Shown here one piece after another: positions 1-64,000 of a stretch of 64,000 bases of DNA (its first letter is position 1; the number at the start of each line of letters is the position of its first letter). The translations under genes were made by a program, and so were the position numbers. The notes under the pieces were generated by a model. It did no database searches and had not been told where the DNA came from. It saw only the letters and a program-made list of their open reading frames with translations. Origin of the DNA: Ascaphus truei (lineage: Eukaryota; Chordata; Amphibia; Anura; Ascaphidae); NCBI GenBank assembly GCA_036426205.1, contig WSYH01001190.1, positions 2,874 through 66,873 on the forward strand, written 5' to 3'.

Positions 1-439
1 AAGCAGAGGGATACCGGCACCCCCTAAAGGGGGCTGTATCTCAGGGATCAGGGGGTTCCCAGACCTGAAACCAACGCGGTTCAGCTCCAGAGACCCCCTG
101 CACATCTACACTATCAATAAAAATGTATTTCAAATAATTTTTAATGTGCGGATGTTTGCGCAGAGAGAGAGCAGCGGATCTATCTCTGCTGCAAACACAT
201 CTCGCCCCCGCCGCCCATACAGTAGTATCATTTATGTATGTGCATATACAGTACTGTATGTGTACAGTACTGTATGTTATGGCTTATAGGGGTTGTTGTT
301 ATACAGTATATATACTATATAGCATTGAATAGTACTATATAGCATTGCAGCCTATTAAATCCTGATCATTATCATTTAACAGATCAGGCCCCCGTCAGCC
401 AGGCATGAACCGTGGCTGGGAAGGCAAACGCAACGCGGC
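1..439. other. Noncoding stretch with footprint-like 7-mers
   Basis: No gene is visible. A C/G-rich opening (1-110) is followed by AT-rich DNA. Positions 241-310 hold two back-to-back copies of TACAGTACTGTA and a further TACAGTA. These belong to the window-wide footprint class described in the findings. Confidence 0.6.
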
Positions 440-834
440 TTGTCAGAGGTGAGGAGCGGCGCATTCCAGGTATCTGCCAGGTACAAACTGGGCATTTGCT
501 CGAATAAAGTGTGTCGCAGCAGTATCACTGATCACCAAGTGTTCACCGGTGAGCTGGGACCTCTGCATAAGAATGCCTATCGGGTATCAGCAGAGGTGAT
601 GGGCAGTATAGAGAGGGAAGTAGAGGATATGCTGGCCCTAGGGGTAATTATACCGTCCCAGAGCCCTTGGGCTTGTCCGGTAGTTCTAGTACCTAAGAAG
701 GACGGGACCACCACTTCTGTGTAGGCTACCGGCAGCTCAATGCAGGAACTGTTTCAGATGCTTATCCCATGCCCCGCATGGACTAACTGTTAGATGAGTT
801 TGTGGGGGCAAAGTATCTGACCACTATGGATCTG
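440..834 (+). pseudogene. Ty3/gypsy retrotransposon reverse transcriptase, N-terminal part (broken)
   Basis: From about base 525 the translation reads as the start of a Ty3/gypsy reverse transcriptase: an AYRVS segment, then EVEDMLALGVI and SPWACPVVLVPKKDG, which match the family's conserved SPWASPVVLVPKKDG block. The frame is lost near 720 (a stop after the KKDG block). It resumes in another frame with a YRQLN-like segment and a PMPR segment, ending at TTMDL. An inserted sequence then splits the domain at 834; the next block, SKGYWQIPL, continues at 1474. Bases 495-517 resemble the terminus of the MITEs at 29954 and 62708, so the upstream part may be MITE-derived. Non-functional relic. Confidence 0.8.
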
Positions 835-1473
835 TGAAAAAGGGTGGTTTTAGGCTCTCCTATACAGAGTGTGTAACAGTGCTAAAATGAAATACCATAA
901 AATACAATCACTAAGAGGTATATACAGTGCACTAGTTAACTTATATAAGTGAAAGTGCAAATGTGTATAATAAATAAAGTGAAAGATAAAGTGAAAAAAT
1001 CGCTGCTCAACCCTATGAAGAAAAGATCCAAATTTCCTCTAGACGATTTGTATAGGTAGCTTTGGGGAGCGCAGGTTTCACCATATGTGGAATGAAAATA
1101 TAATATTCATAGTGTAATACTGTATGTTCCAAAAATGTTGCTAATTTCTAGGTTTCAGCAAAATGGGGACTCACACATTCTCAGACAACAGACAGCAATT
1201 TCCACACAGATGTGGCTTAGGATATCCAAACTTCTATACTCAGGTAGGTGGATGGCAGTGGTCTCAGATGTTTCCTCAATAGGACAAAGATAACACTTTA
1301 GTGCAACATTGTTTGTGCAATAAAGAAATATATTAAAAAACAAATGGTATTATACTCACATGAGTAAGGTGTAGCATGGACACATAAAACTAAAGCTGAG
1401 TGGCTTGTTCGGCAGCTCCGTTGCTCATGGTCAGATCTCCAAATTTGCCAGGTATGCGTCTCGTCACTTGGAA
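835..1473. mobile_element. 639-bp insertion inside the gypsy RT, flanked by a 12-bp direct repeat
   Basis: The 12-mer ACTATGGATCTG occurs at 823-834 and again at 1474-1485, and the gypsy reading continues across if the segment between is ignored. That makes 835-1473 an insertion with a 12-bp target duplication. I see no terminal inverted repeat and no coding capacity, so the class is unknown. It carries one TACTGTA motif near 1113. Confidence 0.65.
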
Positions 1474-1835
1474 ACTATGGATCTGAGCAAAGGGTATTGG
1501 TAGATCCCGCTGACCCAGGAGGCTAGGGAAAAGTCCGCATTCATTACTCCAAGTGGCCTCTATGAATTCTTAGTGATGCCATTTGGGATGAATAATGCTC
1601 CGGCTTCCTCCTTCCAACGTCTGGTCAATAGGTCACTGGAAGGGATGCGGGTTTCGCATGGGCATACATGGACGACATTGCAGTATTAAGCGGGACAGTC
1701 ACCTAGTTCATGTAGCAGTCGTGCTAAGTAGAATTAGGGAAGCAGGACTTTGTGAGTACCTACCAGTCAAGGACAAGGGCTCCTACAGAGGTCATTTTTG
1801 TGAATTTCATTTAGAAGATAGATTTATTCGTTAGC
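1474..1835 (+). pseudogene. Ty3/gypsy reverse transcriptase, middle part (broken)
   Basis: Continuation of the RT from 440-834. In shifting frames the sequence reads DLSKGYWQIPL, then [12 protein letters not shown] and [17 protein letters not shown], which are the conserved gypsy RT blocks around motifs A and B. Frame changes occur near 1590 and again before 1690. The catalytic YxDD block is not intact. No LTRs were found for this copy, so it is a fragment. Confidence 0.8.
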
Positions 1836-1899
1836 GCCGTTCCCAGTAAGTGTGTTAACCCTCTAAATTATGTTACATTGTTTGTATGTCTTTTCAGGA

Positions 1900-2890
1900 A
1901 ATAAATTACAATTTATTTTACTTCAATCAATGATCCCAGTATAAAAAGGTGTTAATAAACTTGGTATCCCGTGACAGATATTAATCTGTCTTCACAATGG
2001 CACTGCATTGTAGCCAGCCACACTAAGCACCTGAACAGTTGCTATGACAACCAAAACGGTATAAAGGGGTTGATATACACGCGATCAAGCCCACCCCGGA
2101 TAAAGAAGTCAGAATGACGAAACGTACGTCAGGTCAGCAGGCATTGTTTGCTTGTGCAAGCAATGTTTTTTAAACCACATGAAGTTCTCAATGTTTAACA
2201 AATCAGAGTAAAGGCGTCTGTTCAAGTCACACTCTGAGCAGCTATTTGGATTCCTGAATTCACGATAGGATACTTTAAAGCCTAAACAATAGGGTTAGCC
2301 GGCATTTTTTGTGCTAGCAATGTCTTAAAATTAAAATAATGCCAAGGTTTATTAAGTCAGAGCAAGTCAGAGCAAATGCGTCTGTTCAAGACACACCTTA
2401 ACTGGTTACATGGATCTCGGAGTTCACGATACAGTAGGTCACCTTGAAGCTTATATAACCTTATATTTATTAAGAGTATAAGAAGGAGCTTTATACCTGC
2501 TACATATATAATTTCAAACGACATCATATGGAGCAGTAATTACCAACGGCTGAATCAATCAGCCTGGGGTCACTTAGCTCAGCATGAACGGCGTGTGAGT
2601 AACAACAGAAATTTTGTTAAGCCTTATTTATACAAAATCATGAGGTTACCTAAAGACACAACGGTTGAGTTTCTCCATGTGTAATAACGGAGCATAAAGT
2701 GCTTGTTTAAGTGGTAACCACACTATATACACTCATGATCACACAGAAAGAGCGGGCTATACTAATCAGGCTGATATCACGTTTAACAACAAACGGCGTG
2801 CTAGTGACAATAAAGGCTGTAAATACTCACTCCAGAGGCTACATTATGATTTATATATTATACGGAGCATAACGTGCCTAAATTTACTAA
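1900..2890. repeat. Diverged tandem/interspersed repeat units
   Basis: Several segments recur with differences. A unit containing GCGTCTGTTCAAG and a TTCACGATA block occurs at about 2210-2275 and 2385-2450. A second unit (GTGTAATAACGGAGCATAAAGTGC, 2680-2703) recurs diverged after the L2 insertions at about 5500-5525, so the L2 pieces interrupted this array. The second copy of the TTCACGATA block has an extra CAGTA after GATA (2430-2436). Confidence 0.5.
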
Positions 2891-2899
2891 TATCAGAGT

Positions 2900-3352
2900 A
2901 AATGGAACCTCTTCTCTTTTCTCTGTACACACTCTCTCTAGGTGACCTAATAACATCTCTTGGGTTTAAATATCACCTCTATGCTGACAACACACAAATT
3001 TACTTTTCAACACCCGACCTTACACCTGCTGTACAAACCAAAGTTTCTGAATGTCTCTCTGCTATATCATCCTGGATGGCCCTCCGTCGCCTTAAACTCA
3101 ACATGGAAAACAGAACTCCTCATACTTCCTCCCAAATCTGGCCCTACTACCTCCTTCCACATTACTGTTGGAAGTACGATCATTCACCCAGTAGCCCAAG
3201 CACGCTGCTTAGGGGTCACACTGGACTCCTCTCTCACATTATCCTCTCACATTCAAAACGTTTCTATAACCTGTCGCTTTTTCCTCCGCAATATCACTAA
3301 GATTCGCCCGTTCCTCTGTTGCTCGACTGCTAAAACTCTGACTCAGGCCCTC
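2900..3352 (+). pseudogene. L2-type LINE, RT fragment (copy A)
   Basis: It begins inside the RT with [14 protein letters not shown], passes through a YADN version of the catalytic YADD box and continues in a second frame with [14 protein letters not shown] and [10 protein letters not shown]. It stops abruptly at about 3352 and is joined directly to an upstream portion of another L2 copy. The element order is therefore scrambled: a 3' RT piece precedes linker sequence. Frameshifted and dead. Confidence 0.85.
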
Positions 3353-5485
3353 CTCTACTCGTTCCTCTGAACGCCTCTGAAGGAAATCTCATACTCTCGC
3401 AGACTTCCTTCACTACAAATTTATGCTTTCCTGTTTCAACTCTGCCCTCTTTCAGCCTAAACAAACCTAGTTTTCTTCACTAATCAACATGCACAAGTCT
3501 ATTCCACACCGACTCTTCCCTGTCTTTGACAATCTACTCAGACCACCCTCGGCTGCCTCCTTTTCTTCCTCCATCTCACCTCAGGACTTTGCTGACTATT
3601 TTAAGGTGGAATCCAAATGTCAGAACATCCCCTCTGTTGCCTCCTCCCATCCCACACCGCTTCCTAACTCTCCTCCTTCCTTCCTTGACTCTTTTTCCGC
3701 TGTCTCGGTGGAGGATGTGTCACTGCTGATCTCCTCTTCTCCCTTTACCAATTGCCCTCTTGATCCCATTCCCTCCCATCTCCTAAAACCTCTTGCTCCT
3801 TCTATAATACCTACGCTCACACAGATTTTTAATTCTTCCCTCTACTCTGGTACCTTTCCCTCTCCTTCAAACATGCAACAGTTATACCATTACTCAAAAA
3901 TAGCAAGCTTGACCCAACCTGTCTTTCTAACTATCGACTTGTCTCCCTCTTGCCTTTTGCCTCCAAACTCCTTGAACGTCTTGTATTCTCTCGATTGCTA
4001 CATTTTCTCAACACCTATTCTCTCCTAGACCCTCTACAATCTGGCTTCCGCACTGCTCATTCTACTGAAACAGCCCTCACTAAAATAAGTAATGACCTCC
4101 ATGCTGCCAAAGACAGAGGTCATTACACTCTGCTCATACTGTATTACTCAACCTCTCTGCAGCATTTGACACGTTAACTAACCTTTTCTCCTTCACATTC
4201 TCCATACTCTTGGTATTCGTAACAAAGCTCTATCCTGGATCTCCTATTACCTCTCATATCGTACTTTCAGTGTCTCTTTTGCTAACACCTCCTCCTCCTC
4301 TGCCTCCTCCTCTATCGATCTCTCTTTGGGGGTACCCCAGGGTTCTGTCCTGTGACCTCTTCTCTTTTCTCTGTACACACTTTCTCTAGGTAACCTAATC
4401 ATATCTCTTGGGTTCAAATATCACCTCTATGTTGACGACACACAAATTTACTTTTCAACCCCTGACCGTACAGACCAAAGTTTCTGAATGTCTCTCCTGG
4501 ATGGCCCTCCACCGACTTAAACTTAACATGGCAAAAACAGAACTCCTCATACTTCCTCCCAAACCTGGCCCTACTACCTCCTTCCAAATTACTGTTGGAA
4601 GTACCATCATTGACTTAGTAGTCCAAGCACACTGCCTAGGGTCACACTCGACTCCTCGCTCACATTCGCCCCTCACATTTTTCATCCGCAATATAACAAA
4701 GATATGCCCTTTCCTCTGTAAGTCGACTGCTAAAACTTTGACTCAGGCCCTCATTCTCTCCTGTAACCTCCTGCTGTCCGGTCTTCCTGCCTCTCACCCA
4801 TCTCCCCTACAATCTATCCTAAACGCTGCTGTCAGAATCAATCTACTCTTTCCTAAATCTGTCTCAGCGTCTCCCCTGCTGAACTCACTCTCTTGGCTTC
4901 CTATCAAATCTCGCATCTCGCACTCAATTCTCCTCCTCACTTTTAAACCTTTACACTCTTCTGCTCCTCCTTACATCTCATCCCTAATTTCTCGTTATGC
5001 TCCAGCCCGACTCCTGCGTTCTGCTCAAGGATGTCTTCTCTCTACCCCTTTGTATCTACAGCCCTCTCCCGCCTTAAACCTATATCACTGACTGCTCCAC
5101 ACCTCTGGAATGCCCTGCCCCTCAATACTCGACTAGCACCCTCTCTATCCATCTTTAAGGTCCACCTTAAGACACACTTGCTTAAAGAAGCATATGAGTT
5201 GCACCGTGGCTAATACTATACAGGATACATAAAGCTTGGCCCCCCTGCAGACGCACTTACCAGAATGCCCTCCTACTGTCTTTGTACGTTTTTCCCACCA
5301 ATTAGATTGTAAGCTCTTCAGAGCAGGGACTCCTCTTCTACAATACCTTTATGTCTGAAGCACTTATTCCCATGATCTGTTATTTTTATTATTTGTTATT
5401 TATATGATTGTCACATGTATTACTATTGTGAAGCGCTACAGTATGTACATTAATGGCGCTATATAAATAAAGACATAGATACAAT
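3353..5485 (+). pseudogene. L2-type LINE, 3' half (copy B)
   Basis: Linker and RT of an L2-clade LINE in several frames: [50 protein letters not shown] (YADD changed to YVDD) and [11 protein letters not shown], then the C-terminal region ending near 5213 and a short 3' UTR. The tail has the diagnostic GCGCTATATAAATAAAGAC but with five extra bases, so that it reads GCGCTACAGTATGTAC at 5434. The other copies read GCGCTATGTAC. Multiple frameshifts show it is inactive. Confidence 0.9.
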
Positions 5486-7360
5486 GGTCGAGTACCTCTA
5501 TGTGTAATAATAGAGAATATAGTGCTTGGTTAAGTGATAACAACAATATAAAGTGCTTAAACAATTGGCGGTGATCAGAATCCAGACAACCACGACCAAA
5601 TAGGAACATCGGCTGCACTAATCAGGCTGAGATCATGCTCAGCTCTGCAAAAACTATGTACTGTATAAGGAACAACATACTGTAAACATTGACAAATACA
5701 GTATACCCTAACCCTAGAGGGTACATTACAGGCACCAATTAAATAACAAACAGAAGACAAGTACAAATACAGTATGTGCACCAGTTCTATCCCCATCACT
5801 CATTAAGGGCTGAGTACCCTTGGGCAAAATAAACGAAACACGGAGTGTTCAAATTGACTCATGGTGATCGCTGAGTGAATAAGAGCAATTAACACTAAGG
5901 GCTCAACAAAGGAAGTGGGCAATGAATAAATATAGCTCAGAATTAAATGTCCCACAGTAACAAAACCTATACATCAATCATGATACATTCTGGATGTTTA
6001 ACCTCACCACTGCCGGTAATGGATAGATGATACAAGATAAACATCAGTTAGAATATCAACATCGTTATGATACAAGGGCCCAATAGATTATTGTCATAAT
6101 TTGATACATTAGGTATCAAAGCCTACCAACAGGGATCTAAATGTTAATGTATGTAACAGTATAACAACAGCAACCAATTTAGGTCGGGCAACGACTTGAA
6201 GTACCAGTGCATTTAGTGTTTTCATAGACACTATATCTATAAACTTGAGAAAGGTATAGTGAAAGGGTTAACATGCGACGATCAATGGAGGCCGTGTTCG
6301 GAACTGCTAGCAAACTACACATGATAAAATGAACAGTAGCGTCTACGCGGGACGTAAACAAATAATAAATCAGTGAGCTTTTTCCTGGTAGTCAACAAGA
6401 AGAGTGTTAGCCTGGATCCAGATGAACGAACAAATATGCCAAATTCAAAGGTTAATACTATTCCATATGTCTAGAATTAGAGGTTAAATAAAATAAAACT
6501 ATTGCTGCCATGATCTAAGTGGAAACATACTTGCATAAGACACAAAGATATTATCCAAGTACTCAACTCAAGTAGTAACTAAAGGAGTTAAGACTACTCT
6601 ATGCGCTATGAAGCACTACACTGAAGCTTAGCTTCATTGTATCACACTTAAAAGTCTATTCAACAAGACATAAATAGGAATTGCATTCTTACATGTTACC
6701 ATTTAGCTTTGTATCAGGCTATTTACCATCACTGTAGCAAAACCCAGATTATCACCAAGACCCTACACAGGAAATATACTCTGTTTGTTCTTTAGATCAA
6801 TCACTCTCTATAGCCCTACAGATGTAGCGGCCCTTATTTTAACAAATCACTGTGCCGTTTTTGTGTGCGTGGCTGTACTCCACGTGGCATGAGCGCGGCC
6901 AATTGCCCAAGGCACACGTGTTTAGCGCGCTTGCTTTGTTTGAATTTTATGGATTGTGTGCAATTATATGCAATGAAATGAATGAATTGTAATGTGTACA
7001 GTACTGTGCTACTGTGCTACTGTGTCAATTTCAGGTGTTTAAAAGCCAGAACATTAAAATGCCATTTTATGCACTCGTCTGCACTCGCGTCTAAAGGCGG
7101 TATGGTTGGAAGACATCCCGCGCCATGACATGGGTATTCCGAGGTATACACTGCGTGATTTGTTAAAATAATGGCCGCTGCATCTGTATACTAGTGTATA
7201 CTGCCTATTAACCTAGCAAGGTAATATATATACATCTCTCCATTTATTATGTGTTATATATATCTCTATAGATCTTATCTTAATCTATCTATATCTACTA
7301 TATATATATATATATGATATAGACACACAGTTATACCGCTGCACGCCAATGATGAAAGTT
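5486..7360. other. Noncoding DNA with repeat remnants
   Basis: No coding region was recognised. The first ~150 bases continue the tandem repeat interrupted at 2890. TACTGTA/TACAGTA motifs are dense at 5657-5776. Around 6830-7150 there is a more CpG-containing patch, and 7220-7315 is TA-rich simple sequence. Confidence 0.5.
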
Positions 7361-7785
7361 ACCAAAAACTATCTTAAATTTAGAATATAACCATAACATG
7401 GTGCTCAATGGATAATAGTAATTATAGTACAACAAAAAAGCATCCATATAGTGAGCACACGGGTTTAACCAAATTAGGATATAAATGATGAATTTTAATG
7501 ATATAGAACAAGGACAATTCTAATAACCAAGTGGACAAGATATGGTTGTTTATGTACCATATCTTGTCCACTTGGTTATTAGAATTGTCCATGTGGCGAC
7601 CCCCTTCCTTTTTAACATTTCAGCCCCTGTTTTTATTCTATATCATTAAAATTCATCATTTATATCCTAATTTGGTATACCCGTGTGCTCACTATATGGA
7701 TGCTTTTTTGTTGTACTATAATTACTATTATCCATTGAGCACCACTGTCTATGGTTATATATCTTACATTTAAGATAGTTTTTGG
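7361..7785. repeat. Large fold-back (inverted) repeat
   Basis: The left arm 7361-7546 is the reverse complement of 7556-7785, with only a 9-base loop around TGTTTATGT. The right arm carries about 44 extra bases near 7590-7633. Transcribed or single-stranded DNA would form a hairpin almost 200 bp long. A short open frame inside is a by-product. This is typical of fold-back transposons or of a MITE that suffered an inverted duplication. Confidence 0.8.
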
Positions 7786-8039
7786 GTTTTTGTTGTAGTA
7801 TATATATATATATATTCAAGAACAGTATTTGAGTTGATCTGATCAAGTGGTTTACATTGCTTTTAGAAAATTATTTTAGCTGTTAATATTTACTAATTAA
7901 AGATTATGTTTTATACAGTTTAATTTGCAGCATCATTAAGACCACTACACTTATGGTCTGTTGTGCACCTCTATAGGGATTTATTTGTGTGGGCCATATC
8001 TTCTTGGTACAACTCATCAATTTCTTTGATTACTTTCCC

Positions 8040-8330
8040 TCCCAGCCCCAGAAATTAAACTATTACAGCTGAATTTCAACTACAAGTGGCGTTCCTCCCA
8101 TAGTAAATATTTAGGGGTCAATATTGCAAAATCCTATATCGCCTTATATCAATGCAACTACCCACCCGTGTTTGACAAGATCAAAAAGGACCTCTGAAAC
8201 TGGGGTGCACACACGATATCGTGGATTGGGAGAATAGCCTCAGTTATAAAATGAATCTTTTGACATTCTTTGCACTTTATTGAATTGGCCCTATGATTAT
8301 GAAATACAGTACCCATAGCATCCATGTATC
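8040..8330 (+). pseudogene. L1/Tx1-clade LINE, RT C-terminal fragment
   Basis: Reading from 8045 gives PEIKLLQLNF, KWRSSHSKYLGVNIA, NYPPVFDKIKKDL, a stop, then NWGAHTISWIGRIASV. This matches the segment after the RT core of frog and fish L1/Tx1 elements (KYLGINL, NYPPL, I..DL..W, LSW.GRI..KM). It is truncated on both sides and lies just upstream of an L2 copy. Two in-frame stops make it a relic. Confidence 0.75.
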
Positions 8331-8399
8331 CTACAGTTATTTGGTGATTTATGTATGCTACTATTTGTTTTGCTCTGCAATGTTGGTTAATTGTGTTAT

Positions 8400-9945
8400 A
8401 CTGTACATATGCTACACTTTCTCAACACCTATTCTGTCCTAGACTCTCTACAATCTGGCTTCCGCACTGCTCACTCTACTGAAACAGCCCTCACTAAAAT
8501 AACTGACGACCTCCACGCTGCCAAAGACAGAGGTCATTACACTCTGCTCATATTACTCGACCTCTCTGCAGCATTCGACACCGTGGACCACCCTCTTCTC
8601 CTTCACATTCTCCATACTCTTGGTATTCGGAACAAAGCTTTATCCTGGATCTCCTCGTACCTCTCCCATCGTACCTTCAGTGTCTCTTTTGCTAACACCT
8701 CCTCCTCTATTGATCTCTCTGTGGGGGTACCCCAGGGCTCTTTCCTGGGACCCCTTCTCTTTTCTCTCTACACACTCTCTCTAGGTGACCTAATCACATC
8801 TTTTGGGTTTAAATATCACCTCTATGCTGACGACACACAAATTTACCTTTCAACCCCTGACCTTACACCTGCTATATAGACCAAAGTTTCTGAATACCTC
8901 TCTGGAATATCATCCTGGATGGCCATCCGCCGACTGAAACTTAACATGGCAAAAAAAGAGCTCCTTATACTTCCTCCTAAACCTGGCCCTACTACCTCCT
9001 TCCACATTGCTATTGGAAATACGATCTTTCACCCAGTAGCCCACGCACGCTGCCTAGGGGTTACACTTGATTCCTCACTCTCATTCTCCTCTCAAATTCA
9101 AAATGTTTCTAAAATTTGTCGCTTTTTCCTCCGCAATATCACAAAGATACGCCCTTTCCTCTGTTACTCAACTGCTAAAACTCTGACTCAGGCCCTCATT
9201 CTCTCACGTCTCGATTACTGCAACCTCCTGCTGTCCGCCTTCCTACCTCTCACCTGTCTCCCCTACAATCTATCCTAAACGCTGCTGCCAGAATCACTCT
9301 ACTCTTTCCTAAATCTGTCTCCGCATCTCCCCTCCTGAAATCCCTCTCCTGGCTTCCGATTAAATCACGTATCTCACACTCAATTCTCCTGCTCACTTTT
9401 AAAGCTTTACTTTCTTCTGCCCCTCCTTACATCTCAGCACTAATTTCTCGCTATGCACCATCCCGACTCTTGCGTTCTTCTCAAGGATGTCTTCTTTCTA
9501 CCCCCTTTGTATCTAAAGCTCTCTCCCGCCTTAAACCTTTTTCACTGTCTGCCCCACATTTCTGGAATGCCCTTCCCCTCAATACCCGACTACCCCCCTC
9601 GCTATCCACCTTTAAGACCCACCTTAAGACACATCTGCTTAAAGAAGCATTTGAGTAGCACTGGATAATCATGGACACATGACACATAAAGCTTGTCCCC
9701 CTGCAGACGCACTTACTAGTATTCCCTCCTACTGTCTCTGTACGTTCTCCCTACCTACCAATTAGATTGTAAGCTCCTCGGAGCAGGGACTCCTTCCTTA
9801 ATGTTACTTTTACAGTATGTCTGAAGCACTTATTCCCATGATCTGTTATTTATATTATTTGTTATTTATATGATATGTATTACTACTGTGAAGCGCTATG
9901 TACATTTATGATGCTATATAAATAAAGACATACAATACAATACAT
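8400..9945 (+). pseudogene. L2-type LINE, 3' half (copy C)
   Basis: The best preserved L2 RT in the window. An open frame from 8391 to 8879 holds [27 protein letters not shown] (motif A), [16 protein letters not shown] (motif B) and YADDTQIY (catalytic motif C). A stop at 8877 and a frameshift near 9240 kill it. The C-terminal domain continues to 9655, and the 3' end carries the AAGCGCTATGTACATT and ATATAAATAAAGACATAC tail. At 9811 it has TTTTACAGTATGTCTG where copy D (15090) has TTTTATGTCTG, a clean 5-bp insertion. Confidence 0.92.
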
Positions 9946-11400
9946 ATTATATGATGTACATGCATATACTCTAACTGCTCATCTGTGCTTAATCCTTTTT
10001 TATGTCTCAAAACATAACCAGGGGATTAAAAAGGTTTTTATACTGGACTTTAGTACGTAAACATAACATAGCAAGAATGTAAATATATGGAACATACTGT
10101 ACGTAATAATAGATGTTTCAGACATGGGAATGCAATATTTTCAAGCCTTAACAAGAAAACTCATAATTTAAACATATTAAACCAACTAACTCATGTGTTT
10201 TTCTCACTTTTCTAATATACATCTAGGTGAGCATATATGAACTTTGTACATGAGCATATGTCAACGTTCTACATGAGTATATCTGAACTTTTCCCCTGCA
10301 ATACTTTTGTTACCAGAAAGAAAAAGCTGACACACAATTGTAAACATGAGTTTCATTAAGTAGTGCTTGACATTTGCAGATTAGAAACCTACAATTTGAA
10401 ACAAAATGGGTTTAGTTACTTCTTAATTTGTCAGCATGAGGTATGTCATTGTGTTCTAAAAAGAAACATTTGAAAAGCTGCCTTCCTAATGCATGTTCAT
10501 AACAAAAATAATACTTGATATTTATGCCAGCTGTACTGTCAATTTTTGTGTTTTCATTGTACCAATAACATGACAATATTTTAAGTTTCAATTTTTTATT
10601 TTTAAAGAATACTTGTAGGATAACTTGATTTGCAAAAAGCAGTTTACATACTATAACAAAATGTAAAGCTGGTGTCTCCTTTCACTTTTTTCCTAAGTTA
10701 TGAAGTGTAATAGAACCATTCTAGACATAGAATTATAGCATAAGGGGTCTGAAACAATTACGGATTTTCAAAACATTACCTTTTAGGTATGAATGTTTGG
10801 GAAATTTTAGCTACTGTGACCAAGAGACATAGACAAAGAATAGACGAAAGAAGAACAGAAGAAAAGAAGGAAGAACTGAAGAACTCATCGGAGACTTCTC
10901 TTCAATCAACAGAGGATCATGGACTTCTGCGCATCAGGCTGTTGAGAAGCCTTTGTGTAGTGAGTTAAGAGTTGGTGAAACAGTAAGATGAGGAGCGTGA
11001 ATCCCGGCAAAGGTAAGAAACACATTGGGGCTTATTCACTAAACCTCGATAAGTGGCTTACAGTATAGCACTATAAATGCCCTTATAGTACGATATTGCC
11101 TGTGTTGCTATTCACAAAGCTCCAATAACAGTGCAATATCGCACTGAAACAGCTTTTTATAGTACTATAACATTCTGACAAGAAAAAAGCCATACAATAA
11201 GCAAAAAAAATGCCCGAAAACATATTTTTTGCCAGAAACTGCTGTTCACTAAGCAGTGATAAGCATATAGTACTTTAAAATCTTGCAATATTTTCTCGTC
11301 AGCTGCAGGCTGGCACTAACATTATTGCACGATGCATAAAAGCAGTTTCTTTTAGTTTAACTGCACAGGATTGATACCAGAGGCTAGAAGGGACCTCACT
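9946..11400. other. Noncoding AT-rich DNA
   Basis: No gene or complete element was recognised. A segment from about 11030 (CTCGATAAGTGGCTTACAG, then short inverted pieces around GATATTGC and GCAATATC near 11091-11145) looks like a small MITE. It is reminiscent of the GATAAGTGG/CCACTTATC segment at 56400-56650. Confidence 0.4.
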
Positions 11401-11570
11401 GGAGAACTGCGGATACCCCCGGAGATCCGGGAGTCCCTGCGGGTCCCGGAAGTTCACACAGGTCACCAGGTGTTCCTTGGGGTCCCTGCATCTCCGGGGG
11501 GCCTGGGGTCCCTTTGGGTCCCGGGGTTCTTGTATCTCTAGGGGTCCCTCTGTGTCTCTGGGGGTCCCCG
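11400..11570. repeat. GGGTCCC-type minisatellite
   Basis: A GC-rich run of imperfect units around GGGGTCCCTG (roughly 12-25 bp period) in otherwise AT-rich DNA. An open frame crossing it encodes only low-complexity Gly/Ser/Pro sequence and is not a gene. Confidence 0.55.
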
Positions 11571-11619
11571 CCTGCCTTCTGTATCGATACTATGCAATAA
11601 AAATTAAATTGCAGCCAGT

Positions 11620-12230
11620 TTCATTACCTTATCAGCTAACCGCTAATGTAATAAAAAGGTTAAAAAGCAGGCACTGCTTTGTTGTTGGTACAGGGGGTGG
11701 GTGAAGCTTGCTGTTCCCCCAGGGTGGGTGTTTAGGCCCTGCAGGAGGGTGGCAGAAGATGTTAACCCCTTCATTACCTTAGCGGTTTCAACTGCTAATG
11801 TAATGAAGGGTTAACCCCTTGTGCTACCCTATCGCAAGGCCTAAATACCATCCTTGGGTGAGTACCACCTCCACCCACTCCCTGTACCAAAAACATGAAT
11901 GGGTAAAAGTACTATTAACCAAATGGCACTTTTCCCCATTCAAAAAAAAACATTACAGTGCAATACATAAGTAAAACAACCCAACCCCCCCCAAACCCCA
12001 ACACATACAGTACAGTAATGGGCAAAATAACTATTACCCAGATATAGATAACAGTGCATTGGCCCATTAAACATAAAACCAGCCAGGTAATTAAAGTTGC
12101 ACTTAACCCTGCAAGGACCTCATATTCCTCCTCGTCGTCTGTGCAGCAACATTACAGAAAAAAAATCTAATGGCCACAATCCCTTAATCACCTTAGCGGT
12201 TAGTAACCGCTCTAGTAATTAAAGGGTTAA
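11620..12230. repeat. Palindromic TTAACCC-CATTACC-AGCGGTT repeats
   Basis: Short hairpins around 11758-11818 (TTCATTACCTTAGCGGTT with its complement) and 12180-12230, with a diverged half near 11625-11665. A further copy lies at about 50430-50468. Each is a 40-60 bp near-perfect inverted repeat with a few-base loop, so they form a dispersed palindromic family. Confidence 0.55.
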
Positions 12231-12329
12231 CCCCCTCCCCTGCAACCCACCCGGGATACCTAACCCCCTTCCTGAGAAACTACCCCCACCCTCCACCCAC
12301 TGATTGGCACAGTGAAAAACCAAGTCCAT

Positions 12330-12785
12330 AATATGGCCATGGTTTGCCTTGAATGGGCAATATACAAATACAAAAAAATAAGCACTGAATAAAATAAATT
12401 ACATTGCAATCCAAACAAATACCAATAAACCAATTGATTGTCACAGTGGTAAACCATGCCCATATGATATGGGCATAGTTTGCTACTATGGCAGTCAATG
12501 GGCAACCTAAAAAAATCAAGCACCAAAAATAAGCACTTAACAATTAAATAAAAACAAGCATTTCCAAAACAAATACAGCGCTTTTCATTGTGCATATCTA
12601 TATCTATACCTAGATAAAAACATTGGCAGTCAATGGGCAACCTAAAAAAAACACATAACAAGAAATGCACTACATTGCAATGAAATAAAAAAACATTTGC
12701 CAAAAAATGCATTGTCTTTCACTGTGTTTTTCTATACCCCGAAAGGAGAATAGAAAAATACATTGGCAGTCAATGGGCATCAAAA
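12330..12785. repeat. Tandem ~135-bp repeats (GCAGTCAATGGGCA)
   Basis: The block GGCAGTCAATGGGCA recurs at about 12490, 12630 and 12763, with a weaker version near 12345. Between occurrences there is similar A-rich sequence and a CATTTCCAAAAC- or CATTTGCCAAA-like segment. This is a degenerate tandem array with a 133-140 bp period. Confidence 0.5.
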
Positions 12786-13184
12786 AAATTCCACAATTAA
12801 ATTAAATACAATCCATGTCTTTTTTACCTTTGATGTCTTCAGCCCTGTCCTACGCAAGCACCAAATCTTGAACCTCGATGTAATGCTCCTCAACAGCTGA
12901 TGAGAAGAAGTCTGTGATCAAATTTTGATTAAAGAGACGTATCTCTGGTGAGTTCTTCATTCTTTTCTTCTTTCTTCATTAATTTCTTCTTTTTATTTTG
13001 TTTCTGTTTTCTCTTCTTTAGTTGTAATTCAATGGAGCGGATGTTGTCACATCGGCTTCTAAAGCTCAAATGAGAGGGACAGGCTTTATATAAGGCCTGT
13101 GACATCACATTTGAGTGTCAAATAGTACACCCCTAACCCGATTGGCCGGTGTGCCATAATACAGATATATTTTTTTAAAGATGT

Positions 13185-13262
13185 GACATCATCAAAAGGG
13201 AGGGAAGCCAGCCAATCAGGAAGGCTTTGCTTCCCTCCCTTTAAGATGATGTAAATTTTTTT
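13185..13262. repeat. Short hairpin AAGGGAGGGAAGC / GCTTCCCTCCCTT
   Basis: AAAGGGAGGGAAGC near 13197 pairs with GCTTCCCTCCCTTT near 13230. CATCATC and GATGATG flank further out. It looks like a small MITE-like palindrome in noncoding DNA. Confidence 0.5.
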
Positions 13263-13706
13263 ACTTCCATCACGTTACTCCAAAAACAAAAAGAACAGTT
13301 TCTTTTGAGAATATGTACAGTTTCTCACATGTTACTCCAACCAATCGTATTGGGAGATGTACCATGTGAGGCATCACATGGTACACCCCCAGTCTGATTG
13401 CTTATCACCATGTGACAGATTCCATTTTTTTCAAAGGATGTGACATTATCTTAAAGGGAGGGACATCACATCCTTTAAAAAAAAAGTAAGCTGTCGCATG
13501 GTATCAAAACTTGGTACAAAAACTTGGTAAGACCAAAAGCAAAACATAAGTCCTTCATTTTTCTGTGATTTACTTTTTGAGTGTTGATCCAGTTTGTTTT
13601 TTTGTGTAGTTGTATGCATTTTGCAGTATAGATGCAGGATCATACCACCTCTAGCTGAATTATAGTAAACAGGATGAGAGCACACCTGTGGCACCACAGA
13701 GGCAAA

Positions 13707-14262
13707 GATAACAGATGACCCATTGAAATACAGTAAGTGACATCCCGCTTTCCGTTAAAGCAACAGAAACTCCGTCTAGATATGCGAACAACGGCGGAGG
13801 ACTGGCTCATCGATATGCTGGGCTAATTTACAAGCAACAAGTCCGTTTTGACCTGTATTACTGATGCAGCCACGAGTATCCGAACACTTGCCTGGGAAAA
13901 TCTGGGGCAATACCCCAGTAATGCTCCAACATTTCTGTGACATTTCTGCAGACAGACTAATGGCCCATCGGATTACAGATTACAGATAACAGATGATCAA
14001 TTGAAATCCAGTAAGTGACATCCCGCTTTCCGTTAAAGCAACAGAAACTCCGTTTAGATATGCGAACAACTGCGGAGGACTGAGTCATCGATATGTTGTG
14101 CTAATTTACAAGCAACATGTCCGTTTTGACCTGTATTACTGATGCAGCCACGAGTTTCCGGACACTTGCCTGGGAAAATCTGAGGCAATACCCCAGTAAT
14201 GCTGCAACATTTCTGTGACATTTCTGCAGACAGACTAATGGCCCATCAGATTAACACAGCGG
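13707..14262. repeat. 278-bp tandem duplication
   Basis: GATAACAGATGA at 13707 recurs at 13985, and the following ~270 bases match closely in both units (GTAAGTGACATCCCGCTTTC, TTTGACCTGTATTACTGATG). The two units differ at scattered sites. The second runs straight into the palindrome centred at about 14287. Confidence 0.85.
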
Positions 14263-14440
14263 GGGTCCCTGGCAGTCCCATTCAAACTGAATGAGACTGC
14301 CAGGGACCCTCGCTTTGTTAATCCGATGTGCCATTAGTCTTTTTGCAGAAATGTCACAGAAATGTTGCAGCATTACTGGGAGATTGCCCCAGATTTTCAA
14401 ATGCATGTGTTCGGATACTCGTTACTGCATCTGTACCAAT
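14110..14440. repeat. Fold-back repeat, family FB-A copy 1
   Basis: Nearly perfect inverted repeat centred at about 14287. The left arm ends CCCTGGCAGTCCCATTCAA and the right arm begins ACTGAATGAGACTGCCAGGG. Further out, CATTTCTGTGACATTTCTGC pairs with its complement, and TGCAGCCACGAGT pairs with ACTCGTTACTGCA. Related palindromes lie at 56941-57205 and 58640-58840. Confidence 0.8.
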
Positions 14441-14474
14441 GGGGCAAAAAAGTTAACTTTGTCAGCTCAAGCTC

Positions 14475-15224
14475 AGCTCCCGTCTTGATTACTGTAACCT
14501 ACTGCTGTCCGGCCTTCCCGCCTCTCACCTGTCTCCCCTACAATCTAGCCTAAACGCTGCTGCCAGAATCACTCTACTCTTTCCTAGATCTGTCTTAGCA
14601 TCTCCCCTCATCAAATCCCTCTCCTGGCTTCCGATCAAATCCCGCATCTCACACTCCATTCTTTTCTTCACTTTTAAAGCTTTACATTCTTCTTCCTCTC
14701 CTTACATCTCAGCCCTAATTTCTCGTTATGCACCATCCAGACTCTTGCGTTCCTCTCAAGGATGTCTTCTTTCTACCCCCTTTGTATCTAAAGCCCTCTC
14801 CCGCCTTAAACCTTTTTCACTGACTGCCCCACACCTCTGGAATGCTTTTCCCCTAAGTACCCGACTAGCACCCTCTCTATCCACCTTTAAGACCCACCTT
14901 AAGACACACTTGCTTAAAGAAGCATATGAATAGCACTGTGGATATTTTGAACACATGATACATAAATCGTGGCCCCCTGCAGACGCACTTACCAGAACTC
15001 CCTCCTACTGTCTCTGTTCGTTCTCCCTACCTACCAATTAGACTGTAAGCTCCTTGGAGAAGGGACTCCTCTTCCTTAATGTTACTTTTATGTCTGAAGC
15101 ACTTATTCCCATGATCTGTTATTTATATTATCTGTTATTTATTGGACTACCACAGGTATTACTACTGTGAAGCGTTATGTACATTAATGGCGCTATATAA
15201 ATAAAGACATATAATACAATACAA
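14475..15224 (+). pseudogene. L2-type LINE, 3' end (copy D)
   Basis: Severely 5'-truncated L2, starting within the C-terminal domain (LDYCNLLLSG-like region). It continues through the RSSQGCLLSTPFVSKALSRL and HLWNAFPLSTRLAPSL blocks to the end of the ORF near 14930. The 3' UTR and the GCGCTATATAAATAAAGACATA tail follow. It serves as an uninserted comparison for the 5-bp insertions in copies B and C. Confidence 0.88.
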
Positions 15225-15479
15225 GAGGGCAATTCCCACAAATTTAACCAAAGTCATTATAGACAAACTAAAGAAGTAGTTTCAAATTACTGCTGCACAA
15301 TTCAAAACAATCAAAGACAGTATCAATGCCATTTTGTGGTATCAGAGGGCTCTGGAATGATGGAGTGCTCCAAGCGAAGAAGATAACTTTATGAACTAAA
15401 TAAATAAAGTTTTTTCTAAAATGTTTTCATTTAATAAATAAAGTTTTACAGAAAATGTTTTTAATTAAGTACTTTATTG

Positions 15480-16460
15480 TAGTTATTGTTTAATTCTTTT
15501 TTTCCATTCATGTTTTGCAGGTTTAGCGGGCTGATGACAACACTGTGTTCGTGCAGGAAACCCATCCATCGATAATGCCTGGTAATGTACAGTACAGTAC
15601 ATTGCTTTCAATCATGCATCTACAGTATTTTCTTCACTAACAAACAATCTCACAATTATTTAACATTTGAACATGTTAAAGACACATCAATAAGATGTCA
15701 GATGAAGATTTTATTATTGTCTTTTTCTAGTATTTCAAAAATGCAAAAATTCTTATTGTAGTCATAGTTTAATTCTTATTTTCACTTATGTTTTGCAAGC
15801 ATAGGGGGCTGATGACAACATGGAGTTTGTGCTGGAAACACGACCAGCGACACAGGTAATGTACATTACTGTAATTCATTCATCTACAGTAGTCTGTTCT
15901 CTAGAAACCAATCTCACAACTATTTAACATTTGAACATGTAAAAGACACAGCAATAAGATGTCAGTTAACAGTTGAAGAAGATTGTATTATTGAATTATT
16001 CTAGTATTTATAAAATTAAAAATTCATATTGTTGTCATTCGTTCATTTTTATTTTCATTCATGTTTTGCAGGTTTGGCAGGCTGATCAGCATCAACACCA
16101 TGCTCATGCAGGAAACACATCCAGATAATGTTATGCAATTCATGCATCTAATTTTTTTTACATATGTGTTTCAACCAAGTTCCATAGAAACTCACATGCA
16201 CAGAAATTTAATGACACACATATACGTTTCATGCAGGTTCCATAGAGAAAAGCATGCACAGAAATTCAATGTCACCCATAGAAAAACACGTACTGTACCA
16301 CATGTTCACAATAAGACTATATTTAATTGCGATTATTAATATACAATGTTCTGTCGTTACAGGTGAAAGTTTCCAAGAGCCAGCTAGTCTGAAGAATATG
16401 CCAATTTAAGAAGATTGAAGAAGAGTGAAAAATCTGTATTATTTTTTAATAAAGTAATTT
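15480..16460 (+). repeat. Threefold ~270-280 bp cassette with splice-site-like edges
   Basis: Three successive units start near 15480, 15765 and 16040. Each has TTTCATTCATGTTTTGCAGG or a close match (acceptor-like). A core with GGCTGATGACAACA or a close match and GCAGGAAAC follows. The first two cores are followed closely by a GGTAATGTACA donor-like site. The cores are not in a consistent open frame. A possible terminal segment (16362-16455) ends with AATAAA. This could be repeated noncoding exons or simply a tandem repeat; the sequence alone does not decide. Confidence 0.45.
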
Positions 16461-16464
16461 ACTA

Positions 16465-19380
16465 TCATCTAATAACAAATAATTCATTTTTTTAAATACT
16501 TTTTAGACATCTGATGTTTTAGGGTAATAAGTGGTACATTTAATTACAGTACCATTACTGTACATACATCATATCGTATCATACAAAATGAACAGGAATA
16601 AGGAAGGGACGGCTTACATTGTATTTTGATTTTGAAGATTTTAAAGCCAGGCTAGCACAATAGCGCCTACCTTCATTTCTGTGTGGTATTGCCACCAACG
16701 CTAAAACTCCATTGTCCCTGACATGACACATACACGGTTCGCAGCCAAAAATATGCAGTGGGGGGGATAAACCTCCAGCAATGACAACTGTGCCACTAAA
16801 TCCATATTTATTATTGAATACACACAAACAAAGAGAGTACCAGGTTGTTTTTAAAGGATAGCAATAAAGCCAGTTGCCAAACCAGATCATTACAGTCGTC
16901 CCAGGACACTTCATGAAGTGAAAATATCTGACACAACATACAGAGTACAGATTCAGACATTCAAATTCCAACCATCAAGTAACCTTCATCAGGTTTCTGT
17001 ATATTGAATGCCTGATGATGTATTAATAAATAATTTCATTGTATGAGAGCAGGGTCACTGAATGTACTGCTTCAATTTAGCTTACATCTTTCTTCTAGTT
17101 CCTATGACATCTGTGGTTCAGTATGTTTTTGTTTACACATACACGTACAATCAATTCAGTTCCAGGAACAGTTTAACAAAACTGTATTTGCAATTTACAT
17201 TTGCATGGATGCTAAGCATGTTATTGACAGTTTGTGAGTATTGTTTTCATATAATGAAAGTACTTGCAATCTTTAGATTAGATATTAATATGTTTCTTAC
17301 AATAATTGAAATTAATTGATTTTAATTAAAGAAGGAAACAAATAGATTTTATTGATCTTTTCACTACTTCAGAATGAAGCTCAAGAGATTTTATGTTAAA
17401 ACTCAAAGCTAAGTAATTATAATTTTTCCAGCTGCTGCTAGAAGATAGCTTTTATTTTGATCTGATAAGAACAATATGTTTTGTAGACCAATAAATTACA
17501 AGTGCTGTGCCTCAAAGGAATAATATGATTGCATTTGATAAACTAATACATTGTCTAACATTGCCAAGGACATAGTATACATTTTTTTTTAATTTGTATA
17601 TAAATATTAGTTCTTGAAAAGATATCAAGATTTTTTCATTTTGTTTTTAATATATAGATATCTATATAATTTTTATATATATTATATATATATATATAAT
17701 ATATATATATAGATATATATATATATATATACTATATATATATATATATATTATTTCCACAAAATGAAAAATATATATATATATATACTCATAAAATTGT
17801 CCATGTATGCTACAATGTGTTTAATCATTTGGTGATGCAGAAATATTAGTAATTGCCATACAAAATGCTTACTTATTCAGAACTAATGTATTAAGATTAA
17901 AAAAAAGAAAAACATTATTAATAATAAATATTTAGTGTCATTCGTCTGGAGTAAAATAATTGAAGCAAAGCTATAGGAAAAGTTGTGAAAGTTTTAAAAA
18001 AAACTTAGGCGCAGAAGAAAGGGTGCTTATTATGCCTTCATAGCATATTTATTTTCCTTATCACGATTCTTTTTCATAAATGTGTTTTCTTTTTTGGAAG
18101 TGGGAACAGTGTTTTGCACGTTAAATATTGTCATGTTATTGGCCACTGTTGTGACAGTAGATGGTCCCATATAATGTTAATATTGGGTTTGACATTTTGG
18201 TGCTTGTTACATTTTACTATTAATAATATATAGCAGGTTTTTCATTCACCTTATGAAGATTCAGATTGACCCAACGTTATTCTGCCTCTGCTCACCGAAA
18301 AGTTTTAATTGATGCATTGATCAAAGCACCCACCCTACCCAACTTAACAAAACTGGTCCTGATTGTCTGTTTTACTAGCAGAATAAAGAGGTCAGGGAAA
18401 GGTCAGATGGTAATATCTCTATGCCAGTGGTGAGCAATATGTTATATACAGTATTTCAAGGGATGCCTGTATGGCCCCTTATCCTGCAAAAGGGCTGCAC
18501 TTTACCCCATTATACACAAATACACGTTGGGTGGACAGCACAAACCTCAGAAGGACTACCAAGCTGTGGTGAACTTTAGTGACAATCTGCAAAGGATTGA
18601 GTTACTTCTTCCTTAAAAACCTCCACTGTGGACGACCGCCACGGGTGGAATACCAGAGAAGGAGGAAGTGCCATTTTTTGCCATTGCCTGACCCTGGTGG
18701 TCCCAATGCTTGAGTCCAATATGTATTTGTGAGTGTAAACTTTTCAAAATTATTTTTCCTGTTGTAACGCTTTTTTGCACTTTTTTCTGTGTCCTCCATT
18801 TTCCACATATGGGATTCTCCTCCCTCTGTCTCTCTGCACGACTATATGCTGACGGACATCACTGCTGAAACCAATATCTGAGGTGGTCACTCCTGATAAC
18901 CAAAAAGCTCTGATCACTCACGGAGAATGTGAGTGAATTGCATATCATTTATTTTAATTACATTTATCAAAACCTTTTTGCACTATATGTGTATGTTTTT
19001 TTCTTTTATATATCCTGATGTGAGTGCGCTCCTGACTCCTTGCCTCTACACCCTTATCTGGACTTGGATCGAGTCCATTGAAGGAGCAGCCCCATTCAGA
19101 GGACTGTATACATTTTATTATTCTGTCTTAATATTCACCTTCACAAGTGTGATCACTTGATTTAATCTATTACGGTATTTGCACTTGTTTTTTGTCTTCG
19201 CGTATTATTGAAAGCGGTAAGTCATCTACTTGATCCCCACGGACAGTGATATTGGTACAACTCTGCATTCATGGTGCCACAGGTGTGCTTTGGATAGCAC
19301 GCTGAGGTAAAAGCTCTGGGATGCCCCTTTCCTGCAGGTTGGTCCCTGAAGCAAGGGTGCCCATAGCCACAAATTTATCA
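16465..19380. other. Noncoding AT-rich DNA
   Basis: No gene was recognised. Short open frames here have no family resemblance. A (TA)n tract occupies 17640-17790. Confidence 0.5.
17632..17795. repeat. (TA)n tract within a small inverted repeat
   Basis: Long interrupted TA/TATATA tract. TTTTTCATTTTGT at the left edge is complementary to ACAAAATGAAAA at the right edge, so the whole segment can extrude as a cruciform. Confidence 0.6.
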
Positions 19381-19399
19381 TTGCAATATGATTTGATGT

Positions 19400-19780
19400 G
19401 TGTGCTTCTTACCATCTGAGTATTGCATGGGGAAACATGGGGGAAGAGGGTTCCTCCAGATGTTGTACTTCATCCTGCTGCTGTGTACCCATAATCAAAT
19501 AGAGATCCACGATATGCCTTGCGATTTTGTCCATCCTCTCTAAAAGAAGGTACATTTTTCTTCCATTGTGTTCAGTCTCTGCTCCAAATGCAGAAGAAGA
19601 GTGTGATCAATGGCCACTCTGACCACAGGTTTACATGTATCTTGTACTGTATAGCAGTATGATAGTTGGCCATTACAAATTCACTTGACATTGCCAAGCT
19701 GTGTCTGACCATGGCACCAGACTAGAGATTTGTGCTTGGCACTCTTCTTTTTCCACATCAGCCCTGCATTACGTTAAAGC
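19400..19780 (-). pseudogene. Possible coiled-coil gene fragment (unidentified)
   Basis: On the minus strand one frame reads HLEQRLNTMEEKC, FFLERMDKIARHIVDLYL and then QDEVQHLEEPSSP. It resembles in pattern a stretch of the broken gene at 26380-28640 (NLLLERMEKDVEGH, followed by LYSLLGVPAP). The shared LLERM-type heptads suggest a related transposon-associated protein. It is short and its boundaries are uncertain, so I assign no function. Confidence 0.25.
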
Positions 19781-20389
19781 TGGATTGATCCATTGTTGAA
19801 GCACAAGAGTTCTGATCATGATCAGTGAGTGGCAATACAATTTCCATGTGAATGTATGTACAGTACTGCTGACATCACAGAGGCAACTTTCTGCACAAGG
19901 TATTAATGTTGGGCAGGGCTGAGTTGGTGACTGTCTACTGTTGCAAGGTGTCAAAAGTAAGAGTATCCCGCTACCTGTAGCTTTACCTATATACTGTACA
20001 GCAATTCAACAAAATGCAATACACATTGAAAACACATTCATTAGTAGTAGTTCAAGTTCAGTACTTTCTGAATAGCATCCATGACCAAATAAATTAACAA
20101 AGAAGCTTGGATTAGAATAATGCACATGAAGATGGTACAATATGCAGCAGAGACCGAGTGCACATGGGTTTTGGAGCGATATCTGAGTCACATATATCCT
20201 GGAGCATCTGTACATGGTGACAACAGACTCTGATGTAACTTCAACAGGTTTTTTACACATAAAATACAGACTCTCCAAAAAGGATTAAAAAAAGGGGGAT
20301 TTGAACTTGATCATAACGTGCAACTTAGGTCAGTATTGTGTGTACAGTAAATCCTAATGGTTGCATTTTAGCCATCACTAATGTGCTGT

Positions 20390-22570
20390 ACTTTAGAAAT
20401 CCCAGGTTTTGCTTTGCCTAATCTTTCTTTTTTTCAGGCTAGATATGCCACAACCTAGAATGGTCGAATGTTGTTGGCAAATTTGGACCCGCAGCAGATC
20501 AGCTGGTTCCTTTGGTCCGCAAATTCAAACTTATCAATCTTAAAAAGGGCGATTTGCGTTTTGAGGAGTTTTAATTATTATTATCAATACACTGCGGATT
20601 CCGCAAACCATGGATGAATTTGTAGAATCCAATCTGAGGTTTCTTGAATCCGCCAATGAATTGCTGAATCTGTGGATTGGATTCTACAAATCCATTCGTG
20701 GGTTGTATCCAATGGAGGATTTTTTTGAATCTACATGGATTGAAACCACATAAATCCATTTGCAGATTTTACAACACCAAAAGGATTTTGGGGTAACATC
20801 AGTAAAAAAAAATCCGGGTGACAGATTTGGGCAGATTCGCCCATCTCTACCACACACCCTCCCAATACCAATTTTGCTAGCAATAATGTGGAAATCCCAA
20901 GTTTTCCTTTTCTCACTGCTACAACTGCATGTGTATTTGTTTGCATAAAGCTACAGACGCATCTTGGTGCTGGGGGAGGGTAATGCCACTTGTGTTTTAG
21001 AAGCACTTTATTAATCTTGGTCTTAGCTTTTTTGCTTAATGCAGGACAATGTCGGGGCTTGTGTCAGAAGCACGATGGGTGGGTCATGCTATTGCTCGCT
21101 CTTTCTGCCCATGTTTTGCTTGGCCTAATTCCTCTTTTTTTCAAGCTAGCTTTACCATACATACCCTTGAACAGCAGTCTCACTACAGTACTGCACATTC
21201 ATGATAGATTTGAAAAGTCAGATGTGGGTACAGTATTGTGTTGCCATAACTGGATTGGACTGCAGGAGATTCAGGTACCATGAGTGCCGTGAGTGAAGCA
21301 GTATTGCCCTGATCAAGGTCAGTCTTCTGTTTGATGAATCCCCACATGTGTTACTGTGTTGTTTTCTTTGCTTGCAAATACTGGGGGGTTTTGTTACCAT
21401 TTTTGCCAGCAATAATGTAGAAATCACAGATTTTCCTTTTTTCCACTTCCTTAACTGCATGTATTTATGGTTGCATGACGCTATGACCCTTTTGTGCTGT
21501 TGGTGGGGCGGGGGGGGGGGCGTAATTGTTAAGAGAAGACCAACAAAAGCAGTCCCATACTTATTTTACACTGTGAACACCCCCCTTTACTTTGCCAATC
21601 TTATTTACTTTACATTTTTGTCAGCACAAATGTTGAAACCCAAGATAAAGGAGACATTAATTACTGCAGGACATCCCGCCACCTCCATCACCAGGAAAAC
21701 AGGAAATTTTGGTCAGTATGGTGTGCACATGTATTGATTGCAAATTGGAAGAAACTAAATTATTAATGCCTTTACTGTAATGTTTGAATGCATGTCATAA
21801 TGTTTGCAGATACATTTGTTTCCCATTGTTGCAAGCAATAATGTAAAAATTCCAGATTTTCCTTTGGCTTCTGTCCTTACTGTATGTATCTTTTTTTCGA
21901 TAAAGCTGCAGCTACGTCTTGGTGCACAGGGGAAGAAAATGCCGATTGTAGTATTTTACAAGCGCTATTACTAATCTTGTTGTTGGCTTTTTTGCTTAAT
22001 GCATGACATCCTCAGGGCTGGGGTCAGAAGCACGATGGGTGGGAGAGGCTATTGCTCACTTTTTCTGTCCAGATTTTTCTGCCTTAACCACGTGTCTTTG
22101 TTTGCATAAAGCAACAGCCACGTCTTGATGCTGGGGAGTAAAACCCCCACATTTTGAGCACTGTCGATCTTTTGCATATTCAATAAATGGTCTAAAATAC
22201 TACTTTTCCCCTTAACCAAGTGTGTACAGTGTATATCAATTTCTGGATTAAACACTAATTGTCAAGAGAAGGCCAAAACAAGCTGTTCCATACATTTTTT
22301 TCCATTATAAACTTCACTGGTTTTGCTAATTATTTTTTTTGCATTAACGCAAGCAATAATGTAGAAATTCCAGATTTTACTTTGCCCACTGCCCTAACTG
22401 CATGTTTTTTTTGTTTGCATGAAGCTACATTTGCATCTTGGTGCTTAGGGGAGGGTAATGTCGCTTGTAGTATTTTACAAGCACTTCTATGAATCTTGTT
22501 CTCAGCTTTTTCTTAATGCTAGACAGAAGCACGATAGGTGGAGGAGGCTATTGCTTGCCAAAGAGAGTTG
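20390..22570. repeat. Degenerate tandem array, ~425-530 bp units
   Basis: The marker GCAATAATGTAGAAATTCCA, or close variants, recurs at about 20880, 21410, 21836 and 22350. Each is followed by TTTTCCTTTG, AACTGCATG, AAGCTACA and usually CATCTTGGTGC. A GCACGATGGGTGG block recurs at 21070 and 22030 (weaker at 22530). Partial units occur near 20400 and 24150. Period and order are irregular, so the units have been rearranged. No coding capacity was seen. Confidence 0.65.
20600..20760. repeat. Short inverted repeat built from GGATT/AATCC words
   Basis: GGATGAATTTGTAGAATCCA near 20610 pairs with ATTGGATTCTACAAATCCAT near 20677. Additional AATCC/GGATT words surround it. It is a hairpin-forming, low-complexity patch in the tandem array. 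Confidence 0.5.
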
Positions 22571-22679
22571 CTTCTGGTGTAACATACAACTGGAGTAACC
22601 TAATCGTGCTTGAAGTACCAAGATCAGTTCCTGATAGTCAACACTTAGAACATTTACTAAAAAATGTTGACATTTAAGG

Positions 22680-24900
22680 CAAAAAAATAAAACCATAAAT
22701 ATGTGGTAGTGTAGCCAGGACTGTTTTCCTTGGCTACCGGTCTGCCCCCTCCTGGCAGTAAGCCATGATAAGAGCAGGCCTGCCAGGAGTAATCATGGGT
22801 TTTTCCCACCCACAGCAGCTTCAGTGAGTTACAGGGAAGGTGATGGGACTAGGCCTGTGTGTGTCCAATCAGGGACTCAGATCTGGTACCTGCTTCCCTT
22901 ATACTTAAAGAACTGCACTGCTATATTTAGTGCCTCTACCTGATTGAGAGGGGCTGATATACCCACAACAATTGTGCAGGGCTCTGCCAATCTGTATTCC
23001 CTCCCTTAGGGGAGTGGATGGGAGACTATACCCCTTACCCCACCAGGGAATAATGGAAGAGCAATGACTGCTTCATGTCCCCTTGGCCTGGAGTGGAGGT
23101 CCATGGTACATCCTGAGGGTGAAGCCCCAAGAACTGCCTGTACCCACTGTGTGATCTGAGTATGCTGACCATCTGCAGTGTGTATGAAAAAAGTGGTCCT
23201 GTTCAAATATATCTTGCTGTATGAGACTACAATCTATCGGAGGGAGGGAAAGTAAATTTTCCTGTAGGGATTGTCCTCACATCCCTGGTGCCTGCAAGAG
23301 ATGGAGGGGCTATCACCATGAGAAAGAATCTGTTACTGCCCCAGAATCCTGTCCTGTTCTCCTCCACAACACCGCAGGAGACTCCGATCAACTGTGAGCC
23401 AGCAGGTATGCACCCCACCACACCGTGTAGCAGTGAAATCTCCCAGAGGGTGGGGGAATATGTGTTTCAGTAGTAAAAATATAAAGTTAATTTTGTTTTA
23501 TAAAATGTTTTACCAGGAAGACTGAGAGTCTCAAGAGTCATAAAATATGAAAGATATAATCTTGGGTAGTGTATTATGGGTGTTTGGTGCAAACCTCTTC
23601 AAGAAGGTGTTTCCAAAAACTCTTGCAATCTGAACACACTAGAAAAACAGGGGACAGGGCTGTGATTACACTTGAGGAAGCGAGCACAGGTCTCGTGAAA
23701 TGTGCTGAGGGTACCAGAGCTACATTCAGCAGTTAGCAGAGCAGAAAGGAGCAGTCTTGAGCTAAGTCTGCCGAAGCCTCTGCCGACATCACCAAGGCAA
23801 CAGGACCACATAGTCCACGTGCAGAACACTGAAGGGTTACAAAGAGCAGAGGACGATGCAGGCTGCCAGATGGCTGGGACACTGTGTTTCTAAATCTACA
23901 CGCTGATTGAAAGACTCTGTTTGTTTAATTGCAACATAGTTGCTGACTTTTTTACTTTACCACTGTGTGATGTTTACCATCTGCATCTACATGCTGATCT
24001 AAAGACTCTTTTTGGTAATTGCAACACAATTACTGGCTTATATATCCCCTTTTGTGTGATTCTTGTATCTATCTTTTCTGTTCAACATTAAAAGGTACTG
24101 CACTATTGTGGTATTTCTATGTTCTCTTATGACCCCTGTTCATTGATTCTGCCCAGGTTTTCCTTTGCCTAATCCCATAACAGCATGTGTTTTTGCATGC
24201 ATGTTCCTAATGTTATTCTTTATAGGAAGTGAGAGAAGAGCCCTAGCAGATTTGGAATCCTTGCTTATTACACCTACTCTACATTATATTACTGTACTTT
24301 GTATGTTGTTATGTTAATGTTTAATAAATTGTTTGTTTTCAATATGTCTATGCTGGCTTTAATTTACAAATGCAACAGCAAAGTAACCTTCCCTTTATTG
24401 TGATAATATCACTTAAAACAATAGTATGTCCAAAAACATTTTTATTCACGATTTACAGTATGTACTGTAGGAGCAGTTCGAATTGTGGTGGTCAAATTAA
24501 TATTTATTTTTTTATACAAATTTAAAAAATCTCTCCCATAGTAAAGAACAAAATGTGCACTAAAAAAATAAAATTTGCATACTGTACAAACTAAACAGAG
24601 TTTTTTAATCACCCTTAATTTAAAATATATTATACATATTTACAGTACTGTATGTATTTGGAAATATATCCAAAATTATATCCCACACTACTTTACTGTA
24701 TATACACTATAGTAGGAGAGTGCAATCTTTCCCTGCTGTGCCACCTGGCTGTTCCCTCCTTGTTCGCACCCCCTCTCCCTTACCTTGTCTACCTTGTCTG
24801 TAGCTTAACAGCGTCAAATGACGCCATGGGGTCATGATGCCATGGCAACGTGATGTCATGTGACCCTGTGGCATTGCCATGGCATCACGTGTCTCTCGTA
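22680..24900. other. Noncoding DNA
   Basis: No gene was recognised. 22712-23480 begins TGTAGCCAGG and has LTR-like composition but no partner (see rejected items). 24450-24710 holds a cluster of TACAGTA/TACTGTA motifs. 24820-24900 contains repeated CATGGCA/TGCCATG words. Confidence 0.45.
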
Positions 24901-24919
24901 CCCCCATCTCTCCCCCTCA

Positions 24920-25335
24920 CCCACACACATAATACTCCTTCTCCACATCAAACACACAATAACCCCCTGCACAGCACACACATCACACCCCCCTGTACCT
25001 CACATCACTCTCCCCCCTGCACCTGACATTAACCCCCCCAGCACCACACATCAACCCCCTGCACCTCACATAAACCACCCCTGCACCTCACATCAACTCC
25101 CCCTGCACCTCACATTAACCCCCAGCACCACACATCAAGCCCCCAGCACCACACATCAACCCAACCTGCACCTCACATCAACTCCCCCAGCACCACACAT
25201 TAACCCCCCAGCACCACATATTAACCCCCCAGCGCCACACATCAAGCCCCCCTGCACTTCAAACCCTCCCTCCCTTCCTTTCCCTCCCTTCCCTTCCCTC
25301 CCCCCATTCCCTTCCCTCCCCTCCCCTCCTTCCCT
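24920..25335 (+). repeat. CA-rich minisatellite (CCCCCTGCACCTCACATCAA)
   Basis: Tandem imperfect ~22-bp units around CCCCTGCACCTCACATCAA or AGCACCACACATCAA, passing into a CCCTTCCCTCC pyrimidine tract at 25260-25345. Open frames here are Pro/His/Thr/Ser runs and are not genes. A very similar array lies at 53030-53950. Confidence 0.85.
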
Positions 25336-25339
25336 TTCC

Positions 25340-25600
25340 TCCCCTACCTTGGCTTGCAGTGGAGGAGGCGGCGGCAGAGCAGGCAGGAGTGCACGCACAC
25401 TCTAGCACGCAGCAGGCAGGAAAGGAAGTGCCTCAATGCTAGAGCGCGCTGCTACCCTGCGAGGGGGATAACGGGCTCGCGGGGGAGGGTGAGAGCAGGC
25501 TCGCGGGGGCGCAGGAGTGTGGACTCTGGAGGGAGGGGGAGAGTAGAAAGCTGCCGCGGGCCACACAGTGAGTGCAGCTGGGCCGCATATTGTGCAGGCC
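25340..25600. other. CpG-rich block next to the minisatellite
   Basis: High G+C with many CpGs (GGCGGCGGCAGAG, GAGCGCGCTGC, CTCGCGGGGG repeated) in an AT-rich neighbourhood. It could be an unmethylated promoter-like island or the GC-rich end of the same repeat element. The second minisatellite at 53 kb is also followed by such a block. No transcript evidence is visible in the sequence. Confidence 0.45.
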
Positions 25601-25796
25601 TGCTGTACAGCATACAAAAACAAACTAAGCAAACACCTTCAGATAAGCCACCAAGATTCAACCATTTCTCTGGAAGAAATCCTAGCCTAGCCTAGGCATG
25701 AGATTTCAGAACATATTCACACGTTCACACGTTTAGCCACGATTTTACTGGAATTTTGAAAGAGTGCAGAAATTGAAAATTAGCATTGTGAAAAAA

Positions 25797-26235
25797 TCAT
25801 GGCATGGGGCCCAGGGGTTTACATTAGGTTTTTAGGTGTGGGGGGAATAAAATGGCATGCATAGATTTTAGCACATTGCATTACCTGGCAGTATTGCTGG
25901 ATGAGTTTCCTGCAGAAATGGGGGTTTTTCCTGCACTTTGGCTTTGCCCAGCTCCAGACAAGCTCATGGAAAACAGAAATTAGAAAAAAAATTACTACAC
26001 AATGACTATAGTAAATTATAAAATCCTTAGATTTTTTGGGGTTGGGAGAGAAAAGGCATGGCATGGGGTACAGAACTTTACATTAGGTTTTAGTGGTTTT
26101 GGAGGGGGAAATGGCGTGCAGCATTACCTGGCAGTATTGCTGGAAGAGTTTACTGCACTAATTGGGGTGTTTCCTGCGCATTGTCGTTTCCTAGCTTCAG
26201 ACATGCACATGCAAAACAGAAATGGAAAAAAACAG
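25797..26235. repeat. ~258-bp tandem duplication
   Basis: GGCATGGGG at about 25802 and 26060 begins two diverged units. They share TTACATTAGGTTTT, the block CATTACCTGGCAGTATTGCTGGA, a TTCCTGC block and a final ACAGAAAT. Noncoding. Confidence 0.65.
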
Positions 26236-26379
26236 AAAATAAGCATTAAACCATGAAATATTTTAAAAAAAAAAAAAACTTTTTTTTATTATATTAAGAT
26301 CATTTCCTGCGCATCTTTATTTGAAAAATAAAATGTAAACAGTAAATTGTCTACCAAGTTGTTGGACCTCTAGGGAACA

Positions 26380-27160
26380 GCCCTTCTATGCCTCAAAAGG
26401 GCATTGATGATGTCTCACGCTTTTGAAAACAGACATGCTCAAATGGAAATTACGCTTGGCTTCTTCTATAATAATTCTCCTTAAATTCACAGGAAGCCCC
26501 TTCTTTTTCTTACTGCCTTCATAATTCACATTTTGGCTCCACTCCCTGCACATCTCAAAACTGAAGTGGTGTTTTAAAATGTACATGGCAAATTTGTGCG
26601 GCAGTACACTTCATCTTGTCACGTATTTCTCCTGGATGTTCGGCAGGAGGTCGTTCAGTGTGATGTCTGGGAGCTTTACAATCCTGGGAACTGGACCATG
26701 TGCTTCTGGTAGCAGGCGAGTTTAGATGGCCTGGGAAGATGCTTTCCTCCTGCTTTCCTCCTGTTCTCTTACCAGGGTTGTCTTCGGCTGCAACACAAGG
26801 GTATATCCTGGAGACAGAGGGGGTCAGCAGGGGGCCTCCCATGGTGTGCTTGGTGTTGGCACCGTGAACGTCAATTCTAGGGATGGAGCGGGTGCACAGG
26901 GGGGTGTATGTGGTTCCTCCATGTGAAAAAAAGTTGCCCCCAGGTCGCCCTCTTTCTCTTGCATCGGACATACAGGGGCAGGGACACCAAGCAAAGAATA
27001 GAGCCTCGCGATGTTCCTCTCAAGGATCTCAATGCGAAAACACATGCCCCTCTACATCCTCTCCATTCTCTCCAAAAGAAGATTCGTCTTGTTCTCCATT
27101 CGTCCCTGTATTGCTCGGTTGTGTTGCCAGGCATTTCTCAATCACTAAAAACATCCAGCA
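26380..27160 (-). pseudogene. Broken gene with candidate BEN domain, 3' part
   Basis: Minus strand. A heptad-rich stretch (MENKTNLLLERMEKD, then LERNIARLYSLLGVPAP) is followed by proline-rich sequence. Near 26640-26390 comes a block reading DITLNDLLPNIQEKYV, FAMYILKHHFSFEMC, KKKKGLPVNLRRIIIEEAKR. A hydrophobic helix, a basic loop and LPVNLRRIIIEEAK resemble the BEN DNA-binding domain, but the resemblance is by eye only. Stops and frame changes interrupt it (near 26820, 26725 and 26620). Some of these sit next to splice-like AG and GTAAG words, so degraded introns are possible. An inserted element separates it from its 5' part at 28075-28640. Confidence 0.4.
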
Positions 27161-27191
27161 TGCGGATGACCGAGCTGGATCTGGTGCAATT
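27161..27191. repeat. 31-bp direct repeat, left copy (target duplication)
   Basis: Starts ATGCGGATGACCGAGC and ends TGGTGCAAT. The identical 31 bases recur at 28072-28102. The duplicated sequence belongs to the disrupted minus-strand gene. Confidence 0.9.
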
Positions 27192-27414
27192 ATTGTGCTC
27201 TGTGCCATGTTTTAACACTGTTTTCTTTGTTTTAGTATCATCAATCGCGTCATGGTAAACATTGTTGTTGTTAATAAAGTTTAGTGAAAGTTTTTTTATA
27301 TATATGTTTATAATTACCAGTGACGCTTGCCTTTCGGGACTTTAACCCCGCCCCTGTTGCTCTCCCATTGGACAATAGAGCCGACGGCAGAGCCAATGAG
27401 GCATGATCGCGGGG

Positions 27415-27422
27415 TATTTAGA
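27415..27422 (+). promoter_or_regulatory. TATA-like box upstream of hammerhead 1
   Basis: TATTTAGA starts 33 bp before the ribozyme stem I, with CCAAT boxes 20-50 bp further upstream. The spacing would place transcription start at or near the ribozyme. Confidence 0.4.
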
Positions 27423-27447
27423 TTTTACTTGAAACCACTCAAATTCA

Positions 27448-27487
27448 GTCCCTGAAGAAGAAACTTCGGTTTCGAAACGCGTAGGAC
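27448..27487 (+). ncRNA. Hammerhead-ribozyme-like motif 1
   Basis: Stem I is GTCC (27448-27451) paired with GGAC (27484-27487). The core CTGAAGA fits CUGANGA. Stem II is GAAAC and GTTTC closed by a TTCG tetraloop, then the core GAAA, then CGCGTA with cleavage expected after GTA. Stem III is reduced to about two pairs, as reported for PLE hammerheads, which are thought to act as dimers. One extra A lies between the core and stem II, as in the other local motifs. Confidence 0.75.
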
Positions 27488-28071
27488 ATTCTGGACAAGT
27501 GCTCTATCCTTCTATTAGCACCCTACTGCGCGAGTTGTTCGAGTCTGAACGGCGCCGAATCCCCGTGATGACGTCATCAACCAGGAAGTGCTCCACACGG
27601 AGGATAGTGCCAGCGCCCACCTGATGCCCAGATTCGCTTTGCTGAAGCACTGCAAGGATCAGCAGTTCCTGTTCTACTTGTGCTCGAGGGAGCAAGAACC
27701 AGCAGAGGTTGTGCACCTACCCCAATAGGACCCTGCACCAGTGGGACCAGCGTTTCCACCCCTGTGAGGACACCTAATCCGGTTTCCGGAGGCGTTGGGT
27801 AACATATCCCGAAACTGCTTGTTATTACTGCAATTGATGTACGCACATTACTCACCTATGTATTGTTTATGTAAAAAATATCTTTAATGCACTATGAGCG
27901 TTGTGCGCTGTGTCTTTTTTGTATTTATCTGTTAGCTTTAGGGGGTCCCTGAGCCCCCCCTCCATCGCAGCTGCAGACGCTCCATTTAAGTTAAGTTATT
28001 CAATTCACTTTTTTGTCACTATCAACCACGTCACGTTTTAGTAGCTGCGCACTTTATTTCTTTTCTCACTT

Positions 28072-28640
28072 ATGCGGATGACCGAGCTGGATCTGGTGCA
28101 ATGTGTGATGGTGTAATCTGGTTGGGCATCTACGTGGCTGGGTGATGGGCGAGGTGAGAGGGGGGTGTCTGGAAGAGCACCGGTGTGGCTAGGTGATGGG
28201 CGAGGTGAGAGGGGGGTGTCTGGAAGAGCACCGGTGTGACTAGGTGATGGGCGAGGTGAGTGGGGGGTTTCAAGTCAGGAATCAATGTGCAAAGGGTAAG
28301 AGCGGGTGGCATCCTGGACATCGGTAGCACTGGGTGATGGAAGGGAAAAGCGTTGGACATCCGATTTGGTTTCTGTGGGTGCAGGGGCACTTGAGCGGCC
28401 CGGCCAAATATCCTCATCTATGAATTTGGCAATTTTCCTCTTTTGATACAAAGGGCCAGGGTTCTTTGTCTTGGGAGTCTTCGGAGCCTTCGGAACCTTT
28501 GGTACCTTTACTTTAGGCACCTTTATCTTTTGGCTGGGAGGGCATGGAAACAGCTGCCGCCGTTTGCTTTCTCTTGCCCAGGACTGCAGCAGTAAGTTGG
28601 TTCTTGTGTCCGTAGAATCTGGGGCGATCCATGGAAGAAG
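28072..28640 (-). pseudogene. Broken gene with candidate BEN domain, 5' part
   Basis: Minus strand. A start at 28632 opens MDRPRFYGHKNQLTAAVLG and then a lysine-rich segment. A frameshift near 28530 leads to a run of KVPK/KTPK words and a region ending at about 28280. Next comes a 51-bp tandem repeat (28141-28295), which encodes a 17-residue unit beginning LAHHLATPVLFQTPP. The 31-bp duplication created by the insertion lies at 28072-28102. Function is not recognised; it is probably transposon-associated. Confidence 0.4.
28141..28295. repeat. 51-bp tandem repeat, about 2.5 units
   Basis: GGTGATGGGCGAGGTGAG starts at 28141, 28192 and 28243. The 51-bp period is a multiple of three, so on the minus strand it gives an in-frame 17-residue repeat in the broken gene. 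Confidence 0.85.
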
Positions 28641-28859
28641 ATGAAAGAAGGCACAATACAGTATCTGGACAAGAGTTTGCACAGATAGAGATCAGCGTGT
28701 GAGAGGCTATGCAATTTGTATCACCTTTATACACAGTGTCCCTGACGTCATTTGTTGGCTGGCGTGCACACGAAGAACAGGTGTTAAAAGTGGGCATATA
28801 CTTTACCTGTAGATGTCCATTATAAATACACATCGAATATACATTCTTGTGTGCTTTAT

Positions 28860-29950
28860 TTTATTTCAAAAGCAGCGATGCCCAGAATAGTTTTTTTCCA
28901 AGGATCTCAGCATGAGAATACTGGTTATGTACAAGAAAGGCCACGTAATTATGCAGATCAAATGCTGGTTACTTAGTTCGGTCATCAAGTTAGCACATAG
29001 CACTTTCTGCTATCATGCCCATGGACAGGCTAAAGGTGTAAACAGAACTCACCAAATCACAACAGAGTAAGTATTGTACTGCATTTCACATCTAATTATT
29101 TTTTTTGTGACATAAGCAAGTTTTTTCCCCTTTTGTCTATGTAATTCGTTTTGGGACAAAAAAAAAAAAGATACATTTTAGGAAAAAAAAAATCTTTTTA
29201 AAATGTCATTGTCACGGTAGACCAGGTCTTTTAACACATTTATATTTTAAGGGATCAGTCAAATGACAAAACAAGGCAGTGAAATAAAATGAGGTGTATT
29301 TGGATAAGACCTCGGAAACACAGAAATACAAAATACAGAAAATATATACACTTACTGGTCTCTGGGGGTTGAGCCCTTTCCTAGTTGCAGGGCGCCTGTT
29401 TCAGTAAAAGGCATTACCCTGTCCGCTCCAGTTGGTTCAAGCCTGCTGGCTGAGCTTCTCCATTCTTCTCTGCCGGTATGGATAGGTCTTTCACCCAGAA
29501 GCACCTTTGAGAAGCCCGCCAGCAGCTGCTTGTCTCTTCAAATCTCCAGGAGAAAAAGAGAGTTATCTGCTACACTGCTCTCCCTTATATAGGTCTTGAT
29601 CCCTATCTAATACATTGAGGGGCTGGCAGCCAATTAGAGCATGGATTGTGGTTGTGCAGTCAATAATAGGAAGGGAAATTTCAAAACTTGCCAATGGAAA
29701 TCGTGTGTATGATTTTTAAATCCAGGAACCGTTTCCCTGGCTAGCCCCATACCCCCTGTGTTCCCGGCTCCCCTGTGTCTAGGTGAAACAAAGGCCTGCC
29801 ATCTCACCATGTTGCAATTAACACAGGGAATCCATATACTTGGGCCGGAGCATTGAAATGCTAATTCACATCTGGCTGCCATTTGTCCTGTATGCAGTTC
29901 AGCTCACAGCACAAACATAAAATGCACTGTAGTTTTGAAACACTTTAAAA
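28860..29950. other. Noncoding DNA
   Basis: No gene was recognised. 29214-29640 starts TGTCACGG and has LTR-like features on the minus strand (CCTATATAAGGGAGAGCA), but no second copy is present in the window. Confidence 0.4.
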
Positions 29951-29953
29951 CTA

Positions 29954-30314
29954 CACTGGCGACACACTTTATTGCAGTGTGGCCAGTACCGCAAGCCGGG
30001 AGATTTCCCGGCTTGCAAGTGGCAGCCCCTCGGCGTGCCGCGAGTCTCCGATGCGCGGTCACGCGTCATCGGGTGCCTGCGCCCCCTGCACGCACGTCCA
30101 GGGCTCCCCGATGGAGCCCTGGTGTCCCGCGATGTGGGGGATGGCGGCAGGGGGGTTCCGGGGGACCCGGCGGACCCGGAGAGGAGAGGGGGAAGCCGCG
30201 ATCTGCGGGCCTCTCCTCCGCTGCTTCGGCGCGCGCCCGGCACCCTCCGGCGCACGCCAGGTAACTGCTGCGGCCGAGAACGGGCAAATGCTCGAATAAA
30301 CTCGGCCGCAGCAG
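29954..30314 (+). mobile_element. MITE of the CTGCTGCGGCC family, copy 1 (361 bp)
   Basis: TA flanks both ends (29952-29953 and 30315-30316). The left end is CACTGGCGACACACTTTAT. The right end is ATAAACTCGGCCGCAGCAG, and its last 56 bases form a hairpin (CTGCTGCGGCCGAG with its complement, 22-base loop). A second hairpin near the left end is GCAAGCCGGGAGATTTCCCG. It is about 85% identical by eye to the inverted copy at 62708-63067. The TA flanks suggest the Tc1/mariner superfamily. It is CpG-rich, unlike its neighbours. Confidence 0.75.
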
Positions 30315-30325
30315 TAACATTTGGT

Positions 30326-30560
30326 CCCTAGAGCTTGCACTCTACAATTTGGACCTAAAATGTGGGGTTTGTGAACTGGGGCTCTAAAACCTGTTCTAGG
30401 ACACCAGCCCCTACACCCAATACATTAACAAAAAACATTTCATACCTAGAGCTGACACTCTGAAACTGGGATCTGCGAACTGGGGTTCTAAAACCTGTGT
30501 TAGCATACAAGCCTTCTAGACCCAGCTCTAATACCTTGCTGGCAGGCAACACAGGTTAAC
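30326..30560. repeat. ~118-bp tandem duplication
   Basis: CCTAGAGCT at 30327 and 30445 starts two units sharing a GAACTGGGG block followed by CTAAAACCTG, then a pyrimidine-rich end. Noncoding. Confidence 0.6.
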
Positions 30561-30719
30561 CCTGTTTTCCCCTAAATATCCCCCTTTTCCCTCATGCTCC
30601 AGAAGTCTCTGCCCTGCAGCTATTTCTCATAAGGACATCAAGAGAAATGGGGACACCACTTCCCTCAGCGACACTACTCAGACTAGATCAGGCACAAATG
30701 CAATATTGAGACGTATATA

Positions 30720-30944
30720 CTGTCGCGGCCCCTCCTATCCTCCGACATACCCGGAAAAATGCGGGGATGTTATCCAACTCTCACGGGCCTTCTCCGCGCG
30801 GCCCGAAATCAGCTGATAGCGCTAGACAATGAAAGCGCTTAGCGCTAAACAATAGAAATGCCCGCAGGCGCCCAAAACGGACGAAAACGGCCCGTATCAT
30901 CCCGCGGGGAAAAGGCCGCAGGAGAATAAAGGCGGCCGCCACTG
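30720..30944 (+). mobile_element. MITE of the CTGTCGCGGYC family, copy 1 (225 bp)
   Basis: TA at both flanks. It begins CTGTCGCGGCCCCTCC and ends GGAGAATAAAGGCGGCCGCCACTG read in two parts, so the termini are CTG and (reverse complement) CAG. A relative lies at 48629-48862 with the same ends. The interior is CpG-rich with no coding sequence. Excision of such an element would leave TACAGTA or TACTGTA. Confidence 0.7.
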
Positions 30945-31146
30945 TACAACGCAATGTAAGAGAAATCCCACGTAGCCACACACTATAATACAGTGGTATC
31001 CGGCCCCCAATAACCTCTTCACTGAGGAACCCTTTGCAAGAAGAAACCGGAACAAATCAATGCATGATTCACTGTTGGTGTGTGGGATCCTGGTGGTGTC
31101 GGCATGATCCTACCGAGGTGCTTGCAGAAACAAATGAGAAGAAATT

Positions 31147-31342
31147 AGAGAAGAAGGCGGTGAAGCTGCCTACGTCAGTGAAACAGACCGGGACTCCTCT
31201 GGATCAGCAAACTATACATTTATTGGCACATTAAGTTTAATTAATGATTAATAATGAATGTGCCAATAAATTTATAGTTTGCTGATCAAGAGGAGTCCCG
31301 GTCTGTTTCACTGATGTAGGCAGCTGCACCGCCTTCTTCTCT
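31147..31342. repeat. Fold-back repeat with 86-bp arms
   Basis: The left arm 31147-31232 (GAGAAGAAGGCGG to GGCACATTAA) is nearly the exact reverse complement of 31257-31342. The 24-bp AT-rich spacer contains TTAATTAATGATTAATAATG. The two arms differ at only a few positions. Confidence 0.85.
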
Positions 31343-31750
31343 CCATTTATTTCTCATAAGGGGCTACCCATAAGAGGCAACCAACTTATAAGCTTGCACA
31401 GGCAGCTACAGGATCATGAGTCAAAGGGAATATGGAACAGAATGCATTAACTGACCCACTGGCTTACATAGTTAACCCCATATACACTGTTCCTAGCTTA
31501 TAACCATATGGGGGACAGTATAAGGGGAACAGAGTTACCGAATATACATGGTGTTACCTTACTGGACCCAAGAGCTAACCCTCTTGGTCCATTACCCACA
31601 GTCTCTAGAGGCCACTGGTCGCGCTTTACTTTATTAATGAAGGCCTGCTACTTCTGACTGTCACAGTCATTACCAATTTGTACTGTACTGTGAATGATTA
31701 ATCCATTGCAATCTTGTCAATCATTCTAATTTTCTTTGAACTGTAGGTAA

Positions 31751-33180
31751 GCGAAGCAGAAGGTGGATGAAATCAGCAATGCTAATGATGAGCAGTGTGC
31801 AGCAATGGTCAAGATGGTTCTGGAGAAGAGTCATAATATGACAATATCTGAAACCAGCATCAGAAGAGTGAGATATCAATTGGGCTGGACATATGGACGT
31901 GTCCAGCAATGTTTTTTTACTGTAACATAATAAAAAAGTATGTTCTTGGAAGTGTAATGTTGTTTCTTACAGCACTATACAGTGCTATACCCACTGTGGT
32001 GTAGATCCTAGAGCACACAACCGGTAGCATGTTTATTGTAATGCAGTGCTGTTTTGTACAGTACAGCTAAAGTGTTGTATGCAAAAGTGTGGTTTTACTG
32101 TATAGTACCTGTAAAATTATTTCTTGTCATTACAGAATTTATCTTATGATAAGGGAGCCCAATAAGATAAGAAGAGTCGACGAAGCACGTGAATGGATCG
32201 ATAGTGTTGAAACTTTTCAGATGGAATATTTTCTGATGAGACAACTGTCACCCTAGAAAGATATGCCACCTTTGCCTTCTGCAAAAATATCGTTCAGCCC
32301 TGAAACCGCAGCAAGGAACCCACTCAAGATCCATGTGTGGAGCGCAATCTCTAGACTTAGACCAGGATCCATAATACTATTTGAAGTTACAGTAAGGCAC
32401 AAAGTCACATGCTGTACTGTAATGCACTGTAGTAGTGTTCTGTATGCCATAATGTACATTCTTTTCATAATTTTTTCTTGTCTGGTCCAGGAATCACGGA
32501 TAAATTGTTTTTCCAAGAGCACCTTATCGTACGTATTATTAAATGCATTAGGCATGATTTCCCATCTGGTCATTGATTCTTCCAGGACAATGACACAAAA
32601 CATAGCGCCTCTGTTGTCTATATTCTTGCAAACAGTATCAACTGGGTGAGAACCCCACCTGTGTAAGTGCTGAATTGTTACTGTTTCTCTTTGTTTTCAA
32701 CTGTATTGATCATTGCTATTAATTCGCCATTTTTTTTACCTAACCTTGCAAATCACCTGACTTGAACCTCATAGAACTGGTGTGGCATAAGATGAAAAAT
32801 CATCTAAGAAAGTTTGTCAAAACAACCAACAAGCAGGAACTTGCACAGGACATAAAAAGTTTCTGAAGTGACACACTTACTGTACAAAGACGCAACAACT
32901 ACATTAATCATATTAGAGGTGTTTTGCCAGTTCTCTTAGAGTGTAATGGGAATGCAACTGGCATATTGCGAGGTACAGGTAAGTATAGACAGACAGAAAG
33001 CAGAAGGTAGGTACAGAACAAGTTAAGTTTTCCCTCTTTTTGTGGAGTTTTGATATACAGTATACCTTACAGTGAAGTTAATGTTACGTAATCATTCAAT
33101 ATCTACAGTAATTCTCACCTTTTCCTTAATTTTCTTTAAAAGAATAGTAATGTACTGTACAATATGTAGATGAAGAGCCC
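31751..33180 (+). pseudogene. Tc1-like transposase interrupted by intron-like gaps
   Basis: Four homologous blocks in order. 31751-31915 (TISETSIRRVRYQLGW, helix-turn-helix region). About 32140-32392 (IREPNKIRRVDEAREW, then FSDETTVTLERYATFAF with the first catalytic D, then PLKIHVWSAISR). 32492-32660 (FFQDNDTKHSA with the second D). 32777-32975 (SPDLNLIELVWHKMKNHLRK with the catalytic E, then NGNATGI). The gaps between blocks are 80-220 bp. Donor-like sites are GTAAGG at 32391, GTAAGT at 32661 and CAGGTAAGT at 32977; CAG acceptors precede blocks 2 and 3. Internal frameshifts (near 32210 and 32300) and stops make this copy non-functional. Confidence 0.75.
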
Positions 33181-33720
33181 GAGTGAACAGGCTATGGAAA
33201 GCACTGCAAAGTCTGCGAAGAAAATGGGAATGCCAGCAAAAAAGGTAGGTTTCATTTTTGTACAGGGATCCTTCTCAACATTGCTGTTAAGTACAAAAAA
33301 CTCCTCTTAAGTGTTTCGTGCCACAGGCGTTTTATCAAAGAGTGATTTACCTTAGTAAGCGACTACTGTATATTTATGAGCTGAGGAAGTACCCGTCACA
33401 TCACCGCTGCTACTCACGGGCCAATGGGAAGCATCCACTGCCACAGCTCGGGTGAGAGCAATGAGTCAGATGACAACAAAGAAGGAAACACAGACACTTC
33501 CCCAGCCCACCGCAAAATCATTACTTCCAAAAGGCATTATTTGGTTAAAAAAGTGCTAACCGCTTGAATACAGTTGAAATTAAAATAAAGAAATATTACT
33601 TGAAAGTAACTAATGAAAATGTGATAAAAGCAAATATATACCAAACACAAGAATACTGTATAATAATAATAAAATGAATACCATATATCACAAGTATATC
33701 ATATAATATCTGCAACCCAT
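33180..33720 (-). mobile_element. PLE terminal-unit remnant carrying hammerhead 5
   Basis: The reverse complement aligns along most of its length with 48866-49780 (for example CAAGCGGTTAACACT against the complement of AGTGCTAACCGCTTG). It contains a hammerhead-like motif and a TATA-like element in the same order as the other copies. It lies just upstream of, and opposite to, the PLE coding fragment at 33735. Confidence 0.65.
33304..33343 (-). ncRNA. Hammerhead-ribozyme-like motif 5 (variant core, degraded)
   Basis: Minus strand. Stem I is CTCT/AGAG and the core TTGATAA replaces CTGANGA. Stem II is about three pairs (GCC/GGC), followed by GAAA and CACTTA before AGAG. A TAAATATA box lies about 33 bp upstream on the same strand. 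The core change is the same as in motif 4. Confidence 0.5.
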
Positions 33721-33734
33721 GCTGGCAGAGGATG

Positions 33735-34330
33735 TGACATTAAAAGAAATCTTTCCCAAACCTCCCATTCTTGCGTTCCGGCAACCACCAAACCTCAAAC
33801 AGAAATGAGTCAACAGAAAACTTCACAATGAACTTAAAGAAACTGATAATTGCACAAAACCATGCAACAACAAACACTGCAAACTCTGCAAACATATATG
33901 CCAAGATCCCACAGCCAGTCACAACCATGGAACTCTCAATGTTAAAGGATCACACTGCTGCACATCCAGAAACATGGTGTATATGATTCAGTGCAACAAA
34001 TGTGATCAAGGTTGCTACATTGAGGAAACCAGCCAAAAACTACAAGGCAGAATGAATATGCACAGACACTCCATACTCCATCACGAAGAAGGAAGACACT
34101 GCTCACCATTGGGACATCATTTCTCACAACCAGATCATTCCATAAATGATTTAAAAATTAAAATCCTCAATGGAATGTTTAAACTCACCCAAGAACAGAA
34201 AACATTTGAACTCAGAATGATAAGACTTTTTGACACCAAAACCAAAGGACTTAATGCGGATATGGGGTTTCTCACATCCTATCAAAATTGTTTGGAATTA
34301 TCCTGCATGCCTCTATTCTTATCCACACTT
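33735..34330 (+). pseudogene. Penelope-like element, linker and GIY-YIG endonuclease fragment
   Basis: One frame reads FPKPPILAFRQPPNLKQK, a stop, then CNNKHCKLCKHICQ (the cysteine-rich segment that precedes the PLE endonuclease). NMVYMIQCNKCDQGCYIEET follows, corresponding to the GIY-YIG core YVIYLIEC-YIGKT, and ends with FELRMIRLFDT. The YIG motif is changed to YIE, so the nuclease is inactivated or divergent. The RT domain is missing. Confidence 0.8.
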
Positions 34331-34456
34331 TCTCCCCCCCCACCCCCAGCGTCCCCCCTCCTCCATACCTTTTCCCTGTCACCCTCGCCTGGATTCAAAC
34401 ACTTTTAACAGCGTACAGTACCTTATCTACAGTACATATCGGTTTTGTTTTTTGAT

Positions 34457-35720
34457 CTAGGGGCTGAATAGGGCAGCTATTGGACTTTTTGCACCACAGA
34501 GAGTTAATTTAATATTCCCTAGAGAAAAACAGCAGCTGAAGCTAATCTGCCTACTCTGAATTATCAGGAAGTGTCTTAAGAGTATGGAAGCAGCAAGGCA
34601 CTAAGAGACAGTTTTCCCCTGCTTGGTGCCTTAGGGACTGCCCACATTCTCCACCATATTGTGATGCTGACACCACATTGCAGTCTCTTTTGTCTCAGGC
34701 CCTTACTATCAGGGCCGCCAGCTAAGCCAGTTGTCAGCCCAAAACATGCCCTGGCATAGGCAATAAGGTAAAAGCAGTCTTTGTAAACATTAGAAAGGGT
34801 TTTGCTTATCTTAGTCCATCTGGCGATGTCCCTGCTTCAGCACAGTCTATCGACCTTCCTTCTTCTCTTTGGGATGCCACCCCACAGGAGCTCAGAGAAA
34901 CACCTGTGTTCCTCTGTAACTAATCTTCTCCTGAGGAAGCTGTCTATGTACAGCGAAACGTGTAGAGCTTGCTAAGTTAGTCTGCTGCAGCTGCCCACGA
35001 AGTGAAGATGACTGAGTTTGCTGCCGATCCACCGCTGTCCGTCTCCATTGCCTTCAACCGGATGTCGTCACCCGTTTACCGGAAGTGACGTCAGACGCCA
35101 TCCATCGGCGGAGAGGTTGGAGCTGTGGGAGGACGGGAGTACTCTTACCATCCAGGATCAGCACTCTACTGTCTCACGATACCCTTATGTGTACAGAGTT
35201 ATTGTACTTATTTTTCCCTGATCCTGAATCTATTCCCCTGCTGGAGATACAACTTCACCTATACTGACAGAGTAAGACCATTGCCCGTTTATATTCCACT
35301 TGTTGTAAGTAGGAATTTCTACAGAGCGAAGATATCTAATATACTCTGATAGTATTGATATACTGCACTATTATTGTTTTTATTTTCTATTTTTTTGGTG
35401 TGTTCCTGAAATCATCGCTCCCTTCCCACCCCGGACCAAGACTGCCTCTGTAACCAGCCGTCACTGCTTCTGCACAGCTCTCTCAGCAGTGTCTCTCACA
35501 CTTCTTTAGCCAGCCTCCATTAGCTGAAGAGCTCCTCTGTCTCCCCCCCTTCTCTGGGGAAAACTGTCTCTTAGTGCCTTGCTGCTTCCATATTCTTAGG
35601 AAACTTCCTGATCATTCAGAGTAGGCAGATTATTATCAGCTGCTGTTTTTCTCTAGGGAGGATTAAATTAACTCTCTGTTGTGCAAAAAGTCCAATAGCT
35701 GCCCTATTCAGCCCCTAGAG
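34457..35720. repeat. 1.26-kb segment with ~160-bp inverted ends, containing hammerhead 2
   Basis: 34457-34617 (CTAGGGGCTGAATAGGGCAG to GAGACAGTTTTCCCC) is the reverse complement of 35562-35720 with few differences. The interior holds a hammerhead-like motif and GC-containing sequence. The right arm abuts the minus-strand PLE 3' region. It may be an inverted pair of PLE termini or a separate fold-back element. Confidence 0.7.
34928..34967 (+). ncRNA. Hammerhead-ribozyme-like motif 2
   Basis: Stem I is CTC/GAG (three pairs). The core is CTGAGGA, then the extra A. Stem II is GCTGT/ACAGC with loop CTATGT, then GAAA and CGTGTA. It lies about 600 bp downstream of the PLE endonuclease fragment on the same strand. 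I see no clear TATA box here. Stem I is shorter than in motif 3. Confidence 0.6.
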
Positions 35721-36484
35721 GACAGCGATAGCACCACAATAAATAATGGATTGACTTTAATATTTTAATTATTATAATAAATATGATATAATAATCCAAA
35801 ATACAAAGGGTATAAATTGATAATGATAACACCAAAAAGAACAGCAAAAATGGAAAATTAATGATTGAATATGAGAAGAGAAAAAGATATATACATGTAA
35901 AAACAAAAAAGAGGGGAAGAAATGAAAAAAAAAATAAGAAAAAAAGGCAGAAGAAAGATATAAAAAATAGAAAAGAAGGAACCACTATTTTATAAAAGAA
36001 AACTAACATTTTGTGCTGCAATGTACAATTTACAGTATATGCATCAATCATAACAATATAAAAAAAAACATCAATAGAGTTCAAAAGATTACAGATATAT
36101 AGAACTGTTTAGAGCACATATTTTTTAAACTGAAGAAGCAGCTGATAAATAAAACTCATAGAAAATGTAAAACAAATTCATAAAAAATTATGAAGTTCCC
36201 AGTCTATGTTAATACAATCTGGGATTAAAGTTTTGAGGGGGAAAAATCCAAAACATTTCTCTGCGATTTAATTGAGCCATCTTTTCTCCCCCTAATATGT
36301 GGGGGGATATGCTCTAGTGCTGAAAAATGGACATTTTTAAGATCCCCTAAAGGACAATTCGTCCAATGCCTAGATACAGGATATCTTAGATCTTTATCAC
36401 GCATTGATCTGATGCTCCATAATATGAGCCTTGAGCGGCCTGATGGTATGCCCAGGTAATCCTTGATCTTTAATTGTATTAGAT
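35703..36484 (-). pseudogene. Penelope-like element B, C-terminus and 3' region (minus copy)
   Basis: The minus strand reads GRSRLILWSI (frame-shifted GIY-YIG part), then LEHIPPHIRGGEKMAQLNRR and EMFWIFPPQNFNPRLY, the typical PLE C-terminus (RREMFWIF). The T-rich 3' region continues to 35703. It is the inverted counterpart of 41990-42420 plus 48296-48600. An open frame at 35704-36084 is part of this T-rich 3' region and is not a gene. At 36031-36037 it has TACAGTA where the other copy has only TA. Confidence 0.8.
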
Positions 36485-36512
36485 ACTAATCTAAAAATTC
36501 AAACTGATTATA

Positions 36513-36552
36513 CAGCTAAACCCCGTTATAGCGCGTCCTCGGGGGCCACCCG
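36513..36552. mobile_element. Left terminus of a pogo/Tigger-like TIR element
   Basis: After a TA, CAGCTAAACCCCGTTATAGC is the inverted match of the sequence ending at 41327, which reads (reverse complement) CAGCTTAACCCCATTATAGC. TA flanks both. A CAG terminus with TA duplication fits pogo/Tc1-type elements. Everything between 36553 and about 41160 appears to be later insertions. Confidence 0.55.
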
Positions 36553-37087
36553 ATCCGATGACAATTCATCTTACGCTATTTTTTCATCTTTTGTGAGGTT
36601 TGTATGTTCTCCACTCTTTTTATAAGAAAGGGCTTCCAAATTTTTGGTCACTAATTGAAAGAAAACGTCCAGATGGTTTCCCTTGGCAAATTTAGGGAAA
36701 AACTGAGATTTCGGTCTAAATTTAGAATGTACATATTCTGGACTTCTCAATTCTGAAGTTGTAGGACTATCTGTACTGTTGTTATGTGTCTCATTCCAAT
36801 TTCTGGTTTCTGCTTCTTTGCTCATGAAAAATCTCTTTAAATCTCTTTAAGGTAAGTGACCTTAGGAATTTATGTGTATCTACATAAAGACCAAATTTAT
36901 TTGGTCCAATAGTGGGGGCAAAGGTAAGTCCCTTACTAATAACTTTATTTTGACTGGCTGTAAGGATTTTCTTGCTGATATTAAAAATATTTTTATTTAA
37001 TAAAGTTTTCGTGTTTTTCCGTGTTCTACCCCCTCGTCTCCCTCTGACATGCGTCTTTTGTTTCTTGGTTTTGTGCTTGGAGAACAT
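36553..37087 (-). pseudogene. Penelope-like element A, inverted N-terminal portion
   Basis: The minus strand reads from MFSKHKTKKQKTHV through NISKKILTASQNKVISKGLT and FAPTIGPNKFGLYVDTHKFL, then LEALSYKKSGEHTNLTKDEK. This is the PLE N-terminal region that normally precedes the RT. A 10-bp tandem duplication (ATCTCTTTAA twice, 36831-36850) breaks the frame. The last 60 bp (36553-36612) are the inverted duplicate of 37079-37138 with two differences, so the protein continues on the opposite strand at 37079. Confidence 0.85.
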
Positions 37088-39025
37088 ACAAACCTCACAA
37101 AAGATGAAAAAATAGCGTTAGATGAATTGTCATTGGATACAACAATTGTAATAAAACCAGCAGACAAGGGAGAGGGTGTAGTTATCATGGACCACAGCTA
37201 CTATATGCTGGAGGCCAATAGAATCTTGGGTGACACTAATACTTATCAAAAACTCAAAAATAACCCCACTACCCTTTACAAAAAAGAATTACAATCTCTG
37301 TTGGAGGATGGGAGAAGACGGGGAATATTGGAAGAATATGAATTTCAATTCTTAAATGTGGAGGACCCAATATTCCCCGTCTTCTATTTCCTACCTAAGA
37401 TACACAAAGATCTCATGCATCCCCCTGGAAGACCAATAATCTCCGGTATAGGATCTCTGACGGCGAATCTATCAGAGTTTGTAGATAGCTATCTACAAGA
37501 GATTGTTAAAAAACAGAAATCATATCTAAAAGATACTACTGATGTAATTCTACTGTTAAGTGACATCCAATGGCAAGACAACTACATACTGGTCACCACT
37601 GATGTGACAGCTCTGTACACATCAATCAAACATGTGGATGGATGCAGAGCTGTCAGGCTATTTCTGGAAAAAGAGGGAAATATTCCCAACACACAAATAG
37701 AATTTCTAATTAAATGCATTGAATTTGTTCTGAATAGGAACTTCTTCTGGTTCTGTGATGACTTCTTTTTACAACTGTGTGGGACCGCCATGGGGACCAA
37801 ATTTGCGCCCAGTTACGCCAATCTTCTTATGGCAATGTGGGAAGACCAATACATATGGTCTTGGATTGGTCTGGACGCAAATTTGGTCACATGGCGGAGA
37901 TATATAGATGACATTCTCTTCGTGTGGAAAGGTACGGTAGAGGATCTTAATATATTTCTTCTGTACCTAAATAATAATGAACTCAATCTAAGGTTTACAT
38001 CCACCTTTAGTGCCTCTTCCGTGAACTTCCTTGACCTAACCATTTATTTAGAGGACAACATCATTAAAACCAAAAACTATTTCAAAGATGTGGATGCCAA
38101 TAATTACATCTTACAGTCAAGCTGCCATCTCAATAGGTGGATTACAAATATCCCATATGGCCAATATCGACGTCTTAAACGTAATTGTTCAGACAACAAT
38201 GTGTTTAAAGAACAATCGGTGGTACTATCGAGGAAGTTCAGGGAAAGACGATATAAAGAGGATGTCATCAAAAATGCTTTGGAAAAAACTGTAAATACTA
38301 CAAGGGAATCAATGCTGAAACCTTCAGTTAAAAACCCACCCAGTAACAGTGTTCATGTGCCATTCATTACACAATACAACAGGGATGCATATAAGATCAA
38401 TAATATCCTCAACTCACACTGGTCTATATTAAAGAATGATCCCATTATTGGAAAACATCTACCAGATAGAGTTAAAATGTTGTATAGAAAAGCTCCTAAT
38501 ATCAAAAATTTTGTGGCCCCTAGTGCCTTACGAAGACAAAATAAATCTAAATACACTGGCTGGTTAAACCCCTTGAAAGGATTTTTTAGTTGCAAAATGT
38601 GCACTGCTTGCCACTATAGTTCTATAATTACTAACAGTTTCAAATCGCATGCTACACAAAAAACTTATAATATAAAACAGCATCTCAACTGTAGATCTAG
38701 CTATGTGATTTATCTCATTGAGTGCGAGTGCGGTCTTCAATATATAGGGAAAACCATCCGCCCCCTAAAGACACGCATTTTGGAACATATTGGCAACATA
38801 AAAAAGAAACTCACAACACATAGTGTTTCTAACCATTTTTTATTAGTGCACAACTCAGACCCTAAGGGGTTAACTTTTAAAGCAATAGAGCAAGTCATGT
38901 CACACTGGAGGGGTGGCAATAGACATTCAGCTCTCCTTAAGAGAGAATCATTTTGGATGTTTGAGTTGCAAACCATGTCCCCCTCTGGTCTGAACTTAGA
39001 ATTTGATATCAAACCATTTTTATAA
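37079..39025 (+). CDS. Penelope-like element A: reverse transcriptase + GIY-YIG endonuclease ORF
   Basis: A 648-codon uninterrupted frame. Its first credible residue is the G of GEHTNL at 37079; the ATG at 37049 lies in antisense of the inverted N-terminus and is spurious. Numbering from 37049: IKPADKGEGVVIM (residues 33-45), YFLPKIHKD and PPGRPIIS (112-130), motif A VTTDVTALYTS (D185), motif B AMGTKFAPSYANL (about 247), catalytic YIDD (285-288) and NFLDLTIYL (about 330). A C-x2-C-x2-C segment (C515, C518, C521) leads to the GIY-YIG nuclease YVIYLIEC (552) and YIGKT (565), ending RESFWMFELQTMSPSGLNLE. PLEs retrotranspose by target-primed reverse transcription. All key RT residues are present. 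It contains no TACAGTA motif and looks young, but it lacks a co-linear N-terminus, so it is probably not autonomous. Confidence 0.95.
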   Translation, partial: GEHTNLTKDEKIALDELSLDTTIVIKPADKGEGVVIMDHSYYMLEANRILGDTNTYQKLKNNPTTLYKKELQSLLEDGRRRGILEEYEFQFLNVEDPIFPVFYFLPKIHKDLMHPPGRPIISGIGSLTANLSEFVDSYLQEIVKKQKSYLKDTTDVILLLSDIQWQDNYILVTTDVTALYTSIKHVDGCRAVRLFLEKEGNIPNTQIEFLIKCIEFVLNRNFFWFCDDFFLQLCGTAMGTKFAPSYANLLMAMWEDQYIWSWIGLDANLVTWRRYIDDILFVWKGTVEDLNIFLLYLNNNELNLRFTSTFSASSVNFLDLTIYLEDNIIKTKNYFKDVDANNYILQSSCHLNRWITNIPYGQYRRLKRNCSDNNVFKEQSVVLSRKFRERRYKEDVIKNALEKTVNTTRESMLKPSVKNPPSNSVHVPFITQYNRDAYKINNILNSHWSILKNDPIIGKHLPDRVKMLYRKAPNIKNFVAPSALRRQNKSKYTGWLNPLKGFFSCKMCTACHYSSIITNSFKSHATQKTYNIKQHLNCRSSYVIYLIECECGLQYIGKTIRPLKTRILEHIGNIKKKLTTHSVSNHFLLVHNSDPKGLTFKAIEQVMSHWRGGNRHSALLKRESFWMFELQTMSPSGLNLEFDIKPFL

Positions 39026-39417
39026 TCTGCTAACCTATGTATTTAACGTTCCGTTTCTATCTCCCCTATAGATACCACCCACTACTGTTTTCATTTGATG
39101 TGTGATACTATAGATCTTTTTATGGCCCAATTTTAAAATGATTTTTAATGAGTTTTTTAGTTAATGAGTTTTTTAATTAGTTTTTAATTAGTTTGTAACC
39201 TTTTTTGAATTCTACATATGTCTGATGTAGACGATTAACACAATATATGCATCCACTAGCTAATACATTATGTGTTTAAAATTGCACTTTGCACATTACC
39301 TATGGTGCCCCTACGATATCTAATAGGCCCATTATCTAATCTGCCTTGGCTATCTCAGTTAAGCCTTCACCGTACGATCCCTGTTAAAGTATCCACCTAT
39401 GAGAGATGAGATTACAA

Positions 39418-39425
39418 TATATAAG
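39418..39425 (+). promoter_or_regulatory. TATA box upstream of hammerhead 3
   Basis: TATATAAG starts 26 bp before the 5' strand of ribozyme stem I. Transcription started from it would begin at or next to the ribozyme, as expected for the internal promoter in a PLE terminal unit. Confidence 0.55.
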
Positions 39426-39443
39426 CTCCCCACATCTAAACAA

Positions 39444-39488
39444 CGTCACTCCTGAAGAAACCGAGAAGGTGAAACGCGTAGAGTGACG
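39444..39488 (+). ncRNA. Hammerhead-ribozyme-like motif 3 (best example)
   Basis: Stem I is a perfect 8-bp pairing, CGTCACTC (39444-39451) with GAGTGACG (39481-39488). The core is CTGAAGA. An extra A precedes stem II ACC/GGT with loop GAGAA. The core GAAA and CGCGTA follow, with predicted cleavage after GTA. It lies 420 bp downstream of the intact PLE ORF on the same strand. Stem III is minimal. Confidence 0.85.
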
Positions 39489-39996
39489 CTGTTTGCCCCA
39501 ACCGGAACCTCTGGATGCGGATGTCGTCACTTCCGGCTGCCGGTGATACGCATTCATGACACGCACGCCAGCACAGAGGGAAACTTGAGAGAAGACCCAT
39601 CCGGTTGCTGAGTTTGCAGAGATCCATGTTGTGATCTATATGCTTTTTTACCTTACACATCATGTGAGTTGATTGGATTTGTTTTTACCCGTATTAAATG
39701 TGTTATACAGTCTACACTATGTCCAGTATCGTCTTACCTTAAGGTCCTGTGTGGAGGATACCGGTCTGGTGATATCCCGTTTGCACGGATTACAACCACT
39801 ACTTAAAGATACCTTTATGTGCCTTTTCTCTACCTCACGTTTGTGAGTATTCTGTATATTCATCCTAGCTAGCAGTTTATTATCACACCATTGACTTTAC
39901 AATATTGCACTATAAGCATTTGTCTTTTGTTTCAACACGGTATGCGCTTCCCGATGACCCCTCTCTTCACTTGCCACAAGGATTGAGAAAGCAATC

Positions 39997-41064
39997 CTAC
40001 ACCGGGTTATAGAAAAGAATAGAGGCTGGGGCGCTCCCTTATTTATTAGGCTTGTTGTATGGCCTATTTTTAATGTATAACCAAAATAAGGGGTAGTGTA
40101 TACTTGCCCTTGTTGTTTTCTGCAGCTGGACCTGTAGAGAAGATAAAGCCCGGAATCTTCTTGAAATGGCAGTAGAATCGATGGATCGGTCAGCGCACGG
40201 GTTTTTTGCTCACAGGATGAAAAGAGAAAAATGGGGGACACGTGATTAGTGTTTAAATAGACAAAACATTTAACCAATAATACAATGTGGTTGTCTAAAA
40301 TTGATCTTGTTTAAAATAAAAAATAAAATAAATAAAAAAAATATATATATATATATATAATAGAGAAGGGAAAATGTATATACCTTGGTTAAAAGCCTGA
40401 ATTCGGGCTTGGATGGAAAGGTCTGAATAAAAACCACTTCATAAATTTAAAAAGTTTTTAAATGGAATCGTTGTTAATGGTGGGATGAGGGATGTGAAAT
40501 AAGATGTAGAACGGTGGGCAGGTGATGCGCCTCTTGCGCAGCCTGCTGCCAAACAGGGATGGTTGATGCTGTTAGTGCAGTACTAGGCAGCCTGCTGTCT
40601 GGCTAAAATAGTGATGCTGGTTTGGCAGTGTTCGTTGTATTTAAATGTTGCCGGAAGCAGTAGCTTCCTCCTCCTTCAATTAGAAGCCATTCACCTGCCC
40701 CCACCGTTCTTACATCTTTTATTTCACATCCCTCATCCCACCATTAACAACAGAATTCATTTAAAAACTTTTTAAATTTATGAAGTGGTTTTTATTCAGA
40801 CCTTTCCATCCAAGCCCGAATTCAGGCTTTTAACCAAGGTATATACATTTTCCTTCTCTATTATATATATATATATATATTTATTTATTTTTTTTTTTTT
40901 TTTTTATTTTAAACAAGATCAATTTTAACACCAACATTGTTTATTGGTTATATGTTTTGTCTATTTAAACCACTAATCACTGTCCCCCATTTTTCTCTTT
41001 TCATCCTGTGAGCAAAAAACCCGTGCGCTGACCGATCCATCGATTCTACTACACCGGGTTATAG
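39997..41064. mobile_element. Giant fold-back insertion with 16-bp direct repeats, inside PLE A 3' region
   Basis: CTACACCGGGTTATAG occurs exactly at 39997-40012 and 41049-41064, consistent with a target duplication. Between them the left arm 40171-40524 is the near-perfect reverse complement of 40691-41050. The loop (40525-40690) contains duplicated CAGCCTGCTG words. Small differences include the lengths of the TA and T tracts in the middle of the arms. There is no coding sequence. Bases 40013-40170 have no inverted partner. Confidence 0.8.
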
Positions 41065-41159
41065 CTGCATCCGACGTTTGTATAAGTATCACCATTTATT
41101 ATATTATTATATTATGTGTATCACATGTTTATGCTAAGGAACACTATATATATGAGCGC

Positions 41160-41329
41160 CACACTTGGTTAACCCCCTTTTTCCACATACACAGTGTGTG
41201 CAGTGTGGCAGTGTGGCAGTGTGGAAAAAAATTTTTTAATTTTTTTTTAAACGGGAGCCACGTGAAAACCACATTATAACCGAATTCGCGTTATAACGGG
41301 TCACGCTATAATGGGGTTAAGCTGTATTT
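41160..41329. mobile_element. Right part of the pogo/Tigger-like TIR element
   Basis: Includes a GTGTGGCA tandem (41203-41223), an A/T run and CGCGTTATAACGGGTCACGC. It ends with the inverted terminus at 41306-41327 followed by TA. It is the counterpart of 36513-36552. The exact left boundary against PLE A is not clear. Confidence 0.45.
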
Positions 41330-41334
41330 AGAAA

Positions 41335-42420
41335 AGTCAATGCCAGAAATACCTACTTGAGAGCTGATAGTAGTCATCCACAAGCTCCCTTAAAAGGTAT
41401 CGCAAATGGCCAGTTTCTGAGATTAAAGAGACTGTGCTCATATAAGACATAATTTATTATTCAATCACAAGAACATACGTCAAGATTTATCTCTAGAGGT
41501 TATAAAAAGGAAGACCTCAAAAAAGCATTTGATTATGCAAATCAGATGAATATCGTTGACCTTATACAAATGGTCAAAAAAAAGAATAAGACTAATACAA
41601 AGCTTAGATCTGTAAAATCAACAGGTGCTCATAGTGAACAATATTCGTCATTGTTTATAACACAATATAATAGACAAGCCAACAAAATCAAGGCAATTGT
41701 GGCAAAACATTGGGAAGTTTTAAAATTGGACGAAGAATTAAAACCTTTTTTTCTGAATGGTCGAAGATTTGTGTTCACTAAAGCTAAAACAGTGGGTTTA
41801 TCCAGCCTTTTTGATTCAAGGTGTAATAGGAATGCATTTAATGTTCTGAAAGGGAGTTATAGATGCGGTACATGCTCTGTACAGTATGCTCATATACTGT
41901 ATGAAATAAATTAAATTGGTAAAATGTATCAATACAAAGAGATCATTTAAAATTCAATCTTTCCAAAATTGTAATACATCCTTCGTTGTATGCTTAATTC
42001 TCTGCGCATGTGGAAAGGGTTATGTAGGACGTACAATCAGGCCGCTCAAGGCTCATATTATGGAGCATCTTAGATCAATTTGTCATTAAGATCTAAGATA
42101 TCCTGTATCTAGGCATTGGACGAAATGTCCTTTAGGGGATCTTAAAAATATCTAGTTTTAGCACTAGAGCACATCTCCCCACATATTTGGGGGTACATAG
42201 GATGGCTCAGTTAAATCGCAGAAAGATGTTTTGGATTTTTTCCCTAAAACTTTAATCCCAGATAGTACTAACATAGACTGGGAACGTCATCATTTTATAT
42301 GATTTTTTTTAATACATTTTCTATGAGTTTTTGTTTATGAGCTGCTTCTTCTATTTAAAAAAATGTGCTCTCTACAGTTCTATATATCTGTAATCTTTTG
42401 AACTTTATTGATTTTTATAT
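41335..42420 (+). pseudogene. Penelope-like element B, linker, GIY-YIG and 3' region (plus copy)
   Basis: Translated blocks: KGIANGQFLRLKRLCSYK, FISRGYKKEDLKKAF, then FITQYNRQANKIKAIVAKHW and RCGTCSV. Next come frame-shifted GIY-YIG remnants near 42000, a SGRSRL-type block, and the C-terminal region matching 36484-36150 inverted. Two TACAGTA/TACTGTA motifs (41880-41886 and 41895-41901) fall in the cysteine-rich segment and break its C-x2-C-x2-C spacing. The 3' region stops at a TA tract and resumes at 48296. Confidence 0.8.
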
Positions 42421-42490
42421 ATAATATATATATTTTATATATATATATATATATTATATATATATATATATATAATATATATATATATAT
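42416..42490. repeat. (TA)n tract, left edge of a ~5.8-kb insertion
   Basis: TATATA tract that interrupts the PLE B 3' region. Its counterpart is at 48196-48290, after which PLE B sequence continues. The insertion therefore entered, or recombined at, a TA microsatellite. Confidence 0.7.
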
Positions 42491-42942
42491 GAACTATCAA
42501 ATAATCAGAGGAATCAGCGGGCGGAAACATGAGGAAGGGGGAAGGAAAAGGGAAGCTGAGGGCATGCGAGAAGACTCCTTACGCTAGTGGGGGGGAGGAC
42601 ACAGGAACAAAAAGGATTGAATAGGAAGCCTGAGCATGCAGTGCGAGTATTGGTTTGACGAACGACAGATAAAGACAAAGTAGTACTACAAGGAAGAGTG
42701 AAGTGTACGGGTTTGGCGGGGGACAGCCTGAGTAAGGTAAGGTAGAGCATGCGAGGCGATTGGGACTGTTCATGAAAAAGGTGGGGGGACTTCTAGAGCT
42801 AACATCGTATCTTGTGAAGTTATTGGGATGAGGGGCTAATATATGGATATGGGGAATATATATGATATGAGTTATAATTATATATTATACAGAGAGGAGT
42901 AGGATCATATTAGAACTCTAGAGACATCTCAGTTTGACCCTA
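42491..42942. other. Unassigned sequence between TA tract and LTR
   Basis: About 450 bp, purine-rich on the plus strand at its left end, with no match to PLE or to the LTR. No credible coding region. It arrived with the insertion but its origin is not recognised. Confidence 0.4.
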
Positions 42943-43759
42943 TGGTAGCGGATAATTTTCTGGCCCGGCCTGACCCCCCAATCACTCACATGGCCCCTGT
43001 GGTCTAACCGGACCCCCTTACAGTGTGAATATGCCTGATGGTTGCACATGCTGGGCTACAGGACTCCTAGTCTCCCGCATGATGGCGTGATGGGGAGGAC
43101 CCGTCAGACAGACAGCTGAGGTAGTGTGCTGTTCTCACCTAGTTCCAGTGCAGCGCCCTCCACCTCACCCAGGGTCCTGCTGATCCGCAAGGGGAGATCC
43201 TACGGCGAGAACTCCTCCGTGGTGCTCCTCTCTGTACACTCATTCCAGATAGGTACACGAGAGGTTTCTGGCTGAACTCATCTTTTGACAGCAGTAGGGG
43301 CAACTGCCTCCACAAGGAGTATCTTCAGCCGCTCATCTCCCAGTGCTCCCTTTTGATAGGTTATATCACCTAGATCAGGGATTCACTATTCCCGCAGTAA
43401 TCACTGTCCTGTGCCAGGTCCCGTGACACAGCCTCCCATGGAGTTACTATATCAGTAAACTGACAGAACTCCTCCTCAACTGGACTTGAACTAGTACAGC
43501 AACTCAGGTAGAAAACTTTCCAGCAACTAACTTTAGAACACAGTGCTTGTGCCTTATGTAAGCTTCTGAGGCTGACACAGTCTCTGACATCACTAACCAT
43601 GGAGGTCAGGAGCATGTGACCAGTCCCAGCCATACACAGAGCACCCCACGCATATGTGTGGGAGGGAAAACCTCCATGCGTACTGCTGGCATGCCCACAC
43701 TTACGCAGCCTTACTGCCAGCAGTGAGAGATGACTGTAGGCATTTACATGACCGCTACA
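42943..43759 (-). mobile_element. LTR, 3' copy (817 bp)
   Basis: Direct repeat of 47408-48194. Shared blocks include TCTGGCCCGGCCTGACC, GGGGAGGACCCGTCAGACAG, CGAGAACTCCTCCGTGGTG and CATGACCGCTACA. On the minus strand it starts TGTAGCGGTCATG and ends near CGCTACCA, following TG...CA rules. It is preceded on that strand by a purine tract, AGGGGAGAA (43760-43768), which looks like the polypurine tract. Confidence 0.85.
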
Positions 43760-46700
43760 TTCTCCCCTGGTGAATCCATCGTCCTCGCTGGACCTAAATT
43801 TGCATACCTCTTTCCAGGAAGCACTGCAACACAAAACATAATTAACACATCACACAAATTTCCTTCAAATCAGTACACTGAATACATCAATCCCGCCAGC
43901 CCGCGCCCCGACCAGCAGCATCGAACCCGCGTTAAGTCTCAGTACCCCCTTAATAATAGTGATCTGGGTCAGGTTTCCTCACTTCCCGGTTATCCCATAT
44001 CCAGGACCGTAACATAATAATGCCTAGGTGATCCTCTCTCTGGCACTAGGTCACACTAGTTTGTGAACATTTCTCCTATGCTCCACACTCGCATCAGGGT
44101 GTCTATCCTTTCTTCCGCTTCTTACCTACATGTCACTCCCCCTATTGGCTAAATACAGCTCTATAGTTTCTTGGAGCCACGTTCCCTTTATGTCCCTCAA
44201 TTTCTCCATCAGGGGCTCCGAACATAGGATACTCCAACCCATGGGATTTTTTTTATATTGATATTATAGCCCTCTGCCGCCCTACTGACCCTGGTCAGAT
44301 CACATTACTGCCCTCCCAGTACACCCATGATAGGGGCTATCAGGATCGACTGATCTGACAGTGTGTCGGGGACCCATGGTCGCTATGGTCTCATACGCTC
44401 CAGCTGTGCAACCAACTCTCTCTTATAATTCCCTGTCCCTGTCGCTCGGGTGTAACTCTCCACTCTCTTCCACCAGAAATCTACCAGTCCTCCCGCCTGA
44501 GGAAACCGAGTACGGTCCTACATCCACGCGGAGGTACCCTTCAAATAACGGGAACGGGGCCCACCAGCGGGTCTCCTTAAATGGGTTAGGTCCTGTTTCC
44601 CTGTCGTCATCAAATGAATGATCCCTGATGACGCGTTGTGATCGCAGTTGAACCACCTCGAGGACCCCGGAGCCTTTCTGCCGGTTGGGGTGCTGTATCC
44701 GCCACCCTCAATTCCCCTCCTCCCCGTGAATTCACCTTCCGTAGCTCCCACTGAGCTGGCCTCTCCCCAGTCCGTTTTTCCTCCCCCCCAAAGGTATGTC
44801 CACAGTTTCCAAGCTGGGCGGTGAACCCGGTTGACCGCTTGTGATGAGGGGTAGGACATTACTAGGGCATGGGGTTGGGTTAGGGCATGGAACAGGACCC
44901 CACGGGGTTATTACCCGTCTCTTGACTGTCGTGGACCGGTCCAAGGAAGATGTCTCCTCGCCCTCATCAGTCCTGAAAACGTTCTCTCCATTTTCTGGGC
45001 AATACGAGCGGTCCGGGGACCTTCCCCCAATCGCCGAAGCGTCGCTGCTTCCCCTTCCTGGTTCCGCCGTCGCCACCGAGAAGTGACGTCCTGCCCCGGA
45101 ACCGGAAGTCTGTCGCCATCTCGGCGTGCGGACCCCCATGCGGGATCGTTTCTTCCACGACGACATCCGTGTTGCTCCGCCGTCGCCACCGGAAGTGATT
45201 GCCGTTCCATCCACCGTGCGCGTTGTGGCCTGGCGCGAGCCTTACCAGCGCTTCGGCCGTCTTTTGTGACCAGATAAGAGATAGGGCTTTTTGGCTTACC
45301 CGTCCGCAGGGTGTAGGCGTCTCTCTCCCATCTCCGCCAGTCTGGGGAATGGCGGGACTTCCGTCGGTCGATCGCCGATCTGCGGGGACTCCGTGTCATT
45401 CACCCCACGGTGGCGTCGTTTTCCCGTCTGTCCTTTTCCGCTCCGTTTTTGCACCCGACCAGCCCGCCACTCACGAAGGTCCTCATCAGAGTAGTCCCCT
45501 CGCCCGACCTAGGGGTCGCGGGGCGGGGTGAAAGTCTCTTTGCCCCTGTCGCGGGGTTTAATCCAGCCGCCCCAATGGCCAGTGACCCAGCCGACTTGAC
45601 CGTCTCCAGTCCCCTGTCTCCGGGACTCGCGCCGGTTGATCCACAGCGCGCCCGGGGACTCAGCAGAGCGCGCGTGTCACATCCACCGGGGGTCAGCAGG
45701 CTGTATTGGGACGAATGTGGGCATAGGCCACAGATCAAAGTCCCCGCACATGAGCAACGTGCCATGTATTCACAGTACCTCCGGGCAGCCAGCCGCATTG
45801 TAGGCAGACGCCGACCACCGTCTCAGTATTGACCACCCTCACACACCAGCACCCCACCGGGCACTGAGTAGGCTGGTGGAGACCATAGTGCCCACAGTGA
45901 GGAGCAGGCCATTCTTTGTACAGGAGTCACTTCCTGTACAGGTCTCTCCTTCTCTGTGTGTTCCTCGCAACTGACTGGTGGAAGTTGCTGGATCCGCCAC
46001 TCCCTGCTTCGGCTCCTCCCTTCTCTGACAGAGTTGGAACCCGCACCCAGGGGTTCAATAATGGGCGGGTCCCACAGGGGAATATCATGCCCCTTAATAG
46101 GCCGACCTCTCCAGTCCGGTGGGCGCGTTTAGGCGTTTTCGCGCCAATTTCCTCCCAGAGCTGGAGTCCTCTCCCGCGGCTAGTTCCCGCCTTCTCCTTG
46201 CAGCAGCTTTTGCACAGGTACCTTGCTTGCAAATTACCCGTCCACGGCCGGAACTACTTTTTGTAGTGGCGCCGTCTGGATATCGTCCCTGGGCCCAGTG
46301 GGTGCATCCCCACCGCCATAATTGAGTCCTCCCCCTGGATGAAATCGGGGAGGGTCCCATAAACTCAACGTGGTGACTCAGCACAGGGCTGAATTAGTCA
46401 CTGTCCATCCCGCGCAGCCATAGCTTTCCGCCATGCCCCCCATCAGGGCGGGGCTCTGCTGTTCGCGCCATTCCCGGCCAGCTCTGTGCAAGTCCTGCAG
46501 CGCCATTTTTTCTGCGCCCTGGCCCATGCGTTCCCTAGCAAGCGGGAACCGCCATTTTGATTGGTTTTGGCGCCCAAAAAGTCCATTCGTTCGCTCTCCT
46601 CACGGGGTTTCCTCCCCAATTATTGCAATGTCCTCACACTCTTCAAAGGTGGCCCCTCGCTGTCCCAGGCCGGATAAAAACGGGGCAGCCACGGCCTTTG

Positions 46701-47407
46701 CTCCGCTCCAGAGCAAACTCGTTAAGGACACAATTCAGCGACAGTCTGCTCTTCAGTGGGTTGCACGCCACGGGTGCCCTCCCCATCAGCCTCTGTCCGC
46801 CATTTTACGTTCTCCGCGCCATGCGGATCCTCCACTCTCTCATAACAGTTGTCGTAACATGAGGCTCCACTCACTCTGCGGGGCAGCCACCACACCGGTA
46901 CAATAAAGATTAGCTCAGATGCACCACCACATGTGTACCTTATCTAGGTGTGACCCAGTTGCACTACCTCAGGCTAGGCTCACTCTCTCAGTGCTGCTGT
47001 GACTCCTTCCTCCCAGTCTGTCTCCCGTGCTCCCTACGGTGAGTGTCTGGAATGGCTAGGTACTCTGGCTGGCTCTGCCATGCAGTACTTGGGGCGTCTA
47101 CCTGTCTTGGTCAGCCTAGCCAACCCTCTCCAGGACTCCTGACCAACGTAACAGGCTGTCCCTTCTGGCATCCTACCAACTACAACTGCCTCAAGGTGCT
47201 ATCGGTCAGCTATAGCCCGCTCCAGACCCCTCACTCCCTTCAGGCCCCTAGGTGTCCCTGCGAACTGACAATATCCGTCAGCCCCCTGACTACCCCTAGG
47301 TCCCGTCCCTACTCAGCACAAAGGTCAGCAGACACTCTCCCTGTTTCCAAGTGACCTAGCTAAAGCCTGTCCTGTTGAGGATCTGATCTCAGCAGCTCGC
47401 CTCCAAA
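43760..47407 (-). mobile_element. Internal region of an LTR element without recognisable gag or pol
   Basis: 3.65 kb, CpG-rich in the middle (44700-46800). On the minus strand it lies between a 5' LTR (47408-48194) and a polypurine tract at 43760. The first internal bases TTTGGAGGCGAGCTGCTGAG are where a primer-binding site would be, but I cannot assign the tRNA. All open frames are below about 170 codons, low in complexity (Arg/Pro/Gly/Ser) and present on both strands. No RT, integrase or protease motif is visible. It is probably a non-autonomous LTR retrotransposon. It holds no TACAGTA motif. Confidence 0.7.
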
Positions 47408-48193
47408 TGTAACGGTATTTCTGGCCCGGCCTGACCCACCCATCTCACATTGGCCCCGTGGTCAAACCGGACCCCATTACAGTGTGAATATGCCTATGGT
47501 GCACCTGCTGGCTACAGGACTCCTGAGTCTCCCGCACTGATGGTGTGTGTGGGGAGGACCCGTCAGACAGAAGCTGAGGTAGTGGCTGAGTCTCACCTAG
47601 TTCCAATGCGCGCCTCCACCTCACCAGGGTCCCTGCGTCCACAAGGGGATGATCCTGGCGAGAACTCCTCCGTGGTGCTCCTCTCTGTACACTCATTCCA
47701 GATAGATACACGAGAGGGTTTCTGGCTGAACTCATCTTTGATTGCCACGGCAGGGCAACTGCCCTCCACAAGGAGTCTTCAAGCCGCTCACCTCGCCAGT
47801 GCTCCCTTTTGATAGGTATAATCACCTAGATCAGGGATTCACTATTCCCGCAGTAATCACTGTCCTGTGCCAGGTCCCTGGACACAGCCCTCCATGGAGT
47901 TTATATCATAATACTGACAGAACTCCTCCTCACTGGACTTGAACTAGACAGCAACTCAGGTAAAACTTTCTCAGCAACTAACTTTAGAACACAGTGCTGT
48001 GCCTTATGTAGCTTCTGAGCTGACACATCTCTGACATCACTAACAATGGATTCAGAGCATGTGACCAGTCCAGCCATACCAGAGCACCCCACCAGGGTGT
48101 GAGGGAAAACTCCATGATACTGCTGGTCAGCCCACACTTACCAGGCCTTACGGTCCAGCAGGAAGATGACTAGGCATTTTACATGACCGCTAC

Positions 48194-48194
<1 letters not shown>
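47408..48194 (-). mobile_element. LTR, 5' copy (787 bp)
   Basis: Matches 42943-43759 with many small indels, mainly single-base losses (for example GATGGTTGCACATGCTGGG against TATGGTGCACCTGCTGG). Minus-strand ends are TGTAGCGG and CCGTTACA. The unusual density of single-base gaps between the LTRs may partly reflect assembly error in one copy. Confidence 0.85.
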
Positions 48195-48195
<1 letters not shown>

Positions 48196-48229
<34 letters not shown>

Positions 48230-48234
48230 AATCA

Positions 48235-48283
<49 letters not shown>

Positions 48284-48290
48284 TATAATA
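48196..48290. repeat. (TA)n tract, right edge of the insertion
   Basis: Long TATATA tract directly following the LTR and preceding the resumed PLE B 3' region. Confidence 0.7.
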
Positions 48291-48295
48291 TTATA

Positions 48296-48603
48296 AATAT
48301 ATAGTTAGATTGATGCATATAAATTGTACTTCACCTCAAACTGTTAGTTTTCTGTTATAAATAGTGGTCCTTTCTTCTTTTCTATTTTTTACTGTATATC
48401 TCTCTTTTGCCTTTTTTTCTTATGTTTTTGTCTTTTCTTCCCCTCCTTTTTTTCTTAAATGTATATAACTTTTTCTCATGTTTAATCATTAATTTTCTTT
48501 TTTTTGCTGTTCTTTTTGGTGTTATCAATTTATACACTTTGTGTGTTGGATTATTATATCATATTTAATTATAATAATTAACATATTAAAGAAAATCTAT
48601 GCT
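48296..48603 (+). mobile_element. Penelope-like element B, distal 3' region (continuation of 42420)
   Basis: Matches the minus-strand 3' region at 35703-36055 over about 300 bp (TTGATGCATATAAATTG, TCTTTTTGGTGTTATCA, TTGGATTATTATATCATATT). At 48390-48396 it has TACTGTA where the other copy has only TA, and at 48317 it has TA where the other copy has TACTGTA. Each copy is thus an uninserted reference for the other. Confidence 0.8.
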
Positions 48604-48628
48604 ATATATATATATATATATATATATA

Positions 48629-48862
48629 CTGTCGCGGTCACTTTTATTCTCCTACATCTCCGAATTTTTTCGGGGATATTTTCCGAATGCCACGCACTTC
48701 ACCGCACTTCACCGCGTTCATGCCGCATTCACGTTCATGCATTCAATATTACGATCGCGTCACAATACCGGAGCATATTCCGAAAAAAAAAAAACTGCAT
48801 CTGCCCGCGGTCATCAGAGTTGCGCCGATACGGCTGCATTAGGCTAAAGGCGGCCGCCACTG
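48629..48862 (+). mobile_element. MITE of the CTGTCGCGGYC family, copy 2 (234 bp)
   Basis: TA flanks. It starts CTGTCGCGGTCACTTTTATTC and ends GGCGGCCGCCACTG, the same ends as 30720-30944. An A-run and CpG-rich interior, noncoding. Confidence 0.7.
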
Positions 48863-49255
48863 TATTCATACATACAGTACATATTATAGGATATACTGTA
48901 CTTGTGATATATGGTATTCATTTTGTTATTATTCTGCAGTATTTTGGGTTTTGTGTTTATTTGATTTTAGCACATTTTCCTTAGTTACTTTTAAGTAATA
49001 TTTCTTAGTTTAAATTTCAACTGTACTGTATTCAAGCGGTTAACACTATTTTAACCAAATAATGCCTTTTTGAAGTAATGACTTTGCGGTGTGCTGGGAG
49101 AATGTCCGTTTTTCCTTCTTTGTTGTTATCTGACTCATTGCTCTCACCTGAGCTATGGCGGCGGGGGCTTCCCACTGGCCTGCGAGTTGAAGCCTAGGTG
49201 TGACGGGTACTTCCTCAGCTCATACATATAGTAAGTAGTTTACCAAAGTAACTCA

Positions 49256-49294
49256 TTCTTTGACAACGCGCCTGGTGTGCAAAATGCGTAAGAG
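49256..49294 (+). ncRNA. Hammerhead-ribozyme-like motif 6 (degraded)
   Basis: Stem I is TTCT/AGAG, using one T-G pair. The core TTGACAA is followed by stem II-like CGCC/GGTG, but the downstream core is CAAA instead of GAAA. Probably an inactive relic; recognised by alignment to motif 5. Confidence 0.4.
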
Positions 49295-49311
49295 GATTTG
49301 TTTGTAATTAA

Positions 49312-49638
49312 AGCTGCAGTTCAGTCTTTTTTTTTTTTTAATTTATTTTTTTACTTCAATAGTTTCATGTGGGCAATCTCTAATTACCTAAAAAAAACTG
49401 CATAGCTTCCGGTCAATTCATTCTCCGTCTATTGATCGGCAAAGTTTGGCGACATCTTTAAATATGGGGAATGTAAATCGTTGCTATAGGAACAAGCATG
49501 CTTGTTAAAATTGAATACAAGAAAATTGGTCTTTCAAAGTTGTTGTTTTTAAACAGAAAATGCTAAAAGTATTTTTTCTTACTACAGAACTGATTTATTA
49601 AAAAAACACACATGCAGGATATTGCCTGAACTGCAGCT
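49312..49638. mobile_element. 327-bp MITE with TTAA target duplication
   Basis: Perfect 13-bp terminal inverted repeats AGCTGCAGTTCAG / CTGAACTGCAGCT, flanked on both sides by TTAA (49308-49311, 49639-49642). The inverted paralogue at about 33290 has a single TTAA at the equivalent place (GTACTTAACAGC, read on the minus strand), a natural empty site. TTAA duplication points to the piggyBac or Kolobok superfamilies. Confidence 0.88.
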
Positions 49639-49789
49639 TTAACAGCGATGTTGAGAAGGATCCCTGTACAAAAATACAACCTAACTTTTTTGCTTGCATT
49701 CCGACCTGGTTCCCGTTTTCTTTGCAGACTTTGTAGTGCTTTCCGTAGCCTGTTCACTCGGGCTCTTCATCTGTTTCATCTGTTTCTAA

Positions 49790-51050
49790 CCGGAGAGGCA
49801 CGCACCCGGAAGGAACTCTGCTGTTGATCTCCACACCGGTGCAGTGAGTACACAAATCACTACAAGTGACTTTGTTTCTTTTATACATCTTTGATGATAC
49901 ATAATATTGGAGTCTGATTAAAGAGGGGTTTCTATACAAATGTTTGTACCAAGGAGTGAGCAATTGTGTGCGGCATACTATCCGGGGCTAATCACATTTA
50001 CCCATTGCTCCTATATATCCTTCCCCTCATCTGCTACCAGTGCTGTTTACCCCCAGATATATGGACAAAGACATTCCTTCATGAAGGGGCACTGTGTTGT
50101 AGACTTGGTCTTATGATACTGTCAATAGCACCTGAACTGTCAAACAGCAATCTGTTCCTTACTATATCACTCATATGGAATTATACCTTGCTCTTTAAAG
50201 ATGATGGTGGTTTTTTGTACTGGGAAGCACTGTACAGTATGCGGTTAACATTTTCAGATATTATTAACTGTATATCACTGATTAGAAACAGGATACTGTA
50301 TAACATTTATTGTATCTAAGAGTTTATTCATTTTGTGTGGATGTTAATACTGTGTCAGTCCAGGCCTAAAATACACTAATCCTGCAGCTAACCCAAGCTA
50401 CCCACAATAAACCGGGCACTGGTGTTTACCCCCTTCATTGCCTCAGTGGTTAGCCGCTAAGGTAATGAAGCTGTGTGTAAATGTATTTTTATTGCATTAG
50501 ATTGGACCAGGGGTTTTCTGGAGCTGGTATTAATGTTGATCAGCTCTGGAGACTCCGGTTTCAATCCAATGCAAAAAAAAAAAAAAGTTTTTTTTTCTGC
50601 CCTACTCTCAAATCCCCATCTGGCAAGATTTGGTCTTTTATAAACTCGCTAGTTCAGAGCGCCGATGATCTCATCGGAGTTACAGTACTAGAATAGCATG
50701 ATTGTAGAAAAAAAAATGCGAATTTGAGCTCTTTTTCAGCTACCGCTTGATTTGTTTGGGCCATGGTGCAACTGCTCTGGAAAATGCACTTTCCAAACAA
50801 GTTTGGCAAGTCATCAGAGCTTTCTGAATAACAAATTTGCAAAATCATTCGGGAAGTGCTCAAAAACCTCGATGAGTTTTTATAGAAGTTTATAGAATAG
50901 GCCCCGTTGAGAGGTAACAAACCTGATAAATAAAATTTCTTCTAAAAACTATTAGAAATGGAAACAACAAATTATTAATAATGGGTTGAGTTTTGTACCA
51001 TCCTATTCTGGGACTTTTTTTATTTAAAAAAAAATATTTTGAAACTTTAT
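49790..51050. other. Noncoding DNA
   Basis: No gene was recognised. 50430-50468 is a copy of the CATTACC...GGTAATG palindrome family. A short inverted repeat sits at 50505-50575 (GATTGGACC...CAATCC). Several TACTGTA/TACAGTA motifs occur at 50225-50690. Confidence 0.45.
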
Positions 51051-51229
51051 TAGACCATTAAGGTTAAATATGTATACTAATTTGTTGAAAACGCCCATTT
51101 CGGATACTAAACTTTTTAGAAAGAAAATTGAGTTTATTCCTACAGTAGTTTTAAAAATAGTGTTTTGGAAACATTTGAACACATGGTACTCATGTTACTC
51201 AGCGACTGTAAAAAAAACTATGGGAATAT

Positions 51230-51394
51230 AAGAAACACATATACGCTCTGACATTAAAAAGGCTGACCAGAATGGAAGGATTGAATAAATTTAGGACCTT
51301 ATATTGTAAGAAAGAGGTGGACCAGGGGGAGCTACAATCATTATGGACAGGGATAAATATGTTAAGGAAGCAGTTGGACAGTTATTTATTTCTA
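51230..51394 (+). pseudogene. Penelope-like element C, RT N-terminal part
   Basis: Near 51330-51385 one frame reads GGATIIMDRDKYVKEAVGQL, the PLE block corresponding to KPADKGEGVVIMD of element A. It is cut at 51394 by an L2 insertion and continues at about 52173. Confidence 0.65.
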
Positions 51395-52172
51395 GAAATA
51401 AATCGACTGCTAAAACTCTGACTCAGGCCCTCATTCTCTCCCGTCTTGATTACTGTAACCTCCTGCTGTCTGGCCTTCCTGCCTCTCACCTGTCTCCCCT
51501 ACAATCTATCCTAAACGCTGCTGACAGAATCACTCTACTCTTTCCGAGATCTGTCTCAGCATATCCCCAAATGAAATCCCTCTCCTTGCTTCCGATCAAA
51601 TCCCGCATCTCACACTCCATTCTTCTCCTCATTTTTAAAGCTTTACACTCTTCTGCCCCTCCTTACATCTCAGCCCTAATTTCTCGTTATGCACCATCCA
51701 GACTCTTGTGTTTTTCTCAAGGATGTATTTTTTCTACCCCCTTTGTATCTAAAGCCCTCTCCCGCCTTAAACCTTTTTCACTGACTGCCCCACACCTCTG
51801 GAATGCTCTTCCCCTCAGTACCCGACTAGCACACTCTCTATCCACCTTTAAGACCCAACTTAAGACACACTTGCTTAAAGAAGCATATGAATAGCACTGT
51901 GGATATTCTGAACACGATACATAAAGCTTGGCCCCCTGCAGACGCACTTACCAGAACTCCCTCCTACTGTCTCTGTACGTTCTCCCTACCTACCAATTAG
52001 ACTGTAAGCTCCTCGGGGCAGGGACTCCTCTTCCTTAATGTCTAAAGCACTTATTCCCATGATCTGTTATTTATATTATCTGTTATTTATTTGATTACCG
52101 CGTGTATTACTGCTGTGAAGCGCTATGTACATTAATGGCGCTATATAAATAAAGACATACAATACAATACAA
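51395..52172 (+). pseudogene. L2-type LINE, 3' end (copy E), inserted in a PLE
   Basis: A 5'-truncated L2. An open frame holds STAKTLTQALILSRLDYC, the NLLLSGLPASHLSPLQSILN block and HLWNALPLSTRL, ending near 51893. It has a normal 3' UTR and the GCGCTATATAAATAAAGACATA tail with a short (ATACA) run. Close to copy D in sequence. Confidence 0.9.
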
Positions 52173-52400
52173 TGTCATTCAAATGGTGATCCAGTTTGGA
52201 TCTTCAAAAAATTAATTTATTTGTATCTTGATGATGCTAGGATTAGTGGCATGATCAGTGGATACACAGAACAATTTCTGATGATTGAACATCCCCTTAC
52301 ACCTATACTATATCTCCTCCCTAAGATCTATAAATATCTATATAATTTAGAAAATGTGGGAGTAAACAAAAAATACTCACAAGTCGAGCAATGTTTTCAA
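52173..52400 (+). pseudogene. Penelope-like element C, continuation
   Basis: Reads LDDARISGMISGYTEQFL, then EHPLTPILYLLPKIYKYL. This corresponds to element A around GILEEYEFQFL and PIFPVFYFLPKIHKD, directly downstream of the block at 51330-51385. The L2 copy therefore lies between two adjacent PLE segments. Confidence 0.7.
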
Positions 52401-52739
52401 ATGTTTACAGTCATATAAAGGGTTTTGGAAAGTACAGTACAACAGTTTAAGTCCCCATTGTACCCGATATCCATGAGACTAAACAGCAAAATGTGATGGT
52501 TTCACTGCAAATGTGCCAAACATACTGTACAGTACACTACAGTATTTTTTCCATGCCCTGAAATAGAACATGGGGGTTTGAAAGAGAAAGCAAAAAAAGC
52601 TGTGTGTGCTGTGCACGCGCATAGTAAGTGAAACTTCTTTGACTTTTGTCACAGAAATTGTATTTGTGTTGGTTGTTTTAATTAACATAAAATACAATTT
52701 CATTTGACAAAACGCAAATAAATTGGACTTAGGAAATGG

Positions 52740-53000
52740 TCGCGGTAGACTGGCTGACCAGGGTGTGCAGTGCCCTGTAGTTAGCTGTATTTGGGCACTG
52801 AGTGGTGCGCGTGTGGTCTGGTTGGCGGCGTGCTCGTGTGTGACTGAGTGCGTTGCGGGGTGGACTGAGTGCGACTGTGCTGAAGTAGTGCGACTGTGGC
52901 TCTCTGCGCGTGTGACGTACTGAGCGCGTGTACTAGTGACTATAACTGCGCATGGATGTGAACTGGTCTGCACGTGTGACTGTGACGCGCGTGGATTGTG
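52740..53000. repeat. GTGTGACTG/GCGCGTGTG-rich tract
   Basis: Low-complexity G/T-rich sequence with recurring GTGACTGTG, GTGCGACTGTG and GCGCGTGTG words, leading into the CA-rich minisatellite. The complementary CACACTGACTGAC words dominate 63180-64000, so the two may be ends of the same repeat type. Confidence 0.5.
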
Positions 53001-53029
53001 ACTGTGTGAAACCTTACATATCCCCTTGC

Positions 53030-53950
53030 GCATCAGCCCCCCCTCCCTGCACATCGCCCCCTGCACATAATGGCCCCCCCTGCACATCAAAGCCCCGCCT
53101 GCAACTCTACCATTCCCTTGCACACATCCTCCTTCAGCCTTAACATAGTCCCTTTGCACCTCCCGCCCCTTGCAATCACCCCCTTGCACATCACACCCCT
53201 TGCACATCACCCCCCTTGCACATATCCCCCCTCTTTGCCCTCACCCCCCTTGCAACTCACCCCCCCCCCCTCACATCAGCCCCTTCACATTACATATCCC
53301 ATATCCCCCCTGCACATCACCCACCCTGTACCTTCACATACCCCTTGCACATCACCTCCTCCCCCCCCTTGCACATCACCCCCCTTCACTCACCTTACAT
53401 ATATGCCCCTGCACATCACCGCCCCCCTGCACATCAGCCCCTTCAACCTTACTATCCCCTGCAACATCAAATCACCCCCCCTGCACCTACAATCCCCCTG
53501 CCATCACATACCCCCCTGCACATCTACCCCCCCTGCACCTAATATCCCCCTGCACAGTCACGGAACCCCCCTGCCATCACCATACCCCCCTGCCACATCA
53601 CATACCCCCCTGGTCACTCACAGACCCGGTAGAACCCCCCTGCAGGATCACATACCCCCCTTAGGCTGCCCTACATATCCCCTTGCCATCATGATCCCCC
53701 CTTGCACATCACCCCCTTCAACCTACATATCTATCTGCACGTCACCCCCTTCACCTTACATATCTCCCTGCACATCACCCCCTGGCACATCACCCCCTTG
53801 CACATCACCCCCCTTGCACATCACCCCCCTTCACCTTACATATCTATCTGCACATCACCCCCTTCACCTTACATATCTCCCTGCACATCACCCCCTGGCA
53901 CATCACCCCCTTGCACATCACCCCCCTGCAACTTACATCACATCACCTCC
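53030..53950 (+). repeat. CA-rich minisatellite (CCCCCTTGCACATCACC)
   Basis: Imperfect 16-20 bp units around CCCCCTTGCACATCACC. A higher-order ~115-bp unit containing TTCACCTTACATATC is repeated at 53745 and 53830. Long open frames here (up to 305 codons) are Pro/His/Thr/Ser repeats arising from the units. Similar to 24920-25260. Confidence 0.88.
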
Positions 53951-53954
53951 CCTC

Positions 53955-54800
53955 ACCCCTGCACCTCAGATCACGGTGGCAGAGTAGAACGCCGGCCTCC
54001 TCCTGCTCTGCTCGGTGAGGTTAAGGCCCCGCTCCCTCAGTCAGCGTGCCCACACTGCAGACAGGCGGGGCGCTGACAGACACAGACCGCGATATGCGGT
54101 CTGTAGGGAGTGGGAGAGGGAGCGGGAGCCGGAGGGGGGCGTGGTTTGAGCGGAGGGGGCAAGGTTTGAGCGGCGGTACCCGCTACTCCCCCCTCCCTCC
54201 ACGGGCTCGGGCTGCTGGAGGGAGCTGCTGCGGACTGCCATAAGGTAAGCAGTTCCCTCCCCCTTCCCCCACACTCACAGTTTATCCGCTTTGCTCAGGA
54301 AGCGCCGGGATCTCTCTCCCAATCTCCGGCCTCCAGCGCTGCCCGCCCGCTCCGCACACACCGCTCTGCTTCCTCCTGGTTACCCTCCATGATCCCTGGG
54401 CTCCTCTCCTCCTCCGGCCCCGGCGGCGCTCAGTCAGCGGGACACAGGGAAGCAGAGGTAGGGAGGAGAGAGGCTGAGCAGCGGCTCACTGAGTCCACTC
54501 GGCCCACACCCAAGATTGATTTAAAATCCCTGTGCCTGCCTTCTTGCTACAGTACACCTTTCACTCTAGCACCGGAAGCACTGCGGCAGTATACCCATGG
54601 AGGCGGACGTGTGGGGGTAACGGCGGCCGTTAGGAGCGATGCTGGCGGCGGTCACAGCGGGTGTGTGGGCAGCATGTCACAGCGGGTGTGGGGGGGAGCG
54701 GCGGCTGTTAGGAGCAGCGCCGGCGGCTATCGTCGCCGCCGCCGCATGTCTCAGTAAACGCGGGGGGGAGGGAGGGGGGAGCCGTGATGTCACTTCCGTT
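53955..54800. other. CpG-rich block next to the second minisatellite
   Basis: Very G+C- and CpG-rich, with short tandem words (GCGGGTGTG, GGAGCGGCGGC) at 54600-54760. It resembles a CpG island in composition. No conserved coding sequence was recognised, and open frames on both strands are low complexity. Confidence 0.5.
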
Positions 54801-55710
54801 TCACATTTCGCCCCCAACTCTCCCGTTTTACCCCATCAGAATAGGTGCCACTAAAGAAGTTTCACTTCAAAAAACACTATGTCAGGGTCTGGATGAAACA
54901 TACTGTACTTGGCAAAGTTTTAGTAAAACTAATATTTGCTAGAAAATGTATTTCACGGATTTTTGGTTGTTTTTAAGTAATGCAAAATGTATGGAAAATT
55001 ACAGAATAAAAGCCCCAAAATGTTTTGAAGACATTCGTGCATCACTGTGCAAGTAACAAAACAGCATTTGGAAAACAGGAAAAAATAATAAAAATGCAAG
55101 AAAATTAAAATAATACGACATGCATGTGTTTATCAAAAATGCATACAGATATAGCAATTAAAAAAAGAACATTTAAATATAAATATGTATGATATGTATA
55201 TGTATGTATGAATATGTATGAAGTGAAAAAAACTAACCACAAAATGATATGCGATTGCATATACCATGCTGTATCATCTGGAATATTAGTTTAAAAAAAA
55301 TGAAAATAAGCAAGCATAACACAGGAAATGTCAACACAAAATATTAGTATCAAAATACAAAATTACATTCATAATTAATCAGTGTCACTAGAGAGGGTTG
55401 AAAACATATACTTTACGTAGCTTTCATTTTGTAAACATCAGAAATATTTGAAACTGAGGTTGTTCTATATACATTTATATGGCTTATTAAATTGATAATT
55501 GCTTTTGCAGGCACCCCACAGATTAAATAGACTAAGATGGAAGAAGCAGATGGTGACTACTTTCTGGAGGCAATGCTACAGTATCTACTGGCCAATTTCC
55601 TTCTGAATATAACCATAGACTATATATGCTGTACATATATAAACGTACATATATAAACAATTAACACGAGAGACCTGACCCAGTTTTATTAGTTCAAAAT
55701 ATCAAAATCT
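54800..55710. other. Noncoding AT-rich DNA
   Basis: No gene or element was recognised. It contains ATATGTATG-type simple sequence at 55180-55220. Confidence 0.5.
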
Positions 55711-55711
55711 A

Positions 55712-56160
55712 CTAACTTTTCAAAGAAATGTAAAACATTAAAGCTTTTGAGAAGTAATAAGGTATTTTTTTTAAACCAGCAGCCAACGGTTGAGCTGTAT
55801 TTGTTGTAAAAAAAAATGACATATAGGTGAGAAATAGTCTAAATAATTGAATCTGACGTTTTATGAACGGACAGAATGACACAAAAGTGGAAAAGCTAGC
55901 AATGAAGACACTGCAGCTGTTACAAAGATAAAAGGAGAACCAGCAGAAGGCTTTGCTATTGATACCAAGGAAGTGAAGGATCTTCAGGAGTATTGGGGGG
56001 GGGGGGGGGGGCATCATCAGACTCAACAGCAGCAGAGAGGTTAAGAAAAATTGGTAGGGAATAGAGCCCTTGCGAATTAGCAGTGTGTAGATCATTAGCT
56101 ACTTTGGTGAGAGCAGTTTCTATGGAATTAGTAGTTTGAAAGCCAGATTGGAAATCCATT
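55712..56160 (-). pseudogene. L2-type LINE RT fragment (minus strand)
   Basis: The minus strand reads MDFQSGFQTTNSIETALTKV, NDLHTANSQGLYSLPIFL with an NLSAAVES version of motif A, then a G/C run (55997-56013). A second frame has ILHFLGINSKAFCWFSFYL. The order matches the L2 RT ([30 protein letters not shown]). Diverged, with an altered catalytic motif A. Confidence 0.7.
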
Positions 56161-56369
56161 TATGACAATTAGTGTACAGAAGTATTGCTATTTAGCCTGA
56201 GAAAGGTATAGCTAAGAGTTGAAGAAAAAGAGTAATTTGTTGTGTAGGGAGTAAGCAACGGTGCAAGATTTATTATAGAGGACAGCAGTGTATTAATGGT
56301 GTAGATGTTTTAATGCTTGTCAAAGAGGCCTAATTAATTATAAATTCAAATATTTATAATTATAATATA

Positions 56370-56700
56370 GTGTAGACATTTAGGGCGTCATGTAGTAAGC
56401 AGCGATAAGCCACTTATCGACCACTTATTGGCCAAAATGCCTACTCCGATTCAGTAAGCGTTGATAAGTGGGTGAAAAATGCCTGAATAGCCAAAAAAAA
56501 CTTTTGAACAAGATCAAATAGCCGACTGAGCAGCAATAAGCCCCTTATCAATGCTTTTCGGAATGTTCATAAACACAAGCGATTCTACAGTAGTATCCGC
56601 GAGTATGTTATCGCCGCCTATCGCCACTTATCGCGGCTATAAAATTGTGATTTGTGATATATACTGTATATAATCCAATGCACAGCCGGCACACCATTTG
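56370..56700. repeat. GATAAGTGG / CCACTTATC MITE-like segment
   Basis: Multiple inverted words GCGATAAGCCACTTATCG, GTTGATAAGTGG and CGCCACTTATCGCGG occur within about 250 bp, beginning with GGGCGTCATGTAGTAAGC. It resembles a segment at 11030-11100. Noncoding. Confidence 0.4.
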
Positions 56701-56732
56701 CAAGTAAATAAGATTTGGTGCTTATCCCATAA

Positions 56733-56912
56733 AGCAATAATTGACCATACGATACCAGTTGCAACACGACATCAAGGGACAGCACACAGGTAAGTAGATC
56801 ATAAACGTTCTATATTTGATATGTGTCTTCTATCAAATATAGAAAATGTATGATCTACGTACCTGTGCTGTCCCTTGATGTCGTGTTGTAACCAGTATCG
56901 TATGGTCAATAT
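56733..56912. repeat. Fold-back repeat with ~84-bp arms
   Basis: TTGACCATACGATACCAGTT at the left pairs with the complement ending at 56912. The arms (CACGACATCAAGGGACAGCA) are nearly perfect and the loop is about 10 bases (TGTGTCTTCT). Confidence 0.85.
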
Positions 56913-56940
56913 GTATATATACACAGATATATATACACAG

Positions 56941-57205
56941 ATGCAGCCACAAGTATTAGATCACATGCCTTGGAAAATCTGGGGCAATCTCATGTAAATG
57001 CTTCAACATGCCTCAACATTTCTGTGAAATTCCAAATGACCCCTTGGATTAACACATTCAAACTGAATGGGACTGCAGGGACCCCCCACTGTGTTAATCT
57101 GATGGGCCATTAGGAATATCACAGATATGTTGAGGCATTTACTGTGAGATGCCTTTGTTTTTACCCAGGCAAGTGATCGATACTGGTGGCTGCATCTTTA
57201 TGTAA
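56941..57205. repeat. Fold-back repeat, family FB-A copy 2
   Basis: Starts CAGATGCAGCCACAAGTATT and ends with the complement ATACTGGTGGCTGCATCT. The centre, near 57063, is ATTCAAACTGAATGGGACTG. Same family as 14110-14440, with more divergence between arms. Confidence 0.75.
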
Positions 57206-57619
57206 CAGTGTGCCCCCCCCCCCAATCGCAGATCAGAGCCATTACTGGGTGTTTGTGGTGCATACCTTCTGGTAACAGGAGGGCAGAGTCTTCCGCGGTA
57301 ACTTTGGGACTTCAGGAACAGGCTTCTGGGGTCCATACCCCACAATATACTTAGCAGTGCAGCACCTGCATCTTGCACCCTGCACCTGTAGACAGGTAGC
57401 AGCTCTTCCTGCAGTCTCTCACAGGGCTGTCTGTGTATGTGCCTTCAGATCAGCACAGCAACACATGAAACTGTCTGTGCTACCTTTTACATGGTACCTG
57501 ATTAATTAGTGCTCAGGTGAGAGGGAAGGGAACACACCCTGCAAGGTGCTGGTTCCTATCTACCTCCCCTTAAACACCTTCTGCTTGCACACATCACAAT
57601 ATATATACATACTCAAAGA

Positions 57620-58280
57620 CTACACACACACACACCATACACGCATCATAGTATATGGCTCGGCACCTCAAACCCACCTTAGCAAACTTGACACCCTCTA
57701 CAATTCAATTTGTCGTTTTGTTCTCCAATGCAACTACAACACACATCACTGCGATATGCTCAAAGAACTAGATTGGTCATCACTAGAGTCTAGGCGCAAA
57801 GTTCACCTTTCCTGTCTTGCCTTTAAATTCTTCATGGGCAAGCTACCCAGCTATCTGAACAAGCTCCTCACCCCTACCACATGCAGCACTTATCACCTGA
57901 GATCAGACTCCAAAAGACTGTTCATGGTCACAACAACAAAGTATCCGGACATTCCTCCTTCTCCTACCGTGCACCCCAAAACTGGAACAACCTACCAGAG
58001 ACTCTCACATCCAGCACCAGTTTAAGTTCTTTCAAATCTAAGGCTGTCTCACATTTTAATCTGGTCTGTAACTGTTTCATACGCCCATAATATATATTAT
58101 CTGTAACTGTGCATGCAATGTCTTGTATATAATGTATACCCTGTTCAATAATGTAACTGTATTTGTAACCAAGTATTATTTGTTTTACTCTGTGCCCAGG
58201 ACATACTTGAAAACGAGAGTTAACTCTCAATGTATTACTTCCTGGTAAAATATTTTATAAATAAATAATAATAAATAAAT
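57620..58280 (+). pseudogene. LINE 3' end (L2/Rex-type, distinct family)
   Basis: An open frame reads YGSAPQTHLSKLDTLYN, the block SICRFVLQCNYNTHHCDMLK and ELDWSSLESRRKVHLSCL, then FFMGKLPSYLNKLLTP. This is the C-terminal region shared by L2/Rex/CR1-type LINEs. The following UTR ends TTTTATAAATAAATAATAATA, a tail unlike the other L2 copies, so it is a different family. Confidence 0.8.
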
Positions 58281-58284
58281 ATAG

Positions 58285-58430
58285 ACACCCACCCAATAAA
58301 TGCATCATATATACATACTCACCCCATACATGCATCATATATACACAATCACCCCATACATGTATCATATATACACACATGCAAAGACCCCATACATGCT
58401 TCATATATACACACAATACATATATAAACT
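58285..58430. repeat. ~35-bp minisatellite (CCCCATACATGCATCATATA)
   Basis: Four imperfect units containing CCCATACATG-ATCATATATACACA. Noncoding. Confidence 0.75.
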
Positions 58431-58639
58431 TATCATTAACAGCATGGTGCTAAGAGGATCCAGCCTGGGAGGTGCTGCCATTTGAGATCTTCAGCACCAC
58501 CTGCTTTCCAAAATCTGCAGTGAGCTCAGCTACACACACACTCTATTCCTCTTTTCTCTTCTACTGACCCAAATGTTTAAAATGTGACCAGCCCGGGGGT
58601 CAATTTTCCCCTCATCCCCAAGACCATTAGAACACTTAC

Positions 58640-58840
58640 CTTGGAATTTCTGGGAGATTCTGGAGCAGTCTCACAGTAAATGCCTCAACATTACCCCAAC
58701 ATTTCTGTGAGATTCTTAATGGTTCATTGGATTAACACAGCGGGGGCCCCTGCAGTCCCATTCAAAATGAATGGGACTGCAGAGGCTCCTGCTGTGATAA
58801 TCCGATGGGCCATTAAGAATCTTTAGAGATAGATGGATAC
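58640..58840. repeat. Fold-back repeat, family FB-A copy 3
   Basis: Centre at about 58771: GCAGTCCCATTCAAAATGAA followed by TGGGACTGC. Outer arms carry TTAATGG...GGATTAACACAG and CTGTGATAATCC...CCATTAA. Shares sequence with the copies at 14110 and 56941. Confidence 0.75.
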
Positions 58841-58844
58841 CTCG

Positions 58845-60780
58845 CTCAAAAACCCCAAATGTAGGTAGCTGCGTGCCGCCTCATTAGTTGTTATATGTTA
58901 GCAATACTATACATGCAGTATCACACTACTGGCATAACATTAAAAGTAATTCGACTGTTGGCTAACCACCCACTGATAACGGAATAACATACAAAGTGCT
59001 GACTGCGTCACAAGCCGCCTTATAAACAAAACTAAATAGGGACAGCAGTTACTCTGTTCTATCTTTGACCAATTGTATCTCATATATCTTCATGTACTGC
59101 TGCGGCTCATCTGAGTCTAAAACATTGCCATTTTTTCCCTGGCTTTTTCCTGGAATGCGAAGCACTTCACCTGGAGCATGCCGCATTCCTTTTACGTTCT
59201 CAGCCACGGGTCATGCGCGGTTGACGCGCGGTTGATGCGTTTATTGAGAATGGTTCGGATTTAATAGGTTGCAATTCTTCGCGTGTCCGCCAGATGGCAG
59301 ATATTCATGAATTGTAATGCGCATGCGCTTCAGTAATTTGTCAACTTGCAGGTGTTTCGTTTAGAAAAGATACCACAGTGTGCTATTGTAACTTGGCCTT
59401 GAGACTGAAGGAAGAGGTTGCAAAAATTTATCAATTTAGGCTTTTCATATTAAAGAAAGACAAAGACCAGTTTCGGTTACAGTATTCTCCAGAGACCCGC
59501 CGCCCGCCATGAGTGTTCAAGTGCAGCCCGTTTTCCAAAAACCCGACAGAAGTTACGCGTATTTGATATGGGCCGCGATTAATGCAACACATGATAAGAT
59601 GGCAACAGTCAAATTTATCAGTATTTTATTGAAAACTATGACTTTTATAAATTTTCGCCAGCTCCTCATACGTGGAAGCGTGCAATAAGGAAAAGGTTAT
59701 GTAGCGATCCCTGTTTTTATTGTATTGAGCCACAATTTGTTGGAGGGTATTAGTGTGTATCACCGGCTTTTTCCTGTATCTATGATCATGCAGACGGCAA
59801 AAGGCAAAGGGTCGTGTTTAAACCAACTAAGAAACGACAGTCGCTGCCAAGCAATGCACCGGCACCGGCTTCCAATAACGGTCCCACCGTCAGTGACAAC
59901 CCTTGCTGTCTATCCAGAACGCCTGAGCCGGATTTCGCGTGCAGTTTCGATCAAGCTTGCATGTACCTATGCAATTTCCATCCTCATCAGCTGACTATAG
60001 GTGTAGTAGTCCCGCTGCCAACTATCGGCGTGGATGATCAAGAACACTGGACTGGCAATGGCCCAGCGCCAGCGCCAGTTGAATAGGAAATTCTATGGTG
60101 AGTATTGTTGCCGTATTATTTTCTGTGTTTTTTTTATTTTGACAATACAGTATGAATATCGGTGCGATTCAAAAGTCAAGCGATTCTCCTGTAGACAATA
60201 TCATTGGCTGAGCGGCTTCTACAGTACTGTACTGCAGATACTGAACAATTGGTGGAACGCTAGGCGCATGCGCATTGGAACCTTCTTGAAACGCATATGC
60301 GTGTCATTACATCGACGGTAGGCGCATGCGCATGTGAACAGGAGATGCCCCCCGAGAAAATTATTGGTGGGACTGGCTGGGAACTTCTTTAGGGGGCTGA
60401 CCATTACAGTAAAACTTTTCTTTTAGTTTTTCCTCAGAAAAGAAAACGGCTAATGGAGGGATTTCGATGGATAATATCGCTTTGAGTAACAATGCCTGCA
60501 CATTGCTGAATCGTATTTAAAAACCCACGTACCGGATTCTACTGTTTAGTGGCCGTTGTTATTGATTAGGATAGAATACTGTACCTGAAACAGTACAGTA
60601 TGCTGATGTTTTCCGGCCGTACAGTATACAATACTTTTTTATATACAGTATACTGTGTAATGAACCCCAAAAAATAAAAACTATGCATTTATTCTACACG
60701 TAGTACTGTACATACAGTATGTGTCTTCTATACAGTGCCAGTACATACAGTACAGTACAGTATGTGGTGAAAAAAATTAA
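58845..60780. other. Noncoding DNA with dense TACAGTA motifs at its end
   Basis: No gene was recognised; short open frames at 59725-60320 have no family resemblance. 60580-60770 is exceptionally dense in TACAGTA/TACTGTA, including TACAGTACAGTACAGTA in one run. Confidence 0.5.
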
Positions 60781-61190
60781 ACTAAAAACATATAATCAGC
60801 GCTCAAACAACATTATGGCTTATAATTCCAAATTGTATTTTGAAAGATAGCTATTTAGCTGACTCCCTGCCAATGCCGGCATAGAGGACCCAGAGGTGGA
60901 AAGAGAATACATTAGATTGAAACATAAGATAACCTGGTTATGCTATATCCAACATCAGCAGTATACTATATAAACCTAACTATCTCTCAGGGATGCTGCC
61001 AGGTCGAATTCAATATTTAGTCCTCTTGGGGTCATGGTTTTGAGGGTATATATCCAGTAGCTTTCGCGTCTGGATATAAGATTTATTTTGTCACGGGCAC
61101 ACGGGCACTCTAACAGGTAGACCACAAAAGGAGTCTTGCAGGAGATGAATGATCAATCTTAAAATCAATATTACCCAAACATCCTCAGAT
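60780..61190 (-). pseudogene. Penelope-like element D, GIY-YIG and C-terminal remnant
   Basis: The minus strand reads NIDFKIDHS, then in shifted frame TPFVVYLLECPC (GIY-YIG N-terminal block). After an internal deletion RRESYWIYTLKTMTPRGLNI ends the protein near 61000, and UTR sequence follows to about 60780. Comparison with element A (YVIYLIECEC, RESFWMFELQTMSPSGLNLE) identifies it clearly. The deletion removes the YIG half of the nuclease. Confidence 0.8.
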
Positions 61191-61199
61191 AGTTTTTAA

Positions 61200-61944
61200 A
61201 ATATTTATTATTATTATTTTTTATTATTTTTCACTTTATGAATTATTAGCTTAGGACTATATAGATATATCAAATTATATCATTATACACATTGGTGACA
61301 ATTATACCATATATTGTATTTATATCAGGGGTTTTTTAATTAATTTTTTGGTTTTTATTTCACTTATTTTGTATATTTATTTGTAAGACTAATGTTTATT
61401 TTTTATTAGATTCCAAATATTTATGTTATATACCTTTATTCAAATTTTATTTGTTATTATTTTTATTATTAATTTTTTTGTTATTTGCACATCTTTTTCT
61501 GCATACTCACAACTATTTCAGTTTTCTCTTATCATACACTATACCACACTTATATTAGATCATTCTTTAGGATTAAGGGATACAATTATTATTATTTTTT
61601 CATATTTATTCAAAATATATTGTCTATTTAGACATAGTGTTTAATATTTATTTATTAGATATGCTGATTTTTCCTTTGGAAATTGTCTTGTTTTTGTAGA
61701 GATATTAGTCTTCTGTTTTGATTATTGTTTTACATGTTAACTGTTGTATACTGTTAAGCTCCATCGGATTTGTATTATGTGCAGAGGTTCAGGGCGCTTT
61801 TCTAATTGTACAGTAGATCTTTTCTGGGCGGAGGATCCAGCTGATTGCATATATCTTTCAGCATATACCATTCAGCATTTACCTAATTGTGGGCGTATAC
61901 TTGCCTCTGATCATTATATAATCCGACTTGTATAGAGCATGAGT
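61200..61944 (+). other. T-rich noncoding region upstream of hammerhead 4, probably PLE 3' region
   Basis: Strongly T/A-rich on the plus strand, as in the PLE B 3' region, ending in a TATA box and a ribozyme motif. It lies opposite in orientation to the PLE coding remnant at 60780-61190, so the element may be internally inverted like element A. Confidence 0.45.
61915..61921 (+). promoter_or_regulatory. TATA box upstream of hammerhead 4
   Basis: TATATAA starts 30 bp before stem I of the ribozyme motif, the same arrangement as at 39418 and 27415. Confidence 0.45.
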
Positions 61945-61987
61945 ACTCTTTGATAAAGCGCCTCCACGGCGGGAAACGCGTCAGAGT
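61945..61987 (+). ncRNA. Hammerhead-ribozyme-like motif 4 (U3/A8 variant)
   Basis: Stem I is ACTCT/AGAGT (five pairs). The core is TTGATAA, then the extra A. Stem II is CGCC/GGCG with loop TCCAC, then GAAA and CGCGTC, with cleavage expected after GTC. Relative to CUGANGA it carries C3 to U and G8 to A together. These two bases form a Watson-Crick pair in hammerhead structures, so the change is compensatory. Confidence 0.65.
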
Positions 61988-61999
61988 TTTTTAACGTTA

Positions 62000-62700
62000 G
62001 TGTGTTTGTCCTTTTTTTGGCTATTATGCCTAATAAATAATTCATTTTTTGCATCAGGCCCCCTTTTTTGATTTTCCTCTTTTTGGCAGTGCTCTACTCC
62101 TTCACTATGTTCCTGAAAGGCATAATGAGTTTTTGGAACGATGTACTCACCGTGGAACGCTGCAATAAATATATAGACCATATTGCCACTGTGTTGCCTA
62201 TTGTGATCGTGCGTAATGGGCAAGCATCAGGAAAGTAGTACTGTGCTGTAGTATTGTAAGTACAGTACAGGTAAGTATGGCACAGATTTTTTCTTTCCCA
62301 ATAGTCAGAGTATACAGTAGTTACAGTTTTTTCTTTACAGAGAGAGCAGCACTAGCCATCAGGTTACAGTACATAGTATTTAACAGTAGTCAGAGTAAAC
62401 AGTAATTCCAGTATAGACTAGTTTGACAGTACAACAGTAACTGCCTACTAACTGCTCAATTTTTTTCTTTCCAGAGAAAGCAGCACCAGCCATGTACAGT
62501 AGTACTATACAACACACAATGCCATAATACAGTACGCACATAACTGCACTAATTTTTTGTTTTCTTGTCGTTTTAGGAAAAAAAGGGTGGCCTGGGGGGA
62601 GGTGGGGTGTTGTGTCCAGTATAATCTGTTTGTACAGTCAAATGTACAGTATATAAACAGTAGTAATGATGTACACAAAACCTCTCCTCTCTCAATGAAC
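62000..62700. other. Noncoding DNA with footprint-like motifs
   Basis: No gene was recognised. TACAGTA/TACTGTA motifs recur at 62264, 62312, 62369, 62495, 62527 and 62645. A block containing TTTTTTCTTT, then CAGAGA(G/A)AGCAGCAC and AGCCAT, appears twice (62325 and 62462), a ~137-bp tandem repeat. Confidence 0.5.
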
Positions 62701-62707
62701 TACTGTA

Positions 62708-63067
62708 CTGCTGCGGCCGAGTTTATTCGAGCATTTGCCCGTTCTCGGCCGCAGCAGTAACCTGGCGCGCGCCGGAGGGTGCCGGGCGCGCGTCGAAGCA
62801 GCGGAAGAGCGCCCTCCGATCGGGGCGCTCTCCCTCCCGCTGCCGGGTCCGCCGGGTCCCCCGGAACCCCCTGCTGCCGTCCCCCACATCGCGGGACACC
62901 AGGGCTCCCTCGGGGAGCCCTGGACGCGCGTGCAGGGGGCGCTGGCACCCGATGACGCGTGACCACGCATCGGTGATGCGCGGCACGCTGAGGGAGTGCG
63001 GCTCGCAAGCCGGGACATTTCCCGGCTTGCGGAATGAGCCGCACTAGGATAAAGTGTGTCGATAGTG
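62708..63067 (-). mobile_element. MITE of the CTGCTGCGGCC family, copy 2 (360 bp)
   Basis: Inverted copy of 29954-30314, with TA on both sides (62706-62707, 63068-63069). It contains the same terminal hairpin (CTGCTGCGGCCGAG) and the internal hairpin AAGCCGGGACATTTCCCGGC. A TACTGTA overlaps its left TA (62701-62707), consistent with insertion at a TA of an older footprint. Open frames inside are mirror-image GC-rich artefacts. Confidence 0.78.
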
Positions 63068-63109
63068 TACACAGAATGAGGAACAAGATAAAGACGGAAA
63101 AAATAATAT

Positions 63110-64000
63110 TACTATATATATATATATACTAGCTGAGAGACCCGACGTTGCCCGGGATGTAATGTTCCCGCTCCTCTCTCTCTCCTCTCTCCTCCAAACC
63201 CGCGCACACACCAACGTGACTGACGCACACGCACCCTACACACCCTGACTGACGCCAACTGTCGCACACACCCACACTGACTGACCATGCCCACACTGAC
63301 TCAGTGCACCGCACAACCCCATGACAGCCGTCACGCCAACGCCACACAAACCCATTGAAAGCCACCGCACACACACCCTTACGCACCACACACAACACCA
63401 CTGAACTCTGACCACTGACTACGACTCACACACCCACACAACACCCACTGACTGACACGACGACTGAACTAACACACACACACACTGACTGACACCACAC
63501 CACACGCCAGCACGACTTACAACACACTCACTGACACCTACCACACCACACACTGACTGACAACACACTACTGGATACCCATGACTGACACACACAATGA
63601 CACCAACACAATGACTATGACACGACACACTGACTGACACACACACTGGACCTGACGCGATGACCTGCGCCACACACCCCCCCCCCACACACACACACAG
63701 TGACGAAGGACAAGCCACACACACACACACTGATACTGCCGCCAACACAAAAAACGCACACACCCTGACTCTGACGCGCCCACGAACACTGACTGCCGCA
63801 CACACACACTGACTGAGGCCACACCCACGCACACCTGACTGAGGCACCCCCGCACACACTGACTGTTGTGCGTGTGTGCTTCAGTCTGTATGTGTGTGTG
63901 TTTGTGTTTCGCATTCAGACTCACTGACGCGCGCACGCACACACCAGTGACTGACTGACACCACACACACATGACTGAGACGCACACACACATACTGCAT
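63110..64000. repeat. CACACTGACTGAC low-complexity tract
   Basis: After a TATATA run and CTAGCTGAGAGACCCGACGT, the sequence consists of imperfect CACACTGACTGACACAC words to the window end, with an inverted GTGTGTGTG patch near 63870-63905. Minus-strand open frames rich in Val/Cys/Ser are translations of this repeat and are not genes. Confidence 0.8.

Follow-up and report, generated by a model that had tools for sequence, protein, structure and literature searches.

Most TACAGTA and TACTGTA words in a 64-kb stretch of the Ascaphus truei genome are probably excision footprints of Tc1/mariner-type transposons

In a window of 64,000 bases (the whole stretch of DNA analyzed here) the heptamers TACAGTA and TACTGTA, hereafter TACWGTA, occur 64 and 42 times, i.e., 106 times by exact count. 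Drawing on comparisons within this sequence, we propose, with a probability of roughly 0.88, that most of these words are excision footprints of Tc1/mariner-type transposons with CAG/CTG ends. Since 11–15 of the 106 words can be put down to chance, the best explanation is the presence of about 90–95 canonical 3-nt footprints in 64 kb, or one per about 680 bp. Excision footprints are already known; what may be new is their natural density in this window.

An earlier note on this DNA had claimed about 100 such words against roughly ten predicted from base composition; the exact count makes the case stronger than claimed, with a computed compositional expectation of 11.4. The Markov-model count that it had called for gives expectations of 9.6, 14.6 and 19.5 for the first, second and third orders, the observed number being 7–11 times that predicted by the second- and first-order models, respectively. 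Models of orders 2–4 trained on the window with the words collapsed to TA predict 11.1–11.8, and dinucleotide shuffles yield 9.45 +/- 2.89 words with a maximum of 17, none of 100 shuffles reaching 106. When the 7-mer classes of the window are ranked by z-score under the second-order model, TACWGTA comes second and (TA)n first. The singling out of CAG/CTG among TANNNTA words also held up: the other 31 classes all stay at or below 2.6-fold in the window, and there is no such enrichment of TANNNTA in general. The skew of TACAGTA over TACTGTA (64:42) is mild (P=0.04).

The mechanism that we favor would run as follows: an element inserts at a TA, which is duplicated; the transposase then cuts three nucleotides inside each end to leave CAG 3' overhangs; and the host joins the broken ends, with the middle A.A mismatch being resolved to CAG or CTG. 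A plain TA would thereby become TACAGTA or TACTGTA regardless of the orientation of the element, and each cut-and-paste move repaired by such joining would leave one permanent footprint.

This mechanism predicts that related sequences lacking the event should carry a plain TA. The earlier note had proposed comparing TA with TACWGTA in related frogs; we ran the comparison on repeat copies inside the 64-kb window rather than on orthologues, and it came out in favor of excision. At thresholds of at least 70% identity, at least 60 bases and E up to 1e-8 (166 alignments), 91 of the 106 sites have no comparable copy, whereas 15 are spanned by one; in 7 of these 15 the copy is shorter by exactly 5 bp and reads plain TA, as against 0/75 other TANNNTA sites (Fisher P=9e-7). 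An exact 5-bp gap lies in or beside 9 of 1963 other 7-base tiles. The distinct 5-bp insertions number eight, of which six were scored as TACWGTA by script and 49020/49024 was added by eye, and 0/166 insertions of lengths 1–4 and 6–15 between copies start at TACWGTA. Because the compared site is TA in a sister copy in 7/15 cases, most TACWGTA words are likely to be excision scars. The relevant sites are:

4137..4143, + strand: TACTGTA scar in an L2-like LINE reverse-transcriptase frame; the sister copy 8471-8633 has TA, with an exact 5-bp gap
5437..5443, + strand: TACAGTA scar; TA in sister copies at 52045, 15096 and 9823
9811..9817, + strand: TACAGTA scar; TA in sister copies at 15007 and 5275, with a third copy at 51966 showing a 16-bp gap
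36031..36037, + strand: TACAGTA scar; TA in the sister copy 48252-48406
48390..48396, + strand: TACTGTA scar in the copy 48252-48406; TA in the 36-kb copy
48894..48900, + strand: TACTGTA scar; TA in a sister copy near 33.7 kb
49024..49030, + strand: ambiguous TACTGTA scar; TA in a copy near 33.6 kb, with a 5-bp tandem duplication as the alternative
2430..2436, + strand: TACAGTA; a diverged copy at 2199-2289 (70% identity) is short by exactly 5 bp, found by looser matching only and outside the 7/15
14490..14496, + strand: TACTGTA as LINE coding sequence (DYCN) common to 51451; background, not a scar

The sites at 36031 and 48390 form a reciprocal pair, each copy being scarred where the other has TA. 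At 4137 the scar breaks the reverse-transcriptase frame, LSAAFDT resuming in another frame downstream, while the sister copy is open there; hence, at this one locus, it is the longer variant that is derived. The other eight of the 15 spanned sites lack a clean empty site: at 13729, 15885 and 33654 the copy has the same word or a one-base variant, at 15867 it carries another TACWGTA-type word opposite, the words at 14490 and 51451 belong to LINE coding sequence, 21878 looks like background and 33364 is ambiguous. Looser matching (E up to 1e-3) finds some local match for 29 sites, with a clean gap in 8/29; among the others are several weak or local-duplicate matches, and 15588, 15593 and 15621, outside the 7/15, match only at this cut-off and without clean gaps.

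The immediate flanks of the words point the same way. For 80 of the 106 sites, those isolated by more than 14 bp, the folded flanks read TRT in 23/160 cases against 5.9% at other TAs (P=7e-5) and YRT in 33/160 against 8.9% (P=5e-6), the control TAs excluding those near (TA)4 runs or near TACWGTA words. The flanks show the AT-palindrome target preference known for Tc1-type elements; for ZB, a palindromic AT repeat is reported at the targets and said to resemble those of Sleeping Beauty (SB) and Bari (PMC7913693).

Only the full 3-nt footprint form stands out in the window. The trimmed and 2-nt forms are close to expectation (TACTA 121 vs. 106.4; TACATA 75 vs. 66.8; TAAGTA/TACTTA 26 vs. 33.9), which is compatible with small numbers of them, 0-nt products and messy outcomes being invisible to a word count; similarly, TACGAGTA occurs 0 times vs. 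0.6, TACCATA 7 vs. 10.0 and TATCATA 16 vs. 15.1. The Tc1 of C. elegans (TACATA type), Minos (4 nt) and Mos1 belong to the same superfamily and share the TA target, with footprint forms of their own. Unlike TACWGTA, the Tc1-type 2-nt, Minos-type, Mos1-type and trimmed words show no marked excess in the window. Contrasts with known elements count against our reading: ZB leaves 0–3 bp behind in cells, a range described as similar to that of SB and Frog Prince (PMC7913693), the pogo-type Passer leaves 0–4 bp (PMC9976928), and the rice excisions discussed below are mostly messy, whereas in the window no form but the 3-nt one is prominent.

Candidate donors with the appropriate ends reside in the same genome. 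CAG/CTG does adjoin TA at 30720, 36513, 48629 and 62708, as the earlier note had pointed out, and 6817-7188 provides a better, two-ended example of a TA-flanked, CAG/CTG-ended element. Clear two-ended elements of this kind number two in the window, a third (11689-11886) being doubtful:

6817..7188, no strand assigned: two-ended MITE, possible donor type, TA-CAGATGYAGCGGCC(A/C)TTATTTTAACAAATCAC ... inverted copy -TA, with 32-bp inverted ends and 2 mismatches
13859..14435, no strand assigned: fold-back repeat, second possible donor type, with ends TA-CTG/CAG-ATGCAG

We infer that the first of these or its kin may have been the source of the scars. None of ten window frames scanned against Pfam is a transposase, and tRNA and Rfam scans of the window returned nothing. 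A LINE probe found no match in viral contigs and, in prokaryote contigs, 73 pattern stretches of which 0 were confirmed.

Among the alternatives, the one that survives best concerns only the identity of the element: the footprints might come from CAG-ended elements of the pogo/Tigger type or of another IS630-Tc1-mariner branch, rather than from Tc1 proper or a Sleeping Beauty relative. These branches share the TA target, the end at 36513 (TACAGCTAAACCCCG) is by eye not SB-like, and the footprint range of Passer given above would fit; nothing decisive speaks against it, as a 3-nt CAG footprint alone cannot separate the branches. We regard this as a credible, if somewhat unlikely, variant.

It is less probable still, although worth weighing, that the layer is a local peculiarity, i.e., a region often hit through local hopping in an otherwise ordinary genome. 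The spread is indeed uneven (variance/mean 3.1 in 2-kb bins), with 21 of the 106 words in the last 4 kb (60-64 kb) and 3 in 36-48 kb, and about 80% of remobilized SB copies in X. tropicalis are reported to have re-integrated within 3 Mb (PMC3271037). Against this, 15 of the 16 4-kb bins lie above the local expectation, and the lowest bins are young-looking or GC-rich sequence. Such young-looking sequence also speaks for the excision reading: across seven intervals of this kind, a set picked post hoc with the word map already known, there are 0 TACWGTA at 405 TAs against 9.5 expected (P=8e-5), these counts skipping TAs inside (TA)4 or longer. Two word-free features are:

37004..39025, + strand: open 673-aa Penelope-like frame with a GIY-YIG domain, 0 TACWGTA; its best relatives are from Ascaphus truei
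34458..35717, no strand assigned: 1.26-kb element with nearly perfect inverted ends, 0 TACWGTA

A further three alternatives dispense with excision altogether, and each appears very improbable. In the first, the word would belong to an abundant repeat, as a conserved part of its end or interior, and the excess would simply tally the copies of that repeat. Resident elements do begin with TA-CAG or TA-CTG, and there are three context groups of two sites each; however, there are 103 distinct 28-base contexts among the 106 sites, hence the sites do not share one longer repeat, and we reject an origin from a single repeat. Moreover, beyond 3 bp the flank composition approximates background, apart from one slight deviation at base seven (chi-square 9.0, 3 df), and the sister copies are short by precisely 5 bp at the seven sites above. 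With the count far from the Markov expectation, the TANNNTA words not enriched alike and no longer consensus behind the motif, the earlier note's reading of the excess as a Tc1/mariner excision record is supported.

Equally remote is a regulatory or structural motif under selection, such as a protein binding site. Its clustering and near-palindromic form would suit such a motif, but binding motifs usually tolerate neighboring words, and of the 20 single-substitution neighbors (its own mirror excluded) the highest reaches only 2.23-fold; besides, repeat copies differ by exact TA/TACWGTA pairs, and the scars lie within decayed LINE copies, one of them breaking the frame.

The third invokes micro-insertions, slippage or templated polymerase error that generate CAGTA/CTGTA units, and bears on the clustered words:

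60146..60762, + strand: densest TACWGTA cluster, 13 words, including TACAGTACTGTA at 60220 and the triple TACAGTACAGTACAGTA at 60746
247..274, + strand: two TACAGTACTGTA doublets within a 16-bp tandem repeat (247-277)
12006..12017, + strand: TACAGTACAGTA doublet

The TACAGTACAGTA doublets and the one triple resemble a 5-bp tandem repeat, a tandem duplication would also account for 49024, and the second TACAGTACTGTA doublet may have arisen from the first by local duplication, since both lie inside the tandem repeat at 247-277. Nevertheless, doublets at a spacing of 5 exceed chance (9 observed vs. a simulated mean of 2.25 and a maximum of 6 in 200 simulations), which we count in favor of excision; 5/9 are inverted pairs (one of the five being that possible duplicate), which slippage alone does not make; 58 of the 76 clusters are lone words with the next TACWGTA more than 40 bp away; other TANNNTA units show no such enrichment; and at six unambiguous loci single-unit empty sites occur without a neighboring donor unit. 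Slippage hence fails for single units and inverted doublets, and is scarcely credible as a general source. Under the excision reading, the densest cluster likely reflects one TA used repeatedly.

The closest known system is Sleeping Beauty, whose 3-nt 3' overhangs are joined end to end (PMC7827188). In cultured cells and mouse tumors it leaves TAC(A/T)GTA, the same seven letters in both forms with the same TA anchoring as in the window (PMC3432063, PMC4378557). Its events are, however, induced, with 153, 139 and 8 estimated actual footprints in three tumor samples (PMC4378557), as against the ~90-95 putative natural germline scars here. Natural, TA-anchored Tc1/mariner-type footprints have likewise been recognized through empty sites for a Stowaway MITE in a Triticeae beta-amylase intron, but there a single locus bears five different putative footprints, which comprise TA...GTA and longer end fragments, in contrast to one uniform 3-nt word at ~90 putative loci (PMC1925063). 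Paired sites in two rice genomes also yielded excision scars: the 94 putative excisions, drawn from polymorphisms covering >63% of the two genomes, are mostly messy, with deletions or filler and only 8 perfect, whereas those of the window are dense and clean (PMC4423477). A frog genome paper has 'excision' 0 times and uses 'footprint' for tandem repeats only (PMC10794172). We found no natural footprint density of this level in the open-access literature, which is weak evidence of absence as most subscription journals lie outside it. In mouse the word falls roughly once per 9 kb. It is reported at >300,000 places in that genome (PMC4378557).

Decay neighbors of TACWGTA exceed the third-order expectation by 49 (control sd 26.5); this amounts to only ~1.9 sd, and hence we give no date for the scar layer. 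At face value, the neighbor excess would correspond to ~7% divergence per site.

In the publications covered here, excision footprints were examined one locus at a time, as induced events or as thinly scattered polymorphisms. Since each move so repaired would leave one permanent footprint, the ratio of footprints to resident copies would serve as an odometer of past moves. A bolder extrapolation, which we advance tentatively as somewhat short of an even bet, is that scars outnumber residents tenfold or more and exceed 1 million per Gb genome-wide in this early-branching frog lineage; Tc1/mariner-type moves in its germline would then long have been mostly clean cut-and-rejoin, perhaps under a purging transposase kept by the host, with the scars a readable odometer of every move. 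If the layer is genome-wide, it would: (i) make the scars the commonest non-microsatellite 7-letter excess, so that past moves rather than just surviving copies could be counted; (ii) gauge germline breaks joined end to end against those repaired from the sister; (iii) allow bursts to be dated by which repeats bear scars; (iv) define a recognizable class of 5-bp frameshifting insertions otherwise missed by repeat annotation; and (v) warn that the 7-mer background of such genomes is far from random.

By exact count, the plus strand of the 64-kb window holds 64 TACAGTA and 42 TACTGTA words, together 106 copies of TACWGTA (W being A or T), where base composition predicts 11.4, Markov models of orders 1, 2 and 3 predict 9.6, 14.6 and 19.5, and 100 dinucleotide-preserving shuffles average 9.45 (sd 2.89; maximum 17). 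The by-eye estimate of the earlier note, about 100 copies against roughly ten by composition, is thus borne out. Models of orders 4 and 5 trained on the raw window raise the expectation to 37.6 and 78.1; we take these values to be inflated by the word's own pieces, because training on the window with the words collapsed to TA gives 11.1–11.8 for orders 2–4. CAG and CTG stand alone: the remaining 31 TANNNTA classes (TA, another triplet, TA) reach at most about 2.5-fold over first order. The strongest of the 20 single-base neighbours of TACWGTA are TATAGTA (2.2-fold) and TACATTA (2.0-fold), as expected if a fixed word decays, though with a summed excess of only about 1.9 control standard deviations.

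Derivation of the excess from one longer repeat is ruled out: grouping by 14 bases on each side places the 106 sites in 103 context groups, the only pairs being 247/252, 14490/51451 and 15621/15885. Past the third base the flanks resemble those of other TAs in composition, apart from a slight deviation at position seven. The spread is uneven (variance/mean 3.1 in 2-kb bins), with TACWGTA above expectation in 15 of 16 4-kb bins; the final 4 kb of the window contain 21 words. The stretch 44001-48000, with 57% GC and open frames on both strands, is without the word.

The central evidence comes from empty sites, i.e., sister repeat copies with plain TA opposite TACWGTA. Self-alignment of the window gave 166 alignments at identity of at least 70%, in which seven of the eight distinct 5-bp insertions are TACWGTA opposite TA:

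4137, 5437, 9811, 36031, 48390 and 48894: TACWGTA versus TA, scored by script
49020/49024: TACWGTA versus TA, added by eye, alternatively readable as a tandem duplication
35873: the eighth insertion, unrelated to TACWGTA

In the same alignments, none of the 166 distinct insertions of 1-4 and 6-15 bp starts at TACWGTA; a 16-bp gap adjoining 9811 includes the same scar (our term for a putative excision footprint). The TA-versus-TACWGTA comparison proposed earlier, made here between repeat copies within the window, finds the exact 5-bp gap at 7 of the 15 copy-spanned words (out of 106) versus 0 of 75 spanned TANNNTA words of other sequence (Fisher P=8.6e-7). The spanned words that lack a clean empty site are:

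13729, 15885 and 33654: common to the copy, exactly or with one change
15867: opposite another TACWGTA
14490 and 51451: LINE codons for DYCN
21878: opposite AACTGCA
33364: ambiguous

Looser matching gives a local match at 29 sites and a clean 5-bp gap at eight; 2430 is the addition to the seven above. Between the 36-kb and 48-kb copies the relation is reciprocal: each carries one scar opposite TA in its partner.

The direction of change can be read at one locus, 4137, within an L2-like reverse transcriptase frame. Here the frame stops after the scar region and the LSAAFDT motif resumes in a different frame, whereas the sister copy reads uninterrupted inside a frame matching RVT_1 at E=8.9e-24; judged from this broken frame, the 5 bp are therefore a gain, not a loss. 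At the other six loci gain would follow by analogy, and at 5437 also from TA in three empty copies.

Some sites appear to have been re-used. Nine TACWGTA doublets have spacing 5, against a mean of 2.25 and a maximum of 6 in 200 simulations placing 106 scars on TAs:

TACAGTACAGTA: four doublets, two of them inside the single triple 60746-60762
TACAGTACTGTA: four doublets
TACTGTACAGTA: one doublet

Five of the nine are inverted pairs, an arrangement not explained by slippage alone; two of these lie inside the 16-bp tandem repeat 247-277, and hence one may be a copy of the other. The flanks are also target-like: at 80 isolated sites (160 folded left and right flanks), TRT follows TA in 23 versus 5.9% at other TAs (P=7e-5), and YRT in 33 versus 8.9% (P=5e-6). 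For insertions of the ZB transposon, an AT-repeat palindrome centred on TA is described and likened to those of Sleeping Beauty (SB) and Bari (PMC7913693).

SB cleaves three nucleotides within the element, and the resulting 3-nt 3' overhangs are reproduced in the end-joined footprints (PMC7827188), which read TAC(A/T)GTA (PMC3432063). Such a cut with end joining would account for the word, for both its orientations and for the lack of any marked excess of 1-, 2- and 4-nt forms among word counts in the window. The scars are, however, oddly clean compared with the variable footprints of ZB (0-3 bp in cells, likened to SB and Frog Prince; PMC7913693) and Passer (0-4 bp; PMC9976928), and with rice, where perfect excisions numbered 8 of 94 (PMC4423477). 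As messy repairs are invisible to a word count, the real excision total may be larger.

CAG-ended and CTG-ended elements would leave the identical word pair, and resident elements of this kind may be the source. Local elements do have these triplets adjoining TA, as the earlier note claimed, with the three single ends listed here among its examples:

6817-7188: two-ended element, 32-bp inverted ends starting CAGATG with 2 mismatches, TA flanking each end
13859-14435: fold-back repeat, CTG/CAG-ATGCAG ends adjoining TA
30720 and 48629: single ends, TA-CTGTCGCGG
36513: single end, TA-CAGCTAAACCCC

An inverted-end scan (20-base ends, at most 4 mismatches, at most 2.5 kb apart) added just two pairs with CAG/CTG at both ends: 11689-11886, which is G-rich, and the scar cluster 60220-60762 itself. 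The ten window frames scanned include no transposase. The fold-back repeat is fused to a 278-bp tandem pair (13706-14435 overall); its relatives lie at 56937-57200 and 58650-58815. A GC-rich element that terminates in a CTGCTGCGGCCGAG...CTCGGCCGCAGCAG hairpin is present twice, in opposite orientation, at ~29990-30315 and 62708-63045. C-rich units, of a CCCCCTGCACATCAC type and a related type of 22 bp, form minisatellite-like arrays at two far-apart places, 53150-53966 and 24972-25261.

Seven young-looking intervals comprise elements whose inverted arms match at 94% or more and:

34458-35717: 1.26-kb element with near-perfect inverted ends (GGGGCTGAATAGGGCAG...)
37004-39025: open Penelope-like frame, 673 aa, GIY-YIG domain

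They hold no TACWGTA at 405 TAs against 9.5 expected (P=8e-5), which is suggestive only, since the set was picked after the map was known. The Penelope-like frame is likely a young copy. Among the best 120 of 2713 matches to it, Ascaphus truei proteins are the top four (the first 73% identical across 61% of the query), followed among named matches by frogs, e.g., Leptobrachium and Pelobates. Judged by this one mobile element, the host of the window is likely an early-branching frog.

For this window the earlier reading of the words as excision footprints holds. Subtracting 11-15 chance words from 106 leaves about 90-95 scars, one per ~680 bases; in the mouse the word occurs roughly once per 9 kb. 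Extrapolated from these 64 kb alone, and if the window is typical, there would be about 1.4-1.5 million scars per gigabase. The mouse genome is reported to hold more than 300,000 TACWGTA words (PMC4378557). While the TAC(A/T)GTA footprint itself is textbook, what is new, as far as our literature search shows, is its density, its uniformity and its likely value as an odometer of transposon moves. Several decayed L2-like LINE stretches (~2900-5100, 8391-9658, 14457-14933 and 51310-51894) could serve as an internal clock for the scars.
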